Virus record (IMG/VR): IMGVR_UViG_3300009154_000033
Coordinates: 1-64,000 of that record
DNA length: 64,000 nucleotides
Direction: 5' to 3' (one strand)
From: a virus
In this document: positions 1 through 64,000 of the stretch, piece by piece
Layout of the letters: every line of letters starts with the position of its first letter
Numbering within the stretch: position 1 is the stretch's first letter
The notes under the pieces: generated by a model
What the model was told of the DNA's origin: nothing
Databases searched by the model: none
Seen by the model: only the letters and a program-made list of their open reading frames with translations
Program-made: the position numbers and the translations under genes

Positions 1-3000
1 AAATGGTGTTGTTAATACTCCTAACTTACCAAGCTCTATCGAGCCGTTTGCATCTCCACCAAATAAAGCAACGCGAACAGCACCAGTTTGCACTTCAAAT
101 TGCCCATTTACCGTCAGTCCTGTGCTAGTTGCAGTTCCCGTAAATGCAGGATCAGTAAACATAGTTGCTTTAGATTCATTAGTTACGTTACCGAGTCCGA
201 CATCAGTTTTGGTGACAGTATCCCAAGCAGGAGCAGCCGAGTTAGTACCATCACCAGTTTGACGTAGGAATTTCTTAGTACTAGTAGTATTTCCAAGTAA
301 TTTAGTAGCTGCTCCAGATGCTCCGCCGTAAATAATGTCGCCCAAAGCGGTCATTAGTGTAGAAGAAATATATGCGTTAGTTGCTGTAAACGCCGCACTT
401 CCTAATGTTCCACCACCACCAATGTTAAGACCGCTATTGCTGTCATTAGTAGCACTTATTGCAATTGTGTTATTTACGCTAAGAGTCTTACTATTAGCAA
501 TTGTCAAAACACCTGTGCTAGTTGTAATTGTTAGGCCATTGTAAGTTTTACCTGTAAGAGCTGATGCAATTTTTCCATCAGCAATTGCAGTGGCATTCCA
601 AGTTCCTGTGCCAATTGACCCAACTGTAGTGATACTAGTAGAACCTCCCCATGTAGAGAGGGCAGTATTCTCTACGTTGCCAAGGCCAACCACAGATTTA
701 GGAATGCTTGTAGTAGTCCCTAAAGTTCCATCAGCAGCATTAGTTACATATCCCGCTACAGTCAATTTTTTGATAAGTACGTCAGACGAAGTGCTTCCAA
801 TATTGACAGTTCCACCTAAATTATTTAGGCTTAGTGTACTAGGAGTATTAAATGTAAAAGCACCAATTTCATTAGAATCTATACGTAAGTTAGATGTTCC
901 GCTAGTAGCTTCACCAATCTGGAAAGCATGAGCAGTTGAGGTAGTTGTAACATCTGTAGTAGATGTAAGACGAATAGTGTCTCCAGTAAATCCTCCAGAA
1001 GATGTGTAGATATTTCCAGAAGATGTGTAGATATTTCCATTAAGAGTTCTAATATTTCCAGTGGATGTATAAATTGCACCACCAGCACTAACATGCCCGG
1101 CAGTATCAACATTTGCAAAAGATGTAGTGCCAGGAATAGAAACTGTAGAAGTTGAAGAGCCGATGGTGACATCCCCGCCAAGTGAGTTTACACCTATGGC
1201 AGATTTATTACTACCAGTACCACTATAAACTTGAATACTATTACGGTCCATTTGTAGGTTTACATCGCCATTAGCCCCCAATTGAAACCCTTGAGTACCA
1301 GTGCCGACACCACTGGTAGCGGTAGCTCTTAGTCTTGCATATGTTCCAGTTCCAGCATAGCTAACTCCACCATCATAGACAGCGGCACCATTTACTTTCA
1401 AATCACCTACAACTGTAATAGTAGATGCACTATTTCCAATTGTTACGTCTCCACCAAAAGTATTTACATTTAGTGTTCCACTTGCGACGGGGCCAGATAA
1501 CGCTTGAATTCCATTGTTATCCATACGAACGTTAGAACTATTGGTCATTCCAATTTGAAGTGGGTGGGTATTTGAATCTAAAGTGTATTGAGTAGTGGAT
1601 GCAAGGTAAAGTCTCAAGGTATCAGGCATCTCTATACCGGATGCAGCATTTATAGTTATGGTTTTATTATTAGTTGTTTCGGTAATAACCATTGGTAGGT
1701 TATTAAATTTAAAACCCTCAATATTAAAAACAACACGTTCTAAAGTTGTAATTTGGTCCGAGAATTCAGACCATACAAATTTAGTGCTAGCTATTCGAAT
1801 GGTTGAAGGACTAACCGAGTCAGCAGCCTCATCAAAAATACCCGAAATTACTGCTCCATACTGCGGAGTTATCTCACCATCTGTAGCATCAATATTTGAT
1901 GCATTGGCAGATAGTTCAAACCCAGAAGCTCTATCGCCAGTAGTGAGTTTTAAAGTAGAACTTACATTCCTATAAGTATCTGTAATATATTTATATTGGT
2001 ACTGCCCACTAGATAGAGTAGTTGTATCGCGATCAGCATCCGGGAAAGGCACATAAGTTTCTGTAGAGTCATACATCCCAAGCGATGGACGAGTTAGCAT
2101 AGTTTTGCTAAAAGTATTATTTCTAAACCCAATGTTGTCAAAATAATCTAAGTGAGCAGACTGACTTGTTAGATTTATATCTAACCAAGTTTTAGTACCT
2201 TCGATTGACGCCTGAGCAGGATCATAACTGATAAGATCATCAGTGCTACCATACCAACGATTAGTGGGTAGGTATGTGCCATAGAAAAAGTTAGATGCAG
2301 TAGACAGATAAGCATTATCAGCAATGTAACCAATTGAAACAGAATCAGTAAGTTTTGTAGCAGAAACTACACCATTACCGTCATGCTTTAATAGCCAACC
2401 CGGAATATCAAGATAGATATCGGCACTAGTTGCAAAGTTAGTAGGGTCTGCTGCTTCGTAAGCAGCTTTTATGCTTTCACCATCAATAATGATTAAATCT
2501 GTTTTATACATAGCTGGAATATCTACTCCAGTCTGTTCATTGTCTAGATATGCCAGCATATAAGTATTAGCATTACTTAGAAGGTATTTATTTATTCCAG
2601 CATCCCACTGAGCTTTTGTTGCAGTAGACAAAACATTAGATATAGCAGTAGTAGACCCATTACCGTATCTAAGTCTTATAGCAGATAAATCTAGTGCAGC
2701 TTCATATACTTTATATACGGAATTAGACCTAGCTTGATGAGAAGTTAGAGTTAAAACTTGATCCGCTGGAGTAGAAGTTCCATTAGCAGTTATATAAAAA
2801 TAGTTAGTAGACGGTGCAGGGCTAGTTAAAACAGTAAAAGTATATCCGGACGTGCCGTCTGCTATTGTATGAGGAGAGTGTGTAGTAGTGCTGTATGTTG
2901 CATCAACATCTAGAAATACTGTATCTCCAGCAGAAAATCCGTGTGATGTACTATTTACTTTTAAGTAATACCCCCCGGTGGTATAACTTTCTATCGAAGT

Positions 3001-4065
3001 TATAGTTTTTGCCACTGGAACATAATAAGGGAATAGGCTTATACCAAAATATAGACTTCTACCAATATCAAAAATTCCGTAGTCGTCACCCGCGGCATAG
3101 TCAATTGTTGCAGTCAAATATGTAGATAATCCACTGCTAGACCAAGTAAGTTTTCCACCATAAACACTATCACTTTGATAAGGAGTTGCTATATCTAAGG
3201 TAGCTAAAGTTAACCCAGTGCCAGCAGACCAAGAAGTTGTAGCGGTTTGTAGTACATCGTCAACATCTTTATACTCAAAGCTTGGATTTTCAATTATATT
3301 TATATCTTCTGCTGAAACATAAGTAACACCTTGATTAGAAAAATATCCATAATCAAATTCAGACCTTGAGTAATCTCGAAGATAAAGACCGGCAATATCT
3401 TTTATAGCAAGAATAGAATAGCCAGAGATTTGATCAACCGTTACGTCAGATCCGGCACTATAATATTTATAAGTTGTATCACTTACGTCTACAATTATTG
3501 AAGAGTTGGTGTTAAAACTAGAATCTTCAACAACCCTAACTTTAATGTAATCCCCTACAGAATAATTGTGCGCCGCAACAGTTATTGTTGCAATTTCAGA
3601 ATCTCTAGATGCAGACAGTACGCTAATTTGTTCATCTATATAAGATTTAAAAAGACCGACGTAAGTACCGGAGGTAACTCCGTCGTCTGTTAACCCTAGA
3701 TCAGAACTTTCAAGAAGAGTTCCATAAATTACATAATCTCCAAAAGTTCTTTTGACTAAAGGTTGGCTAATATTCCAATAACCAATAGTGCCAGAGTAAG
3801 CATTAATATCCCCACGAACGTAGACGTTAGCAAACTCAGAGTTTCCGTAACCATCAATTCTCCAACCAGATACTCCTGGAAGATAATTTAAACTGGAAAT
3901 AGATTTATTATCTAAAATTACATCTTCACCAATTTCACTAGATCCAATAGCATTTGCGGCAATAGAAGTGACGTAGTTTCTATTATTTAATTTAGTAACA
4001 TCTTCATTCATAGCTCTTAAATAATCAGAGAGCTCTTTACTCCTCTGTATGCGTCTATTTGCCAA
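1..4065 (-). CDS. Tail fibre / receptor-binding-type protein, C-terminus beyond the window
   Basis: An open frame runs from a TTG at 4063-4065 to the left edge, 1355 codons with no stop. I translated it from the minus strand; it begins (M)ANRRIQRSKELSDYLRAMN. The TTG overlaps the end of the hub gene and has a strong Shine-Dalgarno sequence (GGAGG, 9 nt upstream); the first ATG is 18 codons further in. About residues 830-1090 hold three copies of a repeat with the pattern (M/I)D-x-N-x-I, then N-x-x-GG-x-V-x-IG-x-x-x-S-x-V. Around 1010-1035 there is a seven-residue repeat (NIYTSSG). Around 1120-1170 lies VGLGNVENTALSTWGG followed by a GTGTWNA stretch, a signature common in phage tail fibres. 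One Ig-like module (HGFSAGD) sits near residue 360. Position after the hub gene and the repeats support a fibre; receptor and fold are unknown. Confidence 0.85.
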   Translation of the reverse strand, partial: MANRRIQRSKELSDYLRAMNEDVTKLNNRNYVTSIAANAIGSSEIGEDVILDNKSISSLNYLPGVSGWRIDGYGNSEFANVYVRGDINAYSGTIGYWNISQPLVKRTFGDYVIYGTLLESSDLGLTDDGVTSGTYVGLFKSYIDEQISVLSASRDSEIATITVAAHNYSVGDYIKVRVVEDSSFNTNSSIIVDVSDTTYKYYSAGSDVTVDQISGYSILAIKDIAGLYLRDYSRSEFDYGYFSNQGVTYVSAEDINIIENPSFEYKDVDDVLQTATTSWSAGTGLTLATLDIATPYQSDSVYGGKLTWSSSGLSTYLTATIDYAAGDDYGIFDIGRSLYFGISLFPYYVPVAKTITSIESYTTGGYYLKVNSTSHGFSAGDTVFLDVDATYSTTTHSPHTIADGTSGYTFTVLTSPAPSTNYFYITANGTSTPADQVLTLTSHQARSNSVYKVYEAALDLSAIRLRYGNGSTTAISNVLSTATKAQWDAGINKYLLSNANTYMLAYLDNEQTGVDIPAMYKTDLIIIDGESIKAAYEAADPTNFATSADIYLDIPGWLLKHDGNGVVSATKLTDSVSIGYIADNAYLSTASNFFYGTYLPTNRWYGSTDDLISYDPAQASIEGTKTWLDINLTSQSAHLDYFDNIGFRNNTFSKTMLTRPSLGMYDSTETYVPFPDADRDTTTLSSGQYQYKYITDTYRNVSSTLKLTTGDRASGFELSANASNIDATDGEITPQYGAVISGIFDEAADSVSPSTIRIASTKFVWSEFSDQITTLERVVFNIEGFKFNNLPMVITETTNNKTITINAASGIEMPDTLRLYLASTTQYTLDSNTHPLQIGMTNSSNVRMDNNGIQALSGPVASGTLNVNTFGGDVTIGNSASTITVVGDLKVNGAAVYDGGVSYAGTGTYARLRATATSGVGTGTQGFQLGANGDVNLQMDRNSIQVYSGTGSNKSAIGVNSLGGDVTIGSSTSTVSIPGTTSFANVDTAGHVSAGGAIYTSTGNIRTLNGNIYTSSGNIYTSSGGFTGDTIRLTSTTDVTTTSTAHAFQIGEATSGTSNLRIDSNEIGAFTFNTPSTLSLNNLGGTVNIGSTSSDVLIKKLTVAGYVTNAADGTLGTTTSIPKSVVGLGNVENTALSTWGGSTSITTVGSIGTGTWNATAIADGKIASALTGKTYNGLTITTSTGVLTIANSKTLSVNNTIAISATNDSNSGLNIGGGGTLGSAAFTATNAYISSTLMTALGDIIYGGASGAATKLLGNTTSTKKFLRQTGDGTNSAAPAWDTVTKTDVGLGNVTNESKATMFTDPAFTGTATSTGLTVNGQFEVQTGAVRVALFGGDANGSIELGKLGVLTTPF

Positions 4066-7000
4066 CTTTATCCACCTCCCAGTCTGTAACTAGGGTCAAA
4101 TCAATTTCTTCCGGAAACGCAGGACTATTTGGAACTGAAACCTTGATATTGTCAATCCTTCTAAGGATAACGTCTTTTCTAGGTTCTAGTACGCTAGCTA
4201 ATCTACTATTAATGAATCCAGACTCGTCGTCAACTATAAGCTGACACCAGTCTCCAGGATTATAAGATCCAATAACTGGAGGCAAAGATCCATTAACTCT
4301 AATTATAAAGTCACCCTGAGGAGGCCTAGATTGATATAAAAATCTTTTAGCAGTTAGATAGAAATCTGCTTCTGAATCATAGTTACCCCAGTTATCTTTA
4401 TTAACAGTTATAACTAAAGGATTATATTGAGTAGGCCAGTCAATTTTTTCAGCTCTATCTAGGATAGGCCAGCCAGCCTCAAGAAGACCACCATCCGCGG
4501 CTCCAGAAAATCGCGCCATAGAGTTTGGATCTCCGGCACCATTATTACCGGAAACAAACATTCTTGTAGCAGCGTTTTCAGCACTCTCACTCAAGCTAAC
4601 ATTCTCTACGTTTCCAGGATGCTCAAATGTAATTTTATCAGCACCAAAAGCATAAGGAGGAGCAACTTCACCTATAGGAAGAACGCCGTTTGCTTTTGTA
4701 GCTAAATACTCTTTAAGTGTTACAGGAGTTATAGGTATTAAAACAAATTTACGTTTAAAAGTACTTACACCGCTTGAAGCATCTAAAGTACAATCTATTC
4801 GATAATTAAAGCCATTTACTGAGTTGCTGTACTGCTCCATATGAGCATCAAGAGTGACCATATCGCTACCACGAACAATGGTGTTTGGGTAGAAATTACC
4901 GGTATAAGTAGTGCCATCAAAATCTAATCCACCAATATTTGCATTGTTGGGAAACTCTCCATAGCTTCTAGAAAATACAACTGGGGTTATAGATACATAA
5001 GGAGCATTTATTGCTGTACCGTTAGGACTCAAAGCTTGCATAGCAATACCGCTTGAAGCTACGTAAGCAGAAGTTTCTGCACTTGAGATATCAAAATAAC
5101 TATTAGTTCTAGCAGTTACAGTTGCAGCATTTAAATTATAAACTGCAGGGAGTACACCTTTTATAGTTATTCTATCATTTGTAGAAAAACTATTGGTAGC
5201 CATAAATCTTACAGTTCCGGAAGTTGGAAAAGTAATATTTGTAATAGTTCCAGATGTAGGAATGCTAGAGATAGCGTTAGCTACTGTATAACTAAAAGTA
5301 TCAGCATCTATTTTTGTAATTAAAACTGGGGAACTGTCAGTTGGATAATATTTGGAGTATGCTGTACCTGGAAGTACAAGTTTTACTAAATCTTGATTAG
5401 AAAAACCATGCCCTGGAGAGTATAGAGTGATAGTTTTTGTACCAGAAACAGCAGAAATACCGTAAACAGTCTGAGCGGTAATTGATTCAGAATAGTCTAG
5501 ATAAGCATATGCATACAATCTAACGTAAGCAAATGGAGCCCCGGTTGAAGTGCTGGATGCGGTTGCCCCGTCTATATCAACTTTTACTTGACTATTTGAT
5601 GCAACACTTATTTTACCTTTGTCATTTAATCTAGCAGCGTTTCCCCCGGTAAATCCAACAACGGTAAGCATTTGTCCTGTAGAAAAAGGTAAGCTAGTTC
5701 CATTGTAAGTTAGTTGAGTCGTAGTTGCAGATCCAGAAGTAAGAGCTTTAGCATCTGAAACCAGCATTGCAGTAGAAACTGCCTTACCATAGTTCGGGCT
5801 GCTCAAAGTTTGCACCCCTATGGTTGATGCATTAGTTAGACCTTCAACATAAACTTCAAACCATTTAACAGTTGAACCTGGATTGCTAACTTCAGTAATA
5901 GTGTAAACATTGCTCCACGCAAGACTTTTAGCAAAAACATTACCGGCATTAAGTTTTTTAATTTTTGTAACAGTAACTTTAGACCCAACTGTATAGTAAT
6001 GCTCAGCAACTGTTGTAAATCTTATAGTTCCAGATTTCTTATTTGAAGTATTTTTTGTAAACTGATATTTAGATATCTGAGCAACTCCTGATGTTGGTGC
6101 AGTAGTTACTCCAGTTCTAAAATTAGTAAGAGTATAAGTAAAACTATTATTATCTACAGATTGAATAGTGGCTCTATACCCATTGTTGTCATAATCTTGA
6201 AAAGCCGTAGGAAATATTAAATCAATAGAATCTTCAACACTAAATTGATGATTATCTTTTCTAACTGTAACCACATTGTTTTCACAGCTTACGCCAGAAA
6301 TAGTTACCATGTATTTTAAACTTTGTTGATCTAACTGAGCACTAGTTCTTGTAACCGTTCCACTAGTAGTTTTATATTTTTCATCTCCAGCTGCATACTT
6401 AGCTGAATTAATTGCTAAAGCTCTATAGGTAAACGAGTCTCTTGTTGGAGAAATAGTTCCAACCTTGTGAGTACCATCAGCAGCAGTAACTCCAATAGCT
6501 ACATATACAGAATCTCCAACGTTAAATTTAACTGGGACTTGAGTTTTTATTCTTACTGTAGATCTTTTATCAGTTGCATCGGCGGCATACCCAAATACTT
6601 TGTAGTCAGTTACAGTGTAAACTCCGTCTGGCTCTCCTACAGGTCCATATTCTGGAAGATCGTATCTAAATATATTCTGACCTTTAACTCTACCCGTTAC
6701 ACCAGCGGCTGTTGCTGTTTTAGCCCTAGTAATATTGTCATCTATGGAGTAAGTAACATAACTTGAACCATCTAAACGTCCTTGTATTGAATCAATTATT
6801 TTAAATGAACCATTTAAAAAAGTAAGTGAGCCAGTGAATCCGGCTACAGTAAGCATATTGTCATTAACAAAACTATTATTTTTACTAGTGTATAAAGTAG
6901 CTACTCCGGCAAGTGTAGAGTAGTGAGTAATTTTTGTACTAACTACGTTGGTATCAGGATCAGTATTAGAGACAGCACTTACTTTATGGAATCCGTTATA

Positions 7001-8947
7001 AAGTGGTTGGCTCCAACCAGCTCCGTCTACACCAGTAACATACACATACATATCAGTTCTAAGGGGAGTTTCCTCTGAGATACCTAACTCTATTTCAGTT
7101 AGTGCACTTGCATAATTTATGGTATTTGTGCCAGCTAGCGTAGTAAAAGTCGTTTGCTCTGCTAGATAAGTGGTACCATCTTCTTTTGTAGTAGACACCC
7201 CAGTAAGCTCATATGAAACAGTTTTTTTAGCGGCATCCACGGATGTGAGAACAACTCCTCCCCCATCTCCATTTGTTAAAGCAGTGTACATATAACTATC
7301 ATTAACATCTTTTTTAGTGTCACCGGCAAGGCTAGTGGTTATAGTATCTCCTTTAACAAAAGGAAAAGTTCTACTCTTACTTAAAGATAATTGAAGAGTG
7401 ACTATGAAAAGACTTTTATCAGCATTATAAGATCTCTTAGCCGAAGTCACGCCATATGGTTTAGTAGTTTTTAAAGCCCTAGTAGCTACTTCATATTTAT
7501 TGGTGTATATATTAGTAGATGCAATAGCTACCTGAGAAACAACTCCTGGAGATCCTGAAGCAGTGTTCACTCCCGCGTAAGCAGTAGCTGAGTTTGATTT
7601 ATACCCACCGGCAATAACCGATCCATAAGGATTAGCCACTTTAAATGTAGTTCCGTTTGCAAACGTTACAATGCTATTTATTACGTTTAATTTATCCTTA
7701 TTTGCATTTTTTACAGTTACATAATCTCCTTCAGAAAAAGTATTTGCTCCAGTGTATGTGATTAAAGAAGAAGTTGATGTGGCATTTGTAATAGTAACAG
7801 ATCCACGAGGATTAGTTATTGCATAAGTAAATGTATTATTGTTAGTTACGCTAAGTATTTTAACATTTGAAAAATTAAAATAGTTGTATCCACCAAAAGT
7901 TGGAACACCGGTAATAGTCACCCTACTACCCACTTTTAATTTAAATAAGCCATTTGTGTCTACTACGTCAACAACTACAGTTGCAGTAGTTGCACTAGCA
8001 GATACTTTAGTTATATTGTAGGCAGGAACAGTTACACTAAAAGTATTACTGCTAGGAGTATCAAAAATTAAACGATTACCATCTACGCTCTCGTCTACAT
8101 TTCGTATATCTACGTTTTGACCCGGCACCAAATCATGGTTAGTAGACGTAGTTAGGGTTACAACCCCCCCACTAGAAACTTTATTAGTAATTTCATATGG
8201 AATCTTAACTCCTGGAGTAATAATCTCATTAGCAAATTGAGTGTCAATAAAGTCTTGAGCAGCCTCCTTCATCAACTCTTTTAGATATTCGTAGGTATCA
8301 ACTCGTACAGAAATACTCACGTCTGTATAAGTTCCAGACGGAATATTTGGAATAGTTATGGCAAATTTAGTTGTTGTTGGGGTAGTAGAAGAAGACAGCG
8401 GATAGTATCCGTTGTATTGAATCAAATCAGACCTAGTAAAGCTAACATATACTCGATTTAGATTTCCATAGTCATCTAAAACTTTAATAGGAATTTTTAA
8501 GTTTATATTGCTAGTATTTTGCAAAGAAACTATAGCTGGAAGATCTTTTGTTTGTTTAAATACATTAGCCGTAAATTGATAAGAATATGTTTTCCAGATA
8601 ATACGATGCTTTAGATAACTAGTAAACTCTGAAGCAGTGACGTTTAAAGATCTCCCAAAAAGATCATAAGTTCTACCCCAAATAATGCCGCCCCACATAC
8701 AGACGTCATCACGAACAACGTAAAGAGCAGACTTTCCCGGAAGTAAGGAGTTATATAAATCAAGATCTTTAGTCTGTTTATTGATAGAAATCTTTCCATC
8801 AAAACTTCCTGAACCTTTTAAAGTTCTTTCATAGACAACGTCTTCAAAAGGGATCTGAGCAAGAATTTTATTAGACACAATATCAACGGCATAGTAGGTG
8901 TACTTAGCTGCTGTAGCAGACGTACCTATTGGATATGCTTCTGTCAT
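4055..8947 (-). CDS. Minor tail protein / tail hub, ReqiPepy6 gp37-like, with a large inserted module array
   Basis: 1630 residues. The N-terminus (about 1-165: VDIVSNKILAQIPFEDVVYERTL, then LLPGKSALYVVRDDVCMWGG) matches the gp37-like minor tail proteins of actinophages. The C-terminal 300 residues (FEHPGNVENVSLSES..., GDWCQLIVDDE) carry the other half of that family. Family members are usually several hundred residues; here about 1000 residues are inserted between the halves. The insert is made of about a dozen beta-rich modules with the pattern 'G-x-x-V-T-V-x-G ... Y-N ... V-x-S-V-x-x-N-T-F-T-Y' (Ig-like or E1-FCCH-like). It probably sits at the tail tip between the distal tail protein and the fibre. 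The inserted modules may bind surface polysaccharide (inference). Confidence 0.85.
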   Translation of the reverse strand: MTEAYPIGTSATAAKYTYYAVDIVSNKILAQIPFEDVVYERTLKGSGSFDGKISINKQTKDLDLYNSLLPGKSALYVVRDDVCMWGGIIWGRTYDLFGRSLNVTASEFTSYLKHRIIWKTYSYQFTANVFKQTKDLPAIVSLQNTSNINLKIPIKVLDDYGNLNRVYVSFTRSDLIQYNGYYPLSSSTTPTTTKFAITIPNIPSGTYTDVSISVRVDTYEYLKELMKEAAQDFIDTQFANEIITPGVKIPYEITNKVSSGGVVTLTTSTNHDLVPGQNVDIRNVDESVDGNRLIFDTPSSNTFSVTVPAYNITKVSASATTATVVVDVVDTNGLFKLKVGSRVTITGVPTFGGYNYFNFSNVKILSVTNNNTFTYAITNPRGSVTITNATSTSSLITYTGANTFSEGDYVTVKNANKDKLNVINSIVTFANGTTFKVANPYGSVIAGGYKSNSATAYAGVNTASGSPGVVSQVAIASTNIYTNKYEVATRALKTTKPYGVTSAKRSYNADKSLFIVTLQLSLSKSRTFPFVKGDTITTSLAGDTKKDVNDSYMYTALTNGDGGGVVLTSVDAAKKTVSYELTGVSTTKEDGTTYLAEQTTFTTLAGTNTINYASALTEIELGISEETPLRTDMYVYVTGVDGAGWSQPLYNGFHKVSAVSNTDPDTNVVSTKITHYSTLAGVATLYTSKNNSFVNDNMLTVAGFTGSLTFLNGSFKIIDSIQGRLDGSSYVTYSIDDNITRAKTATAAGVTGRVKGQNIFRYDLPEYGPVGEPDGVYTVTDYKVFGYAADATDKRSTVRIKTQVPVKFNVGDSVYVAIGVTAADGTHKVGTISPTRDSFTYRALAINSAKYAAGDEKYKTTSGTVTRTSAQLDQQSLKYMVTISGVSCENNVVTVRKDNHQFSVEDSIDLIFPTAFQDYDNNGYRATIQSVDNNSFTYTLTNFRTGVTTAPTSGVAQISKYQFTKNTSNKKSGTIRFTTVAEHYYTVGSKVTVTKIKKLNAGNVFAKSLAWSNVYTITEVSNPGSTVKWFEVYVEGLTNASTIGVQTLSSPNYGKAVSTAMLVSDAKALTSGSATTTQLTYNGTSLPFSTGQMLTVVGFTGGNAARLNDKGKISVASNSQVKVDIDGATASSTSTGAPFAYVRLYAYAYLDYSESITAQTVYGISAVSGTKTITLYSPGHGFSNQDLVKLVLPGTAYSKYYPTDSSPVLITKIDADTFSYTVANAISSIPTSGTITNITFPTSGTVRFMATNSFSTNDRITIKGVLPAVYNLNAATVTARTNSYFDISSAETSAYVASSGIAMQALSPNGTAINAPYVSITPVVFSRSYGEFPNNANIGGLDFDGTTYTGNFYPNTIVRGSDMVTLDAHMEQYSNSVNGFNYRIDCTLDASSGVSTFKRKFVLIPITPVTLKEYLATKANGVLPIGEVAPPYAFGADKITFEHPGNVENVSLSESAENAATRMFVSGNNGAGDPNSMARFSGAADGGLLEAGWPILDRAEKIDWPTQYNPLVITVNKDNWGNYDSEADFYLTAKRFLYQSRPPQGDFIIRVNGSLPPVIGSYNPGDWCQLIVDDESGFINSRLASVLEPRKDVILRRIDNIKVSVPNSPAFPEEIDLTLVTDWEVDKVGK
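4071..4080 (-). promoter_or_regulatory. Ribosome binding site deciding the TTG start of the tail fibre
   Basis: Read on the minus strand this is GGGAGGTGGA, close to full complementarity with the 16S 3' end. It lies inside the last codons of the hub gene, so the two genes are translationally coupled and the fibre starts at TTG 4065. Confidence 0.75.
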
Positions 8948-8979
8948 CTAGACCTCACGTAATTGTCGTTGTATCTATT

Positions 8980-10935
8980 CTAACCGATCCAGCCGGAACG
9001 GTATTGGACTACTACTTTAGTTGGAGCAGTTGTAGATACTGAAGTGTCACCAGTTTGAACTTGTATTGTATTAGCTCCTGGAACTAGCCTTAACCAATCT
9101 ATATTTGCATCTAAAATAGAACGCCCGGCATCAGCTATATCTCGATATTTGACAGTCTGATTGTAAGTATCAATTACAGCAGTATCAGCATTTAATAGAT
9201 TAGCCGTAGAGCTAGACACACTGGTAGCCGACAAATCAGCACCGGACGATGCGTATGTAAAAGTATTTGTAGTAACTGAAGTAACAGTTGCTGAATTATA
9301 ATCAAAAGATCCGTAACCGCTAATAGAAATGCTGACAGTATCTCCTACAAATAACCCGTGACCAGTTGAGTTTGAGGTAGTTAAAGTTGCCACATTGCTA
9401 AATCTAGATACATAGCTAATAGGCACAGAATAACCCGCCGCTCTTAACCGTTTAACTAACTTTATAGAAGTTGAATTAGTGAGATTTTTTATATAACTTC
9501 CACTAGCCATCGGGCCAGTTAAAGTTATAACTGTAGGTACAGAAGTGTTACCTAAGTTAGTTATGCTTGCGCTTGAGTAAGCTAATTTTGCAGAACTACC
9601 CGTTCCAGAAACGTAAGCACCGGAATAGCTCCCGGCTACTTCAAACCAAGTACCACTTGGATCTACGTTAGTAACAGCTACTGGAGAAGTGGAAGTTGTA
9701 TTATATCCTGATGGACTTACTCCTGAAATAGTCACATAATCTCCTGCTACAAATGTATTTATAGCGGTGTATCTTCTAATTCCAGCTCCCTGGGAGACGT
9801 TTGATATAGACTCAGAAACTTTAAACTGAAAAGGAGTAGCTGAGTAATAGCCATCAGTTGCTTCATAGTTCCACCCATATTTAACTGGATCTCCAGCACG
9901 AAGTTGAATGCTGAAATCTATACGTCCACGAGCATTTTTAACATCCATGGTTGGCTGACCGACCATAAAGACTTTAGAGATCTTTACAGGTCCTTCATCT
10001 ACAGCTAGAGTTCCACCTAGATAAACTAAAGGAGAAAGCGCAGATATTAGTTTAGATCTTGCAGCAGCTATATAGTCTGGATGTGGAGGAAGAATAGATC
10101 CTTCAAGAGTTATAACCCTAGCTTTCCAACGTCCACGAACGTCATATGAACCATCGTCTAAACCACGTGCGATATCTGGAACGTCAGTATCAGGAAGAGT
10201 CCACCAACCTTTAATATCGGTGCAAACCCAAACAACGTTATTTTCATCAATAGTGTTAAGAACAAGACCGTTAATGTTAATATCTGCGTTTAACTTAAGT
10301 CCGCTAATATACGGAGTAGGCATTTTACGTAGAGCTGCATTGACAATATTATTTTCAAGTGCTTGTTTAGATGCAGCAAGAATTGTAGAATCTTTAGTTT
10401 CTACCTGACTTTGAATGGTGCTCGGAACTTGATCAAAGTTTTCATAAAATTCTTCAATATACGAGTCTTGTTCAAAAAGAATAGCATCTAGGCTAAATTT
10501 AGTTATCGTGCTAGACGTTGTAGGGGTAAACTGAACTTTAGCTTTTACAGCAGTTCCAGGAATAGTTGCAGCAAGAACCGTGGCTCCGATTCTATACCAA
10601 ACCCCGTCTGCTGGAACATTTAGAGCTGTAGTTGAAGATAAAACAGAAGAGTTACTTGAGTCATACCAAGTAGTAGTCATAGTAATAGATCCAGCAGTAG
10701 ATCCAGAAGCTATTTTTAAATAAGCAGAAATAGAGTAGTCTTTGGATTCATCTATAGTTACGTAGTCTGTAAGGATTACACCAGTTGACGTCGACGTTAC
10801 GGAAGATACTTGTAAGCAAGAAGTTCCAATAAATCCATCAGTAGTGATTCTTGCAATAGATGCGGTGGATAGGGCTGACCAGCCGGTAGAATTTGTTCTA
10901 AACGAGGCATTAGGAATTAAATTTGTACGTGTCAT
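8980..10935 (-). CDS. Distal tail protein-like, with N-terminal carbohydrate-binding-type domain
   Basis: 651 residues. Residues 1-165 resemble a CBM4/9-type jelly roll (NLIPNASFRTNSTGWSALS ... YSISAYLKIASG). Residues about 190-345 look like the actinophage distal tail/minor tail domain (VWVCTDIKGWWTLPDTDVPDIARGLDDGSYDVRGRW; later FSIQLRAGDPVKYGWN). The C-terminal part holds Ig-like modules (FVAGDYVTISGVSPSGYN; GHGLFVGDTVSI) and ends in a YRSGW strand typical of such proteins. The ATG overlaps the tape-measure stop (TAATG), so translation is coupled. Gene order, tape measure then this then hub, is the classical siphovirus order. Confidence 0.82.
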   Translation of the reverse strand: MTRTNLIPNASFRTNSTGWSALSTASIARITTDGFIGTSCLQVSSVTSTSTGVILTDYVTIDESKDYSISAYLKIASGSTAGSITMTTTWYDSSNSSVLSSTTALNVPADGVWYRIGATVLAATIPGTAVKAKVQFTPTTSSTITKFSLDAILFEQDSYIEEFYENFDQVPSTIQSQVETKDSTILAASKQALENNIVNAALRKMPTPYISGLKLNADININGLVLNTIDENNVVWVCTDIKGWWTLPDTDVPDIARGLDDGSYDVRGRWKARVITLEGSILPPHPDYIAAARSKLISALSPLVYLGGTLAVDEGPVKISKVFMVGQPTMDVKNARGRIDFSIQLRAGDPVKYGWNYEATDGYYSATPFQFKVSESISNVSQGAGIRRYTAINTFVAGDYVTISGVSPSGYNTTSTSPVAVTNVDPSGTWFEVAGSYSGAYVSGTGSSAKLAYSSASITNLGNTSVPTVITLTGPMASGSYIKNLTNSTSIKLVKRLRAAGYSVPISYVSRFSNVATLTTSNSTGHGLFVGDTVSISISGYGSFDYNSATVTSVTTNTFTYASSGADLSATSVSSSTANLLNADTAVIDTYNQTVKYRDIADAGRSILDANIDWLRLVPGANTIQVQTGDTSVSTTAPTKVVVQYRSGWIG

Positions 10936-13900
10936 TATTTGGTACTCAGCCCTAGTTTTTTAATTTCAGTCAGTATTAGATTATTTATTTTTCCAGTATC
11001 GCCAGCAGCTATTGCTTTCTTTCCTTCAGTGGAAGCAGCAATTACAGCAAACGCTATTGCTTTATTTGTCTCACCTTTAATAAGATCTCCATAGCCTTCA
11101 AATTTGGCAGCAGCCTTACCCCAATTTGCAGCACTAGTCTTCATCGTATCACTGGCTGTCGTAAAAGTTTTTAATTGCTCTGAATCAGTTTTATTTGCCG
11201 CTTCAAGGATAGGATTTCCAGTTTTTCCGGTGCTAGTCAATTCTCCAATTTTACCGATATTAACTAGGGTAGTAGTTCCAGCTAATGCATCAAAAGCATT
11301 TAGATCTTTTCCATTGATTTTAACTTTAATTGACTTTAAAGCACTATTAAATAATTCTGTTGAGAAAAACTTACCGGATACGTTATATCCCTCTTCTTGT
11401 TTAAACGCATTAGGATCTTTTTTTATAGCGTTGTATCTATTTGGATTTTTTGTTTTTAGTTTTTCTAACTCAGACGGACTATAAATATTTCCAGCATACT
11501 TATAATAACCCCTTGATTCATTAGTTATACTGCCTCTTCTTCCAGTAAGAGCATAAGATAAGTCAGAAATAGCATTTGTAACTTGATTCTGTCCTTCTTG
11601 AGTCTTAAAACCAGTGACATTTTTATTAGCATCTAGTTTAAAGAAGTTTTGAGTAGACAAATCTCCAATGGCGTTAGGCAATAGTCCTGAAGTATTTGGA
11701 GCTAATTTAAAGTTTCTAGCCGCTTGAGACTGAGCCGCAGTATACCCATTTGTTCCATATATAGTTTTATAATCATAAATATTTGGATTAGGTTGAACTG
11801 ACCCTAAAGGTATAAATTTATTTGGAGCAACTGCAGTAGGGAGACCACCAGGGGGAGGAGTTACTCCAGGCGTAGTAGGCGTAGATTTGTTAATATTTTT
11901 TATATCTGTTAAAAGTTTATTAAATGATTCATTAGTCAATACACCTTTATCAGTATATCCAAGATCTTTTTTAAGATCTGTAAGATTACTTTTACCAACT
12001 AGTCCAGCACCAACTAATCCTTGTAGAACACTGTCCTTAGTATCTTTGGTTATGCCGGATAAAGACCCTAAAGCTCCTGCAATGTCAGTAGTACCTAAAG
12101 TACTATTTTGCGCAATACTTCCAACTGTATTTAAAATATTTTCTTGATTTGCATTTCTTAGAGATAGTTGAAAAGCTCTTTTATTAGTTAAAGAAAATGC
12201 TGCTAATGCCTCATCCATGGCTGCAGTTTGCTTAGTTGCATCTTTACTATACGTTGCTCTAATTTCGTGGGTAGTGGCAGGAATAACCCTACTTGCAGTT
12301 GCATCAAACTTTGAAGCTAAAGCAGATCCTTCTGCTTTAGTTCCTACATATCCAGCAGCTACAGCTTTTTCAGCAAATCCTTGAACTTGATTTAAGCTTT
12401 CAACCGACATATTTGCAACGGCAATTCTAAATTCTTTAATACCTTTTTGACGTTCAGCTTCCGCAGCTATAATTCCGTCAACAATAGTCCCACCGACAGA
12501 TAATAAACCACCAACAACCATACCGCCAGGTCCAAACATGGAAGCAATTCCACCAATAGCCTGAGTAGCCATACCAACGGGACCCATGGTACCAGTACCC
12601 ATGCCAACTAAACCGCTCACTGCCATGGCTCCCATACCTAAGCCACCAGCAACACCTCCACCGCCCATGCCGCTAAACAAACCTTTTATACCGGCTCCAG
12701 CAGCTTTAAATCCAGACTTACCTCCAGTAAGAACTAAATTAGGATTACCTCCTTTAGTACCAGGTTGACCATAGTAAGCAGCTTCATTTGCGTTTACAAA
12801 TGGAGCTTTATATGCACCATTTGCAAGCTCGGTACCCCTAAGTAGCCCTTGATTGGTTATATTTTCTTGTCCAGCAAGTGTAATATTTTCTAACATTTGC
12901 GTATTTAATTTATCTAATGCAACGGAATCCATGCCCTGAGCTTTTGCAAGTTGTTCAATTCTTAAAGCCAACTCTAATGCTTGATTAGCATCCATCTCCA
13001 TTAGGTTAGTGCTTTTTTGGGTGGTTTCATCAAATAGGGTTGCAGTTCTAGAGTTAGAAATCATTTGAAGTTCTAGCTGAGCTAAACGATCTTTAGCAAA
13101 ACCAGCTTCTCTACCCATTGCCAAAAGCTTTTGATTATTAGCTGTTGCAGAAGCTCTTCTAAGTTTTTGCCAGAATGTCTCACCTGCTAGTCCAGCAAGT
13201 TTCATTTCTCTACCGAATGCTTGATGAGCTTGTTGGGCAGCCCTAGCCTTCATAGTGGTAGTTCCCATTATATTAGCAGCTTTAGCTAAATAACCTAGAA
13301 ATATTTCAAGAGCTTTTTTACCTAATATAAAAACTGCACCGAGAGCAAGCATAGGCCCATGTAAAGCTCCAAGGAATCCTAATATTGTTTTTACAATAGG
13401 AGAGTTTACAAAGTTAGCAAATGCATCAAAAATTACTTTAAGAGAGTTGAAGAATGTAACAAGCGTACCTTGATCAGCAAAAGCAGCTAAAATCTTAGCC
13501 ACGTCAACTAAAATACCTGCAATTTGCACACCTACTGCTTGACCGTTTTCAAGTATAGTTTTTACGTAAGGAATTGCTTGTTGTATAGTATCCCAAAATG
13601 CTTTTGTATCTTTACTTCCAGCTAGATCAACAAAAATACCAAGAAATTTACCAATAGTAGTTAAAGCAGCTACAGCACCTTTAGTAGAATTTTCAAGCCA
13701 CGAAGCAAATGATTTACTTCCAGTAAATTTTTCAAACCCCTGTGTTACCTTATCAATAAAATCAAGTAAAACTCCACCAGCACCACTCTTAGGGCCGCTA
13801 GGGAAAGTTGCTTTAATGATATTTTTTATTCCATCAAATACCGTGCTAAATGCTTTTCCAAGACGTGCAGACACGTCTCCAGCAAGAGCAAACATTCTCT

Positions 13901-15161
13901 GAAGGCTACCGGTAAAACTACCTACTTTAACTTTTTTATCAAGACCTGCAAGGTATTTATCTACCCAATCAGCAAAACGTTTTGTAATAGGTTCAGCAGC
14001 ATGAAGAAGAGTTATTAAAATACCAAATGAAGATTTAGTAGCACTTCCAAAACTATGAATAATTCCAGTAGAACTTTTAAAGAAACCAGCTAGTTGCTGT
14101 AGATTTTGAGGATTTTTAAATGCACTTGCAAAAGTCTTAGTTGCATCTCCCATTGCAGATGCAACCTGCTTTAATCCAGTTTTAAATATAGGAAAGCCAT
14201 ACTTCATAATAGTATTTATTGACTCTGTAAGTTTAGGTATAAAACCTGCAGCAACTTCTTTTTTAAGTGTTTGCATTTGCGGTCTAAGGGCAACTACAAA
14301 CTTTACAAATTCTAGTTGTACATCAGACAAAGCTGCTAAAGGTTGATACGCACTTGTAGCAGTAATACCCTTTTTAACGGCTCGGAAAGCTTCTTCACTT
14401 TTGTGCTTAGTTTCACGAAGATTTAATTCTGCATTTTTAAAAGCAAGTTCTGTTTGACGACGTAGTCGGTTATCTGGTGGGAGATCTTGAACACGTGCCA
14501 ATGCTTCACGAGCAACTTCAAGTTTGAGTGCAGCATCTTCCTGGGATAAAGCGGCTTCTTCAGCAGCAAATTTTAATCCAATATATTCTTGAGTGGCAGC
14601 TCTAAATGTATCATTTAAAGCAGTTTGAGATTGCCAAACTGCACCAATAGCGTTTGACACACCTGACATAGCAACTTTGACGCCAACAAATCCAACTCCT
14701 ACAGATGCCATAGCACCACCGAGTGCTACAGCTGCAGGAGCTGCGGCTCCAAGTACTCCTACAACAGATAAAAGACCTCCAGCTAGATCTCCAATGGTTC
14801 CGGCTATAGTTCCAAAAGCTGCTTGCATTTTAAGCCCAGTACGCTGCAGTTTCATAAAACGATCTGCTGCCATTTCAGCAGGACCTTTAATTTTTTGCAG
14901 AGAGGTGGCAGCAACGTTTATGGCTCGGTTAAGTTGATAAAACTGATTCTCGCCTTTTTTAACTCCACGAAGAACTCCTTGTTCAAAACCTTTTCTAAAG
15001 TTTTCAGAAAATTTTCTAGTTATGTCTTCTTTAAAAAGTTTGTCATAACCACGACCAGTTTGCTCTAGCCTTTTTCTAAATCTCTCAATATCGATTTCAG
15101 CTTTTTTAGTATCAGCTCCTACAACAACATTGGCTTTACCAACTTCATTTATACCAGCCAT
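10935..15161 (-). CDS. Tape measure protein
   Basis: 1408 residues. The N-terminal 110 residues are charged and helical. Residues about 110-165 are a long Ala/Gly/Val hydrophobic segment (GGLLSVVGVLGAAAPAAV), and a second Gly-rich hydrophobic segment lies at about 830-895. Long helical stretches in between (alternating A, K, E, Q) are typical of tape measures, which set tail length and can form a membrane channel on DNA entry. It directly follows the overlapping chaperone pair, as in nearly all siphoviruses. The start is ATG with an exceptional ribosome binding site. I saw no clear lytic transglycosylase or peptidase motif. Confidence 0.92.
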   Translation of the reverse strand: MAGINEVGKANVVVGADTKKAEIDIERFRKRLEQTGRGYDKLFKEDITRKFSENFRKGFEQGVLRGVKKGENQFYQLNRAINVAATSLQKIKGPAEMAADRFMKLQRTGLKMQAAFGTIAGTIGDLAGGLLSVVGVLGAAAPAAVALGGAMASVGVGFVGVKVAMSGVSNAIGAVWQSQTALNDTFRAATQEYIGLKFAAEEAALSQEDAALKLEVAREALARVQDLPPDNRLRRQTELAFKNAELNLRETKHKSEEAFRAVKKGITATSAYQPLAALSDVQLEFVKFVVALRPQMQTLKKEVAAGFIPKLTESINTIMKYGFPIFKTGLKQVASAMGDATKTFASAFKNPQNLQQLAGFFKSSTGIIHSFGSATKSSFGILITLLHAAEPITKRFADWVDKYLAGLDKKVKVGSFTGSLQRMFALAGDVSARLGKAFSTVFDGIKNIIKATFPSGPKSGAGGVLLDFIDKVTQGFEKFTGSKSFASWLENSTKGAVAALTTIGKFLGIFVDLAGSKDTKAFWDTIQQAIPYVKTILENGQAVGVQIAGILVDVAKILAAFADQGTLVTFFNSLKVIFDAFANFVNSPIVKTILGFLGALHGPMLALGAVFILGKKALEIFLGYLAKAANIMGTTTMKARAAQQAHQAFGREMKLAGLAGETFWQKLRRASATANNQKLLAMGREAGFAKDRLAQLELQMISNSRTATLFDETTQKSTNLMEMDANQALELALRIEQLAKAQGMDSVALDKLNTQMLENITLAGQENITNQGLLRGTELANGAYKAPFVNANEAAYYGQPGTKGGNPNLVLTGGKSGFKAAGAGIKGLFSGMGGGGVAGGLGMGAMAVSGLVGMGTGTMGPVGMATQAIGGIASMFGPGGMVVGGLLSVGGTIVDGIIAAEAERQKGIKEFRIAVANMSVESLNQVQGFAEKAVAAGYVGTKAEGSALASKFDATASRVIPATTHEIRATYSKDATKQTAAMDEALAAFSLTNKRAFQLSLRNANQENILNTVGSIAQNSTLGTTDIAGALGSLSGITKDTKDSVLQGLVGAGLVGKSNLTDLKKDLGYTDKGVLTNESFNKLLTDIKNINKSTPTTPGVTPPPGGLPTAVAPNKFIPLGSVQPNPNIYDYKTIYGTNGYTAAQSQAARNFKLAPNTSGLLPNAIGDLSTQNFFKLDANKNVTGFKTQEGQNQVTNAISDLSYALTGRRGSITNESRGYYKYAGNIYSPSELEKLKTKNPNRYNAIKKDPNAFKQEEGYNVSGKFFSTELFNSALKSIKVKINGKDLNAFDALAGTTTLVNIGKIGELTSTGKTGNPILEAANKTDSEQLKTFTTASDTMKTSAANWGKAAAKFEGYGDLIKGETNKAIAFAVIAASTEGKKAIAAGDTGKINNLILTEIKKLGLSTK

Positions 15162-15170
15162 GGGTATGAC

Positions 15171-15180
15171 TCACCTCCTT
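15171..15180 (-). promoter_or_regulatory. Near-perfect Shine-Dalgarno of the tape measure gene
   Basis: On the minus strand AAGGAGGTGA, a ten-base match to the 16S anti-SD tail, 9 nt before the ATG. It is the strongest site seen in the window. Confidence 0.8.
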
Positions 15181-15187
15181 CTTACAA

Positions 15188-15646
15188 TTAACCCATCGGT
15201 TGATCTAGAATGCCGCCAAAAGGAAGCATTCCATCAAAAACCGGGGTAGGTTCAATATATGGTTTTACTGAGGCCTGTCTTGGATTGAAAGGCTCAATAA
15301 TCTCTTCGGGCTCTAGAGGTTCTTCTGGAGCTCCTAATGTACTTATGTCATCGAAATCAGGACTAATTTCATCTTGACTTAGATACTTATACTCAGATCC
15401 ATACAAAGAATCATAAATATTCTTTCTAAAGTTATCCTTGTAAATTGGCTCATATTCGCCAGAGTATCTGAAGTCTTCTTCGAGGAAATAGTGAAGGACG
15501 TCAAGCATGTCACATGCTTCCATACTTGCAAGTTGTAGACCGCTCACTAATGCCTTTCCGTTGACGTACGGCCAGAGATCAATCCCCCAACTTAGGAGAC
15601 TGATGGCCGCTCTGTAGGGCGGCTTGAATACTCCTCGATGAGCCAC
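15188..15646 (-). CDS. Tail assembly chaperone, downstream frame (GT-type extension)
   Basis: The frame is open from just after a TGA at 15668-15670 and runs 152 codons from a GTG at 15646. It lies in the -1 frame relative to the upstream chaperone and overlaps its end. The protein is acidic with Pro/Glu-rich stretches (APEEPLEPEEIIEPFNP) and a helical region (ASMEACDMLDVLHYFLEEDF). By position it is the T part of a G/GT pair, normally made as a fusion by -1 frameshifting. The fused product would be about 250 residues, the usual size. The GTG has no good ribosome binding site, which favours frameshifting. No canonical slippery heptamer is visible in the shared interval. Confidence 0.75.
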   Translation of the reverse strand: MAHRGVFKPPYRAAISLLSWGIDLWPYVNGKALVSGLQLASMEACDMLDVLHYFLEEDFRYSGEYEPIYKDNFRKNIYDSLYGSEYKYLSQDEISPDFDDISTLGAPEEPLEPEEIIEPFNPRQASVKPYIEPTPVFDGMLPFGGILDQPMG

Positions 15647-15930
15647 GAAGTGATCTCGGATAGAGTTTCAACTGAAACAATTTTTTCTGGATCTTCTTGT
15701 AGAGCTACAAACTTTTCGTAGCTATCCTTCAAAAGAACTTTAGCGAAAAATAAAGTAACCGCATCTGCATTTCGAGTAGCATCGTCAGAAGAGCTAGCCG
15801 AAATAAGCTCTAGCATGGTTTTACCTTGAATCTGCTTTACGCATTGAAATTCTTGGCCGTGTAGTTTAAATGAGATTGGTTCAGCATTTGGGTCCTGATC
15901 ACCAGTACCAAAGTCTTTAAATCGAGTCAT
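15592..15930 (-). CDS. Tail assembly chaperone (G-type)
   Basis: 112 residues, ATG preceded by AAGGAT. It contains FKLHGQEFQCVKQIQGKTMLEL, then a helical stretch and DPEKIVSVETLSEITSWLIEEY. The pattern (beta strand with 'FxVxGxxF', then helices ending in a Trp-containing helix) fits the actinophage tail assembly chaperone family. It binds the tape measure during tail assembly. It lies directly upstream of the tape measure and is overlapped in the -1 frame by the second chaperone. Confidence 0.82.
   Translation of the reverse strand: MTRFKDFGTGDQDPNAEPISFKLHGQEFQCVKQIQGKTMLELISASSSDDATRNADAVTLFFAKVLLKDSYEKFVALQEDPEKIVSVETLSEITSWLIEEYSSRPTERPSVS
15606..15623 (-). promoter_or_regulatory. GC hairpin in the chaperone overlap, possible frameshift stimulator
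   Basis: Stem GCCGC/GCGGC with an eight-base loop, starting 13 to 14 nt before the upstream stop codon. An SD-like GAGGAG (15631-15636) lies just 5'. Both elements are known stimulators of -1 frameshifting; the link to this gene pair is inference. Confidence 0.4.
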
Positions 15931-15966
15931 TTGTTATCCTTAGTTTGTATTGAATACTTGCGTATT

Positions 15967-15984
15967 TATAGCTATTTAGCTATA
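15967..15984. repeat. Perfect 8-bp palindrome at a gene end
   Basis: TATAGCTA, TT, TAGCTATA. It overlaps the stop codon of the gp10-like gene and lies about 40 bases before the tail chaperone gene. No U-run follows on the minus strand, so it is a weak terminator candidate; it could be a processing hairpin. Confidence 0.35.
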
Positions 15985-16374
15985 GAATAAGTATAAATTA
16001 TCTGTTAAATACCTATTTGCCTTGGTACCAGGATGATTGACTTTTTTTCTATAAATAAAGACTGCTCCTTGTCTAAACTTCAAATAAGACTTTCTTTTTG
16101 GAGTAGTAGTATGTTTTCTAGTACCCTCATGGTGCATAAGAGCATAAGGAACAGACGATCCTATATACATGTGTTGACCGTTGGCAGTTCTGCTATGGCC
16201 GTAAACTCTTATAGAGTTTCTAAGCCTCCCAGTTCTAACTCCCACCTGCCTTTTAGCTGCAACTTGAACTTTTTTAGCCCTTCTTGAAAGTTCTCTGCCA
16301 ACATCTCCCCTAGGAGAATTTAAAAGATTTTGTATTTTTTCGTGGTATAAAGTAATTTTTATTTTTGCAGCCAT
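15976..16374 (-). CDS. HK97 gp10-like neck / tail completion protein
   Basis: 132 residues. The centre reads RRAKKVQVAAKRQVGVRTGRLRNSIRV, then YIGSSVPYALMHHEGTRKHTTTP and HPGTKANRYLTDNL. This is the signature order of the HK97 gp10 / minor capsid family (TGxLRxSI, YALxHHEGT, HPGT). The protein is basic. The ATG overlaps the stop of the upstream gene (TAATG). It lies between the head-tail adaptor and tail chaperones, where connector-completion proteins are expected. Confidence 0.87.
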   Translation of the reverse strand: MAAKIKITLYHEKIQNLLNSPRGDVGRELSRRAKKVQVAAKRQVGVRTGRLRNSIRVYGHSRTANGQHMYIGSSVPYALMHHEGTRKHTTTPKRKSYLKFRQGAVFIYRKKVNHPGTKANRYLTDNLYLFYS

Positions 16375-16877
16375 TATGGAACCGCCAAAGTTAGCTCCAT
16401 AGTTACAACTTGAAAGCCACCTTCCATATCGCCAGCTTCAACAGTTGCCATAACTCCTAAACCAAATATGCCATCCCACATGTCAAAAGACTTCATAGAA
16501 GACATTAAAACCCAAGCATCTACGGCTGATAAAGCAGCTCCTTGTTGGATTTTCTCCCCCGTTGGCGGGCGTCCATTCATTCCAACAGTAGGAATCTCAC
16601 GGGCAATGCTGATATTAACAATAGCTGTGCGTGGAACATTACAACGCTGAGGAGTGCTTACCTGATCTCCTGGAGCTCCTAAGTACATTTGACTAAAAGA
16701 AACTACAACCTGATCACAGTCAATAGCTGGGGTACCCATTGTCCAATACCTACGCTGAGGCAGAGGAACATTGTATGACTGAAAAACGGTTTCTACTTTT
16801 TCAAGTATTCCGTCCATCATATCCTTGAGGTTTAAAGCATCCTCAGAAAAGTCACCAATATTCCCCGCCACAGACAT
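16374..16877 (-). CDS. Putative tail terminator protein
   Basis: 167 residues. It reads ILEKVETVFQSYNVPLPQRRYWTMGTPAIDCDQVVVSFSQMYLG, then NVPRTAIVNISIAREIP and a C-terminal helix-strand region (GDMEGGFQVVTMELTLAVP). The layout of an N-terminal helix, 'P..R.Y...G....DC..L.V', and 'R.A.....R..P' is that of actinophage tail terminator-like proteins. Coupled by overlap to the gp10-like gene. The assignment rests on pattern and position. Confidence 0.65.
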   Translation of the reverse strand: MSVAGNIGDFSEDALNLKDMMDGILEKVETVFQSYNVPLPQRRYWTMGTPAIDCDQVVVSFSQMYLGAPGDQVSTPQRCNVPRTAIVNISIAREIPTVGMNGRPPTGEKIQQGAALSAVDAWVLMSSMKSFDMWDGIFGLGVMATVEAGDMEGGFQVVTMELTLAVP

Positions 16878-16879
16878 AA

Positions 16880-17122
16880 CTACTTAACCTCTGGGGTTTC
16901 TTCTGCAACAACTTCAACTACAGGTTCGACAACAATTTCAGGTTGAACTTCTTCAACCTTAGCTTCTACCTTCTTTGCAACTGGTTTTGCAGTAACTTTC
17001 TTTTCTTCTACTACTTCTACAACAGAATCTGAATCTGCAACAGTAGTTTTAGAAAGTAAAACACCGTCTTCACTATATACAGACATATCAGCAGCAGTGA
17101 AATTAGTTTGAGAAATATACAT
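16880..17122 (-). CDS. Small acidic Val/Glu/Lys-rich protein, function unknown
   Basis: 80 residues. The first 30 (MYISQTNFTAADMSVYSEDG) could be folded; the rest is a low-complexity tail of Val, Glu, Lys and Pro (VVEVVEEKKVTAKPVAKKVEAKVEEV). Good ribosome binding site (AGAAGG). It ends 3 bases before the terminator-like gene. I do not recognise a family; position suggests a small connector-region or decoration protein. Confidence 0.7.
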   Translation of the reverse strand: MYISQTNFTAADMSVYSEDGVLLSKTTVADSDSVVEVVEEKKVTAKPVAKKVEAKVEEVQPEIVVEPVVEVVAEETPEVK

Positions 17123-17136
17123 AAGTACCTTCTTTC

Positions 17137-18249
17137 TTAGCTATTTAACTTGATCTGGAGGTTTCCAGTTTCAAGCTCAGATACGGTCGTAATACCGGAT
17201 ACGGTCTTAGTTGCGTACAGAGTCCATGTTCCTGGGTCAACAAACCCCAGCACTGATTTTGCATCGTTATATGTAATTGTAAAAGATACAGAACTATTTG
17301 TATTATTTACAACTATATTGCTAGCTGCAATATCTAAACTTTTGGTAGACCCACCGCTGCGTATAGTGACTACTGGAGTCCAACCACCACCACTAAAAAA
17401 CACCGATACATCTGCTCCAGTTTTTCCAACAGATGTCCAAGTAGCTGGAGTATTCTGAACTACAGCAATATCAAAGTTAGTGTTTGCAGTTAAAACAGCT
17501 TCCTTAGGAGTGTAGCGTCTAGCTCTAGGAGCATCTGGACTGAATACACGAGCACGAGCACGAGCTTTATCTGGGTTTACAGATTTTAAAAATAGGTCAA
17601 TGACGTACACACCGGTACGAAGATCGTCAATAAAGTCTTGCGAGTCTAGAAGTGTATAAGAAACACCTTGACGAGAGATAGATGTAATACGCTGTGGAAG
17701 CATACAGTCATCGTCTCCAGCCCAAAGTTTAGCAAACTCCATAGCTAAAGTACGAGCAGCCATTTTACCGGCCATAGGAATTGGTGAGCCATAGGTATAG
17801 GTTACTTCAACGTTACAAGGAGTCCACGGAATACCAGCGGCTGCTTGGATTGTAGAGTGATCTACAAGATAGTAAAGATCTGGGCTAATTATGTCACCAT
17901 TCATGTTCCTAATGGTGTGAATTTTAGTTACAGGACGTCCGCGTAGTTTAATTCTTGATTCGGGAGAAAGACCGTCGGATACAAGCTCTGTATATTCATC
18001 AAAATCAGCTACAGGAATATTGTAGAGCTGACCGCTAATTAAAGTTCCATAATAGTTTCTAGAAGATGGGCCAAGGCGATAAGCTCGTTTAGCACAAACG
18101 TAACGCTCAGTTACAGTTGTTTCACCAGTAAACTTACGGCCAGACATAGTCCACATTAGGTATGACGCAGTTTGGCAAGCCTCCTGAGCGAACTCAGTGT
18201 TTGCATATGATCCAAGCTCTTCTGGTTGGACCCATAGTGAAGTTCCCAT
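17137..18249 (-). CDS. Head-to-tail adaptor with C-terminal Ig-like domain
   Basis: 370 residues, ATG preceded by AGGAG. Residues about 1-235 form the adaptor part: EACQTASYLMWTMSGRKFTGETTVTERYV (first helices with 'LWxxSGRxF'), then YLVDHSTIQAAAG, NVEVTYTYGSPIPMAGKMAARTLAMEFAKLWAGDDDCMLPQRITSISRQGVSYTLLD. This is the usual actinophage head-tail adaptor pattern. Residues about 255-370 are a beta-rich domain, probably Ig-like, appended to it. It binds the portal ring and joins head and tail (family knowledge). The extra domain would face outward at the neck (inference). Confidence 0.83.
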   Translation of the reverse strand: MGTSLWVQPEELGSYANTEFAQEACQTASYLMWTMSGRKFTGETTVTERYVCAKRAYRLGPSSRNYYGTLISGQLYNIPVADFDEYTELVSDGLSPESRIKLRGRPVTKIHTIRNMNGDIISPDLYYLVDHSTIQAAAGIPWTPCNVEVTYTYGSPIPMAGKMAARTLAMEFAKLWAGDDDCMLPQRITSISRQGVSYTLLDSQDFIDDLRTGVYVIDLFLKSVNPDKARARARVFSPDAPRARRYTPKEAVLTANTNFDIAVVQNTPATWTSVGKTGADVSVFFSGGGWTPVVTIRSGGSTKSLDIAASNIVVNNTNSSVSFTITYNDAKSVLGFVDPGTWTLYATKTVSGITTVSELETGNLQIKLNS

Positions 18250-18274
18250 AGTATATCTCCTAGATATGAATTAA

Positions 18275-18313
18275 GCGGCGTGCTGGCATGTCTCGCACAC
18301 CAAGGCACGCCGC
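18275..18313 (-). promoter_or_regulatory. Strong intercistronic hairpin after the tube gene
   Basis: Perfect 9-bp arms GCGGCGTGC/GCACGCCGC around 21 bases, in an otherwise AT-rich gap between the tail tube gene and the adaptor gene. No U-run follows, so read-through attenuation, RNase protection or processing is more likely than full termination. Confidence 0.6.
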
Positions 18314-18332
18314 CTTCATCATTTAGTGGTTA

Positions 18333-20222
18333 TTAAGAGGTTGGGTCCTCGTTTGACTTGATTACGCGGTCGACTGGCTGATCAGCGTTGAACGCTAGGT
18401 TACCAGGAACGTTGTATCCACTTGTGGATGCAGTACCTGCAACAGCTGATGAAGCAGAAGCACCTGAGGTAGTAGAGACGTTGGTAGTAGTGAGTGCAGT
18501 ACCGGTACTAAGACCACGGGTTACCTTAGCACGACCATTAGTCCAGCTACCACCTGAAACAGTACCTGCTGTAACAGTCTCGGTTTGTAGGCTAGTAAGT
18601 GTAACGTTACCAGTTGCTACTCTAAAGTTGTTAGCGTCTATAACGCTTACTGGTACTGCACTAGTAAAGTTAAATCCAGCTGTAGAGAATCCAGCAATAG
18701 CCACTGCCTGACCATCAACTAAACCATGTGCGGTAGCGGTATATTTTACAATAGCAGGAAGAGTTGTAACAGCACCACTTTGGGAAGTTGCAATAGTTAC
18801 TGGAACCGCTTTTTCGTAGACAATTGCAGAACCTGTAGTACCTGTAAGAGCAGTATAAGAACCGTTAAAGATAGCTCTAGTTACTACAGCAGAAGGACTA
18901 TTTACAGCTACAGAGGATACTGTAGTAGCAGTAGCCTTAAAGTACTTAATAGTAGTTCCTGTAGTGTTCTGTTCTGCGGCATACGTACCATCAAATGCAG
19001 GATCATTAATTGAAACAATAATCTTGTCTCCTCTAACAATAAGATGAGATGCACTGGTAGTAAGAGTAACAATAGAGTTAGTTATAGTTCCATCTGTGAT
19101 AGTACCGAGGTCCTTACCAGTTATAAATGTAAGAGAAGTTGTTCCAGATGAAGCAGTCGCTACCCAGGTACCGTTGTACGCTGTATTGCTAGAACCGCTA
19201 ATCGTAAACCTATCACCATCAACAAGACCGTGGTTTGCAGTAGTAGTAAGAGTTGTAATACCGGTTCCAGTTCCGTATACCACAGCCGTGCTGCTTGACG
19301 CAGTGGTAGTAGTCACGGCAATCGCCTTGTTTGTAACTGAATACGTTAGATCCGTATTTGCAACTGTAATAGAGTCACCAACGCTATAAGTGTGGCTTGC
19401 TGTAGTGTTAGCTGATGCAGATCCAGTGTTTAGAGTGATTGCACCTGCACCTGTAATTGCAAAGTCTTTAATTGTGTAGTTAAGACCATCAAGTGAGTTA
19501 ACAGCTGCGTACTCTGGAGTACCAAGTTCTGAAGCACCTTCACCAGTGTAGTTCCAGGTGTAGAAACCGTTTAGACCAACTGGAGCCCAAGTAGCACGTG
19601 AGTAAGCATATGGACGTTCAGCAGCGGTTGGGAATTCCCAACGACCATCAATACCAGACTGGAAGTTAGTGTTTCCTAGACCGTAACCCTGGAATGTGTT
19701 AGCAAGAACACCATTTTCAATTACACGGTCACCTGACTGACGTAGCTTAACGAATGGGAATACCCAGTGGAAGTAAGGACGTGTACCAGCACGCTTACCA
19801 TCCTTGACAGCCCATGACCAAGCTTCGATAGCAACACCAAAACCAGCTGGGTCATCGCCAACTGCAGGTGAAGCCCAACCTACTGATAGGTTGGTAGCTG
19901 AAGCAAAGGTTCCTACGTTCTTGCGAAGCAATAGACCACCTGAAAGAAGTGCAGAAAGTTCAGGGTCTGGCTCACAAATTGCAAGTTCCATGGTGATACG
20001 CTTCAAAGTGTCTGGAGACTTAAAAGTCACACAAACAGCTCCGTTAGCACCCTTTTCGGTGATCTCGTCGCCTTCTTCGTATTCTGGGGTAAATGACAGA
20101 CGCATGAAAGCTGACGTAGTGTAGCTATCACCCGGACCTGTTTGTAGCTTGCCAGCGGCGTCCAAGCGAGTGACACGGATCGACACACCTTGGATGCTGG
20201 CTGCATATTCTTGAGTAGCCAT
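18333..20222 (-). CDS. Major tail (tube) protein with C-terminal Ig-like modules
   Basis: 629 residues, ATG with AAGGAG upstream. Residues about 1-220 (SIQGVSIRVTRLDAAGKL, FTPEYEEGDEITEKGANGAVCVTFKSPDTLKRITMELAICEPDPEL, then GTRPYFHWVFPFVKLRQSG) match the actinophage major tail protein family. From about residue 250 on there are several beta modules (HGLVDGDRFTISGSSNTAYNGTW; HLIVRGDKIIVSINDPAFDGTY; HGLVDGQAVAIAGFSTAGFNF) with low-complexity Ser/Thr/Ala linkers. The modules would decorate the tail surface. Its place before the adaptor gene rather than after the tail terminator gene is unusual. Confidence 0.78.
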   Translation of the reverse strand: MATQEYAASIQGVSIRVTRLDAAGKLQTGPGDSYTTSAFMRLSFTPEYEEGDEITEKGANGAVCVTFKSPDTLKRITMELAICEPDPELSALLSGGLLLRKNVGTFASATNLSVGWASPAVGDDPAGFGVAIEAWSWAVKDGKRAGTRPYFHWVFPFVKLRQSGDRVIENGVLANTFQGYGLGNTNFQSGIDGRWEFPTAAERPYAYSRATWAPVGLNGFYTWNYTGEGASELGTPEYAAVNSLDGLNYTIKDFAITGAGAITLNTGSASANTTASHTYSVGDSITVANTDLTYSVTNKAIAVTTTTASSSTAVVYGTGTGITTLTTTANHGLVDGDRFTISGSSNTAYNGTWVATASSGTTSLTFITGKDLGTITDGTITNSIVTLTTSASHLIVRGDKIIVSINDPAFDGTYAAEQNTTGTTIKYFKATATTVSSVAVNSPSAVVTRAIFNGSYTALTGTTGSAIVYEKAVPVTIATSQSGAVTTLPAIVKYTATAHGLVDGQAVAIAGFSTAGFNFTSAVPVSVIDANNFRVATGNVTLTSLQTETVTAGTVSGGSWTNGRAKVTRGLSTGTALTTTNVSTTSGASASSAVAGTASTSGYNVPGNLAFNADQPVDRVIKSNEDPTS

Positions 20223-20238
20223 TAGCTATTCTCCTTAG

Positions 20239-21396
20239 TTAGTTAGTTAGAGTCAAGTCAACCTTGACACCTAGGTGGATGGATGTATCAAAGTAAACCG
20301 CAGCAGGGCGGGTAGCCTTGATTCTCATGTCATTTTGGTTTGAGCTGACAGAAAGGCCTTGACCTAAACTATCATTTACAAGATCAGAGTCGCCGAGATA
20401 GACTCGTACTTCACCTGACGCGTAAATCCATTTGTAGCGGGTATCCGCTTTCATTTGAGCAGTTGCTCCAGTAGGGTTGCTTGTCGCAATGTCTGCGTTA
20501 GTGACAGTATATTTGATAGTTTTATCCGCAGTGTTAGCTAGGGCTTTCCAAGTTCCATCAAAAGGTGCACCTAGACCAGTGACAATTACAGAATCGTCTT
20601 GAGCAATTCCGTGGCTGTTAGAAGTAGTTAGAGTAACTGTGTTGCTAGCTAGGACTCTGGTTGCTATGTTTACAACTGGTCCGTTACCTGAATAGCCAGA
20701 ACCGACTACTAGCGGAGTTCCACCAAAAGTTTGTAGGTGTTGGCGAGAATTTTTATTAGGGTCATAGTAGTCAACCACCATTTGATTATATGAGCTAAGA
20801 ATAGCGGCAGTGTCGCGAGTCATGTGAATCCAACCCTGCTCACCGGCAGAAGAGTACTGACCGATTTGGTACTCAAGAACAGATACTCCGTGTTTAACTG
20901 AAATTGCACCGCCAGTTGCAGAAGTGTCTACCACCGAGCCATCTGATGACTTACGTCCTGGAAGAATAGTTACGCTAGAACCTTTTGAGAGGTAAGGATT
21001 TACAAGGTCTGTGCCTGTCCCTTGCAAAGTAACGGATCCGTCCCAAAGCTCAAGTTCACAGGCTTTTTGAGAACAGCCCTCTAGCTGACGTAGAACACGA
21101 GCCATACGTTCTTCACCAAGGAGACCTAGAGTAGATCTATCATCTTGAACTTCAATAAAGAATGGGATATGGTGGCTATATAGAGCTACATTAGGGTTAG
21201 AGTCTACTGTAGCAACTGTATATGATGTGTAGTTAGCGTCTAGTACTCTGACGTAACTAGGAGTGGTGTCCCACCACTGGTCAAATCCTCTAACCCATTT
21301 TTCTCCTGAAGTAGGGTTAGTTGGGGGGAATATAGAAAATAGGCCGAACGCAGAGGGTACAATAGCGGGGGCCCCGAAAGCTCCATCAAAAGCCAT
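20239..21396 (-). CDS. Virion structural protein next to the capsid gene, function uncertain
   Basis: 385 residues, ATG preceded by AAGGAAA. The N-terminal half has a RVLRQLEGCSQKACELELWDG helix of the type seen in capsid-region structural proteins of actinophages, and a segment (VSVLEYQIGQYSSAGEQGWIHMTRDTAAIL) with phage structural character. Residues about 245-320 are an Ig-like module (NSHGIAQDDSVIVTGLGAPFDGTW) inserted before a C-terminal segment (RYKWIYASGEVRVYLGD). It could be a second capsid or decoration protein, or a head-tail component. No enzyme motif seen. Confidence 0.62.
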   Translation of the reverse strand: MAFDGAFGAPAIVPSAFGLFSIFPPTNPTSGEKWVRGFDQWWDTTPSYVRVLDANYTSYTVATVDSNPNVALYSHHIPFFIEVQDDRSTLGLLGEERMARVLRQLEGCSQKACELELWDGSVTLQGTGTDLVNPYLSKGSSVTILPGRKSSDGSVVDTSATGGAISVKHGVSVLEYQIGQYSSAGEQGWIHMTRDTAAILSSYNQMVVDYYDPNKNSRQHLQTFGGTPLVVGSGYSGNGPVVNIATRVLASNTVTLTTSNSHGIAQDDSVIVTGLGAPFDGTWKALANTADKTIKYTVTNADIATSNPTGATAQMKADTRYKWIYASGEVRVYLGDSDLVNDSLGQGLSVSSNQNDMRIKATRPAAVYFDTSIHLGVKVDLTLTN

Positions 21397-21434
21397 TTAT
21401 TTTCCTTAAAGTCTATAAGTTTTTAGTTGGAGTA

Positions 21435-21454
21435 CCCGGGGCCGAAGCCCCGGG
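21435..21454 (-). promoter_or_regulatory. Very stable UUCG-loop hairpin after the major capsid gene
   Basis: Minus strand: CCCGGGGC-TTCG-GCCCCGGG, an 8-bp perfect GC stem closed by a C(UUCG)G tetraloop, 14 bases after the capsid stop. No U-run follows. Likely protects the 3' end of the capsid message or attenuates downstream transcription. Confidence 0.7.
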
Positions 21455-21467
21455 CACACCAGGATTT

Positions 21468-23516
21468 TTAGTACTCGATTGTTGCAGCAGTAACGCCACC
21501 AAGGACGTCACGTAGAGCTGCAGCAGCACCGTTGACGTTGATGGTAGAGGTGATCTTGAGAGACTCAATACCAACCTTTGCAACGTTCTCAAATGTTTCT
21601 AGGAACATGATGTAGTCGTTTGTACCGACAAGGGTGCTGTCACGAACGATACCTAGATCTAGAGTACCGCCATCAAGGAAGATAAATGTACCTTCAGCGA
21701 ATAGGTACCAAACTAGAGTGTTTGGGAATCCGGATAGAGCAGCATCCTTAGTCTGAGTTGTGATCAGAGTGGCTCCAGATGTGTCTGAATCCATGTAAGG
21801 AACGATTGTTACGTTGATGTGTGATAAGTAGCCATCAATCTCAGCTTTCGAGATGTCCAAACTGCCATCGCCTGGCATTGCTAGAGTCAAGTCAGCTGCC
21901 ATTGCATCATAGAACCAGACAGGAACAACAGCATTTAACTGAGCATCTGAAGCAATGCGGTGACGCTGACGATAAGCAACAGCTGCACGACGAACCTGAA
22001 CTAGGAAGTCACGGCCAAAGCCTAGCAAGCTAGTAGTGGTTACAGAAGTAGACTCTGCTGCAATACCTGCAACAAGGTTCTGCTCAGCTTCACGAGCGTG
22101 CTGTACTAGAGCAAGTTCGTTGTGACGAGCAATCAACTCTGGGTAAGCACGAGACATCAAGTTACCGAACTTCAACTGTAGAGTTTGAGCATATGTAGCT
22201 ACTGTGTTCTCATAAGATGAAGTGATCTGCAAGCTAGTCTTTGTTGAAGTGCTAGGAGTTAGATCGGTAGCAGCAGTCCACTGTCCTACAGCATTGTCGT
22301 AGGCTAGTCTAGATGTAGCAATTGTAGTGTTGTTGCTAAAACCTAGAGCTAGGCTCGGTGGAGTGATGAAACGGATACCACCACGGTCAGCCTGGAAACG
22401 TGGCAAAGAGTCACGAACTGGACGCATATTGGTTGAACCGATTGAGTAGATGTCATACTTTACTTCGAATGGAGCAGCGTGACCACCAGAAGCAACAAGG
22501 GCTTGTGGGCCCGCAACAGCTGCAATTTTAAGTGAGTTTTCTTCTGCGTTCGATGTTAGAGTACGTGACTCTGGGAAAGAGGTTGAAAAAGATGCAACGA
22601 TGTGCTGCTCTCCATCTCCTCCGTTAACACGACGAAGAGAGTGTAGTCTCTTCTCCATAGCTACTGCTACCTCGTGCATATCTTTAATTTCGCTGCCGGC
22701 TGTGTAGCCAGGAATGTCAGCACCAGCGGTAATCGCTACCGGTGCTGGCTCTGAAACCTGAACTACAGGCTGACGGTCAGCTGGGGCCTCGAAAGGCTGT
22801 TCTGCTGTGGCGGTCACTGGGGCCTGCCCTTCCTGCTCTTCTGGAGCAATAGTGTTTGTTTGTGGTTCTTCAGTAGAAAACGCTGTGTATTCTGCTGGGA
22901 CTTCTGCTGGGACGTCTTCGACGACCTCAACTGGAGCCTCTTCTGGTTCTTGTGCTGGGACGTCTTCGACGACCTCAACGGTTGGATTTTCATCGGTTGA
23001 AAGTTCAGAACCTTCTACCGCACTAGCAGACGCATCGACAGATTCGGTGGAGTAAGTAGATTCAGTTGCCTTCTTCTTCTTCTCGTCATCCTCTTCCTCA
23101 GGAGTCTCGCCCTTTTCTTCTTCAGGAGTACCTTCAACAGGTTCTCCCTCTACGGGGGCTTCTTCTGGAGCTGCTGGAACTTCCTCTGCAGGAACTTCCT
23201 CAACTGGCATATCCTCTACAGGCATATCCTCAGCTGGCATTGCACCATCCATATTCTCCTCGTCACTACCCTTAACGCGCATAGCAGCCTCGGCAGCTTG
23301 CTGTGCAAGCTCCTGGGCGGCCATCTCGCGACGCTTTGATTCGCCTCTGCAGGCATCAAGCATATCGGCAAGTGACGTCATAGCGTCAACTGATTCAGCG
23401 GTAGGCTCTTGGCCTTCGACCGTCTCAAATTCACCAATGATCTGATCCTGAAGAGCTGATAGTTGTTCATTATCTAGCTCTGACAGGCGATCTACCTGTG
23501 ATTTAATGTGGTCCAC
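21468..23516 (-). CDS. Major capsid protein with acidic N-terminal scaffold region
   Basis: 682 residues, GTG start with AAGGAGG four bases upstream. Residues 1-80 are helical (LSELDNEQLSALQDQIIGEFETVEG, then MTSLADMLDACRGESKRREMAAQELAQQAAEA), a typical actinophage capsid N-terminus. About 85-250 is an extended Glu/Pro/Val/Ala low-complexity stretch (PVEEVPAEEVPAAPEEAPVEG), probably a delta domain or internal scaffold removed by the maturation protease. From about 280 the HK97-type body begins (RDSLPRFQADRGGIRFITPPSL; LMSRAYPELIARHNELALVQHAREAEQNLVAG; QLNAVVPVWFYDAMAADL; TLDLGIVRDSTL). Lies just downstream of the protease gene, as expected. No PSQNRE motif occurs in it. Confidence 0.9.
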   Translation of the reverse strand: MDHIKSQVDRLSELDNEQLSALQDQIIGEFETVEGQEPTAESVDAMTSLADMLDACRGESKRREMAAQELAQQAAEAAMRVKGSDEENMDGAMPAEDMPVEDMPVEEVPAEEVPAAPEEAPVEGEPVEGTPEEEKGETPEEEDDEKKKKATESTYSTESVDASASAVEGSELSTDENPTVEVVEDVPAQEPEEAPVEVVEDVPAEVPAEYTAFSTEEPQTNTIAPEEQEGQAPVTATAEQPFEAPADRQPVVQVSEPAPVAITAGADIPGYTAGSEIKDMHEVAVAMEKRLHSLRRVNGGDGEQHIVASFSTSFPESRTLTSNAEENSLKIAAVAGPQALVASGGHAAPFEVKYDIYSIGSTNMRPVRDSLPRFQADRGGIRFITPPSLALGFSNNTTIATSRLAYDNAVGQWTAATDLTPSTSTKTSLQITSSYENTVATYAQTLQLKFGNLMSRAYPELIARHNELALVQHAREAEQNLVAGIAAESTSVTTTSLLGFGRDFLVQVRRAAVAYRQRHRIASDAQLNAVVPVWFYDAMAADLTLAMPGDGSLDISKAEIDGYLSHINVTIVPYMDSDTSGATLITTQTKDAALSGFPNTLVWYLFAEGTFIFLDGGTLDLGIVRDSTLVGTNDYIMFLETFENVAKVGIESLKITSTINVNGAAAALRDVLGGVTAATIEY

Positions 23517-23659
23517 TGTTCCTCCTTAATAGGACAGTTGATGATGTCATATTTTGAGCATCATGCTAATCGGTTCAAGGTAAAGGGACTATCACGCATA
23601 GAAACGTGAAGGCACTCCACCTAGTTATTATTTTACATTAGTTTTTACTTGTTTATTAT
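23517..23659. other. 143-base gap between protease and capsid genes
   Basis: Contains the capsid ribosome binding site and a weak 5-bp inverted repeat (TCACG/CGTGA, 23592-23609). No gene seen. It is one of the few real gaps in the late operon, so a capsid promoter could lie here, but I cannot identify one convincingly. Confidence 0.4.
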
Positions 23660-26600
23660 TTAAGTTAGTAGTCTGAGCATTCTAGCCATGACAGACGAGA
23701 TATCTGCCTGACTAAACAAGTCTCCACCACGCATAAATTCTGCAATGTCAGAGGTAGCTTGCTTGCCATCTTTTTCACCTAATTTTTTACCTACTCTATC
23801 GACCATATTTGTCATAAGGTTTTTTAGGGCAGGAGGTAAGTCGCTAAACCTAAGTTTGGCGTTTTCGTCTCCAAAAGGAAGAGGTAGATTTCCAATAACC
23901 TCTCCCAATTCCTTTGACGCTGCACGAACATTCTCTAAAGAAGGTCCGGTCAGAGATTTACTATCAATTCGATCAAGCAAGTCTAGAAGACCCTGACCAG
24001 CTTTAGCTGCTTCAGAGTAATCTCCAGTCTTATATACTTTTTCTACTTTGCTTACTTCGTTAACTACATTTTGAAGACCGGATGTTCCAAGATCTAGTTT
24101 TAGTCGAGCTAGAACGTCTTGAAATCGTCCAGTGTAGTCACGCGGCTGATTGATTCCAGGTGTGAACTTAAAACCCTCTTCTTCAGGATTTCCAATAATT
24201 TCCTTGCTGCCTTCAGTTGGCACAGGTACGTTATCTTCACTTACTGGGGCTGGAGCTTCCTCCGGCACAGATCCATCAGCCGCTAATGCTTTTCCCAGGC
24301 TCTCCTTAATAGCAAGTACACGAGACTGTAGCTCGTTAGCACTGGCTAGAAGAGTCTTAGCGGCAATTCGATTACGTAGCTCATCTGCGCTAGCAGTTAC
24401 TGCGTCTTCTGATTGATGCTTCCAGTTTTCTGGAATAAGGTGACGAACGTTTAGCTTTCCAGCCATTTTGGTAATGTGCTTGCGGACATCAGACTTGTGG
24501 CTGTCTTTTGCACGACCATAAGCGTGGATTGCAGCACGAAGATCTTCTACGTTCTGAATAGGAAACGAGCCATCTTTAAGAGCTTTACCTTCTTTAGCTA
24601 ATTTTTGACGTTCATCACGAGGAATATAAGTTAGTTCACCATCACGTACTCTTGCGGATAGCTCTGCAATTTTTGCTACAAAGTCTTCATTAGAAGTAGA
24701 TGCTGGTTTATTTGATTGAATAAAGTTTAGGTTCTGTAGTCTCTCAATGCGAGCACTAAGGTCAGCGGTTGGATCTGCTTTCATTCTAGCTAAAGGCAGA
24801 GCACCTGCTGCAACTAGAGCCATAATAGCACCTGAAGCAACACGAGCACGAGCGACTGGGAATCCAGGAACGTTTACTTGGCAAACAGCGACAAGTTCTA
24901 GAGCACCACGAATAGGTCTCCAGTCGCCTGAAGGAGCTGAAGCACGAAGTGCACGAATCTGTTCTGGTTGTGCGCTAGGACGTAATCCACCAGCTACCCA
25001 GATGCCGTAAGCATCTTCGCCAGCATGAACGTCTGCGATTGCAGACGCGGTATCGTCATAGTGCCTAACTGCTTCAGATGCACTAGCCTCTAAAGAAGCG
25101 TGTCCACCAGCAAGGGTAAGCTGCCCGACCGGGACATCCTTGCCTGAGTCGGTTCTAATTACTCCGGTGTGGAAGTAAGCGTAGCCACTCTTGCTACGCG
25201 GTGGTTTAGTTCCATATGCCAAACCAATGTGGTCAACGTGCCAAGCTGCAATGTGACCAAAAACTCTACCGTTGTCGTCGACAGTGATAGGGGTGGCCTT
25301 ATCTAGCTTAGGATCGTTAAACCATTCGTTTGGCGGAACGACCGGGATCGCACCAGCAATAATACCGCAAGCAACTAGTGCTTGAGCATTAGCGGTGTCC
25401 GGGTCATCCTGATAGATGCCATCGGCAATCATGCTGTCCTCCTGAGGGGTATTGGTGTTTTTTTCTATAATAATTTTGCATTCTTGAAATGCTGGCTTAG
25501 GTACAATTGTAACAGCCATTACACGTGCTTTATTTATAGAAAGTTTGCTCTTTCCTAGATCTTCTTCACCTTCAGCGGCTTCAGACTTGATCTCTTTTGC
25601 TTCAAACCGATCTAGATCAGCCGATACACCTTTTATAAATCCATTTTCAATAAGCCTTTGAGCCTCTTTACCGAACTCACTAGTATCAAAAACACCATAA
25701 GCATTTCCAATACCCTGAGAGGTACGCTCCATATGGTCAATACGTCCAACTACCACGGATCCCATGTGGCCTTCAGCAGTTTTCATTTGCCATAGTAGCG
25801 GGAGAGGCAGTTCACGAATAGTCAAAGCACCCTTAACAAAACATCTACCATCGCCAGACTCAAGCTCTTCCGGGATAACTAGAGGAATCTTAAACTTAAG
25901 GCCTTCGGTAATAAGTCCGGAAGCGGCAACAAGTCCAACTCTAAACTTTGCATCAGCCGCTCTAGCCGCAACTTCTGATTTAACAATGATGTTATCTGTT
26001 GATTCAATTAATTCAGTGCTAAAAACACTTCTTCCGCCACGCTTGTGGCTATACATTTGACGATGCTTTTTATCGCCTGTCCACATTCCAGTAGTCTCTT
26101 TATGACGTAGAGCACAGTAGCCTTTAGCGCGTGGACCTAGGTACTTACCTAAGTGACGTACACAGCGTGTCCAGTCTCCTGCTGTACCCCAACGAATTTT
26201 TAACCCACCTTTACCGCGGGTCCAATAGTGACGAAGTTCTTCAGCTTTACCTTTATTACGATCCAGTCCACCTGCAGATACTAGAGGGTTAGGTCCCCAA
26301 AGAACGGTAAGTAAAAGATCAACGTCAAAAAGTATTGAAGCAGTTATCGGCTTAGATGACTCATCTACCTGAAGTAAGACGTCATTTAGAGTCGACTTAT
26401 CTAAAGGAACTACAGGAGGAGGAGTTGCTGATTTAAAATCATTTAGAACGCTAGGGTCACGAACCCACTTACCTTCTTTACGAATGTAAGTCATAGGCTT
26501 AGGTGATGTAGAGCTTTCTGGAACTATTGCAACTAAATTTAATACTGCACGTGGGTCATCTTGGGCTACAACAGCTAAGTAAATAGGCTTTACGTCAGAT

Positions 26601-28180
26601 GTCTTTGGAGTCATCTCTACGCCTTTTCCCTTAGGTGCAGCTTCAGTAGCAGCAACTACAGGTTTAGCCCAGGAATCGTCTTCGCTTTCTGATTGAGTTT
26701 TCTTAGGCTCATTTACAGACTTGATCCACTTTTGTAGGAGCGGATGGTCGTAAGACGCTACATCGCTAGTCTCTTCTTGCTCGGCAGCAGAGCTTTGAAT
26801 GCCGTGAGCAGGGCCTTCTCCTGCAGCAGAACGCTGTGAGTCGACCCAACCAGTCCAGTCGTAAAGTAGGTTATGTAGATCATTAGAAGTCATTGCAGGG
26901 AGGTCACCCTTGATGTGAGCCTGAGGCTTATCAATTGGGGAGCGTGGACGTCCAAGAATACCTGAAGTATCTAAAGGATGAGAAAAATCTCCTAAAGGTG
27001 GAGTTTTGTATTTAGTTCTCTCCGCAACGGGAATAGCTCCAGGAGCATTTCCACCCTGAGGAGCAAATTTGCCGCCTCGGTCTCTAGATTGACGTTCGGC
27101 ATTAGCGGCTCGCTCGGCGTCAGTATAGCCATCGGATCCAATAGGATCTTCGCCAGCAGCCGTCAGAGATCTGTCAATTGTAACTAAATCAAGTTCTTGA
27201 TAGGCTTCCGATGCAAGCATTGCTTCATCGGCATCGATATCTGATACAGATACGCATTTGTAAGGATTCTGTTGAAGTCTGGCTGATATAATAATTGCAG
27301 AATCTGGGTCAATAGAAATGTGAGTTTTACTTGTTTCGTCATAATCAGCGTCAAGTTCTGCATCGTAATCCCAGATAAGTCCATTTACATTTCCAAGATC
27401 ATCCCACTGGCCATCATCCCAAACATAGACATCTCCGTTAGAGTCAATTTTGTATAGACGATCAATTCCCGAGCCATCCATTCGAACTCTGGCAATAAAA
27501 TCTGGAGCTGTAGATGGATCTAGATAAACTGATTTAGTAAAATCTTCTAGGTCTGCATCATAGTCACGTTCTGGTAGATATGAAGTATATTCAGACTCGG
27601 TATAACCATCAGCAGTTAAAGCTTTATTCTCACGTTCAACGATAGCTCGTGCCCAGCTCCAAGCGGTGTCTCCGCCCCACAAGGCCCACGCGATTCGTCC
27701 GTTGCTTGGGAAGTTATCTTCGCCCGGTCTCCAACCTTTGCCTTTTTTATCCACTTCGTGACGAGGAAAATATTTAGCAATGTGGCGAACTTTATGTAGA
27801 CCAATTTGGCCACCTTTAGCAAGAATACGAGCACTGTTTAGACCTACAGGAGTCCCGCCACGGTGGTGCTCTTTATGCCATTCAAGAGCTTTTTTAGCTT
27901 CAGCCTGAGCACCTTTAGGGATAGTATAAAGTCTGTTAGCGGAAGCCAAGATCTTCATATCTAGATCAGAGAAAGCTCCGCTTACTAGCTCTAAAACATT
28001 TGAAGAAAACTCTTCTGTAGATGACTGCCAGTCTTTAGAAGATGAAATGCTATCTGAGGAGCCAGTTTGGACTACGAGATTGACATCTGTATCAATTACA
28101 ACACCGCGGTTCTCGTAGGTAAATAGAGCCAATGACCCGTCCCTACCAGAGAATGTGGGGGTGTTTTCCGATTCAAACAT
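23660..28180 (-). CDS. Capsid maturation protease, giant multidomain form
   Basis: 1506 residues, several times the usual size; ATG preceded by GGAGG. Parts in order: about 82-185 a domain common in phage protease/capsid proteins (ALEWHKEHHRGGTPVGLNSARIL, RHEVDKKGKGWRPGEDNFPSNGRIAWALWGGDTAWSWA); about 640-720 another (ELRHYWTRGKGGLKIRWGTAGDWTRCVRHLGKYLGPRAKGYC); about 735-900 an S78-like prohead protease with candidate His in GHMGSVVVGRIDH (about 803) and Ser in GVSADL (about 851); about 940-1110 the actinophage maturation-protease C-domain (GRVFGHIAAWHVDHIG, LAGGHASLEASA, AGEDAYGIWVAGGLRP); about 1185-1250 DGSFPIQNVEDLRAAIHAYGRAK; and a helical, probably scaffolding, C-terminus. It cleaves capsid and perhaps internal proteins. 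It is also the first candidate to process the two giant proteins upstream (inference). Confidence 0.87.
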   Translation of the reverse strand: MFESENTPTFSGRDGSLALFTYENRGVVIDTDVNLVVQTGSSDSISSSKDWQSSTEEFSSNVLELVSGAFSDLDMKILASANRLYTIPKGAQAEAKKALEWHKEHHRGGTPVGLNSARILAKGGQIGLHKVRHIAKYFPRHEVDKKGKGWRPGEDNFPSNGRIAWALWGGDTAWSWARAIVERENKALTADGYTESEYTSYLPERDYDADLEDFTKSVYLDPSTAPDFIARVRMDGSGIDRLYKIDSNGDVYVWDDGQWDDLGNVNGLIWDYDAELDADYDETSKTHISIDPDSAIIISARLQQNPYKCVSVSDIDADEAMLASEAYQELDLVTIDRSLTAAGEDPIGSDGYTDAERAANAERQSRDRGGKFAPQGGNAPGAIPVAERTKYKTPPLGDFSHPLDTSGILGRPRSPIDKPQAHIKGDLPAMTSNDLHNLLYDWTGWVDSQRSAAGEGPAHGIQSSAAEQEETSDVASYDHPLLQKWIKSVNEPKKTQSESEDDSWAKPVVAATEAAPKGKGVEMTPKTSDVKPIYLAVVAQDDPRAVLNLVAIVPESSTSPKPMTYIRKEGKWVRDPSVLNDFKSATPPPVVPLDKSTLNDVLLQVDESSKPITASILFDVDLLLTVLWGPNPLVSAGGLDRNKGKAEELRHYWTRGKGGLKIRWGTAGDWTRCVRHLGKYLGPRAKGYCALRHKETTGMWTGDKKHRQMYSHKRGGRSVFSTELIESTDNIIVKSEVAARAADAKFRVGLVAASGLITEGLKFKIPLVIPEELESGDGRCFVKGALTIRELPLPLLWQMKTAEGHMGSVVVGRIDHMERTSQGIGNAYGVFDTSEFGKEAQRLIENGFIKGVSADLDRFEAKEIKSEAAEGEEDLGKSKLSINKARVMAVTIVPKPAFQECKIIIEKNTNTPQEDSMIADGIYQDDPDTANAQALVACGIIAGAIPVVPPNEWFNDPKLDKATPITVDDNGRVFGHIAAWHVDHIGLAYGTKPPRSKSGYAYFHTGVIRTDSGKDVPVGQLTLAGGHASLEASASEAVRHYDDTASAIADVHAGEDAYGIWVAGGLRPSAQPEQIRALRASAPSGDWRPIRGALELVAVCQVNVPGFPVARARVASGAIMALVAAGALPLARMKADPTADLSARIERLQNLNFIQSNKPASTSNEDFVAKIAELSARVRDGELTYIPRDERQKLAKEGKALKDGSFPIQNVEDLRAAIHAYGRAKDSHKSDVRKHITKMAGKLNVRHLIPENWKHQSEDAVTASADELRNRIAAKTLLASANELQSRVLAIKESLGKALAADGSVPEEAPAPVSEDNVPVPTEGSKEIIGNPEEEGFKFTPGINQPRDYTGRFQDVLARLKLDLGTSGLQNVVNEVSKVEKVYKTGDYSEAAKAGQGLLDLLDRIDSKSLTGPSLENVRAASKELGEVIGNLPLPFGDENAKLRFSDLPPALKNLMTNMVDRVGKKLGEKDGKQATSDIAEFMRGGDLFSQADISSVMARMLRLLT

Positions 28181-28263
28181 CTAAGTAAAATCCTCCATAA
28201 TGGATGGTAACGTCAGCGTAGGCAAATATAACGCTTATACGCAGTACTATTCTATCAGTACTA

Positions 28264-28458
28264 TTATTTAGTGTCTTTTTTTCTGTTCATTTCTTCAATG
28301 AACTTTCTGCCGTAAGCATCCCTAACTCGGTCATCTATCCCAATGTAAGGCTTAAGCTCTTCTAGGGTTGCTGTATTTAAATTAATATAGACAGTCTTAG
28401 GTTTATCTTTAGGATCAAATGTATCCACAGATATTTGCACAATATTATCAATACTCAT
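28264..28458 (-). CDS. Small protein with possible helix-hairpin-helix motif
   Basis: 64 residues, ATG with AGAAGG upstream. The segment VYINLNTATLEELKPYIGIDD resembles the start of a ComEA-type helix-hairpin-helix (INLNTATxEEL), but the Gly-rich hairpin is incomplete, so this may be chance. The C-terminus is basic (EEMNRKKDTK). It sits between the second giant gene cluster and the protease. Confidence 0.62.
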   Translation of the reverse strand: MSIDNIVQISVDTFDPKDKPKTVYINLNTATLEELKPYIGIDDRVRDAYGRKFIEEMNRKKDTK

Positions 28459-28493
28459 TAGTTACCTTCTATTCCAAATATTATTATAATCTA

Positions 28494-28868
28494 TTAATTA
28501 ACTGAAGAGTCTTTTTCATCTTCACTATCTTTTGGATCTAGATCCGACCACTTAGGGGCATTATCAGAAAAAGATACTATTTTTGGGTCTAGCCCATAGA
28601 TAGAAGCTATAGCAAAAAGAACTGTATAAGCCGAACTTATACTTTTAAGTAAGGCTGGCCCGGAGGGAGGAATAAGAAAAGTTCCGTCTGGCTTAGATCT
28701 TATAGAGTCTATAAACTGCTCTATTTGAGAAATTATGTGATACCCATCATCTGACCCATCCCCTTTAAGGTAGGGAGATCTAGGAATCCAAGTAAGTTCT
28801 ACTCCTTCTATAATAAAATTCCAAATCTCAGACCAATCATCATACGGATATTCTAGTTCTTCATCCAT
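28494..28868 (-). CDS. Small acidic protein, function unknown
   Basis: 124 residues: DDWSEIWNFIIEGVELTWIP at the start, a helical middle (IISQIEQFIDSIRSKPDG, ISSAYTVLFAIASIYGLD) and an acidic, disordered end (SDLDPKDSEDEKDSS). The ATG comes two bases after the stop of the giant gene, with a GGGAG inside that gene's end, so it is translationally coupled to it. A chaperone or loading factor for the giant protein is conceivable, but nothing in the sequence proves it. Confidence 0.68.
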   Translation of the reverse strand: MDEELEYPYDDWSEIWNFIIEGVELTWIPRSPYLKGDGSDDGYHIISQIEQFIDSIRSKPDGTFLIPPSGPALLKSISSAYTVLFAIASIYGLDPKIVSFSDNAPKWSDLDPKDSEDEKDSSVN

Positions 28869-28870
28869 TA

Positions 28871-31800
28871 TTACTTATTCTCCCAGTTCAATAGTGACAT
28901 CAGCAGACCGATTCCAAAAGCTTTTAGATCCCAGTCGGTGTCATTGGAAGGATCTAGTCCTTCAATTCCAGTGATCAGCTTAGGATCGATTTTAGTTGTC
29001 ATAGTGGCATTAGTGTACCAAACGCCAGTTGCTATATCCATGTGAGCATCGCTGAATCTAGTAGTTTTTTTGCCTTTTCCAGTTTTCACGGTTACACCAT
29101 TTGGAGTAGAGAATCTACCGGGATCGGTAAATAGATCTTGCATCGTAGTAGTTATAACTTCAGCACTGTGGTTATTAGGACTAAAAGTAGCAAACTTACT
29201 GGTAGAACGAGGGTATACTTTCACAGTATAAGGATCTGCCACTTTTGCTCCAGAAAAAGATTCTTCCATCCATTTTTCATAAACTTCCATTGAAGGAATA
29301 ATGTTGCTGCTATCAGCTGTTTTTATTCTGTCATAAGAAAAAGCGTGTTCTAAAGCTGCAATGTCATGGTTGATCATCTGGAAGAAATGCCAAACTTCAT
29401 GTAAGTAGTCATCAGTCGAGTCTCCACGGAAGAATCCTCCGTCACCCTGCTCTTTTTTCCATCTCAATGAATTTATTAAATTTTTATTTTTCCAGTGTTG
29501 TTTAAATTGCGCACGTGCATCGGAAATTTGAACTCCAAGTTTTCCACCAGTATGAGCTAGATATTCCATTCCAGCTAGAATAATATCCTTAGGAACAAAA
29601 CTAAGAGTTTCTTCTAGATTTTTAATAAGTTTCTTATTTCTATCTATTCTAATATCCTGGAATTTTTCATTACTATTAACATATTTGTAGTCTTTATATT
29701 GATTAAAGAACTGATGTGCAGGCACCGAGTCAAATTCAACTCCAGCCTTTTCCATCTGAGATTTAATATTTTTACCAATTATAGAATGATATTTATTAGT
29801 AAAATCTTCTGCTTTTGGAGAAGCTCTAAGCCGATCTCTTACTTCCTTTATTTCAGTTGCTTTCTTGGCAAGGTCTGATGTGTCAATTTTACCTGTTCGA
29901 ATAGCCCATTTGGTAAGCAGACTTAGGATAGTTTCTCCGCCCTCGTGTGCTCCCGTAACATCTATTAAAGCTCTTACTTCTTCTACATCTTTAGTTAATC
30001 TTAAAGTTTTTTTATTTCTAACTCTTTGTAGCACAGTTTTACCAGTATCAAAAATAAACTCTGAATATGGGGTAGCATAATCATAAGCAAGTTTATGGGA
30101 AAGGTCATCCCCGTACTCAACTAGAAGCATATTAAAAGTTTCTTCTGCACTAAAAACATTTACATCTTTACCAGATAATTCTTTAGCAGCCTCTTGTTTT
30201 AAACTTTGGAATATCTCTTCTTTATCTTCATAAGAAAGTCTATTGAAAGCATTTCTCATAAGATCTTGAGACATAGCTCTAAACTTACTGTCTCCCCTAA
30301 GTATTTCTCCGTTTAAGGATTTAGCATCATTCTCTAGCTTTTTTCTATATTCTTCAGCAGTAAATCCTTCAGGAATAAGACCTTCAGCTCTAGCTTGCTC
30401 ATCTGAGATAGCTCTAGCATCATCTAGAATCATATGTCCTAGGCCGATTATTTCATTTTTAATAGCGGTAGCCTGATCAGATGGGGCTACTGCATCTTTT
30501 TTAGGAGATCCTTCAATCTGTACTACAGGACCATCAATCGCTATGCTTATGTCATTTTTAATTTTTCCAGGAGTAAACCCGATACCACTAGAAGCAATGT
30601 CCTTAGCCGCAGATGCAATAATTTGTTCTCTAGAACCTTCCCTGTTTTGGCTAGGTTTATTATTATTTTGAATACCAAGTTTTTCTAGCATACCCTTTAG
30701 AAGATCAATAGCAGCTTTTTCTTTTCTTTCATCAACAGTAGCAATCTGATCATTGATCCAGTCCGCAACTTCTTTATGCCTTCCAATACCATCTTCGGAT
30801 ATTATCATTCCAGCATATGCTTCCGCTAGATATTCTCCTTCATCAGTAGCTGCATAGTCACTTAGAGGATATTCAGTCATAAATCTACGAAGCGTATCTT
30901 TCGTAGCCTGATCGCTAAAATTAATGATACCTTTTTGTTCAAGAACGTGTGCTATTTCGTGAGCAATTGTAGACTCTAGCTCTGTAGCATCTGCCCTAGG
31001 ATTTTCAGTTAGTTTAGGGTTAGGTTTATTATCTTCTTCGTTCAAAATTTGACCATTAACAAACATGTGAGGAAAAGACAACCCAGCTAAGTTTCGGCCA
31101 CGAGTACCATCATCTCTAGTAAATGGCTTGAAAAAATCCTCTATATTAGGATGAGTAACAATAACTTGAAGCTCTTTTACAGGGAACTTAAATTTAACTC
31201 TAGATAATACATCCGAAAGTTTATTTGCAAATTTAGCCACTCCAGCAGCTGTAGCAGCTCTGTATTCGGTATTTACATTTGTTTTACCATTTTTCTTAGT
31301 TGGATTAGTTATAAATCTAACAACTTTAATAGTCACATTATTATCTTTATTTATATAGATATCGTGATGAGGAAGCAACATATGCTCCTCATCATGCCTA
31401 TTAATTAAAGGAATTATATGCTTAGTAAGATAGACCTGAGCATTAATAGATAGATTGTCACTACTAGCTCCATCTCCCTTAACAACACCCATGTACCACG
31501 TGTAAATAGCATTTTTTTCAGCCATCGTTAAGTTATCAGTTTCTACATCTGCTGCTAACCACTCTGGCTTTGCATCAGGAAGAGGTCTAGTTCTCTGATC
31601 TCCGGCACCAGATAAAAGTGCTGTAATAAATGTTCTGTGTAGCTCGTTTAAGGAAATAGGTTCCTCGACTGGATTAGTTTGACCAGATCCTTCAGGAAGT
31701 TCATTTTCTTTAGCATCTAGTTTTTTCTTTTTTGCAAACTCGGAGATAACCCAGTCAGAGTTTTCTACACTATCATCAACGTTGATAGACGGAATCTCTC

Positions 31801-34800
31801 TATTTTGTGATGGGCCAGTGACATTAGGAGTACTCCTGTTAAATTCAATAAGATTATCAAAAGCGTTTTTATCTTTAGGAAGCTGGTCCACTAAATAGGA
31901 GATTACTTTATCTGCGTTCTCAGCGATAAAAGTTTTTTGATCAAGTACTTTATGAGAATCATCACTAGTAGCAGCCCTTACTAGTCTATTTTTTCCTGCC
32001 AGTAGAACTACTTCAGCTTCTTCAAAGCAACCAAAACCTGTGCCGGGAATAGAAAGTACCTGCTCAACAGGAATAATAGTTCCCATAAACATTCCGGCTC
32101 TTTCTTGCAACCTACTAGTAGCAAAGTTGAAAGCATCACCGTGAAGCCAGGCCCAAGCTGACATAGGTCTTTGCAATATTTCAGCATCTCCTATGCCATT
32201 ATACTCAATACCGGTATCTATTTTAAAAGCTTCTTCGTCTACTCCAGTACCTCTGTAAAGAGTTAAGTATTTTATTCCATAGTTTTTAAATCGATCCTGG
32301 GTAAGATCGTACATAGTTTTTAAGAAATCTTTAAGAACAGAACTGTGGATTCCATAGTAGTATTCTGCATTTTCTAAAATATCTTTTGTATACTGGGCGT
32401 TTTTACTTTGAACTTTCCATGGGGCCCACGAACCAGCAGGCATTTTAAATGTCTCAGCAGCAGCAATCTGTAAAGCGTGAGATAGCATATCACTACCATT
32501 AGATGTCTCTGCCCACTGCGCAACAAGTATTGAAGCGGCTTTTTCTTTAAATGCCTCTATGTCTTCCGGATTGTCAAAGAAAATTGGTTTTTTATTTTCA
32601 TTTGCATAGTAATCGTCAAAAAGAGTTTTATAGTCAATAGTTTTTTCATCGTAAGGGTTTCCGTACAGTTCTTCATCGTAAGGATCCATGAAATCTAGTA
32701 CTTCTCTTAGAGTTTCTATATGTAATCCTTCATATGGAGAGTGCTCAGAGTCATCAATAAATAATATAATAGAATTTCCATTTAAATTATCCGATTTACT
32801 ATCTAAAGCTTTTAGAGCCATCTTTTGACTATCTAGATAACTCAACCTAGATCTGACTACCTGACTGATAGATATGGCATGATCCAATGCTCCCAAAATA
32901 TCTTTGGGAGAGGATAACATATTATTACCTATATTTTTAGCGGCAATCTCTTTTAATTGCTCAGAGGCTCCGCCCATATGTCCAATTGAGCTATCTATAT
33001 CAAAAGCATCCGGATCGTACCACGTAGCAATCTCATTAAGTCCAGTCTCTTCATTCTCAGCCATAAGCTCATTTAAAAGATCAGACTGTATTTTAAGTAC
33101 GTCTGTAAATCCAGGTACATCCTTTGGATCCAAATTGATTCTAGGGTATAAAAGATCTTCGTCATTAAATAGGTGGTATGGATTTATAAGTGATCCATCC
33201 TTAACATTCTTGAAGTTTTCTAGACTTCCATCCTTATTTAGAACTACATCTCCGACTCCTCCGGATCTTTCCATTGTAGTTGGATTTTTAAAGTCCACAG
33301 TGCTAACGCCAACTACAACAGGCACATACTCTCTTCCAGCTATACGTGCAGCTTCAACCCTATGATTTCCTTCTGCAATAAAAGCTCTTCCAGTAAGAGG
33401 GTTGTACCAAACTAGTACCGGCTCTAAGTAGCCAGTTCCGTCTTCGAGGTCATGGGCTATAGAAGATGTACTGCTCTCCATATCTGCAAGATTGCCTTTC
33501 ATTGTGGCAAGCTTTTCAGTTCTAACATAACCCAGTGGATTACCGCCATTACCTATTCCATATATTTTTACACCTTTGCCAGTCCATTCAGTAAGGTCTA
33601 GGTCTGGGTCATTCTTGTCTCTATAGGAGTTATTTAGAGGAATTACTTCAAGATATTTATTAAGAATAGTAGGCTCTTCAACATTTTCTCTATTTTGATT
33701 AGGTCCATAGTCAATTTCATCGCCATCAAGCTTAGGCTCTTCTACAGGAAGACCCTTCTCCTTAAGAAGATCAATCTGTAGTTGCTTAGATTCTAAAGAA
33801 TCGTGTACGTCTGGTTTTCCAGCATCCACCGAGTTAGAAAAAGCTTTACCGTACATGGTAAGAGTGCTTGAGTGGTTAACAGGTTTACTGTAGTGCTTAC
33901 GAGCTACATACAACATTGCTGTTGCAAGACCGCGGCGTCTATATTCATCATTGGTAAGTACTAAACCAATTTTAGCAGCAGCATTAGGATCTTTTTTGTC
34001 ATCATCATCTACTCTTAATGAAGCTATATGAAGAAATTTTCCACCAAATGTATCTACATTTTCCATACCCTCAGGTGTAAAGTTGGGTGCTAAGAATCTA
34101 CCTTCAAGATCATGTACGGTTACCAGTACACTTTTATCGCTACTGCTGTCAGTGTTTATGTCAGTAAGGATCATATATTTTCTACCGTACTTATCAATAA
34201 ATTTATCTGTGTAACGGACAAACCCAGTAAACTTTTTAGGTTTAGATTTACCTAGAGTAACTTGATCAGCGATGGTTTCCATATTTGTTTTAGAATCTGG
34301 GTTAGCTACAGTTGTGAATTTAGTGTACTCAAATCTCCTAGAAATTTTAGCTGCACGTATTTTTGAGTCATCTCCCGAAGCTATGGCATCTTCTACATTT
34401 TTATTTTCCCAGTCCATGATTTTTTGCTGTTTTGCATTAAATGGAGTGCCGTCGGGCAGCTGAGTGTAATCATAATTATAGATAGTATCTAGATCAAGAG
34501 TACGATCATTAGGATCAAAAGGCTCAGGCGGATACTGGTTCTCACGGTTTTGAGAAGGTTGATTATTAGATAGAGTAACCTTTGATTCATCATTTCTATG
34601 AAGATCAGGGTTAGGGTCAACTGAAAGAGAGAATGCTCTACCAAAAGAGGTTAACATTTCTGAGTGCTGGACTTCTTTTCCAGAACGCTCTCTTGCTAAG
34701 TGAAGAGCTGCAGTAGCTAGACCTCTTCTTACATATCTATCTGAAGTGTAGACCATGCTAATTTTGTTATTAAAGACATCTAATGAAGACACAGGAGTTC

Positions 34801-37800
34801 TATCTTCTGAATTATCTTGAAGATCTTGTAGGGAGTTTTTACTCTTATCGTAAAGCTTTACGTTTGACATGCCGAGGCCGTTTACTACCTTGGTAACTAC
34901 CCAGTACTGTCTGCCGTACTTGTCAGTAAACTCATCAATATACTGAGTACTCTGCTTGTACTCTGGTGGTAGATCTGCATAAGGTTTACCGGCACCGCTG
35001 TAGTTCATTCTAGAAGTATTGTCATCTAGAAGTCCCACCTGATCTTTAATACTTTCAAGATTAGTGCCAGACTTTAAGTTTGGTTTAGCGGTGTATCCCT
35101 GATAGATACGTCTTCTTTCAGCAATACGCAGTTTTCTTTCAAAATCATCAGGTTCATTGTCAATCGCATCTTTAAGAATATCCATTTGTTGCTGTTGATA
35201 AACATTGAATGGGGTACCATCAGGCATTTGAGTATAATCGTAGTTGTAATACTTCTCTAAATCAATAGTGGGATCTGTAGGATCAAAAGGTTCTTTCTTG
35301 GCTTTGTTTCTCTTGAAAAATCCTTCACGGTTTTGAGATGGTGCATTGTCTTCCTGTAGTTTTATAGACTTCTCGTTATTGTGCAGATCAGGCTTACCAG
35401 GGTCAATGCTGTTAGAGAAAGCAAATCCCATGCTAGAAAGATTATCTGAGTGAATTACTGGAAGTCCTAATCTCTTTTCTAGAACAGCAACCAATGCTGT
35501 TGCTATGCCTCTTCTTTGGTATCTATCGGTAACCATTACACTTTGGATTTCAGACACAGATGGGTCTCTAAATATGTAGGAATCGAGTCCTCCGACATCA
35601 TTAATTCCAGACACAGGTTGATCTTTTCTTACATAATCTTCAGGTAGAGGCATACCTTCAAAGTTTTTTTGGTCGTAGGCTACTACAGTCTGACGTCCAG
35701 AGCTTTCGTCTATGTTAGTAACTATGTAGTATTTTCTACCATATTTATCGGTAAACTTATCCACATATCTTGTGTAAGTTAGTCCACGAGCTTCATCAAA
35801 ATACTTTACAGCTGGCTTATCGCTAAACTCTACCTGTTTAAGAATGCTATCTCTTGTAGTAGAAGAGCCTTTGGTAGGCTTAGCAATTATTTGCTGATAT
35901 AAAGTTCTTCTAAAGTTTTTTAAATTCTTTACAGCAAAAGAGTTAGCATCTTCATCATTATTTTTAAGAATGTTTTCTAATCTTTTAGCTATTGCATCCA
36001 TCTGCTGCTGCTGATCACTATTAAAAGGAGTGCCATCAGGCATCTTGGTATAGTCATAGTTGTAATACTCATCTAAATCTGCTTTTTTATCTCTAGGATC
36101 AAAAGGCTCTGGAAGGTACTTAGACTCTTCTTCCTTAGGAGCAGACTCTATTTTTTCAAAGTGCTTGTCAGCAGCTGGCCATAGATTGCGTAGCATTTCT
36201 TCAGGCATACCTTGAGCAGTAGGCTTAGTCATAAAGTCTGAGAGCTGGTCTCTACTAGTGAACATTCTCAAGAAATCGTCAACGTTGGTAGAAAGATCCC
36301 AGCTGCTCTGTTTAATCCAATCTGCATTTTCATCGCTGTTATCGATGTTTATAGGTTTTTCAGCACGTTCTCTATTTTGAGAAGGCTTGCTTTGTTCTTG
36401 AATTACTGTCTGTCCGCTTACTGGATCGTTAGATACAATTTGATTTCTTTCGGCTTCTTCTTTAATTGCCGCTTCTAGATCGCTATTATCTCTATTTCCA
36501 GGATATGAGTGATATGAGAACAAAGCTTCTTTTATGTCCCCGCCTAAAACAACAACTTCACGTTCATCCATAGATCCAAACCCAGATCCAGAAAATGATA
36601 TAACTTTATCGGCCGGAACTATTGTAGCCATAACTACTGCATTTTTACCTGGCGAGTTCATTGCAAAACTCTCTGCTTTATATCTATTAGTTGACCATGA
36701 AGATAGTGGCCTCTGCTGTACAGTGCCTGAAAATACTCCAGTAGACCCTAAATTATTATAAATTTCATTTAGTTCTGTAGAGTCAGATCCCCTATACACA
36801 ATAAACCCATCAATACCCTGATCCTTCAGCAGATCTTGAGTAGCGTTATACATTGCATGTAAGAACTGTGTATAAATAAGTCTGTGATCTTTAACTTCTT
36901 GATCAACCTGATCTTCATAGTGGTTATTTAAATCTATTAAATCTTTTACTTCATTAGGAACGGTTCCCTGCTCCCTATAGATATCTACATTGTATTGATT
37001 CATGCCTCTAACAAAGCTCCACTCGGATGTGGCTTTAGGGTCCATAGCAAATATATCTTTAGCTACTTTTTGCATAGCATGAGATTTTATGTTTTTATCA
37101 TTAGAAGACAGTGCCCATGAGTGAATTAAATTAGAAATCATTATTTTCTTCAGATCATTTACATCTTCCTGATTAAAACTTGAATGTACTCTTAAAAACA
37201 ATTGATCATTTATAAACTTTATAATACTGTTTGAATCTGTATTGCCCATTTTTTCTAGAACAGAATTCATAAGTTCTTTATTTACAGTCAATATAGATAT
37301 AGTTGACAGACTCTTAACTTCATTAACATTAGTGACTAAAAGTTCTGTATCTTCTTTTATATCGGATAGATCTGCATTAAAAGCGTTGTATATTGATGAA
37401 GATGCAGGGCCTGAAAGACGAGAAAAAAAGGCCTCTTTTGCTATACCGTTGTAGTTCATGTAATGCACATCCATGCGGCTAGATGCATTAAATAGTGGAG
37501 AATATCCACCGCTCATAGCAGCTTTAAGCAAATCATCAAATCTAGCATCTGGCATATACCTAAGAAGTCTTGCAGCTGCAACTTGCTTAAGCAGGATAGA
37601 TTGAGAAAACTCAGACGTTGAGCTAAACAGATCGGATATAGAGTCGCTTGCGCTCAGATCGTCTATTTCGCCATTTCTTACAGCATCTTCTACAGCTGAA
37701 ATATTTGTCTTTTGAGTAGCTGTAGTGATATTTCTTTCAGCACCCTCACGGTTTTGGTTAGGGTTAGACTTTTCTTTAGCTGATTGAACGTCACCTAGAT

Positions 37801-40800
37801 CACGGATCTTGTCGTCATAAACGTTACGGATTTGCTCTAGGTCATTGCCACTTGTAGCGGAATCTTCGTAAAGTGAGTTTAGCTTCTTAAGCTCATTGTA
37901 AAGTTCTTTAGCTGCAGCTTTGTAGACGTTCTTGTCTGCACCAGGCTGGTTTCTAAAGTTTTCAATTGCATTTTCAAGATTGTTTTTAAAGGCACTTAGA
38001 TCATTCTCTAGATTTCCATTGTAAGAAGCATTTTCTATAGCTTCAGGAGCTACCGAAGTTTTAGGTAAAGCTTTACTTCTATTAGAAATAATATTTCTGA
38101 TCTCATACTCATTTTGAGTGTGGAATACATTATCTAAGGAATATGACTCTTTAGAGTCGTTGATGTTTACAATTTCAGGATTTTTATTTCCATCAAGCCT
38201 GAGTTGATATCCCCACTCAATAAAGTCTGTTTTATCCCTAAAAGCTGTAGGATTAGGCTTTTTAAATACTTGTAGCGTTATCTTTTTAAGATTTCCATCA
38301 CTATCAACAACAACTAGATCATCTCCCTTGTTGATTATTTTACCGTCGGCACCCCTGTGTATAGGGTTAACCTCGGCACCATTACCTGAAGAGTAATTAT
38401 CTATATATTTTTCAAAATTATCTAAATAATCTGTACTAGACATTATCTTTTTAAAAGCTATTTCTAGATCTACATAACGAATAAAGTCATCTATATCTTC
38501 AGGGTTTAAAATCTTTGCTAGCTGATTAACCTTATCGTTTGCATCTTTTTTAGCAGCATCAGGATCTTCAGTTCTTTTACTTCTGTGGATGAAATCATAG
38601 ACTTTTTTAATAGCATTGAACAGTCTGTAACCGTCTTCACGAGAGATCTTGTCTGGAGTCTCTTCCGAGGTAGGCTCTTTTACAACTTCTGGCTTAGGCT
38701 CAACCGGTTTAGCCTTAATAGCTTTTTCAATATCTTTTTTGTCTTTAGGGCTAAAAGCATTGAGCTTAGTAAGCATATTGAAGTTATATGTAGTTTCTTT
38801 CCCGTTAGGACCTCTTACGGTTAGCTGAACAACTCTACCTAGAGTATCTTTCTTAACTACAACTCCAAGAGCATAACCATCTGGACCATAGATAGTCCAC
38901 CCAACGTCTACTTTTTCTGCTAGATATTGCTTAGCTGTTTCCTTGGTTATTTGAGTTGGGCCAAGATCTTTAGGAGTTTCTACTGAAGTTACAGGAGTCG
39001 CGACAGGTTTTTCCGGCTTCTCTTCAACGGGCTCTTCTGGCTTTTCTTCAGCAGATTTAGCAGTTTCTGCCTCTGCCTTAGCTTTCTCATCCCACTTTCT
39101 CTGTACTTCAGCCATCTTAGCTTCTTGAACTGGAGCAGTAGCGTCTTCATCCATTTTTGGATCAGTGCTGGTTGGCTTGAAAGCATCGTAGATCATTTTA
39201 GGGACGTCAATCATGCCGCCTTTTTCATCTACGTAAAGGAAGTACTTAATAGGCCCCCAGATATTTTCTGATTGACCTTTGACAAAGTCGACGTCTTTAA
39301 GATTTTGACTCTTGCGCCTACCAATAGCAAATCTGCTGTAAAGTTCACGGTAGGTCATTACTTCGCCATTCCAGCGAACTTTTTTGTCTAGGTGGGCTTT
39401 AATTTTACCTAATTGCATTGGAGATAGAGCATCAAAGTCTAGAACTCCGCCAGCGGTCTCAATAACATTTTTCTTAGGCTCTTCTGTAGGCTCAGCTGCT
39501 GGCTCTTCTACAACTTCAGGCTCATTTACAACTTCTTCAACGTCAGACTCAGAGATGCCATCTTCTACTTCTATATCCCTAAAGAGGTTGTCAAAGTTGA
39601 AGTCTAGAGGATCGGTTGGTTTGCCGGCACCTTCCTTCATACCCTTATTAGTTAGTACATTGAGCTGCTTCATTGCATCGACAAGTTCAGCTATTCTCTT
39701 AGCAATAGCTTTTTTCTCATTTTCATCTGTTGAAGAACTTCTAGTGTTGTTTAAAATATCCTTATAATCGCTAAGTTTTTCATGCAACATTACAACAGGA
39801 TACGGGCTAAGCTCTTGCTTCAAACGCTTAGCTTCGCGTTTCATGTTCTTGCCTCGTTTAGCGGCTAGATACTTTCTGTAAAGCTGGCCAACTTCAGTCC
39901 AAGCATCTATATTAGCCTGACGTTCTTCCTCGGTAAGTTCCTTAGGTTCTTCTTCTACCTTAGTTTCGGCTACAGGTTCAGTAGCAGGCTTAACGTTCTG
40001 GTTCTCGTCAGAGTAGCGAGCTAGGCCGGTTATTCCACCAAACTTAGCCAAAAACTCTTCATCATTAACAAAGACATTATCGTAATACCCGCCCTGTGCA
40101 CGGTTAGGTTCTTTAATTTCAAAAACTCTATTTCCGTTTTCATCGGTCTTAACGGATACAACTTGTGCATAGAAGTTAGGACTAGTTTCTTCGCTTTTAG
40201 TTCCCTTCCATCTAGTAGTTGGAGGGAAGTGCCCACCATACATTAGGTAGTCGCCAGATTGAATTTGATCTAAAGATTCTAAAGGAATGTATTCGGATGT
40301 GTAAGGGTTGTTATTTCCACCATTTTCAGCTATTGCATTAGCCACCATTTTTCTGGCTTCTTCTACAGCTTTTTTCCAAACTTCCGGATCATTAATATCT
40401 CCTGGAACCTCGGCATTTCTATAGTCAATAAGTCTACGTCTAGACATATCTTCTCGCCATTTGTTATTTAATAAGCTTATTCTCCAACCAGCAACTCTTC
40501 CCTTTTTGTTGTAGCTATTAGGCTCGATCGCTTCTTCGTAATAGATCTCTGCTCCATAGCGAAGTCCATCTTTTGCACGAACGTCGGGATAGTCTGCTTC
40601 GTGCTGGAATCCTTCTCCATTTATTACATATTTAGCGTAAGGTTCTCCCGCACCTGCGGGGAACATTTGAACATCATCCGGTAGAGGGAAGTTATGCTCG
40701 CCAGTTATTTCTTTTGATTCGGTTGTAGGAGTGGTTTCTTCTTCAACAGGCTGTTCTTTTTCATCCTCATCATTTAATTTAAAGAATTTAAAACCATACT

Positions 40801-43800
40801 TATTTTCTAGTTCTTTTTCATTATCAAGTCTTCTTTGAAGTTCTTCTTTAGCTAGATTTTCATCTTTATAAGCATCTATCATATCCCCAATGTGCGCTGC
40901 ACTTCTTTCAGATGACCCTAGCATAATTTCATATTCGCCCCAGTTAGTTTGCTTAACAAAGTATTTTCCAACTAGATCTTTAAACTCAGGATCCATATCA
41001 CCCTCTAGACCAACATCTAGAGTTACTTTTTCTATTTTTCCGCGATTAATTAGATATATAGTATCTCCACGCTTTGGCTTATGGCCATCAGCTGTAACAC
41101 CTTCAGTAGCATCTCTACGTGCAGGATCTTTCCAAATCTGATATTGCTGAGCTAACCACTGCTTAGCTTTTGCTATAAGTTCAGGATCTTTATAGTACCC
41201 ATAAAGATCTGCCCCTCTCCAATAACCGTCTTTGTCTTGGAATTTTACAGAGATGTGATCTCTAGGGTAGTCAGTACTTCCCCAGTATCTAATCTCTCCC
41301 CAGAATTCAGCACCTTTCTTTGGAACTGCCATATTTCCGCTACCATTGCGAGGCCTAGCCATATTCCAACCAAGAGCAATTTGACCATACTTATCTTTTT
41401 CCCAGTCAGCTGCAACATCTTGTAGATCTACAAAACTGTCATCAATTTTTTCTGGCTCGTTGGCAGGAGTAGGTGCGGCAGCTGGAGCATTTATGTTTCT
41501 ATATCTCTTAGCAAGTTCAACGTAAGATTGATTTATAAGATTCTCTAGAGCTGACTTGTCATTCTCATCGCCATCAACTTCAAAAGTTGCAACTACGTTA
41601 CCCTTTGGATCTAGAATGGTGGCGGTCCACTTACCATCCTTGTTAGATATGACAGCTCCAAATGGAGGTTTTTTCAGCCGATCTATTTTTTCAGTTTTAG
41701 CTGCTTTCCATTTTCCAGTCTTAGGATCTTTTAGAGCTCTCCAAATGTAGTCATCTCCAACTTTTCTAAAGAAGTGCGGGAATGTGCCTGGAAGTTCACC
41801 GTTGTTATATTCTTCATTTCTTCTTGCAAGAGCTTTTGTAGCGAACTCAAATGCTTTTCTAAAAGTTTCTTCCTCGCTACGTTCTAATTCAAAATCTAAT
41901 AATTCTGCAGGACCGTAACCATCTCCATCGATGGTGCCGTCCCAGTTTCGCCACTGAATTTCTGTGTATTTTTGATCTAGAGATCCATCAGCTTTTCTTG
42001 TAAAAGTAATCTTTATACGAGCCCCTGGAGCGCTAAAGTCTTTGTTGTGCCAAATAACTACTGCTTTTTTACCAGCAGCAAATTTTGAAGGATCTTCGTA
42101 AGGTAATGCACCTTCTTCTCCTTCTTCGCCATCCTCTTCGCGGTTTTGAGAAGGCTTGTCGCGGTTGTCTTGCTCTTCGATCTCAAAGCCCTTTTCAATA
42201 AGCTTTTTCTCGTCGATTTCAGCAGGGAATTCTGGCTTAGGATGTACCATCGGCACATAGCCTTTTTCTGCATAGCCCTTAGGGTCAATCTTTCCCTTGC
42301 CGATAGGGTCTTCTCTTGTTACTTCTGGTTCTGGAGTTTCGGTAGATTCTTTTTTACCAAGGTTAGCGTCAATAATGTCTTGTACAGCTTTAACAACTTC
42401 ATCCCAGTTTCCTCTTAGGCTACTTCCTTCACGTTTTTCGACATGCTTGATTTCACCAGGTTTTAGATTTTTATCTAAAAGGTCTAGAAGTTCTTCGTAA
42501 TCAATACCTTCTTTTCTTCCATAACCATGCACATCCAGGTATGGAGCTAAGATATCTTTTATAAGACCTCCCACTACATCGGTTTTTTCACCTAGTGGGT
42601 CTACAGCTTCAATTCTTTCTTTTAAAAGTTCTTTTATGCGATCAAGAGCATCGAGTTGTCTTTTCCTGTAACCTGGATCTAAGAATTCTTTTACTTCATC
42701 TAAAACTTGCTTTAATTTATCTGAATACATGCCTTCATGTACTGCTCCAAGGTTTTCTTTTAGATGCCTAATTAGTCCTTTATAATCTTTAATGTCTAGC
42801 TTTATAATTTCTTGTACAATTTCATACGCCTCTTGAGCGATTTGATCAGCCCTTTGCTTTGGATCCTGATTAGGATCAATTCTTTTGCCAAGGTTTATTG
42901 CTATCCTAAGGACAGCTTCAATGATTGATTCATAAAGAAGTTTTCTTTCTGGACCGTATATTTCAGTAGTAGATTCAGCTGGGGTCTTGACTCCATTTAA
43001 GAAGTCTTTTGCATGAGCAATTATGGAATACTGGTCACCGTTTCCAGGCAAAATCTTCTCATTTAAATACTCCGCTAATCTCTGATATTTAGATACAGGT
43101 ACGCCTAAATTATGAATTTCTTCAATAATTTCATCAACTTCAAGTCGTATTTTATCCTCAAGTTCAAGGTCAAAATCCTCCCAGCGGCCACTAGATTTAT
43201 ATAAAGCATTACGGATCGCGGCCCTCAATAAAATAATAAAAACTTCATCAAATGAATCGTTATTTCTGCGTCTACCTCCACCACCACCGCCGCCATTACC
43301 GCCACGTCCACCTCTACCGCCGCCGTTACCTTCTCCGCCTCTGTTGTTACCATTGCCACTACCCTCTCCACCCTGATTCTCATTTTCAGGTGTAGGTGCA
43401 GGAACGTTTGACTTAGAAGAAGTTAGTACTTTTTTGAAGGTTCCAACTGGAACAACTTCGTGCTTGACTTCACCGTCTTTGCCTACATAAACAACAACTC
43501 GGTCACTAGACTTTTTAACATCAGGAACGCCGATGCCATGCTCAAAAACGTTTACAACGTTAGCTGGGCCATCCGGACTTTCGTAAACCATTCCAGGTTT
43601 GAGATCTTCAGCCTTTACTGCATCTGCGTTAGAAGAATCAAGTTTTCCTGGCAAAGGATAAATAAAGTCTGGACCGTCGCCAGGTACAAAGTTAGCTCCT
43701 GCTTTAGTAACATAAATTATTCCATTTTTGTGTACAACATACTCATCTAAACCTTTTGGAAATACATCTCCAGGTTTATAATCTTTACCTTCTACCCAGT

Positions 43801-46800
43801 AGTGCCAGTTCCCGTGTCTATCTTGACGTATTACTACAACTTTACCGTGAAGATTTCCATCCTTGTCATATACAATATCTCCAGGTTTGACATCTTCAGG
43901 CTTCTTTACATCTGGAGTTCTAGCTTTTCCGCCTCGTGGAGTAGTAGTTTTTTTACCTTTACCTTTTTCTTCTTTTTTAGGGGGGTTTACTCTTTCAGAG
44001 TTTGCAGTCCAATGGATCGGTTCTCCGTGGATGTAAGGCTCAATTGCAACTTTCCAGAATTGGCCAATATTAGGTAGAATGCTATCCTCTCTATTGTGAA
44101 ATGCAATAAGAGCTGCTGCAAATAATTCAGCCATTCTTTCATCAAATGCATTAGGATTTATTTTTGGATCTAAATCTGCATTTGGGGTAACTGCAAATCT
44201 CTTGAATGGTTTAGCATCTGTACCCCAGAACATCTTTTTAAGGTCTCCCCAAAGAGGAGAGTTAACCAGTTTTCCATGCTTTTCTCTATTCCAGAGGTGA
44301 CCTAGCTCGTGAAAGAATACGTGCTGAAGTGCAGGAACAAATCCTCCAGGATTTTGACCGTAATATTCTTCTTGTCCCTGCTCATTTATTCCTTTGAAGA
44401 GTCTTCTTTTGTCAGCTTTATCCAGATTATGCAATTGATCCCAAAGAATCAAGTGCATAGTACCATCAGGTTCGGTGTGAGACTCCCCGGTTAAGCATCC
44501 AAGCTCGGGGTGGTCCTTATCAAAACCAATGACTTCACCCTCAGTAAAAGCTGGATCTCCTTGCTTAGCAATTTTAATTCTTACAGGGAGTTTAAATCCA
44601 AGCTTTCTTGCAGTATCTAGGTATCCTTTAAGTTCATCTAGAAGTTGACCATTTATGTCAGACTGCTTGTCAAATTCAATAGTAAATTCTCCATAGCGAA
44701 GTATGACTTTTTCACCGATACCCTGTAAATTCTTATAAGTAGCAGCTGCAATAGCATATTCTTTTTCATTTATATCGGTTCTGCCTTCTGGATCTTTAAG
44801 ACGTGTACCTTTACGAGACTCTCTAAGAGCTTTCCAAAATAGTTTTACAAAATCGTCTAAGTTCCCAGCAGACTCGTACATATCTTTATACCAGGAAGGG
44901 TATCTCTCCCAAGAATCGATACGATCGTAGCCAACCGGAATATATTGCTTAGGCTTTTTTGTAAACTTTTTCTTTAAAAAGTACCCTCCAGCTTTAAGTT
45001 TAGCTAAAAATTCCAATTCTTTTTTGTTAGGTACGCCATTGCCCTCACCTAGCTCACCGCCACCGCCTCCACCACCGATTCTAAATTGGTTAGGAGTGTT
45101 GTTAGTTCTATCTTTATTGGTGTTTAGCCGAGCTAGAACCTCTGCAGCTTTACCTCTGGTAGTTGCTTCATTAACAGCTTTTTTAGCTTCGGCAGCAATC
45201 TCTTGATTTTCTGAGCCAGCAAGTTCATTGAGAGCATTTAGTTGGGCTTCAGTAACTGGATTATTTCCAGATATAGAGTTTTTAAACGCAGCCATACGTT
45301 CTTGGTAAAGCTTTTGCATTTCCGGAAAATTCAATAGACGCATATCTTGATTGTCTTCAGCAGCAGCTCTATCGACAATCTTTGAGACTAGGTTGAATGA
45401 ATCTTCCGCATCTCCATCAGCTGAGTGCCAGTTAGCAGGTTCAAAACCTAAGAAGTTTGCAACTGGGCCAAGGCTGGAGCTGGCTCTTACTTCGCCAGTC
45501 TTGCGATCTGGAGCCTTAGGACCGTCAGTGCCTTTTTCTGGATCGTACTTAGGCAGAAGTGAGGCAAGATCTTTTGAGTCAACGGTTCCGGCAATGTTTA
45601 ACTTGATACCTGAATCATCAGCCATACGCTGTAAAATCTCTAGATCAAATGGAACGTTCTGTCCACCAAGAATAGCATTAGGACCTATAAACTCTAAGAA
45701 CTGTTTAAGAGCTTCTTCAGGACTCATTTGCTCTTGAAGCCATTCTGGAGTTACAGCAGTGGTTACAGGCTTTCCGTTTTCATCTCTAACAATATTGCCA
45801 TCCCCATCTACAACATCTCTCTTTAAGTTATTTGCAGACCATTCGGAAAGTTTGCTTCCAGGATTGATGTAAACGTTAAAACGCTTTATAACTTTTCCAT
45901 TCTTAACTTGAACTGCTCCAAGTTGAATAGGATCATTTTTGATACCCTGGCCGTCATAATCAGAGATACCAGTAGTCTCAAAATCAAAGTATGTTATTAC
46001 CTGAGATTTTAGACGTTCTGCAACTTGCTTCCAGTTCTTTGCACCAGCAAGAATTTTTTGCAAAACTCCAGTGAAAGCACCGGGGGTAGGTAGGCGTGCA
46101 CCATTAGCGTCCATAGTTGCTGATTGTAGATCAATTCCCAAATCAGCAATTGAAGATCCTTCTCTATTTTGAGCAGGCGCAGCTTCAGGAGTAGGCTTAG
46201 CTTCATCTTTGCCGATCCATGCTTGAATAGGGTGGTCAGCGGGGACGTTCATAATTGCACGACGTCCATTTTGGAACTGAATAAATATTTGCTTAGTGCC
46301 GTCAGCTAAAGTCTTAACATTGGTAATTTTTCCATACTGATCAGAACCTTGATCGTAAACAATATTTCCAGCAGCTAGATCTTTACCAGTAAGCGCAGTT
46401 GCGGTTTTCTTAGCAGCTTCTTCCTTGTAGTTTTCTGGATCTGGAAGATCGGCTTCGGCATCTTTAAGATCTTGTGGAGTCGGATCTTCTATCTTAAGAG
46501 TGTCTTCATCTTGAATGCCACCGTCTCCAACTTCATACCCTTCAGTATTTTTCCCTAACTCAATTCCACGCTTTTTTAAATATTCAGGGTCTAGTGTTGC
46601 AAGTACTTCTTCAGCATTATTGTATTTAATGTATAGAACTTTGCCAGCAAAATTAGGATCGCTAGGGTCAACTAAAACTCTTGCAAATTTACCATCTGGA
46701 GTTGCACCAATAAATTTACCAATAACGCGGGCAGTTCTACCTGCATCATTTCCTCTTTTTTTACCTAAACGAACTTTAGCTTTAATACCGCGACCCATTT

Positions 46801-46927
46801 CAACCCAGCGACCAAATTTGTCACGGAACTGAGTTAGAACCTCGGCACGGCGTTCGGCAGAGGTATACTCACCGTCTCCGTCTCCGAAGCCGTCAGCTAC
46901 TATAGGTTTTAGGTAGTCAAAATCCAC
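28871..46927 (-). CDS. Giant 6018-residue polyvalent protein punctuated by PSQNRE motifs
   Basis: One uninterrupted frame of 18 kb; GTG start (TAGTG overlap with the upstream stop) behind GGAG. Order: 1-250 an R-D-K-x-G-R-W-x-E-M-G motif and KOW-like strands; 251-1591 DEDDh exonuclease, HELGH zincin, KOW-like repeats, a Gly/Arg/Asn linker (about 1184-1220) and long helices; 1592-3055 several unrecognised alpha/beta domains joined by Glu/Pro/Lys linkers; 3056-3514 ADP-ribosyltransferase-like; three GNAT-like modules (3515-4408); 4409-5038 ParB-like plus second ADP-ribosyltransferase-like; 5039-5424 HEIAH zincin; 5425-6018 helical with HEVWH. Nine PSQNRE-type hexapeptides mark the borders. This is the domain repertoire of 'polyvalent proteins' thought to be injected with phage DNA. 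The gene lies among portal, protease and capsid genes, consistent with packaging into the head. I found no intein or frameshift signs. Confidence 0.88.
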   Translation of the reverse strand: MDFDYLKPIVADGFGDGDGEYTSAERRAEVLTQFRDKFGRWVEMGRGIKAKVRLGKKRGNDAGRTARVIGKFIGATPDGKFARVLVDPSDPNFAGKVLYIKYNNAEEVLATLDPEYLKKRGIELGKNTEGYEVGDGGIQDEDTLKIEDPTPQDLKDAEADLPDPENYKEEAAKKTATALTGKDLAAGNIVYDQGSDQYGKITNVKTLADGTKQIFIQFQNGRRAIMNVPADHPIQAWIGKDEAKPTPEAAPAQNREGSSIADLGIDLQSATMDANGARLPTPGAFTGVLQKILAGAKNWKQVAERLKSQVITYFDFETTGISDYDGQGIKNDPIQLGAVQVKNGKVIKRFNVYINPGSKLSEWSANNLKRDVVDGDGNIVRDENGKPVTTAVTPEWLQEQMSPEEALKQFLEFIGPNAILGGQNVPFDLEILQRMADDSGIKLNIAGTVDSKDLASLLPKYDPEKGTDGPKAPDRKTGEVRASSSLGPVANFLGFEPANWHSADGDAEDSFNLVSKIVDRAAAEDNQDMRLLNFPEMQKLYQERMAAFKNSISGNNPVTEAQLNALNELAGSENQEIAAEAKKAVNEATTRGKAAEVLARLNTNKDRTNNTPNQFRIGGGGGGGELGEGNGVPNKKELEFLAKLKAGGYFLKKKFTKKPKQYIPVGYDRIDSWERYPSWYKDMYESAGNLDDFVKLFWKALRESRKGTRLKDPEGRTDINEKEYAIAAATYKNLQGIGEKVILRYGEFTIEFDKQSDINGQLLDELKGYLDTARKLGFKLPVRIKIAKQGDPAFTEGEVIGFDKDHPELGCLTGESHTEPDGTMHLILWDQLHNLDKADKRRLFKGINEQGQEEYYGQNPGGFVPALQHVFFHELGHLWNREKHGKLVNSPLWGDLKKMFWGTDAKPFKRFAVTPNADLDPKINPNAFDERMAELFAAALIAFHNREDSILPNIGQFWKVAIEPYIHGEPIHWTANSERVNPPKKEEKGKGKKTTTPRGGKARTPDVKKPEDVKPGDIVYDKDGNLHGKVVVIRQDRHGNWHYWVEGKDYKPGDVFPKGLDEYVVHKNGIIYVTKAGANFVPGDGPDFIYPLPGKLDSSNADAVKAEDLKPGMVYESPDGPANVVNVFEHGIGVPDVKKSSDRVVVYVGKDGEVKHEVVPVGTFKKVLTSSKSNVPAPTPENENQGGEGSGNGNNRGGEGNGGGRGGRGGNGGGGGGGRRRNNDSFDEVFIILLRAAIRNALYKSSGRWEDFDLELEDKIRLEVDEIIEEIHNLGVPVSKYQRLAEYLNEKILPGNGDQYSIIAHAKDFLNGVKTPAESTTEIYGPERKLLYESIIEAVLRIAINLGKRIDPNQDPKQRADQIAQEAYEIVQEIIKLDIKDYKGLIRHLKENLGAVHEGMYSDKLKQVLDEVKEFLDPGYRKRQLDALDRIKELLKERIEAVDPLGEKTDVVGGLIKDILAPYLDVHGYGRKEGIDYEELLDLLDKNLKPGEIKHVEKREGSSLRGNWDEVVKAVQDIIDANLGKKESTETPEPEVTREDPIGKGKIDPKGYAEKGYVPMVHPKPEFPAEIDEKKLIEKGFEIEEQDNRDKPSQNREEDGEEGEEGALPYEDPSKFAAGKKAVVIWHNKDFSAPGARIKITFTRKADGSLDQKYTEIQWRNWDGTIDGDGYGPAELLDFELERSEEETFRKAFEFATKALARRNEEYNNGELPGTFPHFFRKVGDDYIWRALKDPKTGKWKAAKTEKIDRLKKPPFGAVISNKDGKWTATILDPKGNVVATFEVDGDENDKSALENLINQSYVELAKRYRNINAPAAAPTPANEPEKIDDSFVDLQDVAADWEKDKYGQIALGWNMARPRNGSGNMAVPKKGAEFWGEIRYWGSTDYPRDHISVKFQDKDGYWRGADLYGYYKDPELIAKAKQWLAQQYQIWKDPARRDATEGVTADGHKPKRGDTIYLINRGKIEKVTLDVGLEGDMDPEFKDLVGKYFVKQTNWGEYEIMLGSSERSAAHIGDMIDAYKDENLAKEELQRRLDNEKELENKYGFKFFKLNDEDEKEQPVEEETTPTTESKEITGEHNFPLPDDVQMFPAGAGEPYAKYVINGEGFQHEADYPDVRAKDGLRYGAEIYYEEAIEPNSYNKKGRVAGWRISLLNNKWREDMSRRRLIDYRNAEVPGDINDPEVWKKAVEEARKMVANAIAENGGNNNPYTSEYIPLESLDQIQSGDYLMYGGHFPPTTRWKGTKSEETSPNFYAQVVSVKTDENGNRVFEIKEPNRAQGGYYDNVFVNDEEFLAKFGGITGLARYSDENQNVKPATEPVAETKVEEEPKELTEEERQANIDAWTEVGQLYRKYLAAKRGKNMKREAKRLKQELSPYPVVMLHEKLSDYKDILNNTRSSSTDENEKKAIAKRIAELVDAMKQLNVLTNKGMKEGAGKPTDPLDFNFDNLFRDIEVEDGISESDVEEVVNEPEVVEEPAAEPTEEPKKNVIETAGGVLDFDALSPMQLGKIKAHLDKKVRWNGEVMTYRELYSRFAIGRRKSQNLKDVDFVKGQSENIWGPIKYFLYVDEKGGMIDVPKMIYDAFKPTSTDPKMDEDATAPVQEAKMAEVQRKWDEKAKAEAETAKSAEEKPEEPVEEKPEKPVATPVTSVETPKDLGPTQITKETAKQYLAEKVDVGWTIYGPDGYALGVVVKKDTLGRVVQLTVRGPNGKETTYNFNMLTKLNAFSPKDKKDIEKAIKAKPVEPKPEVVKEPTSEETPDKISREDGYRLFNAIKKVYDFIHRSKRTEDPDAAKKDANDKVNQLAKILNPEDIDDFIRYVDLEIAFKKIMSSTDYLDNFEKYIDNYSSGNGAEVNPIHRGADGKIINKGDDLVVVDSDGNLKKITLQVFKKPNPTAFRDKTDFIEWGYQLRLDGNKNPEIVNINDSKESYSLDNVFHTQNEYEIRNIISNRSKALPKTSVAPEAIENASYNGNLENDLSAFKNNLENAIENFRNQPGADKNVYKAAAKELYNELKKLNSLYEDSATSGNDLEQIRNVYDDKIRDLGDVQSAKEKSNPNQNREGAERNITTATQKTNISAVEDAVRNGEIDDLSASDSISDLFSSTSEFSQSILLKQVAAARLLRYMPDARFDDLLKAAMSGGYSPLFNASSRMDVHYMNYNGIAKEAFFSRLSGPASSSIYNAFNADLSDIKEDTELLVTNVNEVKSLSTISILTVNKELMNSVLEKMGNTDSNSIIKFINDQLFLRVHSSFNQEDVNDLKKIMISNLIHSWALSSNDKNIKSHAMQKVAKDIFAMDPKATSEWSFVRGMNQYNVDIYREQGTVPNEVKDLIDLNNHYEDQVDQEVKDHRLIYTQFLHAMYNATQDLLKDQGIDGFIVYRGSDSTELNEIYNNLGSTGVFSGTVQQRPLSSWSTNRYKAESFAMNSPGKNAVVMATIVPADKVISFSGSGFGSMDEREVVVLGGDIKEALFSYHSYPGNRDNSDLEAAIKEEAERNQIVSNDPVSGQTVIQEQSKPSQNRERAEKPINIDNSDENADWIKQSSWDLSTNVDDFLRMFTSRDQLSDFMTKPTAQGMPEEMLRNLWPAADKHFEKIESAPKEEESKYLPEPFDPRDKKADLDEYYNYDYTKMPDGTPFNSDQQQQMDAIAKRLENILKNNDEDANSFAVKNLKNFRRTLYQQIIAKPTKGSSTTRDSILKQVEFSDKPAVKYFDEARGLTYTRYVDKFTDKYGRKYYIVTNIDESSGRQTVVAYDQKNFEGMPLPEDYVRKDQPVSGINDVGGLDSYIFRDPSVSEIQSVMVTDRYQRRGIATALVAVLEKRLGLPVIHSDNLSSMGFAFSNSIDPGKPDLHNNEKSIKLQEDNAPSQNREGFFKRNKAKKEPFDPTDPTIDLEKYYNYDYTQMPDGTPFNVYQQQQMDILKDAIDNEPDDFERKLRIAERRRIYQGYTAKPNLKSGTNLESIKDQVGLLDDNTSRMNYSGAGKPYADLPPEYKQSTQYIDEFTDKYGRQYWVVTKVVNGLGMSNVKLYDKSKNSLQDLQDNSEDRTPVSSLDVFNNKISMVYTSDRYVRRGLATAALHLARERSGKEVQHSEMLTSFGRAFSLSVDPNPDLHRNDESKVTLSNNQPSQNRENQYPPEPFDPNDRTLDLDTIYNYDYTQLPDGTPFNAKQQKIMDWENKNVEDAIASGDDSKIRAAKISRRFEYTKFTTVANPDSKTNMETIADQVTLGKSKPKKFTGFVRYTDKFIDKYGRKYMILTDINTDSSSDKSVLVTVHDLEGRFLAPNFTPEGMENVDTFGGKFLHIASLRVDDDDKKDPNAAAKIGLVLTNDEYRRRGLATAMLYVARKHYSKPVNHSSTLTMYGKAFSNSVDAGKPDVHDSLESKQLQIDLLKEKGLPVEEPKLDGDEIDYGPNQNRENVEEPTILNKYLEVIPLNNSYRDKNDPDLDLTEWTGKGVKIYGIGNGGNPLGYVRTEKLATMKGNLADMESSTSSIAHDLEDGTGYLEPVLVWYNPLTGRAFIAEGNHRVEAARIAGREYVPVVVGVSTVDFKNPTTMERSGGVGDVVLNKDGSLENFKNVKDGSLINPYHLFNDEDLLYPRINLDPKDVPGFTDVLKIQSDLLNELMAENEETGLNEIATWYDPDAFDIDSSIGHMGGASEQLKEIAAKNIGNNMLSSPKDILGALDHAISISQVVRSRLSYLDSQKMALKALDSKSDNLNGNSIILFIDDSEHSPYEGLHIETLREVLDFMDPYDEELYGNPYDEKTIDYKTLFDDYYANENKKPIFFDNPEDIEAFKEKAASILVAQWAETSNGSDMLSHALQIAAAETFKMPAGSWAPWKVQSKNAQYTKDILENAEYYYGIHSSVLKDFLKTMYDLTQDRFKNYGIKYLTLYRGTGVDEEAFKIDTGIEYNGIGDAEILQRPMSAWAWLHGDAFNFATSRLQERAGMFMGTIIPVEQVLSIPGTGFGCFEEAEVVLLAGKNRLVRAATSDDSHKVLDQKTFIAENADKVISYLVDQLPKDKNAFDNLIEFNRSTPNVTGPSQNREIPSINVDDSVENSDWVISEFAKKKKLDAKENELPEGSGQTNPVEEPISLNELHRTFITALLSGAGDQRTRPLPDAKPEWLAADVETDNLTMAEKNAIYTWYMGVVKGDGASSDNLSINAQVYLTKHIIPLINRHDEEHMLLPHHDIYINKDNNVTIKVVRFITNPTKKNGKTNVNTEYRAATAAGVAKFANKLSDVLSRVKFKFPVKELQVIVTHPNIEDFFKPFTRDDGTRGRNLAGLSFPHMFVNGQILNEEDNKPNPKLTENPRADATELESTIAHEIAHVLEQKGIINFSDQATKDTLRRFMTEYPLSDYAATDEGEYLAEAYAGMIISEDGIGRHKEVADWINDQIATVDERKEKAAIDLLKGMLEKLGIQNNNKPSQNREGSREQIIASAAKDIASSGIGFTPGKIKNDISIAIDGPVVQIEGSPKKDAVAPSDQATAIKNEIIGLGHMILDDARAISDEQARAEGLIPEGFTAEEYRKKLENDAKSLNGEILRGDSKFRAMSQDLMRNAFNRLSYEDKEEIFQSLKQEAAKELSGKDVNVFSAEETFNMLLVEYGDDLSHKLAYDYATPYSEFIFDTGKTVLQRVRNKKTLRLTKDVEEVRALIDVTGAHEGGETILSLLTKWAIRTGKIDTSDLAKKATEIKEVRDRLRASPKAEDFTNKYHSIIGKNIKSQMEKAGVEFDSVPAHQFFNQYKDYKYVNSNEKFQDIRIDRNKKLIKNLEETLSFVPKDIILAGMEYLAHTGGKLGVQISDARAQFKQHWKNKNLINSLRWKKEQGDGGFFRGDSTDDYLHEVWHFFQMINHDIAALEHAFSYDRIKTADSSNIIPSMEVYEKWMEESFSGAKVADPYTVKVYPRSTSKFATFSPNNHSAEVITTTMQDLFTDPGRFSTPNGVTVKTGKGKKTTRFSDAHMDIATGVWYTNATMTTKIDPKLITGIEGLDPSNDTDWDLKAFGIGLLMSLLNWENK
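28874..30637 (-). other. Segment of the 6018-aa protein: C-terminal helical region with HEVWH
   Basis: Residues about 5431-6018. Long helices, then DYLHEVWHFFQMINHD (HExxH about 5842) and HSAEVITTTMQDLF, which may hold a third ligand. A zincin is plausible, but the site is less typical than the other two. Confidence 0.5.
30656..31795 (-). other. Segment of the 6018-aa protein: zincin 2
   Basis: Residues about 5045-5424. HEIAHVLEQKG at about 5322 is an HExxH zinc site; GEYLAEAYAGMI 55 residues later could give the third ligand. It resembles lethal-factor-like zincins found in phage polyvalent proteins. Confidence 0.7.
31814..33685 (-). other. Segment of the 6018-aa protein: ParB-like domain and ADP-ribosyltransferase-like domain 2
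   Basis: Residues about 4415-5038. ParB-like core: LEPVLVWYNPLTGRAFIAEGNHRVEAAR (GNHR about 4516). Transferase triad: YLTLYRGTG (about 4888), RPMSAWAWLHGDAFNFA, and CFEEAEVVLLAG (about 4967). The transferase half is clearly paralogous to domain 1. Confidence 0.7.
33704..36367 (-). repeat. Segment of the 6018-aa protein: three tandem GNAT-like modules
   Basis: Three paralogous modules of 260-350 residues, each bounded by PSQNRE-type motifs. Each starts with PFDPxDxxxDL...YNYDYTxxPDGTPFN, contains Y-x-D-x-F-x-D-K-Y-G-R-x-Y, and ends with a GNAT motif A-like RRG(I/L)ATA (about residues 3802, 4066 and 4328) and a (H)S..L...G.AFS.S(V/I)D tail. The copies differ clearly, so the triplication is old. 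Confidence 0.75.
36386..37744 (-). other. Segment of the 6018-aa protein: ADP-ribosyltransferase-like domain 1
   Basis: Residues about 3062-3514. The C-terminal part shows the R-S-E triad of H-Y-E/R-S-E type transferases in order: FIVYRGSD (Arg about 3378), LSSWSTNRYKAESFA, and MDEREVVVLGG (ExE about 3452). The preceding helical region ends in HRLIYTQFLHAMYNATQDLL. Phage ADP-ribosyltransferases such as T4 Alt are injected and modify host RNA polymerase (family knowledge). Confidence 0.72.
37763..42136 (-). other. Segment of the 6018-aa protein: unrecognised domains with charged linkers
   Basis: Residues about 1598-3055, the longest stretch without a PSQNRE motif. Visible parts: FWGEIRYWGSTDYPRDHISVKFQDKDGYW; KPKRGDTIYLINRGKIEKV (KOW-like); GAEIYYEEAIEPN; ESLDQIQSGDYLMYGGHFPP; KVDVGWTIYGPDGYALGVVV; coiled-coil-like helices; and Pro/Glu/Lys linkers. 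I recognise no enzyme here. Confidence 0.5.
42155..46159 (-). other. Segment of the 6018-aa protein: DEDDh exonuclease, zincin 1 and KOW-like repeats
   Basis: Residues about 257-1590. Exonuclease motifs: YFDFETTG (Asp about 314), NVPFDLEIL, and HSADGDAED (about 498), the DnaQ/DEDDh pattern. Zincin: HELGHLWNREKHG at about 873 with a later DERMAELFAAAL that may give the third ligand. Next come strands of the type 'DVKPGDIVYDKDGNLHGKV' and 'DLKPGMVYESPDG' (KOW/SH3-like), the Gly-rich linker, and about 350 residues of helices. Confidence 0.75.
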
Positions 46928-47130
46928 TATTCTCCGCCATCCTTAAGGATGTCTACCCCGATTAAACGTTGCAGCTCCTCATTGGCGGCTTTAGAGCCTT
47001 CTAAAGTTAGGTTTACTAGTTGCTCGATTGAAAGAGATGAGTATGGCACTTTTTTAACAACGTGCTCATCATTTCTATAAGACTCTACGGTAAGCATAGG
47101 CTCGGCCTTAGACTTTTTATTTTCGTCCAT
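46927..47130 (-). CDS. Small protein upstream of the giant gene, function unknown
   Basis: 67 residues: a Lys-rich start (MDENKKSKAEP), then LTVESYRNDEHVVKKVPYSSLSIEQLVNLTLEGSKAANEELQRLIG, which is helical. Its stop overlaps the GTG of the 6018-residue gene (TAGTG), so the two are co-translated. Not recognised. Comparable small genes follow both giant genes, hinting at partner or chaperone roles (inference). Confidence 0.68.
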   Translation of the reverse strand: MDENKKSKAEPMLTVESYRNDEHVVKKVPYSSLSIEQLVNLTLEGSKAANEELQRLIGVDILKDGGE

Positions 47131-47147
47131 TTATATATCCTACGTAG

Positions 47148-47300
47148 TTATTCTGACGGAGTGTTTTTAGGAGTAGGCTCTGCTACATCCTCTTCACCAC
47201 TATCATATAGGAAATCTGGATCGGGGTTTGGGAAAGAGATAGCAGTCCAATACTCTTCATCTTCAGGAGTATAGTGATCAGGGTTTAAATAATTTTCCAT
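47148..47300 (-). CDS. 50-residue acidic protein between the two giant genes
   Basis: Translated by me: MENYLNPDHYTPEDEEYWTA, then a Pro/Asp/Glu-rich remainder ending in TPKNTPSE. The ATG at 47300 has GAGGAG 8 bases upstream, a strong site. It begins 68 bases after the end of the 3232-residue gene and ends 17 bases before the next small gene. No family recognised; the acidic, Pro-rich end looks disordered. Confidence 0.65.
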   Translation of the reverse strand: MENYLNPDHYTPEDEEYWTAISFPNPDPDFLYDSGEEDVAEPTPKNTPSE

Positions 47301-47368
47301 GTAAATACTCCTCGAAATAGTTAATAAGTCTGTAAATAGTATACCAAAGTATCTGAATAAAGACTTAA

Positions 47369-50300
47369 TTAACCACCAAGAAGTGCTTTAAGTTGATTAA
47401 GAATATTGACTCTATCCTCAGGATCAGCTAGACTAATGCTCCAGTTGTTTGCTTTTCTATCCCAGAAGAATGAGAATGGGATCTTCTTATCTTTAGGTAC
47501 TAGTGAAACACTCTTGATTAGATCTTTAGCAGCCATAGTATCACCCATCAGGAAGATTCTATTACCTTCGATTCGATAGTTGACACCGCCTCCAAGACCT
47601 CCAGAAGATCCATCTTCACCAGTTACTGGCTCAATTGGCATGGAGGTAGCTCCAGGCTGATTAGTTGGATCATACTCTTCATCTGGGTTATCTTCATAGT
47701 AGCCAGCTAGGATGTAGTCAACTGCCTTGCTTGCCATAGAAGCGGCCTCAAACAAAGCGTTTGGCTCTGTTTCCAAGAATCTCTTCCAAGACTGAACATA
47801 AGCAGCCACGTTTTCAATACTGGTGTTGATCCCAAACATAGAAGCTAAAATAGCTGCTCCAATTTCTGCAATAAGTTCTTCACGAGCACGGACATCCTTG
47901 TGCTTACCGTAGTTATCTAGAAGATCTTTACGATCTAGACGCTGAGGGTCTCCAGTACTGTGGACCAGCTCGTGGAACAAAGTATCTAGGTGCTCTTCAG
48001 TGCTATTGAACTGTTCTCTTAGAGGCAAGCTGACTGTGTCCGTCTGAGGTGACCAGAAAGCTGAGTCTCCAGGGGCATATTGGATGTTAGGCCCGCCTGT
48101 GTAGGAAGCAAGGATGATATCCTCTACCTCGTGCATAGGAGGTGGGTCTTTTCTAGGAAGTGGTGGAATAGTAATACCCTTAACCACATCTTCGTTATAG
48201 ACAACATCAATGTCGAGTCTAGTCTTGGTTCTAGAACCATCATCCGGCTTCTGGTCACCAGTCTTTGGGTCAATGATAGTTTTGGTCTCATCTGGCTTTA
48301 CAGTGTACTTACTCTTCACAACCTTGGTTATAAGCACGCCATCGTTTTCGTCTACGTAGCCACCAAGCTTAGCAATAGCGTTCTTTGTATACCAGCGAGT
48401 ACCTTTGTAGCCTCTGAATTGGCTTAGAACTTCTAGAATAACTAGGTTTCCACCCTTGTAGTTCTTACCAGTAGCGCCTGATGTAGGTAGGTAAGATCCA
48501 CCGCCAGTCCAAGGCTTCTTCCAAGGAATAATTCCCTTATCCATAGCCTCGGTAATTTGAGCCATAACCTGATCTACAGCATCTTTATTGCTCTTTATAG
48601 GTTTGCTATTTTCGCGGTTTTGAGAAGGACCGTTGTCTTCTAGGTCTTTCCAACCAAAAATTGCCTCGGAAGCTCCAAAGATTCCAGATTTATTTGCCAC
48701 TTCAGAGACCTTCACGAACTTGTCACCATTTTCGTCAGTGTAAAGTTCTACTCTCTTATTTGGCAAAGCTGATCTGAGTTGAGCCACGTACTCTTCCGGA
48801 TCTAGTCCATTAGGAATAGGGTCAAGAACAGGAGTCTCGATCTCGGCTGTCATTCTTTCAGCAGCGTGAACTGCCTCTGTGAGTTCCTTTAGACCGCGTT
48901 CTCCGCCAGGATATTGAGGATCTCTAGAGATAGGCTCAAGAGACATCTGGTAATCGTACTCAGCTTGAATAGCTTCGTCATAGGCTGCATTAATCTCTTC
49001 TTCAGACATTACTGGCTGCTCAGATGCAGATTTATTAGGAGTTGAATCTGAATCTGATTCAATAGCTTTTGCAACTATATCTAAGCTAGACTCTTTGACG
49101 TTTTCTGGATCTGACTTAGCATCTATGCTATTATCCCCTTGGAAAATAGTAGTTCCGTTTTTACGAACTTGGATAGCATCATTAGAGATAGTAGCTTCAT
49201 ACTTGCCATCAGGAGAACTCCAAGTGTGCTTGTAGTCATTTCCTTCAGGTCCACCTAGATATTCGGTATTCCAGTTAGCAGTGTAGTCATACTTACTGTC
49301 AGGGTTGGTAGCACCTTCACGGTTTTGAGACGGGCCTCCGATAACCTTTTTAGCCTGCTGGCCATTAACATATGATGCACCGCCACCGCCATCAATAGCT
49401 TCAAAGAATACGCTAACTTCATCGGAATCGTGACGACTTATCATCTTGATTCTCTTGTTTCCCTTAGCAGTAACTACAGTGTCACCCTTTTGTAGAGTAT
49501 TAGGGTCTACTTCTACAATTTCAGGTCCTGAGCTTTCAGTATTCTGTGAAGTAGGTTGATCAGGGCTCTTATCAGACCTAGCTTCTAGCTGGCGTAGGTA
49601 ATCCTTACGCTTTGACTTGAATTCTTCTATCTTACCATCTAGCCAATCCAACATTCCAGGATCTAATTCATCCATAGTTCTAGTTACAGCAACGTACATA
49701 AGGTTCAATGCTTCTGTAGTAAGAGATCTAGGCATATTGCCCTTCTCGATAGCGTCAGCATCTTTTTGTGGGTTAGGCTTGAACCATGTTCCTGAAAGTT
49801 TAACTTGTTTAGCTTCTAGTCCCTTGGCTCGGTGAGCAGTTAGAACTACGCTGTCGACATCTGCACCACTTAGAGCGTCTACAAGAGCGCTTAGTTGCTC
49901 AGATCCATTTCCTTGAACAGGAGTGGTCCAGTCCCAAGTCTTACCTGTATCCCATGTGTATCCCATTGAAGATAGAGTGTCAGAGTTATTCTTAGTTCCA
50001 TTATTTGGATTCTTTAGCTCAGGTGTCCAAGGCTTTGCATCACCAGTATTGTAGAGACGGATAGCCCCATTTTCAATCTTGTAGCTAATGAAGTTTCCAA
50101 GATCTCCTTCGTCGCCCCAGTTGCCATCCGAAGGCTTTTTGAATCCTTGAATACCAATGATTCTTGCACCATCTACTGTCCGCTTTAGTTCAGCAAATAC
50201 TGCCTTGCCATCGTTATCTCTTTCTTGCTCTTCTAGACGAGCTTGAGTCAGCTCCATAATGCCTAGCAATCTTCCTACTGCTGGATCAGAATCTTCTTGG

Positions 50301-53300
50301 TGAAGTTCAAGCATTTGCTTCCAGCTGTCGTAGGAGTCTAAGTCCTCATGCGCATTTGATGGGCGATACTTAGGATTAGCACCAAAAAATAGCCACTTAG
50401 CTGTAGCCAAGAAACTATTCATTTCAGCTTTAAATTCCCTAATAACACCAGCACGTTGACCTCTACCAACCATAGTCATAATTTCTAGTAGAGCATCAGC
50501 GTTGGTTGTGGTAAGAATCATGTCTGCATCTGTCATACTTCCAGGAGTTGCAAGACTTGAAGTCTTATTTGGATTTCCGACTAGACGTTCGTCATCCTCG
50601 TCCTTAATCTCCAAAACCTGGTTAGCAAAATCAGCAACATCCTGTCCGGCACGGAACATCATGGTTAGAGGTAGGGTTACCATTCTTCTAAACATATTTA
50701 GGCTGTTGACGGCTCCACGGAACTGATAGATAGATTGGTGAGGATCTCCAACAACAACAAGCTGTATGCCATTGTTGTGTAGAGTCTCTTGCTCATCCAT
50801 AAGTCTAAAGAATACTCCGTTAACGTCCTGAGCCTCATCAATCAGAATAATGTCTGGGATTGCACCAAGACCGTGGGCGCTTTCTCCCTTAGAGTTAACT
50901 TCTTTTAGATTAGGGTGGCTAAGAGCAAAGTTCTTCATCATATCGTTGAAAGTTACAGGAATCTGACGAACGCTGTCATCGTGCGGCTCTAGTTTTTCTT
51001 TCCATATTTTCTGAGCTAGCTCTAGGAAGAATGGGGTATAAGCCTCAGGGCCTCCTATTTTTTCTCCAATTGCATCGTCGAAGTGTTTTCTTTCAATCAT
51101 GTCATCTGCACTAATAGTCCAGTTGTTTAGACCCTTAAGTGTAATTTTTACTGCTAAGAACTTAGAAATTCTTTTTCCATTACCTAGCTCTACTTCGTTT
51201 GGAATCTTGAAGTAATCAGCTATATCTAAAAAGCCATTGATCGGTCTATTTTTTGCATCCGACTGCTTCTTCATAGCAATAAACTTCTTAGAAAGTTTGC
51301 TATTTACAGGAGCTTTGAAAGATACAGAGTCCATAGTTCTAATTTCAGTATTTCCAGGGAACTTAAGTCTGTTCTCATCTGCAATAGCTTTGTTGAAAGC
51401 CATAGCAAGAATTCTCTTCTTAGGGAAGTAGTGAAGTATTGCCTTTGCAAGACCGATCAAGGTAGTAGTTTTACCTGTACCGGCTAGAGCCTTGATAACA
51501 ACTGACCATCCACGAATACCAGCTTCAATAGCGTCTTTCTGCTGATCGGTGTACTCTTTATCCAAGAATTCAATATCGTGTCTACCTGTAGCCAGCTCAG
51601 CCTTGTTCTTGGTATCTTCAGGACGTTCTCTATTTTGAGATGGGGCATCGATAACATCTTGAGCTGCTTGCTCTAGTTTCTTAATAGCAGAGTTGATAGC
51701 ACGCTTTTCTGCTGGACTACTAGTAGAGCTTAAAGCATCTTGCAAATTAGTCATAGCATATGAGAGCCGAGACAAAGTACTCTGCTGATTCACGCCTTCG
51801 CGAAGTTGACTAGGGCCACTCTTTTTGTGACGGTCAGGATATTTCTCATCTAGGTAAGCATTTAACTTATCTAGGTCATATCCAGTAGGGACTCGTAAGC
51901 CATCAACGTCTAGGTTGTTAGCAATGGCGTAGTCAAGTTCTAGACCGTCCATTTCCTTAACTAGATCACCGATTTCGTTAGAGTTGACATTTGGAAGCAA
52001 CTTCCAGATCTCTTCTCTACGTTCCGCAGATACTATGTCTCTAGGATCCAATAGACGTCTTTCAACGCTCTTCAACTGCTTAGGGCTTGGTTTTCTGATC
52101 TTATTTAGTGGATCATCAATAACGTTGCTTTCAGTAAGAGGTTGTTCACCATCGTCTGGCTTTGGAGGAAATAAGCTTGAGAAAGTAGGACGATCGTTTG
52201 TAGGAGTTCCTTCTGGAGATGTAGAGTTAAGAGCATTTCTTGCTTCTTGCTCTAGATCCTTAGGATCTGGTTCGTCTCCTCTAGCAGCTCTTTCAACAGC
52301 TCTATCAGCTATAAATTTTAAAGCACGTTCGACAAATGCTTCGTATCCTGGAATATACTTAGCAAGTTTTGCATCATAGTCATTATCTGAAGCATCGAGA
52401 TCAAAGATATTGTCTTTAATCAAATCGGTTCCAGACTTAGCTCTCTTAAGCATCTGCCCTAGAAGTTTGACGTTAAGTTCTAGATCATTAGCTGCATTAT
52501 GTAATGAATTACTAGGAATACCTTCGTATCTTCCTAAAGCTTCTAGAGCGGTAGAACCATGTATACCAAAGTCTCCTACCTTATATGGACCACCAAGGTT
52601 AGTTTTTTTGTTAAATACATTGTAAATGTGATCAGCTAGTCCAAGCGTGTCAATCATTCCAGCAGGAGAATATTCTGCTAGTCCAGCTTCTTTAAGAGTT
52701 CTATTTAGGACTTCTAAATCGTAATCAGCAACGTTGTGACCAGCTAAAACTGCGTCTGGTCCTAGAAATTCTAAAGCCTTAGCAATAACTTCACTCTTGG
52801 TTGGGAGACTTGCAATCCACTCAGGAGTTACTCGATTGCCTTTGTCATCCTTTATATTTGCCATAGACCATGAACTTAAAGGAGATCCAGGATTCATGTA
52901 GCTTATAAACTTATCAACGATTTCTCCGTTTACAACTTTATATATAGCAATCTGAATTGGATCGTTTTTAACATGAGGCTGTAAAGGGTCAAAGATACCG
53001 GTAGTTTCAAAATCAATAAAGTGTAGAACTTTATCTCTCAAAGCTTCAGTTACATCATCCCAGTTCTTTGCTCCAGCCATCCAGTCGCGAACAACGCCCC
53101 AGAAAGCCTTAGGTTTAACTCTTGCAGGAGGTCTAGGCTTATTTGGGTGGTTAGAGTAGTCAATGATTCCAGGAACTGGATCGGTGTCAACTGGGATCTC
53201 TGGAGATTCAACAGGATTTGGCTCAAATACCTCTGCTGATGTGCTGTGGTCTACTTCATCTTCTAGAGATGGGTCGTAATCATTTTCGAATGGACTATTG

Positions 53301-56300
53301 TGGTATCCATCTCTACCCATAACAGAGCCGACTTCAGCTGCAAGTTTTTCAAGAGTCTCTACGGTCTTAGGCTTTTTATTCTTAAGACGTCCGTAGGTGT
53401 GAGCATTATCTGAGTCAGTTAGACCCTTCTTAATAGTCTCTAGACGTTCCATAACCTTAGCAGGTTTGATTACGTACTTTCTACGTAGGTCAAGCATACG
53501 CTTAAGATCCCTGATGTCGTCGACTGCTCCGTCGATGATTCTTCTACCATCGGCATTTACAAGATCTCTGTGATTAGCAACAAAAGCTGCTAAACGAGTC
53601 AGAGCGTAGCGAGATCTACGAGCAGCATTCTTACGAGCTTGTCTATTAACATATTGCTTTACTTCTTCTTGATCTTTTTCTTCAGCAAGAATCTCTTTAC
53701 GAGCTTCATCGGTTGGCTTGTAGTCTTCCCAGCCTTCAGGGGCATTAGGTCTGCCAATAAGATCCATCAGGTTTAGGTCATTAATAGACGCTCCGCCTTC
53801 AATGGCTTTCTTTATTAGAATACTGTCGTGAGCATCTTCACGAGCTTTAAGTTCAGAGATGATTTGAGTACTTACCTCGTATACGTTCATCCTAGGAACG
53901 GCTTTGACAATTGCAGCAATTTCTCTGTCGCTTGCTAATCCCTTGTCAAAGATACGTTCGATGCTGGCAAGCATTCTGTCAGATGCACCGTCAAAATCTC
54001 TAGCAACTAGCCCGTACTTGTTCTTAGGCTTGTACTGCTCTTTGAATGGATGCTCCTTGAATGTGTAATACCATTCACGGATCTCGCGAGCATTCATGTC
54101 TTTGTAGTTGTCCATAAACTCTTGGACTAAATCTTGAGGAATATCTCTATCCTCTAAGAATCTTTCAATACCAACAAGTTGGCCATCGCTAGGGCCCATA
54201 GCTTCTTGAGGAACGTTGCTGCTAAGGTACTTAGGACTTTCAGTAGGCTGATCTGCTAGCCAGTAGTCAGGCTTACCGTTTACAGTGTTCTCGGCTGCTC
54301 TAAGTTTTTCTAATTCAGCTATTTCTTCTGGAGTAGGTTCTGGAGCCTGAGGTGGTTTAAAAGGTAGACTATAAGCTTTTTCGTGAAGTTGATCGTACTC
54401 TGCCCTGGTTAGGGTGTTGTCATCGATCTTTTTTCTGATCTCTTCTGCTTCTTGTTTACTCCAGTTTTTGTTATCTAAAGCCCAATTTAGGAATGATTTT
54501 TGAAGCCATGAAGCCATGCCTTTTTCAGGTGAGGTAAGTTCACGGAAGTTCTTTTCAATATACGCTGCAAGATCATTTACTTCTTTTACAGTGTGCTCTT
54601 CAGGATTCTTTCTGATCGCTCTAACTTTATCCCAAAGCTCTGGCTCATCTTGAACGTATCTAGAGTTTAGGATTGCAACTAGACGACGGACCTGACCCTC
54701 GTTAGGAATGAAGTCATCATTAACTCTGTTTTGAGAAGGACCTAAATCTGTATTCTTTGCTTCTTTAGAATTTACATATTTTGTTAAAGCTGAGTGCAGT
54801 CTAGATACATAGTAGGTGTCATCGTTAAACTTGTTTGGCTCATCTTCGGATGCAACATGCATCTCGTAGTATATTTCTGCAACAGCTTTTCGAGTTTTTT
54901 CTGCACTTCTACCGTTAGTAATATCGAAATCTTTAAACTCCGAGTACAAACTGAATCTATGTAGATTATCTGGAAGTTTAAACCAGTCTCTAAGAGCTTG
55001 AGTAAGAACCTCATTTTCATCTTCACCAGGATAGATAGGGTGTGTCTTTAGAGGACCCATGCGTTTATCTACAATTTGAACGCTTCTTAGGTTATCTCCA
55101 GAATCAACAATTCTGGCAGAAATATCAGATCTTGAACCCTGTCCAGCCCAAAAACCATTGTCATTAAACTTTGGAGTGGTAAAGTCTCCAGGATAAGTGT
55201 CCTGTAGGAACTGTGCAATGATTGCATCAGCTTTCTTGATCATGTCAGAACCTGGGCCGAAGTAATCGTACTGGAAACGTTCTGATGGGTCTAGCTTAGA
55301 ATACATCTCTCTTTGGTAGTCCGGAACGTTGGCAATGTTAGGGTTAAACAGCGGGTCTAAAGCTTCTAGATATTTAATAGCATGGACCTGGTCTTCAACC
55401 TGCTCCCAGTTAAAGAATGGAACCTGAGTGTCCATAGTGAAGTCACTATTGCCGTCACGTTCGGTTAGGGTATACACACCGTCAGACATAATTGGTTGGA
55501 ATGAAACGTCTCCAGTTCTTTGGTCATACACCAAAGCAACGTCTGATTGACCATATCCGTAAGTTACGCGGAATCTGCGATCTTTAGATAAGTATGTGTT
55601 GTCTCCAATTTTGTTCCAGCCTTCTGGCATGGAACCATCTGGATCATTTTCGTTTTTGCCAGTAGATTCTGGCTTAGGCTCTTCTTCTGGAGTTTCTCGG
55701 TTTTGACTAGGAACAACTGCTTCTACAGCAGGTTTTTCTTCAGGAGTTAGATCCTGGTTATCTTTATCTCCGAAACGATCATCTTCATCTCCAGCAATCT
55801 TCTGTACGCCAGCCCAGTCTTGTGCAAAACCAATAGGGCTTTTATTTCCCTTAGCACGCTTTGAACCCCAAACAGTAATAACTGGCTTAGTCATGTCTAG
55901 GTTTTCAGTACCATCGGTGCCTACTATTTCTAGGCTATCGCCATACGCTTCTTTAGCTTTTTCTACAAAACTTTCAGTAACTTTATTAGGCTTATTTACC
56001 ACAGAAGCGGTGTAGCCATCAGCTGAATCGTAGACTGCGTCAGAGTGAAGTTCATTACCGGTAAAAGTTGAACTAGTCGGAGTATACGGACTCTTTACCC
56101 AGCCTTCTGGCATATCAGCAACAACAAGATCTTTAATATCAACAATGTCGTTATCATTTGGAACCGCTTTTCCAACTGGAAGATCTTTAACTGCTTCGGC
56201 AGGTAGAATAGCTGCAACGGCTTCAAAAGCTGACGCTGGAATTTTGTAAAGTCCATTTTTTAAACCCGGAATATCTGTAATTTCAAAGTCTATGTAGCCA

Positions 56301-57067
56301 CCATTTTCAGAGTAACCTGCAACTTTACCTGTAACGCTTCTAACGTCTCCTTTAGGAAAACGTACGTTTACTTTTCCACCGCCACCCATTTCGATCCATC
56401 GACCCTTAGAGTCACGGAGCTGACGCTTGGCACGAAGTGAACGCCAGAAGCTCGAGTTCTTACCTTTGAAAACATTCATTGCTGAGTGGTAAGCACTCTT
56501 TACTTTACTTAAGAGACCGGCTGTAAGAGGGCTAACAAGTACGTCAATTGGCAGACTTCCAGCTGGAAGAGCTAGTAGACGTGTGTATGCGTGTTGAAAT
56601 TGTACGTCCATTGGGTGGGCACCGTAAACAGATGCAACTAGTGAACGAACTTCTTCATCTTCAATACGTGGATCTGCTGAGTACCAAGCACCACGTCGAG
56701 TACGAAACGTAATTGGATCAAGTGACAACTCAGCTGTAGAACTTGGGTGGTATTCAGGTAGTAGATCGGTGTTACGGTCTTGACCGTTAGGACGTGGGCC
56801 TTCTGTAGCCAAACTAAGGAAATGCGAAAGCTCACGAAGAACGTTGAAGTAACGTACGTCGGTAGTAAGATTTTCTGCTGCAGAAGCAGTGAGTGATCTC
56901 AATGCAACAGTTTCTAATTGCTGTTCGGTGACTCTACGAATCTCTTCAACTCGAGCATTCTGCTCTAGCGTGAAGTTAAAGATCAGCTCGGATACAGAGA
57001 TATCCTCTGGCATCTCGACTGATAGCTGGTCATCAAACTGCTTAATTAGATTAATTTTCTTACTCAC
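47369..57067 (-). CDS. Giant 3232-residue polyvalent protein: exonuclease, SF1 helicase, ArdC-zincin
   Basis: GTG start 17 bases after the Dps-like gene. The N-terminus (1-300) has phage structural character: a GQDRNTDLLPEYHPSS motif shared with the neighbouring Dps-like protein, then LRDSKGRWIEMGGGGKVNVRF, a glycine-turn motif also at the start of the 6018-residue protein. About 780-1300 are helical repeats ('GPSDGQLVGIERFLEDRDIP', 'SDRMLASIERIFDKG'). About 1340-1545 is a DEDDh exonuclease (FIDFETTG; HNVADYDLE; HNAANDLE). About 1835-2475 is an SF1 helicase. About 2820-3100 is ArdC with a zincin. Seven PSQNRE-type motifs separate the parts. ArdC protects incoming DNA from restriction; helicase and nuclease could act on DNA during entry (inference). 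Confidence 0.88.
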   Translation of the reverse strand: MSKKINLIKQFDDQLSVEMPEDISVSELIFNFTLEQNARVEEIRRVTEQQLETVALRSLTASAAENLTTDVRYFNVLRELSHFLSLATEGPRPNGQDRNTDLLPEYHPSSTAELSLDPITFRTRRGAWYSADPRIEDEEVRSLVASVYGAHPMDVQFQHAYTRLLALPAGSLPIDVLVSPLTAGLLSKVKSAYHSAMNVFKGKNSSFWRSLRAKRQLRDSKGRWIEMGGGGKVNVRFPKGDVRSVTGKVAGYSENGGYIDFEITDIPGLKNGLYKIPASAFEAVAAILPAEAVKDLPVGKAVPNDNDIVDIKDLVVADMPEGWVKSPYTPTSSTFTGNELHSDAVYDSADGYTASVVNKPNKVTESFVEKAKEAYGDSLEIVGTDGTENLDMTKPVITVWGSKRAKGNKSPIGFAQDWAGVQKIAGDEDDRFGDKDNQDLTPEEKPAVEAVVPSQNRETPEEEPKPESTGKNENDPDGSMPEGWNKIGDNTYLSKDRRFRVTYGYGQSDVALVYDQRTGDVSFQPIMSDGVYTLTERDGNSDFTMDTQVPFFNWEQVEDQVHAIKYLEALDPLFNPNIANVPDYQREMYSKLDPSERFQYDYFGPGSDMIKKADAIIAQFLQDTYPGDFTTPKFNDNGFWAGQGSRSDISARIVDSGDNLRSVQIVDKRMGPLKTHPIYPGEDENEVLTQALRDWFKLPDNLHRFSLYSEFKDFDITNGRSAEKTRKAVAEIYYEMHVASEDEPNKFNDDTYYVSRLHSALTKYVNSKEAKNTDLGPSQNRVNDDFIPNEGQVRRLVAILNSRYVQDEPELWDKVRAIRKNPEEHTVKEVNDLAAYIEKNFRELTSPEKGMASWLQKSFLNWALDNKNWSKQEAEEIRKKIDDNTLTRAEYDQLHEKAYSLPFKPPQAPEPTPEEIAELEKLRAAENTVNGKPDYWLADQPTESPKYLSSNVPQEAMGPSDGQLVGIERFLEDRDIPQDLVQEFMDNYKDMNAREIREWYYTFKEHPFKEQYKPKNKYGLVARDFDGASDRMLASIERIFDKGLASDREIAAIVKAVPRMNVYEVSTQIISELKAREDAHDSILIKKAIEGGASINDLNLMDLIGRPNAPEGWEDYKPTDEARKEILAEEKDQEEVKQYVNRQARKNAARRSRYALTRLAAFVANHRDLVNADGRRIIDGAVDDIRDLKRMLDLRRKYVIKPAKVMERLETIKKGLTDSDNAHTYGRLKNKKPKTVETLEKLAAEVGSVMGRDGYHNSPFENDYDPSLEDEVDHSTSAEVFEPNPVESPEIPVDTDPVPGIIDYSNHPNKPRPPARVKPKAFWGVVRDWMAGAKNWDDVTEALRDKVLHFIDFETTGIFDPLQPHVKNDPIQIAIYKVVNGEIVDKFISYMNPGSPLSSWSMANIKDDKGNRVTPEWIASLPTKSEVIAKALEFLGPDAVLAGHNVADYDLEVLNRTLKEAGLAEYSPAGMIDTLGLADHIYNVFNKKTNLGGPYKVGDFGIHGSTALEALGRYEGIPSNSLHNAANDLELNVKLLGQMLKRAKSGTDLIKDNIFDLDASDNDYDAKLAKYIPGYEAFVERALKFIADRAVERAARGDEPDPKDLEQEARNALNSTSPEGTPTNDRPTFSSLFPPKPDDGEQPLTESNVIDDPLNKIRKPSPKQLKSVERRLLDPRDIVSAERREEIWKLLPNVNSNEIGDLVKEMDGLELDYAIANNLDVDGLRVPTGYDLDKLNAYLDEKYPDRHKKSGPSQLREGVNQQSTLSRLSYAMTNLQDALSSTSSPAEKRAINSAIKKLEQAAQDVIDAPSQNRERPEDTKNKAELATGRHDIEFLDKEYTDQQKDAIEAGIRGWSVVIKALAGTGKTTTLIGLAKAILHYFPKKRILAMAFNKAIADENRLKFPGNTEIRTMDSVSFKAPVNSKLSKKFIAMKKQSDAKNRPINGFLDIADYFKIPNEVELGNGKRISKFLAVKITLKGLNNWTISADDMIERKHFDDAIGEKIGGPEAYTPFFLELAQKIWKEKLEPHDDSVRQIPVTFNDMMKNFALSHPNLKEVNSKGESAHGLGAIPDIILIDEAQDVNGVFFRLMDEQETLHNNGIQLVVVGDPHQSIYQFRGAVNSLNMFRRMVTLPLTMMFRAGQDVADFANQVLEIKDEDDERLVGNPNKTSSLATPGSMTDADMILTTTNADALLEIMTMVGRGQRAGVIREFKAEMNSFLATAKWLFFGANPKYRPSNAHEDLDSYDSWKQMLELHQEDSDPAVGRLLGIMELTQARLEEQERDNDGKAVFAELKRTVDGARIIGIQGFKKPSDGNWGDEGDLGNFISYKIENGAIRLYNTGDAKPWTPELKNPNNGTKNNSDTLSSMGYTWDTGKTWDWTTPVQGNGSEQLSALVDALSGADVDSVVLTAHRAKGLEAKQVKLSGTWFKPNPQKDADAIEKGNMPRSLTTEALNLMYVAVTRTMDELDPGMLDWLDGKIEEFKSKRKDYLRQLEARSDKSPDQPTSQNTESSGPEIVEVDPNTLQKGDTVVTAKGNKRIKMISRHDSDEVSVFFEAIDGGGGASYVNGQQAKKVIGGPSQNREGATNPDSKYDYTANWNTEYLGGPEGNDYKHTWSSPDGKYEATISNDAIQVRKNGTTIFQGDNSIDAKSDPENVKESSLDIVAKAIESDSDSTPNKSASEQPVMSEEEINAAYDEAIQAEYDYQMSLEPISRDPQYPGGERGLKELTEAVHAAERMTAEIETPVLDPIPNGLDPEEYVAQLRSALPNKRVELYTDENGDKFVKVSEVANKSGIFGASEAIFGWKDLEDNGPSQNRENSKPIKSNKDAVDQVMAQITEAMDKGIIPWKKPWTGGGSYLPTSGATGKNYKGGNLVILEVLSQFRGYKGTRWYTKNAIAKLGGYVDENDGVLITKVVKSKYTVKPDETKTIIDPKTGDQKPDDGSRTKTRLDIDVVYNEDVVKGITIPPLPRKDPPPMHEVEDIILASYTGGPNIQYAPGDSAFWSPQTDTVSLPLREQFNSTEEHLDTLFHELVHSTGDPQRLDRKDLLDNYGKHKDVRAREELIAEIGAAILASMFGINTSIENVAAYVQSWKRFLETEPNALFEAASMASKAVDYILAGYYEDNPDEEYDPTNQPGATSMPIEPVTGEDGSSGGLGGGVNYRIEGNRIFLMGDTMAAKDLIKSVSLVPKDKKIPFSFFWDRKANNWSISLADPEDRVNILNQLKALLGG
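47372..48610 (-). other. Segment of the 3232-aa protein: ArdC-like domain with zincin
   Basis: Residues about 2820-3232. DAVDQVMAQITEAMDKGIIPWKKPW and the following TGATGKNYKGGN..RWYTKNAIAKLGG are the ArdC N-terminal ssDNA-binding pattern. TLFHELVHSTGDPQRL (about 3030) plus REELIAEIGAAIL (about 3063) form the zinc site. ArdC blocks type I restriction in conjugative plasmids (family knowledge). The final 90 residues (YRIEGNRIFLMGDTMAAKDLIKS) are a separate small alpha/beta unit. Confidence 0.87.
48611..55711 (-). repeat. Seven PSQNRE-type hexapeptide motifs in the 3232-aa protein
   Basis: Codon positions: 55694-55711 (PSQNRE), 54722-54739 (PSQNRV), 51797-51814 (PSQLRE), 51626-51643 (PSQNRE), 49535-49552 (TSQNTE), 49316-49333 and 48611-48628 (PSQNRE). 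The three variants change one to two residues. Arg codons used are CGA, AGA, CGC and CGT; Ser codons TCT, AGT and TCA. Confidence 0.92.
49553..51625 (-). other. Segment of the 3232-aa protein: UvrD/Rep-type SF1 helicase
   Basis: Residues about 1815-2505, bounded by motifs at both ends. Walker A ALAGTGKTTTL (about 1861), motif Ia-like ILAMAFNKAIADE, Walker B IDEAQD (about 2075), motif III GDPHQSIYQFRGA (about 2103), motif V TAHRAKGLEAKQV (about 2407), motif VI LMYVAVTRT (about 2455). All key residues are present, so it should be an active ATPase. Confidence 0.9.
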
Positions 57068-57084
57068 CGGAAAAATCTTTCTTA

Positions 57085-58242
57085 CTACTTAGTTGGTAAA
57101 AGGTCTGCATCTTTGCTTTTATACAGATCGGTAACTAGCTTTACTGCACGATCGAAAGGAGGCTCAAACTCGTTGATTGCTCTCTTCCAGACAGCGCGTA
57201 TTGCTGGAACTACTTCATACCCTAAACCTGAATATTCAGCTAGAGAGTAAATTGCATCTTCTGGACTGCTGTAGTCCATTTCAGATTTAATAGAGATGGC
57301 AAGATCTCTACTGGCAGCAATAGATGCAGTCAGGCCTTGACTAGTGTCTACTGTGCTGCAAGGGTGGCTAGTAGGTAGCAAATCATTGTCCTGCGTATAA
57401 CGCGCATTTGATGGACGCTTATTTTCTACCAGAGATAGGAATGCTTGTACTCTAGCTTCTGCCCAAGTAGATAGTTCGGTGTCTGGCTTACCGCTAGCGG
57501 TGAAGGCACGAACACCTCGTCTATATACTGCACGCAAAGTCGCGATTGAGACAAGATCATCTAAATCTTTTCCAGCATTGTGCTCTTTGGTCCAACGTGA
57601 AAGTTGTTTTTCAGTTTCATTTGAAAAGGTAACTTTTTTAGTTAGGTAAGCATTGTCATTCTTTGCAGCGGAAACGTAAACAGGAGTTGCAGGCTGATCT
57701 ACCACATCTTGCGATGCTGTTATAGGTAGGTCAGCCTCAGATTTTCCCAAGTCGCCCTGAGCTGTTGAATCAGCTCCAATGATTGTGCCTAGCTGCCATG
57801 CCCACTTGTTGTGCTGGTCATCGCGTTCAGCTAGGAAGTTTGCAATACCCTGCTCGTTAAGAGCATTGGCAATATCAAAAGCAGCTCTGATTACGCTGAT
57901 AATGTAAGCATTTGCTTGGTAAAGAGATGCAGACATGTCAACTGGATCAGCTGAAACTGGAGTTGCTTGAATTCCTGTAAGAGATGCGTAGTCAGTTAGC
58001 AAGAATGGTGCATCAAATCCTAGTTTGCGAATGTTTTCTGCAAAAGGGTCGATTGCACCGTCTGCATCTTCATAGATTTCTGCAAACTTGTCGTGGAACT
58101 GTGGAAAGTTGATTCCACGTACGTTCCAGTGGTAGCCGTGTGATAGAAATTTGAAAGTTACTGTATCTGAGAGCAGAACAGCTAGCATCTGAGCAAGATC
58201 TTGCTTAGTAGCCGGGACTTCCTGAGTAATTGATAAATCCAT
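57085..58242 (-). CDS. Dps/ferritin-like protein fused to a phage structural domain
   Basis: 385 residues, ATG with AAGGAG. Residues about 10-165 are Dps-like: LLSDTVTFKFLSHGYHWNVRGINFPQFHDKFAEIYEDADGAIDPFAENIRKLGFDAP, with the HWNVxG and HxxF...E...D spacing of the Dps ferroxidase site; a second helical pair follows (NALNEQGIANFLAERDDQHNKWAWQLG). The C-terminal part (LVSIATLRAVYRRGVRAFTASGKP; WAEARVQAFLSLVENKRPSNARYTQDNDLLPTSHP) is a domain found in actinophage portal-region proteins and ends in a second DLLP motif. Dps binds DNA and oxidises iron. Located between portal and the giant genes, so it may be packaged; whether it protects virion or host DNA is open. Confidence 0.78.
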   Translation of the reverse strand: MDLSITQEVPATKQDLAQMLAVLLSDTVTFKFLSHGYHWNVRGINFPQFHDKFAEIYEDADGAIDPFAENIRKLGFDAPFLLTDYASLTGIQATPVSADPVDMSASLYQANAYIISVIRAAFDIANALNEQGIANFLAERDDQHNKWAWQLGTIIGADSTAQGDLGKSEADLPITASQDVVDQPATPVYVSAAKNDNAYLTKKVTFSNETEKQLSRWTKEHNAGKDLDDLVSIATLRAVYRRGVRAFTASGKPDTELSTWAEARVQAFLSLVENKRPSNARYTQDNDLLPTSHPCSTVDTSQGLTASIAASRDLAISIKSEMDYSSPEDAIYSLAEYSGLGYEVVPAIRAVWKRAINEFEPPFDRAVKLVTDLYKSKDADLLPTK

Positions 58243-58259
58243 TGGATTTTCTCCTTAGT

Positions 58260-60065
58260 TTATTGTTGAGGGGTTGTTGTTGGTTCGGCTAGCTGAATCG
58301 GTGGGGCCGCTTCTGCTGGTTGAGCCGCTTCAGGAGCGGCAGGGGCTGCTTCAGGTGCCCCTGTAGGGGCTTCTGCGCCCGGTTGGACGCCTTGAAGCAT
58401 TTGAGAGACATCCTGAGGCATTGGAGCAACGCTGGAGGCCTGTTGAGCCTCTCTAGCCTTTGCCATCATCTCTGGTGCCACTGCCGAAAGCAAAGCTTCC
58501 GTCAATTCTGGTGTAATTACACCCTTTTCGACCAAAAGACGTAGTCCGAGCTCCGTTGGGCCAGGTGCATCTTGGTCGGTGAAGCCGTGTGCACGTCTCC
58601 ATGTGTCGTAAGACACTGCCATCTTGTCAAAACCAGAGTCAGCATCCAATGCACGGTCATTACGGGTCGCTACAGCACTTGGATCGTACCAAATTACTAC
58701 TCTTTCAACGTCTGCAGGGTTATAGCCGTTGGCTAGAAGGTAAGGACGTAGGTAAACAACAGTAAAAGCGTCTGCCATAAGCAACATTAGAGGTTCAATG
58801 TGTGCTTTGTAAAGACTTTCGTCAATTTGTACCGCATTTGAGTACTTTACGTTGGCTAGACCGGTAACAATGTCCTTAGGGACGTCGATTCCCTGCAAAA
58901 TACGCTCCAAAACGCGGTCAGAACGCTCTGCAAGGGCTGGATCGAAGCTACGCTCGAACTTGAACTGCTTGATCTTGTCACCAAGGTCTGCTGGGCCACG
59001 AATAATTAGTGGAACTACCGCGCTGGCTGAATCTTCATCGCGAATCGGGGTTGTCATCGCGTCAATTAGCTGATCCTCGAACTCATCTTGCAATTCTTCG
59101 GGGGTTGGATCAGAATAAAGACCGTCAGCGTCCTCGTAAGGGTAGTTTGGGTCAGGTGTAGAGGCTACAGATAGGCCATCCGGTAGATAGAGCGCACCAG
59201 CGTTCAGACGGGAACGCGCCGTTGCACGGAATGTGCGGTTTAGAAGTAGCAATTCGGCACATAGATCAAGCATTCCCTTTAAACTGGAATCAGCTTCGTC
59301 AGAAAAACGTGGGTGAGCCCTCCAAATACGTCCAACGAACGCGTTTGGAGCAAGTTTGATAATATTTTTGTTGGTAGAAGACATTGGAGAGTTACCTTGA
59401 TTGTAATCTCTACGTCCAGCAATCAAATAATTGCCTTTTCCGTCAACGCTGAGCTCGTCTACAGATCGGATATCCCAGGACTCTGGAACGTTTGAGCCAA
59501 CACGGGCAGGAGACTGGACCAAATAGCATTCTCCGGTAACTGCAAGATTCAAAGCACAATCACGAAGAAGACCGGCCTGGCCTCCGTATGCTGAGTCTAA
59601 ACGTGCAAGGGCACGTTCTGCAGCGGAAGCTAGGTCTGCTGAAAGATTGTCTGCTAAACGTACAGGAACTGGAGCTTCAGCAGGGTCTTGAATAACAGCT
59701 GCATAAAGACGGATACGAGAAACAACGCTAGAAACTAGGTTGAAAGCGTATTTGATCTCGCCAATTGCATCATAGTACTCCCAAGCGTCTGACTGCCAGC
59801 TAGAAGATGTTGAAGTTCTGCGACTACGGAAGCGTTCTGCTTCTCCACGGTCATTAAGTGGGACCTGAACTGCAGCTGCAGTAAGTGGACGTATAGAAGA
59901 GTATGGAGCTGACTGAACAGGGGCATAGTTAGGGTTTAGAAAAACTGAGTTAGACGGGAGACCAGTTGGGTTGGTAGTTGCACGCTGGTTGGCAGAGGTT
60001 GCTCGAATGCCTGGACGTGACTGTTTAGGATTTTTATCATCCTGGTTACGGCTAAAGATGCCCAA
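58260..60065 (-). CDS. Portal protein
   Basis: 601 residues, TTG start with AGGAG seven to eight bases upstream. Typical portal pattern: helix YDAIGEIKYAFNLVSSVVSRIRLY (about 95-120), LLRDCALNLAVTGECYLVQSP, WRAHPRFSDEADSSLKGMLDLCAELLLLNRTFRATARSRLNAGALYLPDGL, then FDPALAERSDRVLERILQGIDVPKDIVTGLANVKYSNAVQIDESLYKAHIEPLMLLMADAFTVVYL, the stem and wing helices of actinophage portals. The last 60 residues are an Ala/Pro/Glu-rich disordered tail. It forms the twelve-fold DNA entry ring and docks the terminase. Confidence 0.93.
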   Translation of the reverse strand: MGIFSRNQDDKNPKQSRPGIRATSANQRATTNPTGLPSNSVFLNPNYAPVQSAPYSSIRPLTAAAVQVPLNDRGEAERFRSRRTSTSSSWQSDAWEYYDAIGEIKYAFNLVSSVVSRIRLYAAVIQDPAEAPVPVRLADNLSADLASAAERALARLDSAYGGQAGLLRDCALNLAVTGECYLVQSPARVGSNVPESWDIRSVDELSVDGKGNYLIAGRRDYNQGNSPMSSTNKNIIKLAPNAFVGRIWRAHPRFSDEADSSLKGMLDLCAELLLLNRTFRATARSRLNAGALYLPDGLSVASTPDPNYPYEDADGLYSDPTPEELQDEFEDQLIDAMTTPIRDEDSASAVVPLIIRGPADLGDKIKQFKFERSFDPALAERSDRVLERILQGIDVPKDIVTGLANVKYSNAVQIDESLYKAHIEPLMLLMADAFTVVYLRPYLLANGYNPADVERVVIWYDPSAVATRNDRALDADSGFDKMAVSYDTWRRAHGFTDQDAPGPTELGLRLLVEKGVITPELTEALLSAVAPEMMAKAREAQQASSVAPMPQDVSQMLQGVQPGAEAPTGAPEAAPAAPEAAQPAEAAPPIQLAEPTTTPQQ

Positions 60066-60103
60066 AATTTTCTCCTGTCATTAAGAGCGGAACGTTGCTA
60101 TGG

Positions 60104-60391
60104 TTAAGCACGTGCGGCCAAGATTCCGACAACTGCAGACAGGGCAAAAGGTAATGCTCCGATTAAAGTTATCGTTGGTACTATTGTATATGAAATTGTG
60201 ATTAGTGATGCAACCCAGACGCTTGTACACCAGTCGCAGGTAAAGAGGTAGCCTAGCCTTGTGGAAGGCGGAAATTTTTTCCAAATCCACTGTCTAGGAG
60301 CGTCAAAAATGACGTCGGTAGTAACTAGCCGAGTAAATCTAAAAGTGGCAAGGGCAAGAATGATGAACGTTAGGTATGGGTCATTAAGCAA
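60104..60391 (-). CDS. DUF1360-type small membrane protein
   Basis: 95 residues, TTG start overlapping the end of the upstream gene by 8 bases. Hydrophobic helices at about 8-25 (TFIILALATFRFTRLVTTD) and two in the C-terminal half (SVWVASLITISYTIV; LIGALPFALSAVVGILAA). The motif LGYLFTCDWCTSVWVA is the DUF1360 signature. Such genes are common just upstream of the portal in actinophages; the function is not known. A role in the membrane, for example in lysis or exclusion, is possible. Confidence 0.78.
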   Translation of the reverse strand: MLNDPYLTFIILALATFRFTRLVTTDVIFDAPRQWIWKKFPPSTRLGYLFTCDWCTSVWVASLITISYTIVPTITLIGALPFALSAVVGILAARA

Positions 60392-60752
60392 TTGGATCTC
60401 GATTCGAGGTTAGGGTTTTATATGGATTCCAAGAACGTAGACGTGATCCGCAACCGCAGTTAACGTCTTTCTTGTAGGCAAGCATTTTTCCAGATTCGGT
60501 GATTACGTATGAGTCTGTTTCTGGAGTTGCTGCCTTCTCAAAGAACGTATAACGTTCGTTGAAAACTATTTGCGGTCCTTCAGGAGCATCGGCTGCAATG
60601 GTGATGTTGGTGTCGGTAACAATAACTCGGGCAGTTTGAATGTAGTAGGTTCCGAGGTTGTTTGGGTGGGATATGAGTTGGTGAACGTCGGTAAAAACGT
60701 TCGGAGCGGCAAGGGCAACGTGAGCAGGGAAAACGTCGTGAAGTATTTGCAT
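60384..60752 (-). CDS. Conserved small phage protein with CGCG motif, function unknown
   Basis: 122 residues, ATG preceded by AGGAT one base after the HTH gene stop. Beta-rich (YYIQTARVIVTDTNITIAADAP), then NCGCGSRLRSWNPYKTL, a Cys-Gly-Cys-Gly motif that recurs in actinophage proteins between terminase and portal. The two cysteines may bind metal with partners; no enzyme recognised. Confidence 0.72.
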   Translation of the reverse strand: MQILHDVFPAHVALAAPNVFTDVHQLISHPNNLGTYYIQTARVIVTDTNITIAADAPEGPQIVFNERYTFFEKAATPETDSYVITESGKMLAYKKDVNCGCGSRLRSWNPYKTLTSNRDPIA

Positions 60753-60753
60753 A

Positions 60754-61260
60754 TTACAATCCTAGCTTAGAGATACGTTTTGAAATTGCACGGTGAGTAA
60801 CTCCGGCTGCACGAGCAATATCGGCAATAGAGACGTCGATGGAACGTAGATCACGGATGATCTGATTCATAAGGGCGTTTGCGATTGCAGGTTTAGAGCC
60901 GCTTGGAGTACGGGATCGATACTGTTGGGCAACGGGAGCTAGGTTCTTGAGTTGCTCAGCTGTGATCGCAGGAACTCCGGGAGAAACGGGAGTTAGACGT
61001 TGGTAGCCGTTTTTAGGGGTCTTGTGATCGGGATTTGGAATGGGGACGTCGATCTGGTTGAACGTGTCGTTCTGGTCTACCCAAGCCTTGACAGTCGATC
61101 GACCTTTTGGAGGCGTGAAGGCATTCCCAATGGATGAGAGAGTCCATCCAGCGTGATAGAGCTGGTGCACTCTGGAAAGTAGTCGACGTCGGTCCAGTTT
61201 ATTGAGGAGGTCGACTTCGGATTGAGGGAGAGGGAGATCTCTTGCTAAACGTCTAGTCAT
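60754..61260 (-). CDS. HTH DNA-binding protein, possible small terminase
   Basis: 168 residues. Two helix-turn-helix regions: residues about 25-65 (RLLSRVHQLYHAGWTLSSIGNAF, then STVKAWVDQ) and the C-terminus (VSIADIARAAGVTHRAISKRISKLGL). The linker is Pro-rich. Its place between large terminase and portal is where small terminases lie, and similar proteins are common there in actinophages. It could recognise the packaging site or act as a regulator of the adjacent plus-strand cassette. The start lacks a good ribosome binding site. Confidence 0.75.
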   Translation of the reverse strand: MTRRLARDLPLPQSEVDLLNKLDRRRLLSRVHQLYHAGWTLSSIGNAFTPPKGRSTVKAWVDQNDTFNQIDVPIPNPDHKTPKNGYQRLTPVSPGVPAITAEQLKNLAPVAQQYRSRTPSGSKPAIANALMNQIIRDLRSIDVSIADIARAAGVTHRAISKRISKLGL

Positions 61261-61272
61261 GGATCTAGTGTA

Positions 61273-61431
61273 TCATCTTTTCGTCCTAAGTTTACGTACT
61301 TTATTTAAAAATGATACCTTTACTTTTTTTGACTTTGGCCTGCGATCTGGCAGTAGGTATATTTCGTCTTGTCCAAAATTGTTTCCAGCTTCGAACATCT
61401 GTTCGAAAAAAAGATCTTTTTTCGTTATCAA
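61273..61431 (-). CDS. Possible small basic protein in the divergent region
   Basis: Open frame ending in TGA at 61273. Starting from TTG 61431 it has 52 residues; from ATG 61398 it has 41 (MFEAGNNFGQDEIYLLPDRR, then a Lys/Arg-rich end with SFLNKVRKLRTKR). The amino-acid make-up looks protein-like and the frame stays open upstream to about 61470, but neither start has a ribosome binding site. It may be a real short gene, a remnant, or chance. Confidence 0.35.
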   Translation of the reverse strand: MITKKDLFFEQMFEAGNNFGQDEIYLLPDRRPKSKKVKVSFLNKVRKLRTKR

Positions 61432-61459
61432 GTTGTTATCTAAATTAGGGGGTTCTAAT

Positions 61460-61512
61460 TTGCTATCTACCTAAAAACTGATACTCTTTTATTAGTTAGG
61501 TAATTGCCTAAT
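61460..61512 (+). promoter_or_regulatory. Promoter 1 with leader hairpin (weak copy)
   Basis: Candidate -35 TTGCTA (61460-61465), 16 bases, -10 TACTCT (61482-61487). It is followed by an inverted repeat GTTAGG/CCTAAT around a six-base loop (61495-61512). Weaker than the two downstream copies but in the same arrangement before a gene with the same start-region sequence. Confidence 0.5.
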
Positions 61513-61537
61513 GTCCAAAAAAATGAAAGGCTCCAAA

Positions 61538-61801
61538 ATGTTCTCTACTAAGTCTAAGAACTCAGTTTCACCTATCACCTGCTCAGTTGCTAACTGCCTA
61601 GACAACAGGTTCATCTCTGGCTTGTGTTTCGCTCACCACTCAGGCAACCTAACCCCTGCCAACTCTCAGTTCAAGTGTGGATTGTCTGCCTGTGAGCGTT
61701 CTAAAGTGTCTGCTGAAGCGTTCTGTGACAGACACTTGGAGCAGGGTGTTCCTGCCTGCTTCGATTGCTGTTCTGGCGCTGTGCCTTGTGCCTGTGATTA
61801 G
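61538..61801 (+). CDS. Cys-rich double zinc-finger small protein
   Basis: 87 residues from ATG 61538. I prefer this start over ATG 61511 because AAAGGCTCCAAAA directly precedes it, the same ribosome binding leader as in the next gene. Two tandem metal-binding motifs of form C-x4-C-x9/10-C-x2-H: CSVANCLDNRFISGLCFAHH and CGLSACERSKVSAEAFCDRH, followed by a Cys-rich end (CFDCCSGAVPCACD). The first motif resembles the zinc knuckles of phage HNH and small regulatory proteins. It is transcribed against the structural genes, so probably early or constitutively expressed. Confidence 0.75.
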   Translation: MFSTKSKNSVSPITCSVANCLDNRFISGLCFAHHSGNLTPANSQFKCGLSACERSKVSAEAFCDRHLEQGVPACFDCCSGAVPCACD

Positions 61802-61821
61802 GCAACAAGCCTAACCCTGAC

Positions 61822-61854
61822 TAAGCCCCCCTAGCAATAGGGGGGTTTAGTTTT
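61822..61854 (+). terminator. Rho-independent terminator, first copy
   Basis: Stem CCCCCCTA/TAGGGGGG with GCAA loop, extended by TAA(G)/(T)TTA, followed by GTTTT. Lies 20 bases after the zinc-finger gene stop. Confidence 0.85.
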
Positions 61855-61855
61855 G

Positions 61856-62150
61856 CCCTGTGCCTGTGAGCCTAAGCCTGTCTGCCTGTAAGCCTGTCCC
61901 TGTCCCTGTGAGCCTGTGAGCCTGTGAGCCTGTGAGCCTGTGCCTGTGCCTGTCCCTGTCCCTGTGAGCCTGTGAGCCTGTGAGCCTGTGAGCCTGTGAG
62001 CCTGTGAGCCTGTGAGCCTGTGAGCCTGTGCCTATCCGCATAAGCCCTAACCGCATAAGCCCTAGCCCTGTCTAGCCTGTGAGCCTGAGCCCTAGCCCTG
62101 TCTAAGCCTAAGCCTGAGCCTGAGCCTGAGCCTGTCTAATTCGGCATTAG
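61856..62150 (+). repeat. Low-complexity direct repeats, unit TGTGAGCC
   Basis: This 480-base gap has no credible gene. It holds runs of the 8-mer TGTGAGCC (four at 61907-61938, eight at 61963-62026) plus many degenerate CCTGT, GCCTGAGCC and AAGCCCTA units. It lies between a terminator and the next promoter. Iteron-like array, replication slippage product or protein-binding array are possible; nothing decides. Confidence 0.85.
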
Positions 62151-62199
62151 GTTCGGCAGTTTTGATCAAAAAGCTTTACCAAAAAGTTATCAAATAAAC

Positions 62200-62256
62200 T
62201 TGACATACTAACCGCATAAGACTAAGTTAGTAAGTAGTTAGGTAAGTTGCCTAACT
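62200..62256 (+). promoter_or_regulatory. Promoter 2 with leader hairpin
   Basis: -35 TTGACA (62200-62205), 17 bases, -10 TAAGTT (62223-62228, actinobacterial TAnnnT type). The hairpin AGTTAGG-TAAGTTG-CCTAACT (62236-62256) begins at about +1 of the message. Upstream is AT-rich. Confidence 0.75.
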
Positions 62257-62281
62257 ATCCAAAAATGAAAGGCTCCAAAAA

Positions 62282-62446
62282 ATGAAGGCTCTACTAATTG
62301 TTGCTCTAACCCTAGTTCTCTCCATTGTAGTTGTAGCAATGCTACCTCTTGCCCCTGTTGCTCACCAAATTTTAGTTGCTATGCTAGGCGGTAATGCTCT
62401 TATGGCTCTAGGGTTTGCCTTGCTAGTAAATAGCGAAAATAGATAA
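62282..62446 (+). CDS. 54-residue two-helix membrane protein
   Basis: Translated by me: MKALLIVALTLVLSIVVVAM, then a second hydrophobic segment (ILVAMLGGNALMALGFALLV) and a short SENR end. Two predicted membrane helices with an APVAH turn between. Preceded by AAAGGCTCCAAAAA, the same leader as the zinc-finger gene, and followed by its own terminator. Function unknown; small phage membrane proteins often act in lysis or superinfection exclusion. Confidence 0.75.
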   Translation: MKALLIVALTLVLSIVVVAMLPLAPVAHQILVAMLGGNALMALGFALLVNSENR

Positions 62447-62459
62447 CTAAATAAAGATA

Positions 62460-62490
62460 GCCCCCCTAGCAATAGGGGGGTTATTTTTTT
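62460..62490 (+). terminator. Rho-independent terminator, second copy
   Basis: Same hairpin as at 61825-61845, base for base (GCCCCCCTA-GCAA-TAGGGGGG), followed by TTATTTTTTT. Confidence 0.88.
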
Positions 62491-62580
62491 GCCTTGCCTA
62501 GCCTTGCCTTGCCTTGCCTTGCCTTGCTTTGCCTTGCCCCCTGTCCTAGCCTTGCCTAAGCCCTACCCCCTGCCTTGCCT
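62491..62580 (+). repeat. GCCTT pentamer repeat array
   Basis: Repeats of GCCTT with GCCTA and GCCCC variants fill the gap between terminator 2 and the region of promoter 3. It parallels the 8-mer array placed in the equivalent gap upstream. Confidence 0.8.
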
Positions 62581-62631
62581 TAGTTGCTAAAACTAGAATT
62601 TAGGTTGTTATCTAAATGTTATGAAACACAC

Positions 62632-62689
62632 TTGACAGGCTCACCGCATTAGATTAGTCTGGACTTAGTTAGGTAAAGTGCCTAACTAA
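62632..62689 (+). promoter_or_regulatory. Promoter 3 with leader hairpin
   Basis: -35 TTGACA (62632-62637), 17 bases, -10 TAGTCT (62655-62660). The hairpin TTAGTTAGG-TAAAGTG-CCTAACTAA (62665-62689), nine perfect pairs, begins at about +1. A CACCGCATTAGA spacer resembles the AACCGCATAAGA of promoter 2. Confidence 0.78.
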
Positions 62690-62710
62690 ATAAATGATAA
62701 GGACTAAAAA

Positions 62711-62932
62711 ATGAGCAGAGAAGTTAGAACCTCAGTTGTAGTAGTAAGAAGATTACTAGCAGGGATAGTTATCACCCCTGCCATAGCAGGTGCCTATGTC
62801 TTAGGCTATGGGTTGCTAGTAGCCTATGGAGCAGGACAGTCATCAACTATGAATGAAATAATTAGCAACGGCTTGCTATTCGGTGGAATGTTTAGCCTAG
62901 TGTTTGCCTTAGCTCCAATACTAGACAAGTAA
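62711..62932 (+). CDS. 73-residue two-helix membrane protein
   Basis: Basic start (MSREVRTSVVVVRRLL), helix AGIVITPAIAGAYVLGYGLL, loop AYGAGQSSTMNEI, helix NGLLFGGMFSLVFALAPIL. AAGGACTAAAAA precedes the ATG. Positive N-terminus suggests both ends are cytoplasmic. No family recognised; same expression unit design as the two genes before it. Confidence 0.78.
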   Translation: MSREVRTSVVVVRRLLAGIVITPAIAGAYVLGYGLLVAYGAGQSSTMNEIISNGLLFGGMFSLVFALAPILDK

Positions 62933-62940
62933 GCGTTAGG

Positions 62941-62974
62941 TTAGTCCCCTTGCTCTAATAGGCAGGGGGACTAA
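62941..62974 (+). terminator. Hairpin terminator after the third small gene
   Basis: Arms TTAGTCCCC and GGGGACTAA with an inner TGC/GCA pairing and an AT loop. The following bases are C/T-rich (TCTCTCCCCC) and not a clean U-run, so it is a moderate candidate. Confidence 0.6.
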
Positions 62975-63021
62975 TCTCTCCCCCAAAAGTCTAAGGTTTT
63001 ACTTTCATTTATCCTTAGACA

Positions 63022-63060
63022 CTAAGCCCCTTAGCCTTACTAGGCTAGGGGGTTTAGTTT
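63022..63060. terminator. Bidirectional terminator between convergent genes
   Basis: Imperfect 15-base arms CTAAGCCCCTTAGCC / GGCTAGGGGGTTTAG with loop TTACTA, followed on the plus strand by TTT. It lies directly after the terminase stop on the minus strand and after the small cassette on the plus strand. Confidence 0.7.
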
Positions 63061-64000
63061 ATCTAAGCCTAAAGATTGATCGGCTACTCTTGCTGCCTAC
63101 ATCTATCTTTCGGCTGCCCATAGACTTAGCAGTTATCTTGCCCCCTGTAAAGCCTGAAGGTGGCTTGATAAGTAGAGCAGTCATAGCATGAACAAGAGCA
63201 TCAACTCTGTCAGGGGACTTGCCCTCACCTGGAATCCAAGAATACATTTGACTCTCTAAGTCTGCCAAGAATCCAACATGGTGAACTCTGCCTTGCTCAT
63301 AGGCAAGGGTAACTGGCTCAGCTCTAAGAGCCTTACCGTATTTGCTATGAACCTCAAGGACTACAATGTTAGGGTCAATAGTGTGAATAGCATTCTTCAC
63401 TAAGGCTCCACCTTGATTCACCTCAGCGACAACAGGGCAGCCCCACTTGCGAGCCATCTCAACGACCTTCTGTGCCCAAACTGTAGGTGAGCCTAATACG
63501 CTTGCATCCTCAAGTACCCAAGCTTGACGCTTATAAAGATCTCTTTCAGAACTAGAAGCGCATACAACGATACCGCATTCATCTCTAGGGTTTTCAGCAA
63601 CGCTAGGGTCAACTCCAATGATTCTTAGAGGAGTACCTAAAGGCATACCAGCTTGTCTACCTAAGTCGATAAGCTCTGATGTCCACAATGCTCCCTCAAC
63701 GTCATCAAGCATCTCTCCATAGATTTCTTGCTGAGCTAAACGAGTACCCGCATAGACTCCTGTAATAGCATCAAGATAAGCACCGGATAGGTTACCTGAG
63801 TTGTCAAGAGTAGATCCTTTAGTGATCACTACACGACCGGTCTTGCTCTCTTCAATTAGTTTATAGAGTAGAGGTACACGCTTAGGTGTAGTAGTTACTA
63901 TGATCTTAGGCTGAGCTCCTAGACGAGTACCAACACGAAGGTTATCAAAAGCAGTCATACCTGCTGCATCAGGAGTCTGTCTCCAGGCAGCGATCTCATC
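63059..64000 (-). CDS. Terminase large subunit, C-terminal 313 residues
   Basis: The frame stays open to the right edge (DEIAAWRQTPDAAG before the first internal Met), so the start lies outside. Visible ATPase end: Walker B Asp-Glu in DEIAAW and motif III in IIVTTTPKR. Nuclease domain: IIGVDPSVAENPRDECGIVV (first Asp), CPVVAEVNQGG (Glu), GKSPDRVDALVHAM (last Asp), the RNase H-like triad. It cuts and pumps DNA into the head through the portal. Separated from the portal operon by the plus-strand cassette, which is unusual for this gene pair. Confidence 0.93.
   Translation of the reverse strand, partial: DEIAAWRQTPDAAGMTAFDNLRVGTRLGAQPKIIVTTTPKRVPLLYKLIEESKTGRVVITKGSTLDNSGNLSGAYLDAITGVYAGTRLAQQEIYGEMLDDVEGALWTSELIDLGRQAGMPLGTPLRIIGVDPSVAENPRDECGIVVCASSSERDLYKRQAWVLEDASVLGSPTVWAQKVVEMARKWGCPVVAEVNQGGALVKNAIHTIDPNIVVLEVHSKYGKALRAEPVTLAYEQGRVHHVGFLADLESQMYSWIPGEGKSPDRVDALVHAMTALLIKPPSGFTGGKITAKSMGSRKIDVGSKSSRSIFRLR

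Follow-up and report, generated by a model that had tools for sequence, protein, structure and literature searches.

How phages pack very large polyvalent proteins, pass them through the tail and activate them is a question raised by two giant proteins encoded in a window of 64,000 nucleotides (the whole stretch of DNA analysed here, positions 1 to 64,000 of the 113,694-bp contig IMGVR_UViG_3300009154_000033). The original prediction for this window was that a hexapeptide, PSQNRE, punctuates both giants at their domain borders and serves as a processing site. Does the peptide mark module borders, and which protein would read it?

A head gene cluster with two giant proteins

In the downstream direction the genes follow the order terminase, portal, a protein with a Dps-like N-terminus, giant 1, giant 2 and a small acidic protein. 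These are followed by a 1506-aa S78-like head protein, the major capsid protein, and connector and tail genes. The main features are as follows.

58260..60065, minus strand: portal protein (phrog_776), the query for relatives and the basis of the tree
57085-58242: protein encoded between portal and giant 1, N-terminus Dps/ferritin-like (by eye and phrog_3636)
47369..57067, minus strand: giant polyvalent protein 1 (ORF, 3232 aa, GTG start)
28871..46927, minus strand: giant polyvalent protein 2 (ORF, 6018 aa, GTG start)
28494..28868, minus strand: small acidic protein adjoining giant 2, found only in the PSQNRE and PSPKEE clades
23660..28180, minus strand: 1506-aa head protein with an S78-like prohead protease domain at aa ~805-909 (PF04586 E=0.0097, phrog_18402)
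21468..23516, minus strand: major capsid protein (phrog_777), without the border peptide

A search with the portal protein retrieved hundreds of relatives from IMG/VR, and the order portal, giants, protease and capsid is conserved among relatives. The portal also matches the cultured Actinomycetia phage DSL-LC01, Microbacterium phages Pumpernickel and Big4, and Arthrobacter phage Atuin. The window thus comes from an uncultured phage of Actinomycetota. No prophage relatives were found in GTDB genomes, and no DNA-level relative was found among phage records. The length of the Dps-like protein (57085-58242) is very variable in relatives, about 150-743 aa, and a homologue of part of it is encoded at contig positions 102673-103758. 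A B12-dependent (class II) ribonucleotide reductase at contig positions 107089-109131 is far more conserved than the remaining genome, with 91% identity in G011 and 84% in G023.

Both giants combine several unrelated effector and nucleic-acid domains in one very large chain, and a zincin-like metallopeptidase, the usual hub domain of polyvalent proteins, is present in giant 1 (PF18818, E=4e-28). Profile searches identified RNase T, UvrD-type helicase, ArdC N-domain and MPTase-PolyVal domains in giant 1, and RNase T/exonuclease, GNAT, ParB-like and weak M78-like zincin domains in giant 2. These profiles bear out the originally proposed domain list for the helicase, ArdC with its zincin, the RNase T exonuclease (found twice), GNAT, the ParB-like domain and a weak M78-type zincin; they gave no confirmation of the ADP-ribosyltransferase that had also been placed in the window. 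The modules are arranged as follows.

55718..57067, minus strand: N-terminal module of giant 1, aa 1-450 (BLAST profile by position)
52463..53020, minus strand: RNase T-type exonuclease domain, giant 1 aa 1350-1535 (PF00929 E=2.5e-13)
49619..51589, minus strand: UvrD/DNA helicase module, giant 1 aa 1827-2483 (phrog_1967 E=2e-63)
47705..48589, minus strand: ArdC anti-restriction module and zincin (HELVH), giant 1 aa 2827-3121 (phrog_7245 E=1e-56; PF18818, PF08401)
46178..46927, minus strand: N-terminal module of giant 2, aa 1-250, homologous to giant 1 aa ~171-314
33704..36385, minus strand: three related GNAT-type modules of giant 2, between the sites at aa 3515, 3863, 4124 and 4409
33116..33637, minus strand: ParB-like module, giant 2 aa 4431-4604 (phrog_1033 and alignment)

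Nearly all relatives have the N-terminal module of giant 1, whether or not they carry border peptides, and the core of the module is also found in cultured actinophages. It is likely a virion or packaging module. In one relative (G010, contig positions 30496-30739), a giant is split within the ParB-like module; the counterpart in G011 is a single ORF, and the split is a frameshift or sequencing error.

A hexapeptide repeated between modules

PSQNRE occurs ten times in exact form in the two giants. Together with PAQNRE (one copy), PNQNRE (two), PSQNRV (one) and PSQLRE (one), this makes 15 clear copies. The sixteenth, which completes the number given in the original prediction, is a decayed TSQNTE whose counterpart in the relative G027 reads PSAKQE. 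All copies lie on the minus strand.

55694..55711, minus strand: PSQNRE, giant 1 aa 453 (predicted pLDDT <50)
54722..54739, minus strand: PSQNRV, giant 1 aa 777 (predicted pLDDT <50)
51797..51814, minus strand: PSQLRE, giant 1 aa 1752
51626..51643, minus strand: PSQNRE, giant 1 aa 1809
49535..49552, minus strand: TSQNTE, decayed, giant 1 aa 2506
49316..49333, minus strand: PSQNRE, giant 1 aa 2579
48611..48628, minus strand: PSQNRE, giant 1 aa 2814, immediately ahead of the ArdC module
46160..46177, minus strand: PAQNRE, giant 2 aa 251
42137..42154, minus strand: PSQNRE, giant 2 aa 1592
37745..37762, minus strand: PNQNRE, giant 2 aa 3056
36368..36385, minus strand: PSQNRE, giant 2 aa 3515
35324..35341, minus strand: PSQNRE, giant 2 aa 3863
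34541..34558, minus strand: PSQNRE, giant 2 aa 4124
33686..33703, minus strand: PNQNRE, giant 2 aa 4409, ahead of the ParB-like module
31796..31813, minus strand: PSQNRE, giant 2 aa 5039
30638..30655, minus strand: PSQNRE, giant 2 aa 5425

The peptide had been said to be missing from the other large proteins of the window. This is correct, and it extends to the whole contig: neither PSQNRE nor a close variant was found outside the giants in any ORF of the window or of the 113,694 bp. The nearest miss, PIQNVE in the protease ORF, was judged unrelated. The pattern P.QNR was observed 14 times against 0.045 expected, and the best pattern score was 28.8, compared with 5.9 in window-shuffled proteins. 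The ten exact copies are encoded by nine different DNA 18-mers in which synonymous codons vary. The repeat therefore exists at the level of protein and is not a DNA repeat, and selection acts on the peptide.

Several findings support the predicted role of the peptide as a separator at the module borders of polyvalent giants. Not one of 16 Pfam or PHROG domain envelopes is crossed by a site (null mean 5.7, P about 0.002), and the ends of interlineage similarity blocks fall near sites in 261 of 1808 cases (null mean 89.8, null maximum 147). The number of sites spanned by similarity blocks among representatives did not differ from random (71 vs 70.5), since gapped alignments are long enough to extend across several modules. 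The position of the site ahead of ArdC (aa 2814-2819) matches the start of stand-alone ArdC proteins, whose profile position 7 aligns at aa 2827. Sites never precede the first module or follow the last one, and in the lineages listed below none lies within about 75 residues of either protein end. Modules gained in relatives come with their own separators. The linkers are of low complexity, and disorder-promoting residues are abundant in the flanks of the sites (median percentile 0.80). AlphaFold had been suggested as a check on whether the motifs lie in linkers. All six sites covered by two models (aa 453, 777, 3515, 3863, 4124 and 4409) have a pLDDT below 50, although the second model is poor (mean pLDDT 45) and its linker evidence is weak.

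Private peptides in related lineages

The comparison covered 30 related contigs, which are fragments of uncultured phages. Proteins encoded from portal to protease were searched for over-represented gapped 4-mers, with similar-flank copies removed. Patterns were defined post hoc by inspection, with shuffled sequences as control. The peptides found are listed by lineage.

Lineage A, the window clade (window, G005, G026): P[SNA]QNRE
Lineage B (G002, G027): PSPK[EQK]E, 19 copies each
Lineage C (G003, G024): VEE[SMFL][SA]S, 12 and 10 copies
Lineage D (G004): EQEM[AS], 5 copies
Lineage E (G010, G011, G036): GFxQx[PA]G, 21-24 copies
Lineage F (G007): [IL]D[KR]M[AV], 9 copies
Lineage G (G006): P[IL][ILM]KK, 7 copies
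Lineage H (G023): [DE]EDLG, 13 copies, weaker
Lineage I (G008): PxxM[AS]F, 5 copies, weaker
Lineage J (G029): PxVDxK, 7 copies, weaker

A relative of lineage C (L242) carries the peptide IEDM[SA]. The shuffle control covered lineages A-I: A-G lie above their shuffles, H only moderately above, and I within its shuffle range. In every lineage checked the peptide is restricted to the giants (the other proteins contain one chance match at most), and its core positions are nearly invariant within one genome. The 4-mer search, which leaves room for a very degenerate form, detected no peptide in G012, G013, G015-G017, G019-G022 and G025, and with the same latitude none was detected in the giants of cultured relatives. 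Giants that lack a detectable peptide thus exist, also in cultured phages, and processing at such sites is not universal.

The different peptides occupy the same borders. Each of the lineages A to G has its resident peptide at the junction behind the N-terminal module of giant 1; the site at aa 453 reads PSPKEE, EQEMA, GFRQEPG, VEESS, PLLKKA or LDRMAP in relatives. Likewise, in lineages C, D, E and I some 15 residues separate the end of the ParB-like module from the resident peptide that follows it, and in B the gap is somewhat larger. A site was counted as coincident if the alignment placed it no more than 10 residues from a site of the peptide resident in the other lineage. By this definition, all 28 eligible sites coincide in A-B pairs, and over all lineage pairs, which are non-independent because the lineages are related, 81 of 185 do so (null mean 5.9, maximum 27). 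According to the original prediction, processing would be refuted if homologues that share the domains lacked the motif. PSQNRE is indeed absent from such homologues in the literal sense. However, they carry their own peptide at the same borders, and the idea of processing is strengthened rather than refuted.

The border peptide is real, general within this phage family and highly unusual. No report of a comparable border peptide was found in open-access papers.

A switch of all sites at once

The closest view of peptide turnover comes from G027, whose portal and capsid proteins are 88-89% identical to those of the window. All comparable borders read PSPKEE in G027 and PSQNRE in the window, G005 and G026, and the flanks are conserved. 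One border aligned between the window clade and G027/G002 reads DLEDNGPSQNREN / DLEDTGPSPKEES. Among the aligned borders, TDLG-PSQNRV of the window aligns with TDLG-PSPKEE of G027, KKVIGG-PSQNRE with KKVIEG-PSPKEE, DLEDNG-PSQNRE with DLEDTG-PSPKEE, and DEIDYG-PNQNRE with DEIDYG-PSPKEE.

In the portal tree, 14 genomes form a supported clade (97/96), all with a border peptide, and lineages E and H are placed elsewhere. Within the clade of 14, a branch of 0.037 leads to the PSQNRE phages, which sit inside the PSPKEE group. Judging from this topology, PSPKEE gave rise to PSQNRE along a single short branch. Counted by eye, the change from PSPKEE to PSQNRE takes a minimum of four nucleotide changes at each of ~14 sites, which makes drift or mutation bias an implausible cause of the switch. 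At the level of sequence, this concerted replacement together with the lineage-specific border peptides is the new and decisive result. Near aa 1660 of giant 1 there is also a PSPKEE-like PSPKQLKS that is fixed in the window clade and G027 and does not switch; it is probably part of a conserved segment.

Which protein recognizes the peptide?

The obvious candidate in the cluster is unlikely to be the reader. In the S78-like prohead protease, the window resembles G027 just as closely as it resembles G026, with which it shares PSQNRE, and the 23 fixed differences of the enzyme between lineages A and B are scattered and mostly conservative. In other words, its sequence does not follow the switch. 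The capsid N-terminus is conserved across all peptide types and has no border site.

Other candidates were also rejected. The MPTase-PolyVal zincin cannot be a universal reader as it is absent from the peptide-bearing lineages C, D and H; embedded zincins differ from lineage to lineage. A module common to lineages A-E and I and absent in peptide-less phages proved to be the ParB-like one, which is no protease. A small M78/DUF6782-like metallopeptidase (contig 102120-102467) is encoded in several phages that carry a peptide and also in the peptide-less G013 and G020. A phage HslV/proteasome-like protease occurs in peptide-less relatives only; its subunit is found in DSL-LC01 (L256:9459-10148), G014, G015, G016 and G022. 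One further peptidase lies outside the window.

Contig 70910-71383 (L086:6910-7383), minus strand: A24 prepilin-type peptidase, 157 aa (PF01478 E=1.6e-10)

Both aspartate motifs of this enzyme (DIREHRLPN and GMGD) are present. It was found in lineages A and E only, in all six of their genomes that cover the region, and in none of the peptide-less phages. It is at best a weak candidate because it is missing in G023 and is membrane-bound, and because its known relatives act on membrane-anchored substrates. No further PSPKEE genomes that include the early region were found in the sequence collections.

Two genes do change with the switch. The small acidic protein (28494-28868) is identical in G005 and 53% identical in G027; the ratio for its change is 2.7, whereas values for portal, capsid, protease and giant 1 are 0.35-0.93. 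It may be a partner or inhibitor of a giant module. The structural gene after the capsid gene (20239-21396) has a ratio of 20 and was swapped between clades with the same split (identity 42% between window and G027, 86% between G027 and G002, and 68% between window and G011).

A proposed trans-acting reader and its alternatives

How can such a pattern arise? Near-invariant, lineage-private linker peptides that are replaced as a set point to one trans-acting reader per phage. The reading we lean towards is that the giants are virion-borne polyvalent polyproteins whose border peptides are recognized, and most likely cut, by a trans-acting reader that co-evolves with them. The giants would be produced alongside the head proteins and would probably travel in the virion. 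Each would begin with a shared N-terminal carrier module, followed by independently folded effector modules on disordered linkers. Every linker would hold one recognition peptide of 4-6 residues, read by a single sequence-specific protein that acts in trans. The most economical reader would be a protease that cuts all borders, yielding about 17-18 separate proteins. A change in its specificity would force all sites to change together and leave each lineage with a private peptide. Release of the modules by a protease would account for a peptide that does no more than separate them, and for gained modules that come with a separator of their own. Packaging and ejection are suggested by the position between portal and capsid genes, by the polyvalent precedent (PMC5512222) and by P1 DarB (PMC9024508). 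We infer a single reader and cleavage from the sequence patterns. Of the processing role in the original prediction, recognition or processing is now much better supported, by the lineage-specific peptides and the concerted switch; cleavage stays predicted. A more specific form of the proposal is entertained tentatively, as a serious possibility. It holds that these are true DNA phage polyproteins of up to about 25 modules with a uniform cleavage peptide and a dedicated, fast-evolving, sequence-specific protease, in which a lineage-private code is rewritten at every site together.

The strongest rival dispenses with proteolysis. The peptide could be a docking peptide, one per module, for a single phage or host protein such as a scaffold, chaperone, unfoldase, part of the ejection machinery or an inhibitor. 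Concerted turnover requires a trans-acting reader but not necessarily a protease, a shared N-terminal carrier with one motif per later module also fits motif-tagged cargo, and the acidic protein changes with the switch. Docking without cleavage accounts for the remaining features almost as well as a protease, and a motif that only binds, placed between modules, would produce the same pattern. It is nevertheless unlikely: the motif is strictly intermodular and absent behind the last module, the obvious docking partners capsid and portal are conserved across the switch, and the acidic protein is confined to clades A and B. A host factor as reader, such as a host protease that is active once injection has taken place, with a switch that follows a change of host, is clearly less likely still. 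No phage-encoded protease follows the peptide, and the swap of the gene at 20239-21396 is compatible with a host change; however, at least eight peptides within one clade of similar phages would need eight host readers, and hosts are resolved only to the level of Actinomycetota.

It is also improbable, to a degree much like that of a host reader or slightly less so, that the S78-like prohead protease cuts the giants in head maturation in the manner of T4 gp21, phiKZ-type proteases and P1 Pro. It lies in the same gene cluster and is present in all relatives whose contigs include that region, and known enzymes of this kind cut internal head proteins (PMC5694885, PMC12810830). However, its sequence does not track the switch, it is equally conserved in peptide-less phages, the conserved capsid N-terminus lacks such a site over unrelated peptides, and known sites are short and uniform among relatives (SxE/AxE), unlike the border peptides. 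The resemblance of the final Glu to T4 and phiKZ head protease sites, on which the original prediction drew, is not supported as an analogy: in some copies V, A, Q or I takes the place of Glu, and the GFxQxPG, DEDLG and PIIKK lineages have no Glu at that position. Least probable, and strongly disfavoured, is a selfish or neutral linker repeat spread by recombination during module shuffling, with no reader. Modules are indeed gained, lost and shuffled between phages on low-complexity linkers; against this, nine distinct 18-mers among ten copies exclude recent duplication at the DNA level, core positions hardly vary in any one genome, and all comparable sites were replaced on one short branch with the flanks kept.

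Relation to known processing systems

In RNA virus polyproteins, one chain gives rise to many mature proteins through one protease, and the sites co-evolve with its specificity. The present giants likewise have a site repeated at domain borders in accessible linkers. The analogy is functional only: here the virus is a DNA phage, the modules are effectors and not replication proteins, and the protease is putative. An analogy between polyvalent proteins and RNA virus polyproteins was drawn earlier, in the study of Iyer, Aravind and co-workers (2017), which treats polyvalent proteins of phages and conjugative elements and proposes processing by embedded peptidases (PMC5512222). The proteins described there resemble the present giants in being very large and multidomain, in their ArdC, MPTase-PolyVal zincin, helicase, ParB-like and other effector domains and in their location beside head genes. 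As far as they are described, they differ in that a uniform, short, lineage-specific peptide stands at most borders here and switches in concert, and in that the zincin, the processor proposed there, is missing here in several peptide-bearing lineages (PMC5512222).

Prohead proteases offer a second comparison. In phiKZ and SPN3US the sites are SxE/AxE, and these phages are known to process large internal head proteins (PMC5694885). As in T4 gp21, phiKZ and SPN3US, where one protease recognizes a short motif in many internal proteins, some of them large, a head protease lies in the same cluster here (S78-like domain, ORF 23660-28180). In those systems the protease mostly takes off an N-terminal propeptide, and relatives and capsid proteins share the motif (PMC5694885). 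Here the motif separates every module, differs between close relatives, is absent in the capsid and in other head proteins, and is not defined by an xxE ending. Phage P1 also packages large anti-restriction proteins in the head, of which DarB has an N-terminal packaging signal (PMC9024508) and DarA is processed by the prohead protease Pro (PMC12810830). There is no repeated inter-module peptide in P1, and DarA loses only an N-terminal fragment (PMC12810830).

Significance

Autoproteolysis of polyvalent proteins was proposed in 2017 without a defined site; the phages described here mark the borders themselves. Sites, products and expected termini can now be written down. In annotation, the border peptide provides a simple guide for splitting giant phage proteins into modules. 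If a protease reads the peptides, the lineages offer about ten natural specificities for which the substrates are already known, and the family would be a natural library of orthogonal, TEV-like pairs of protease and site. Even as a binding motif, the replacement of ~14 or more short linear motifs together between closely related phages would be a clear case of co-evolution between reader and motif in prokaryotic viruses.

Follow-up and report, generated by a model that had tools for sequence, protein, structure and literature searches.

What keeps three strongly diverged acetyltransferase-like modules, each ending in a short recurrent peptide, together inside one giant phage protein? The question is raised by a 64,000-nucleotide stretch of DNA (the window; positions 1 to 64,000 of IMG/VR virus record IMGVR_UViG_3300009154_000033), which comes from a bacteriophage, probably one of actinobacteria.

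A Giant Multidomain Protein between Portal and Capsid Genes

The modules lie in ORF P, which PHROGs profile matches place between the portal gene and the head-protease and capsid genes, and the order portal, polyprotein, head protease and major capsid protein (MCP) is also kept in the related genomes G004 and G007. ORF P joins disparate domains: three GNAT, two ART-like, ParB-like and RNase_T domains and zincin signatures. A companion frame, ORF Q, carries ORF P's site motif.

21468..23516, minus: MCP, without the site (phrog_777, 3.6e-73)
23660..28180, minus: ORF with head maturation protease domain (PHROGs and alignment)
28871..46927, minus: ORF P, 6,018-aa open reading frame, putative polyvalent polyprotein holding the three GNAT modules
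28874..30637, minus: C-terminal segment P9, HExxH zincin signature, proposed site reader, replaced between motif types
29387-29401, minus: HEVWH (HExxH) of P9
30656..31795, minus: segment P8, zincin-like (HEIAH), weak Peptidase_M78, absent in G004 and G008
31976..32578, minus: ART-like domain of segment P7 (YRG, SxW, ExE)
33128..33685, minus: ParB-like domain of segment P7 (phrog_1033, E 4e-4)
36539..37177, minus: ART-like domain of segment P3
47369..57067, minus: ORF Q, 3,232-aa open reading frame
47372..48610, minus: last segment of ORF Q, ArdC-N and MPTase-PolyVal (Pfam, 3.3e-17 and 2.7e-29)
58260..60065, minus: portal protein (phrog_776, 1.1e-100)

The ART-like domain of P7 matches an SP-15 homologue of unknown function (E 1e-15). 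Judged by its domain mix, late-gene position and zincin signature, ORF P is a giant phage "polyvalent protein." In the parts of Iyer et al. (2017, PMC5512222) considered here, such proteins are expected to enter the virion, be injected and process themselves, GNAT beside ART and autoprocessing by a C-terminal zincin are proposed, and ART domains are multiplied to as many as 12 in one protein. ORF P resembles these proteins in its very large size and in joining GNAT, ART, ParB-like and zincin parts, as does ORF Q in its ArdC-N and MPTase-PolyVal domains, the latter above the Pfam cutoff. The differences are the two to four tandem GNAT units found in this clade and an explicit, recurrent border peptide whose copies all switch together, a motif that we did not find described in those parts of the paper. 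Gene position suggests that ORF P is packaged and injected with the DNA.

Three Anciently Diverged GNAT Modules

A sequence-only reading of this DNA had described three diverged tandem GNAT-like modules, each framed by a motif, and all three modules and four sites are indeed in frame in one minus-strand ORF. The range given there, 33704-36385, starts at the first site and stops just short of the last, and the site-to-site segments of the array are 348, 261 and 285 aa long. That description needs one correction: the first module carries an extra 87-aa prefix.

36107..36367, minus: 87-aa prefix (INIDNSDENADWI...) joined to module 1; in G007 it stands alone as a site-bounded segment
35342..36106, minus: GNAT module 1, head and core (Pfam Acetyltransf_1, 22.1 bits against a cutoff of 20.7; alignment)
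35369-35791, minus: GNAT core of module 1 (alignment)
34559..35290, minus: GNAT module 2 (AF2 pLDDT 87.7, pTM 0.85; BFVD NAT_SF matches)
34583-34966, minus: GNAT core of module 2
33704..34522, minus: GNAT module 3 (AF2 core pLDDT 78.1; Foldseek PDB matches almost all GNAT)
33791-34237, minus: GNAT core of module 3

Pairwise identity between modules is 39, 37 and 38% over about 265 aa (E = 2e-52, 3e-50 and 3e-47, two-sequence BLASTP), and synonymous divergence between them is saturated or near-saturated. This paralogy is ancient. In a tree the modules form three ortholog groups that predate the split from G004, with orthologues across genomes closer than paralogues inside one genome, and this trio recurs, in unchanged order, in L001–L003, L005 and L006. 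Values of dN/dS between 0.04 and 0.26 indicate purifying selection on the modules, in which 42 positions are fixed within each module yet different between modules, vs. 57 that are shared. The earlier suggestion that the three have different targets is compatible with, rather than demonstrated by, such old divergence under purifying selection. A pattern search for GNAT arrays in 84,980 host genomes found no relative.

Models Predict a Truncated GNAT Fold

Structure prediction and comparison bore out the GNAT-like fold proposed for modules 2 and 3, where structure was needed because Pfam GNAT scores above cutoff in module 1 only; Pfam, PHROGs and NCBIfam leave modules 2 and 3 unnamed above cutoff. 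For the AF2 model of module 2, BFVD returned phage NAT_SF proteins and a ParB-GNAT protein of a Mycobacterium phage (probability 0.96–1.00). A Foldseek search of the whole of module 2 against PDB returned only noise (serpins, E > 0.4), a failure solved by searching with a core-only model: the module 3 core has rice serotonin N-acetyltransferase as its best PDB match (E 2.9e-4, prob 1.00, TM about 0.5), with HAT1, AAC(3)-Ia, RimI, YjdJ (5i0c) and others also matched, and nearly all matches listed are GNATs. PDB sequence-profile matches of the modules are acetyltransferases.

As modeled, the modules have a truncated GNAT fold without the C-terminal beta6-beta7 hairpin; no strands follow alpha4 in either model (module 2 and module 3 core), and beta5 is very short in both. 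The pyrophosphate-loop motif (Q/R)xxGx(G/A) reads QRRGIA, VRRGLA and RRRGLA in the three modules, with V in place of Q/R at the first position in module 2, and the loop residues RRG[IL]AT are intact, R.G.AT being invariant in the alignment even in distant relatives. Because of the missing hairpin and this V, the modules may be pseudoenzymes. GNATs usually carry a Tyr in the general-acid region of helix alpha4, where the alignment has Phe and no Tyr. The missing hairpin, the very short beta5 and the Phe would all suit catalytically dead or non-acetylating modules, for example CoA-binding or structural domains. We consider this fairly unlikely, however, since all three modules and their orthologues keep the RRG..AT loop and an HS pair after beta5 without variation, dN/dS is low, and small GNATs exist, among them YjdJ and At1g77540, the latter reportedly the subject of a paper titled "minimal acetyltransferase."

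A small GNAT core is common to the modules and to minimal GNATs (E. coli YjdJ, Acetyltransf_CG and At1g77540), but the modules here add a large helical head domain, and Pfam Acetyltransf_CG does not match them. Truncated GNATs are also shared with Mycobacterium phages (Blubba gp73, Tonenili gp97 and ScoobyDoobyDoo gp74), in which the gene lies shortly upstream of the portal. Blubba gp73 has the modules' HS...T..G..W/F signature and a ParB-like neighbor and showed no border motif; in Tonenili gp97 two stretches match GNAT, and there is a weak rimI match. These ParB-like plus GNAT proteins differ from ORF P in being 500–750 aa long with one or two GNATs.

A Border Peptide Conserved at the Protein Level

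Each module ends in P[S/N]QNRE, and P[SNA]QNRE occurs 13 times in ORFs P and Q vs. 0.0005 per shuffle. A search of the genome's other ORFs, MCP included, found no copy.

46160..46177, minus: PAQNRE, ORF P
42137..42154, minus: PSQNRE, ORF P
37745..37762, minus: PNQNRE, ORF P
36368..36385, minus: PSQNRE, ORF P, before the module 1 prefix
35324..35341, minus: PSQNRE, ORF P, between modules 1 and 2
34541..34558, minus: PSQNRE, ORF P, between modules 2 and 3
33686..33703, minus: PNQNRE, ORF P, after module 3
31796..31813, minus: PSQNRE, ORF P
30638..30655, minus: PSQNRE, ORF P, before P9
55694..55711, minus: PSQNRE, ORF Q
51626..51643, minus: PSQNRE, ORF Q
49316..49333, minus: PSQNRE, ORF Q
48611..48628, minus: PSQNRE, ORF Q

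Tandem arrays often homogenize, and the Gln codon is CAA in 13/13 sites, both of which favor recent gene conversion at the DNA level as what keeps repeats and site alike, with no selection on the protein. We regard this as highly improbable: the remaining site codons vary widely (Ser is TCN or AGY, Arg is CGN or AGR), placing conservation at the protein and not the DNA level, and the low identity of the modules, their synonymous divergence and the closer kinship of orthologues than of paralogues all speak against it.

The Border Peptide Switches as a Set across Two Genes

Two site types exist among the relatives, and each genome holds only one. Over the two genes, G001, G002, G003, G005 and G006 carry 6–11 PSQNRE and no other-type sites, while G004, G007 and G008 carry no PSQNRE and 4–19 GPS[PQ]KxE sites. 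Outside the clade, GPSPKEE yields only single matches in IMG/VR, 5/7 of them in frames shorter than 40 codons and two in frames of 128 and 811 codons.

P9 is replaced together with the sites. Its identity is 85–97% inside the PSQNRE group and 36–41% across site types, a link with n = 1 because the site switch is a single evolutionary event. Other blocks also differ between site types, namely P near 601–801 and 2601–2801, Q near 601–801 and segment P8. GNAT modules, head protease and capsid are 76–88% identical overall to the nearest other-type genome, which for the window is G004 (MCP 87%, GNAT modules 76–84%).

The idea that the unit of evolution is "module plus site" holds for the C-terminal array, whereas elsewhere in the polyprotein many large indels fall off sites. 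The array of G004 holds four GNAT modules instead of three, and its modules 1 and 2 are separated by a site-bounded block of ART, short and ParB segments. Over the whole polyprotein, 29% of indel edges lie within 30 aa of a site vs. 11% expected, a modest excess that is confounded by linker regions and repeats.

Candidate Readers of the Border Peptide

We propose that ORF P contains a metallopeptidase that processes its own polyprotein by a site code specific to the lineage. ORF P would be expressed late and probably packaged in the virion, each unit consisting of a helical head (about 100 residues, mostly helical) and a truncated GNAT, followed by the six-residue processing site. A metallopeptidase inside the polyprotein, most likely P9, would cut both ORF products at P-S-x-[N/K]-x-E, probably after the Glu and during assembly or after injection. 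Cutting would free three GNAT proteins in equal amounts along with ART-like, ParB-like and nuclease/helicase pieces, and the freed GNATs, paralogues that may have drifted to different substrates, would, early in infection, transfer acetyl groups to proteins of the host or the phage. We lean toward this scheme as a whole, from packaged polyprotein through self-cutting to early acetylation. HExxH and E430/H431 of P9 are invariant in 7 genomes; profile searches gave no match to a known peptidase family, and the peptidase call is made from the conserved HExxH signature alone. A P9 profile run against PDB returned enkurins over the N-terminal part, matches that we did not count as informative.

Alternatively, the head maturation (capsid) protease may cut the sites during head maturation, in the manner of T4 and giant phages, with P9 merely another effector. 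Its domain is encoded immediately downstream of ORF P, and the sites end in Glu, after which the prohead protease of giant phage SPN3US cleaves (at AXE; PMC10052503). We think this unlikely: the motif turned up only in ORFs P and Q, and alignment of the protease domain across site types, which disfavors it as reader, gives 84–97% identity over all pairs of both types with no type-specific change evident.

The motif could instead remain uncut, as a linker or docking peptide that holds modules together or is bound by a capsid or P9 partner, since a docking motif too would be conserved as protein, lie between domains and change along with its partner. This also seems improbable to us, as the motif stands at module borders of large multienzyme chains, of a type for which processing has been predicted (Iyer et al. 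2017, PMC5512222), and switches with the segment that bears the peptidase signature.

The proposed scheme has partial parallels. P1 DdrB and giant-phage head proteins are also packaged, and proteases cut them while the particle is assembled or afterwards; here, by contrast, there are 13–19 site copies over two genes and the site changes with lineage. Rac of phiKMV-like phages is a phage GNAT that acts on host RNA polymerase (PMC7824862) and, by description, a model for the proposed role of the modules, but it is a single protein. Somewhat short of an even chance, in our estimate, is the stronger claim that a single phage clade saw a built-in metallopeptidase and all 13–19 of its recognition sites, spread over two genes, replaced in concert as a lineage-private "protease-site code."

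Implications

The component parts of this system are of known kinds; what stands out is the concerted site switch. Earlier predictions had polyvalent phage proteins cleaved into separate effectors, and here one short peptide can be seen bordering each module of the array; because all its copies switch along with a peptidase-like segment, peptides and a single small enzyme would suffice for a direct test of the processing hypothesis. If true, a site code would let effector cassettes, in this case GNAT modules, be added, lost and reordered while remaining compatible with their own processing enzyme. The GNAT array would also provide a small, naturally occurring set of diverged paralogues with which to ask what phage acetyltransferases modify once they have been injected.

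Tandem GNAT modules in a polyprotein

The three GNAT modules lie in a single ORF, P, of a virus record of 113,694 bases; nine P[S/N/A]QNRE sites delimit ten segments within P. Four further sites lie in the companion ORF, Q. In homologues of P, a second recurrent peptide adjoins the sites of several segments.

Main features (window positions)
28871-46927, minus strand: ORF P, 6,018 aa, containing the three modules
47369-57067, upstream of P: ORF Q, 3,232 aa, with four further sites
36107-36367 and 31700-31800: the other recurring peptide, [IL]N[IVL]D[DN][ST]xEN[SA]DW[IV], also in loci L004, L007 and L008

The 13 sites of P and Q far exceed chance expectation and are conserved at the protein rather than the DNA level. 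Their Gln codon is CAA in 13/13 cases, whereas across P and Q 42% of Gln codons are CAG; their Ser and Arg codons vary. Modules 1–3 correspond to segments P4, P5 and P6 and align end to end at 37–39% identity, bearing out the sequence-only reading of three tandem modules framed by a motif.

Its GNAT assignment also holds at the level of fold. The AlphaFold2 model of module 2 is confident (pLDDT 87.7, pTM 0.85) and comprises a mostly helical N-terminal head of ~100 residues followed by three strands, a helix, and two strands resembling a hairpin; alpha3 starts immediately after RRGLATA and is followed by beta5, which is very short, and alpha4; beta6–beta7 are absent from this model. The whole model yielded only noise against the PDB and matched phage NAT_SF proteins and the Tonenili ParB-GNAT protein with probability 0.96–1.00. 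Modeled on its own, the module 3 core (pLDDT 78.1) matched almost only GNATs, with rice serotonin N-acetyltransferase, HAT1, and AAC(3)-Ia at the top and RimI and the small YjdJ also present, and a sequence profile built from module cores found acetyltransferases. Together, these model and profile matches support truncated-form GNATs, for which the acetyl-CoA pocket and catalysis are predictions.

Divergence, gain, and loss of modules

A tree resolves modules 1–3 as separate groups across the window and L001–L004, so the triplication is older than the split from L004; L007 and L008 carry one module-2-like type and one further type. Purifying selection acts on each module (dN/dS 0.04–0.26), with 57 columns invariant across all three and 42 fixed within modules but different between them. 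This divergence is compatible with different targets and points to no particular one.

For the array, the proposal that "module plus site" is the unit of evolution largely holds; across the remainder of P and Q the rule is weaker. The related genome G004 (locus L004) has a fourth GNAT module ahead of module 1, absent from the window, and between modules 1 and 2 it carries ART, short, and ParB segments, each site-terminated, none of which occurs in the window. In the window, module 1 is joined at the common LPEPFDP head to the prefix that belonged to the lost module, from which we suggest deletion through recombination between heads. In G007 this prefix is a separate site-bounded segment.

Border-site switch and a candidate processing enzyme

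PSQNRE is the only site type in five relatives, while G004, G007, and G008 have only the GPS[PQ]KxE type, at 19, 18, and 4 places, respectively, by a DNA pattern that misses the PSQKEE form found in G008. This second type is present in both P and Q wherever both were read; searches of the remaining ORFs in these regions did not turn up the motif. By parsimony, PSQNRE is probably the derived type, as G007 and G008 are more distantly related. Of 49 loci that share a related head protease, only those of this clade carry motif-bearing GNAT arrays. A single GPSPKEE also occurs in a 213-kb contig that was not linked to the clade, within a frame of 811 aa (L054:5770-5790).

A site-recognizing factor, if any, should change with the site. 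The head maturation protease domain does not (84–97% identity over all pairs, both site types), and the window and G004 share 87% identity in the MPTase-PolyVal segment that ends Q. In contrast, P9, the C-terminal HExxH segment of P, has 85–97% identity inside the PSQNRE group and 36–41% across site types, compared with 76–84% for the GNAT modules and 87% for the major capsid protein (MCP) between the window and G004. P9 and the preceding segment, P8, form the longest contiguous divergent block between site types, among other such blocks, and the HExxH and subsequent E-H pair of P9 are invariant (7/7 genomes). Zincins have been proposed to process polyvalent proteins (Iyer et al., PMC5512222). 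We therefore propose P9, on the basis of one evolutionary switch and a signature, as a candidate processing enzyme that would cut the polyprotein at border sites.

Genomic context, relatives, and likely role

P and Q are flanked by the portal gene (phrog_776) on one side and the head protease and MCP on the other, a position as expected for packaged proteins, which they putatively are. P also holds ART-like, ParB-like, and RNase_T segments. The RNase_T exonuclease domain is paralogous between P and Q (42149-46171 and 51638-55705, ~36% mutual identity); Q further contains a UvrD-like helicase segment and, at its end, ArdC-N, reported to be uncommon among phage-type polyvalent proteins, with MPTase-PolyVal. 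A Ferritin/Dps-like domain fused to DUF5824 lies between the portal and Q (57085-58242).

Actinomycetia phage DSL-LC01, assembled from a lake metagenome (PMC10611076), is the closest named relative; its 3,289-aa protein at the position of these polyproteins lacks both GNAT and motif. It also has three adjacent genes annotated as capsid maturation protease (L117:16804-21723), whereas the window encodes the protease inside one 1,506-aa ORF (23660-28180). The related phages L026 and L027 encode a polyvalent protein of nearly 5,000 aa with one GNAT beside a ParB-like domain and without the border motif; primase-like and helicase-like parts were also read in it by eye. Polyvalent proteins with GNAT and ART are already known; what is new is a tandem GNAT array with a border site that switches by lineage.

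The host is likely actinobacterial, since the capsid and portal genes have nearly all their relatives in phages of actinobacteria. Early modification of host proteins, proposed for polyvalent proteins (PMC5512222) and reported for Rac (PMC7824862), is by analogy the likely role.
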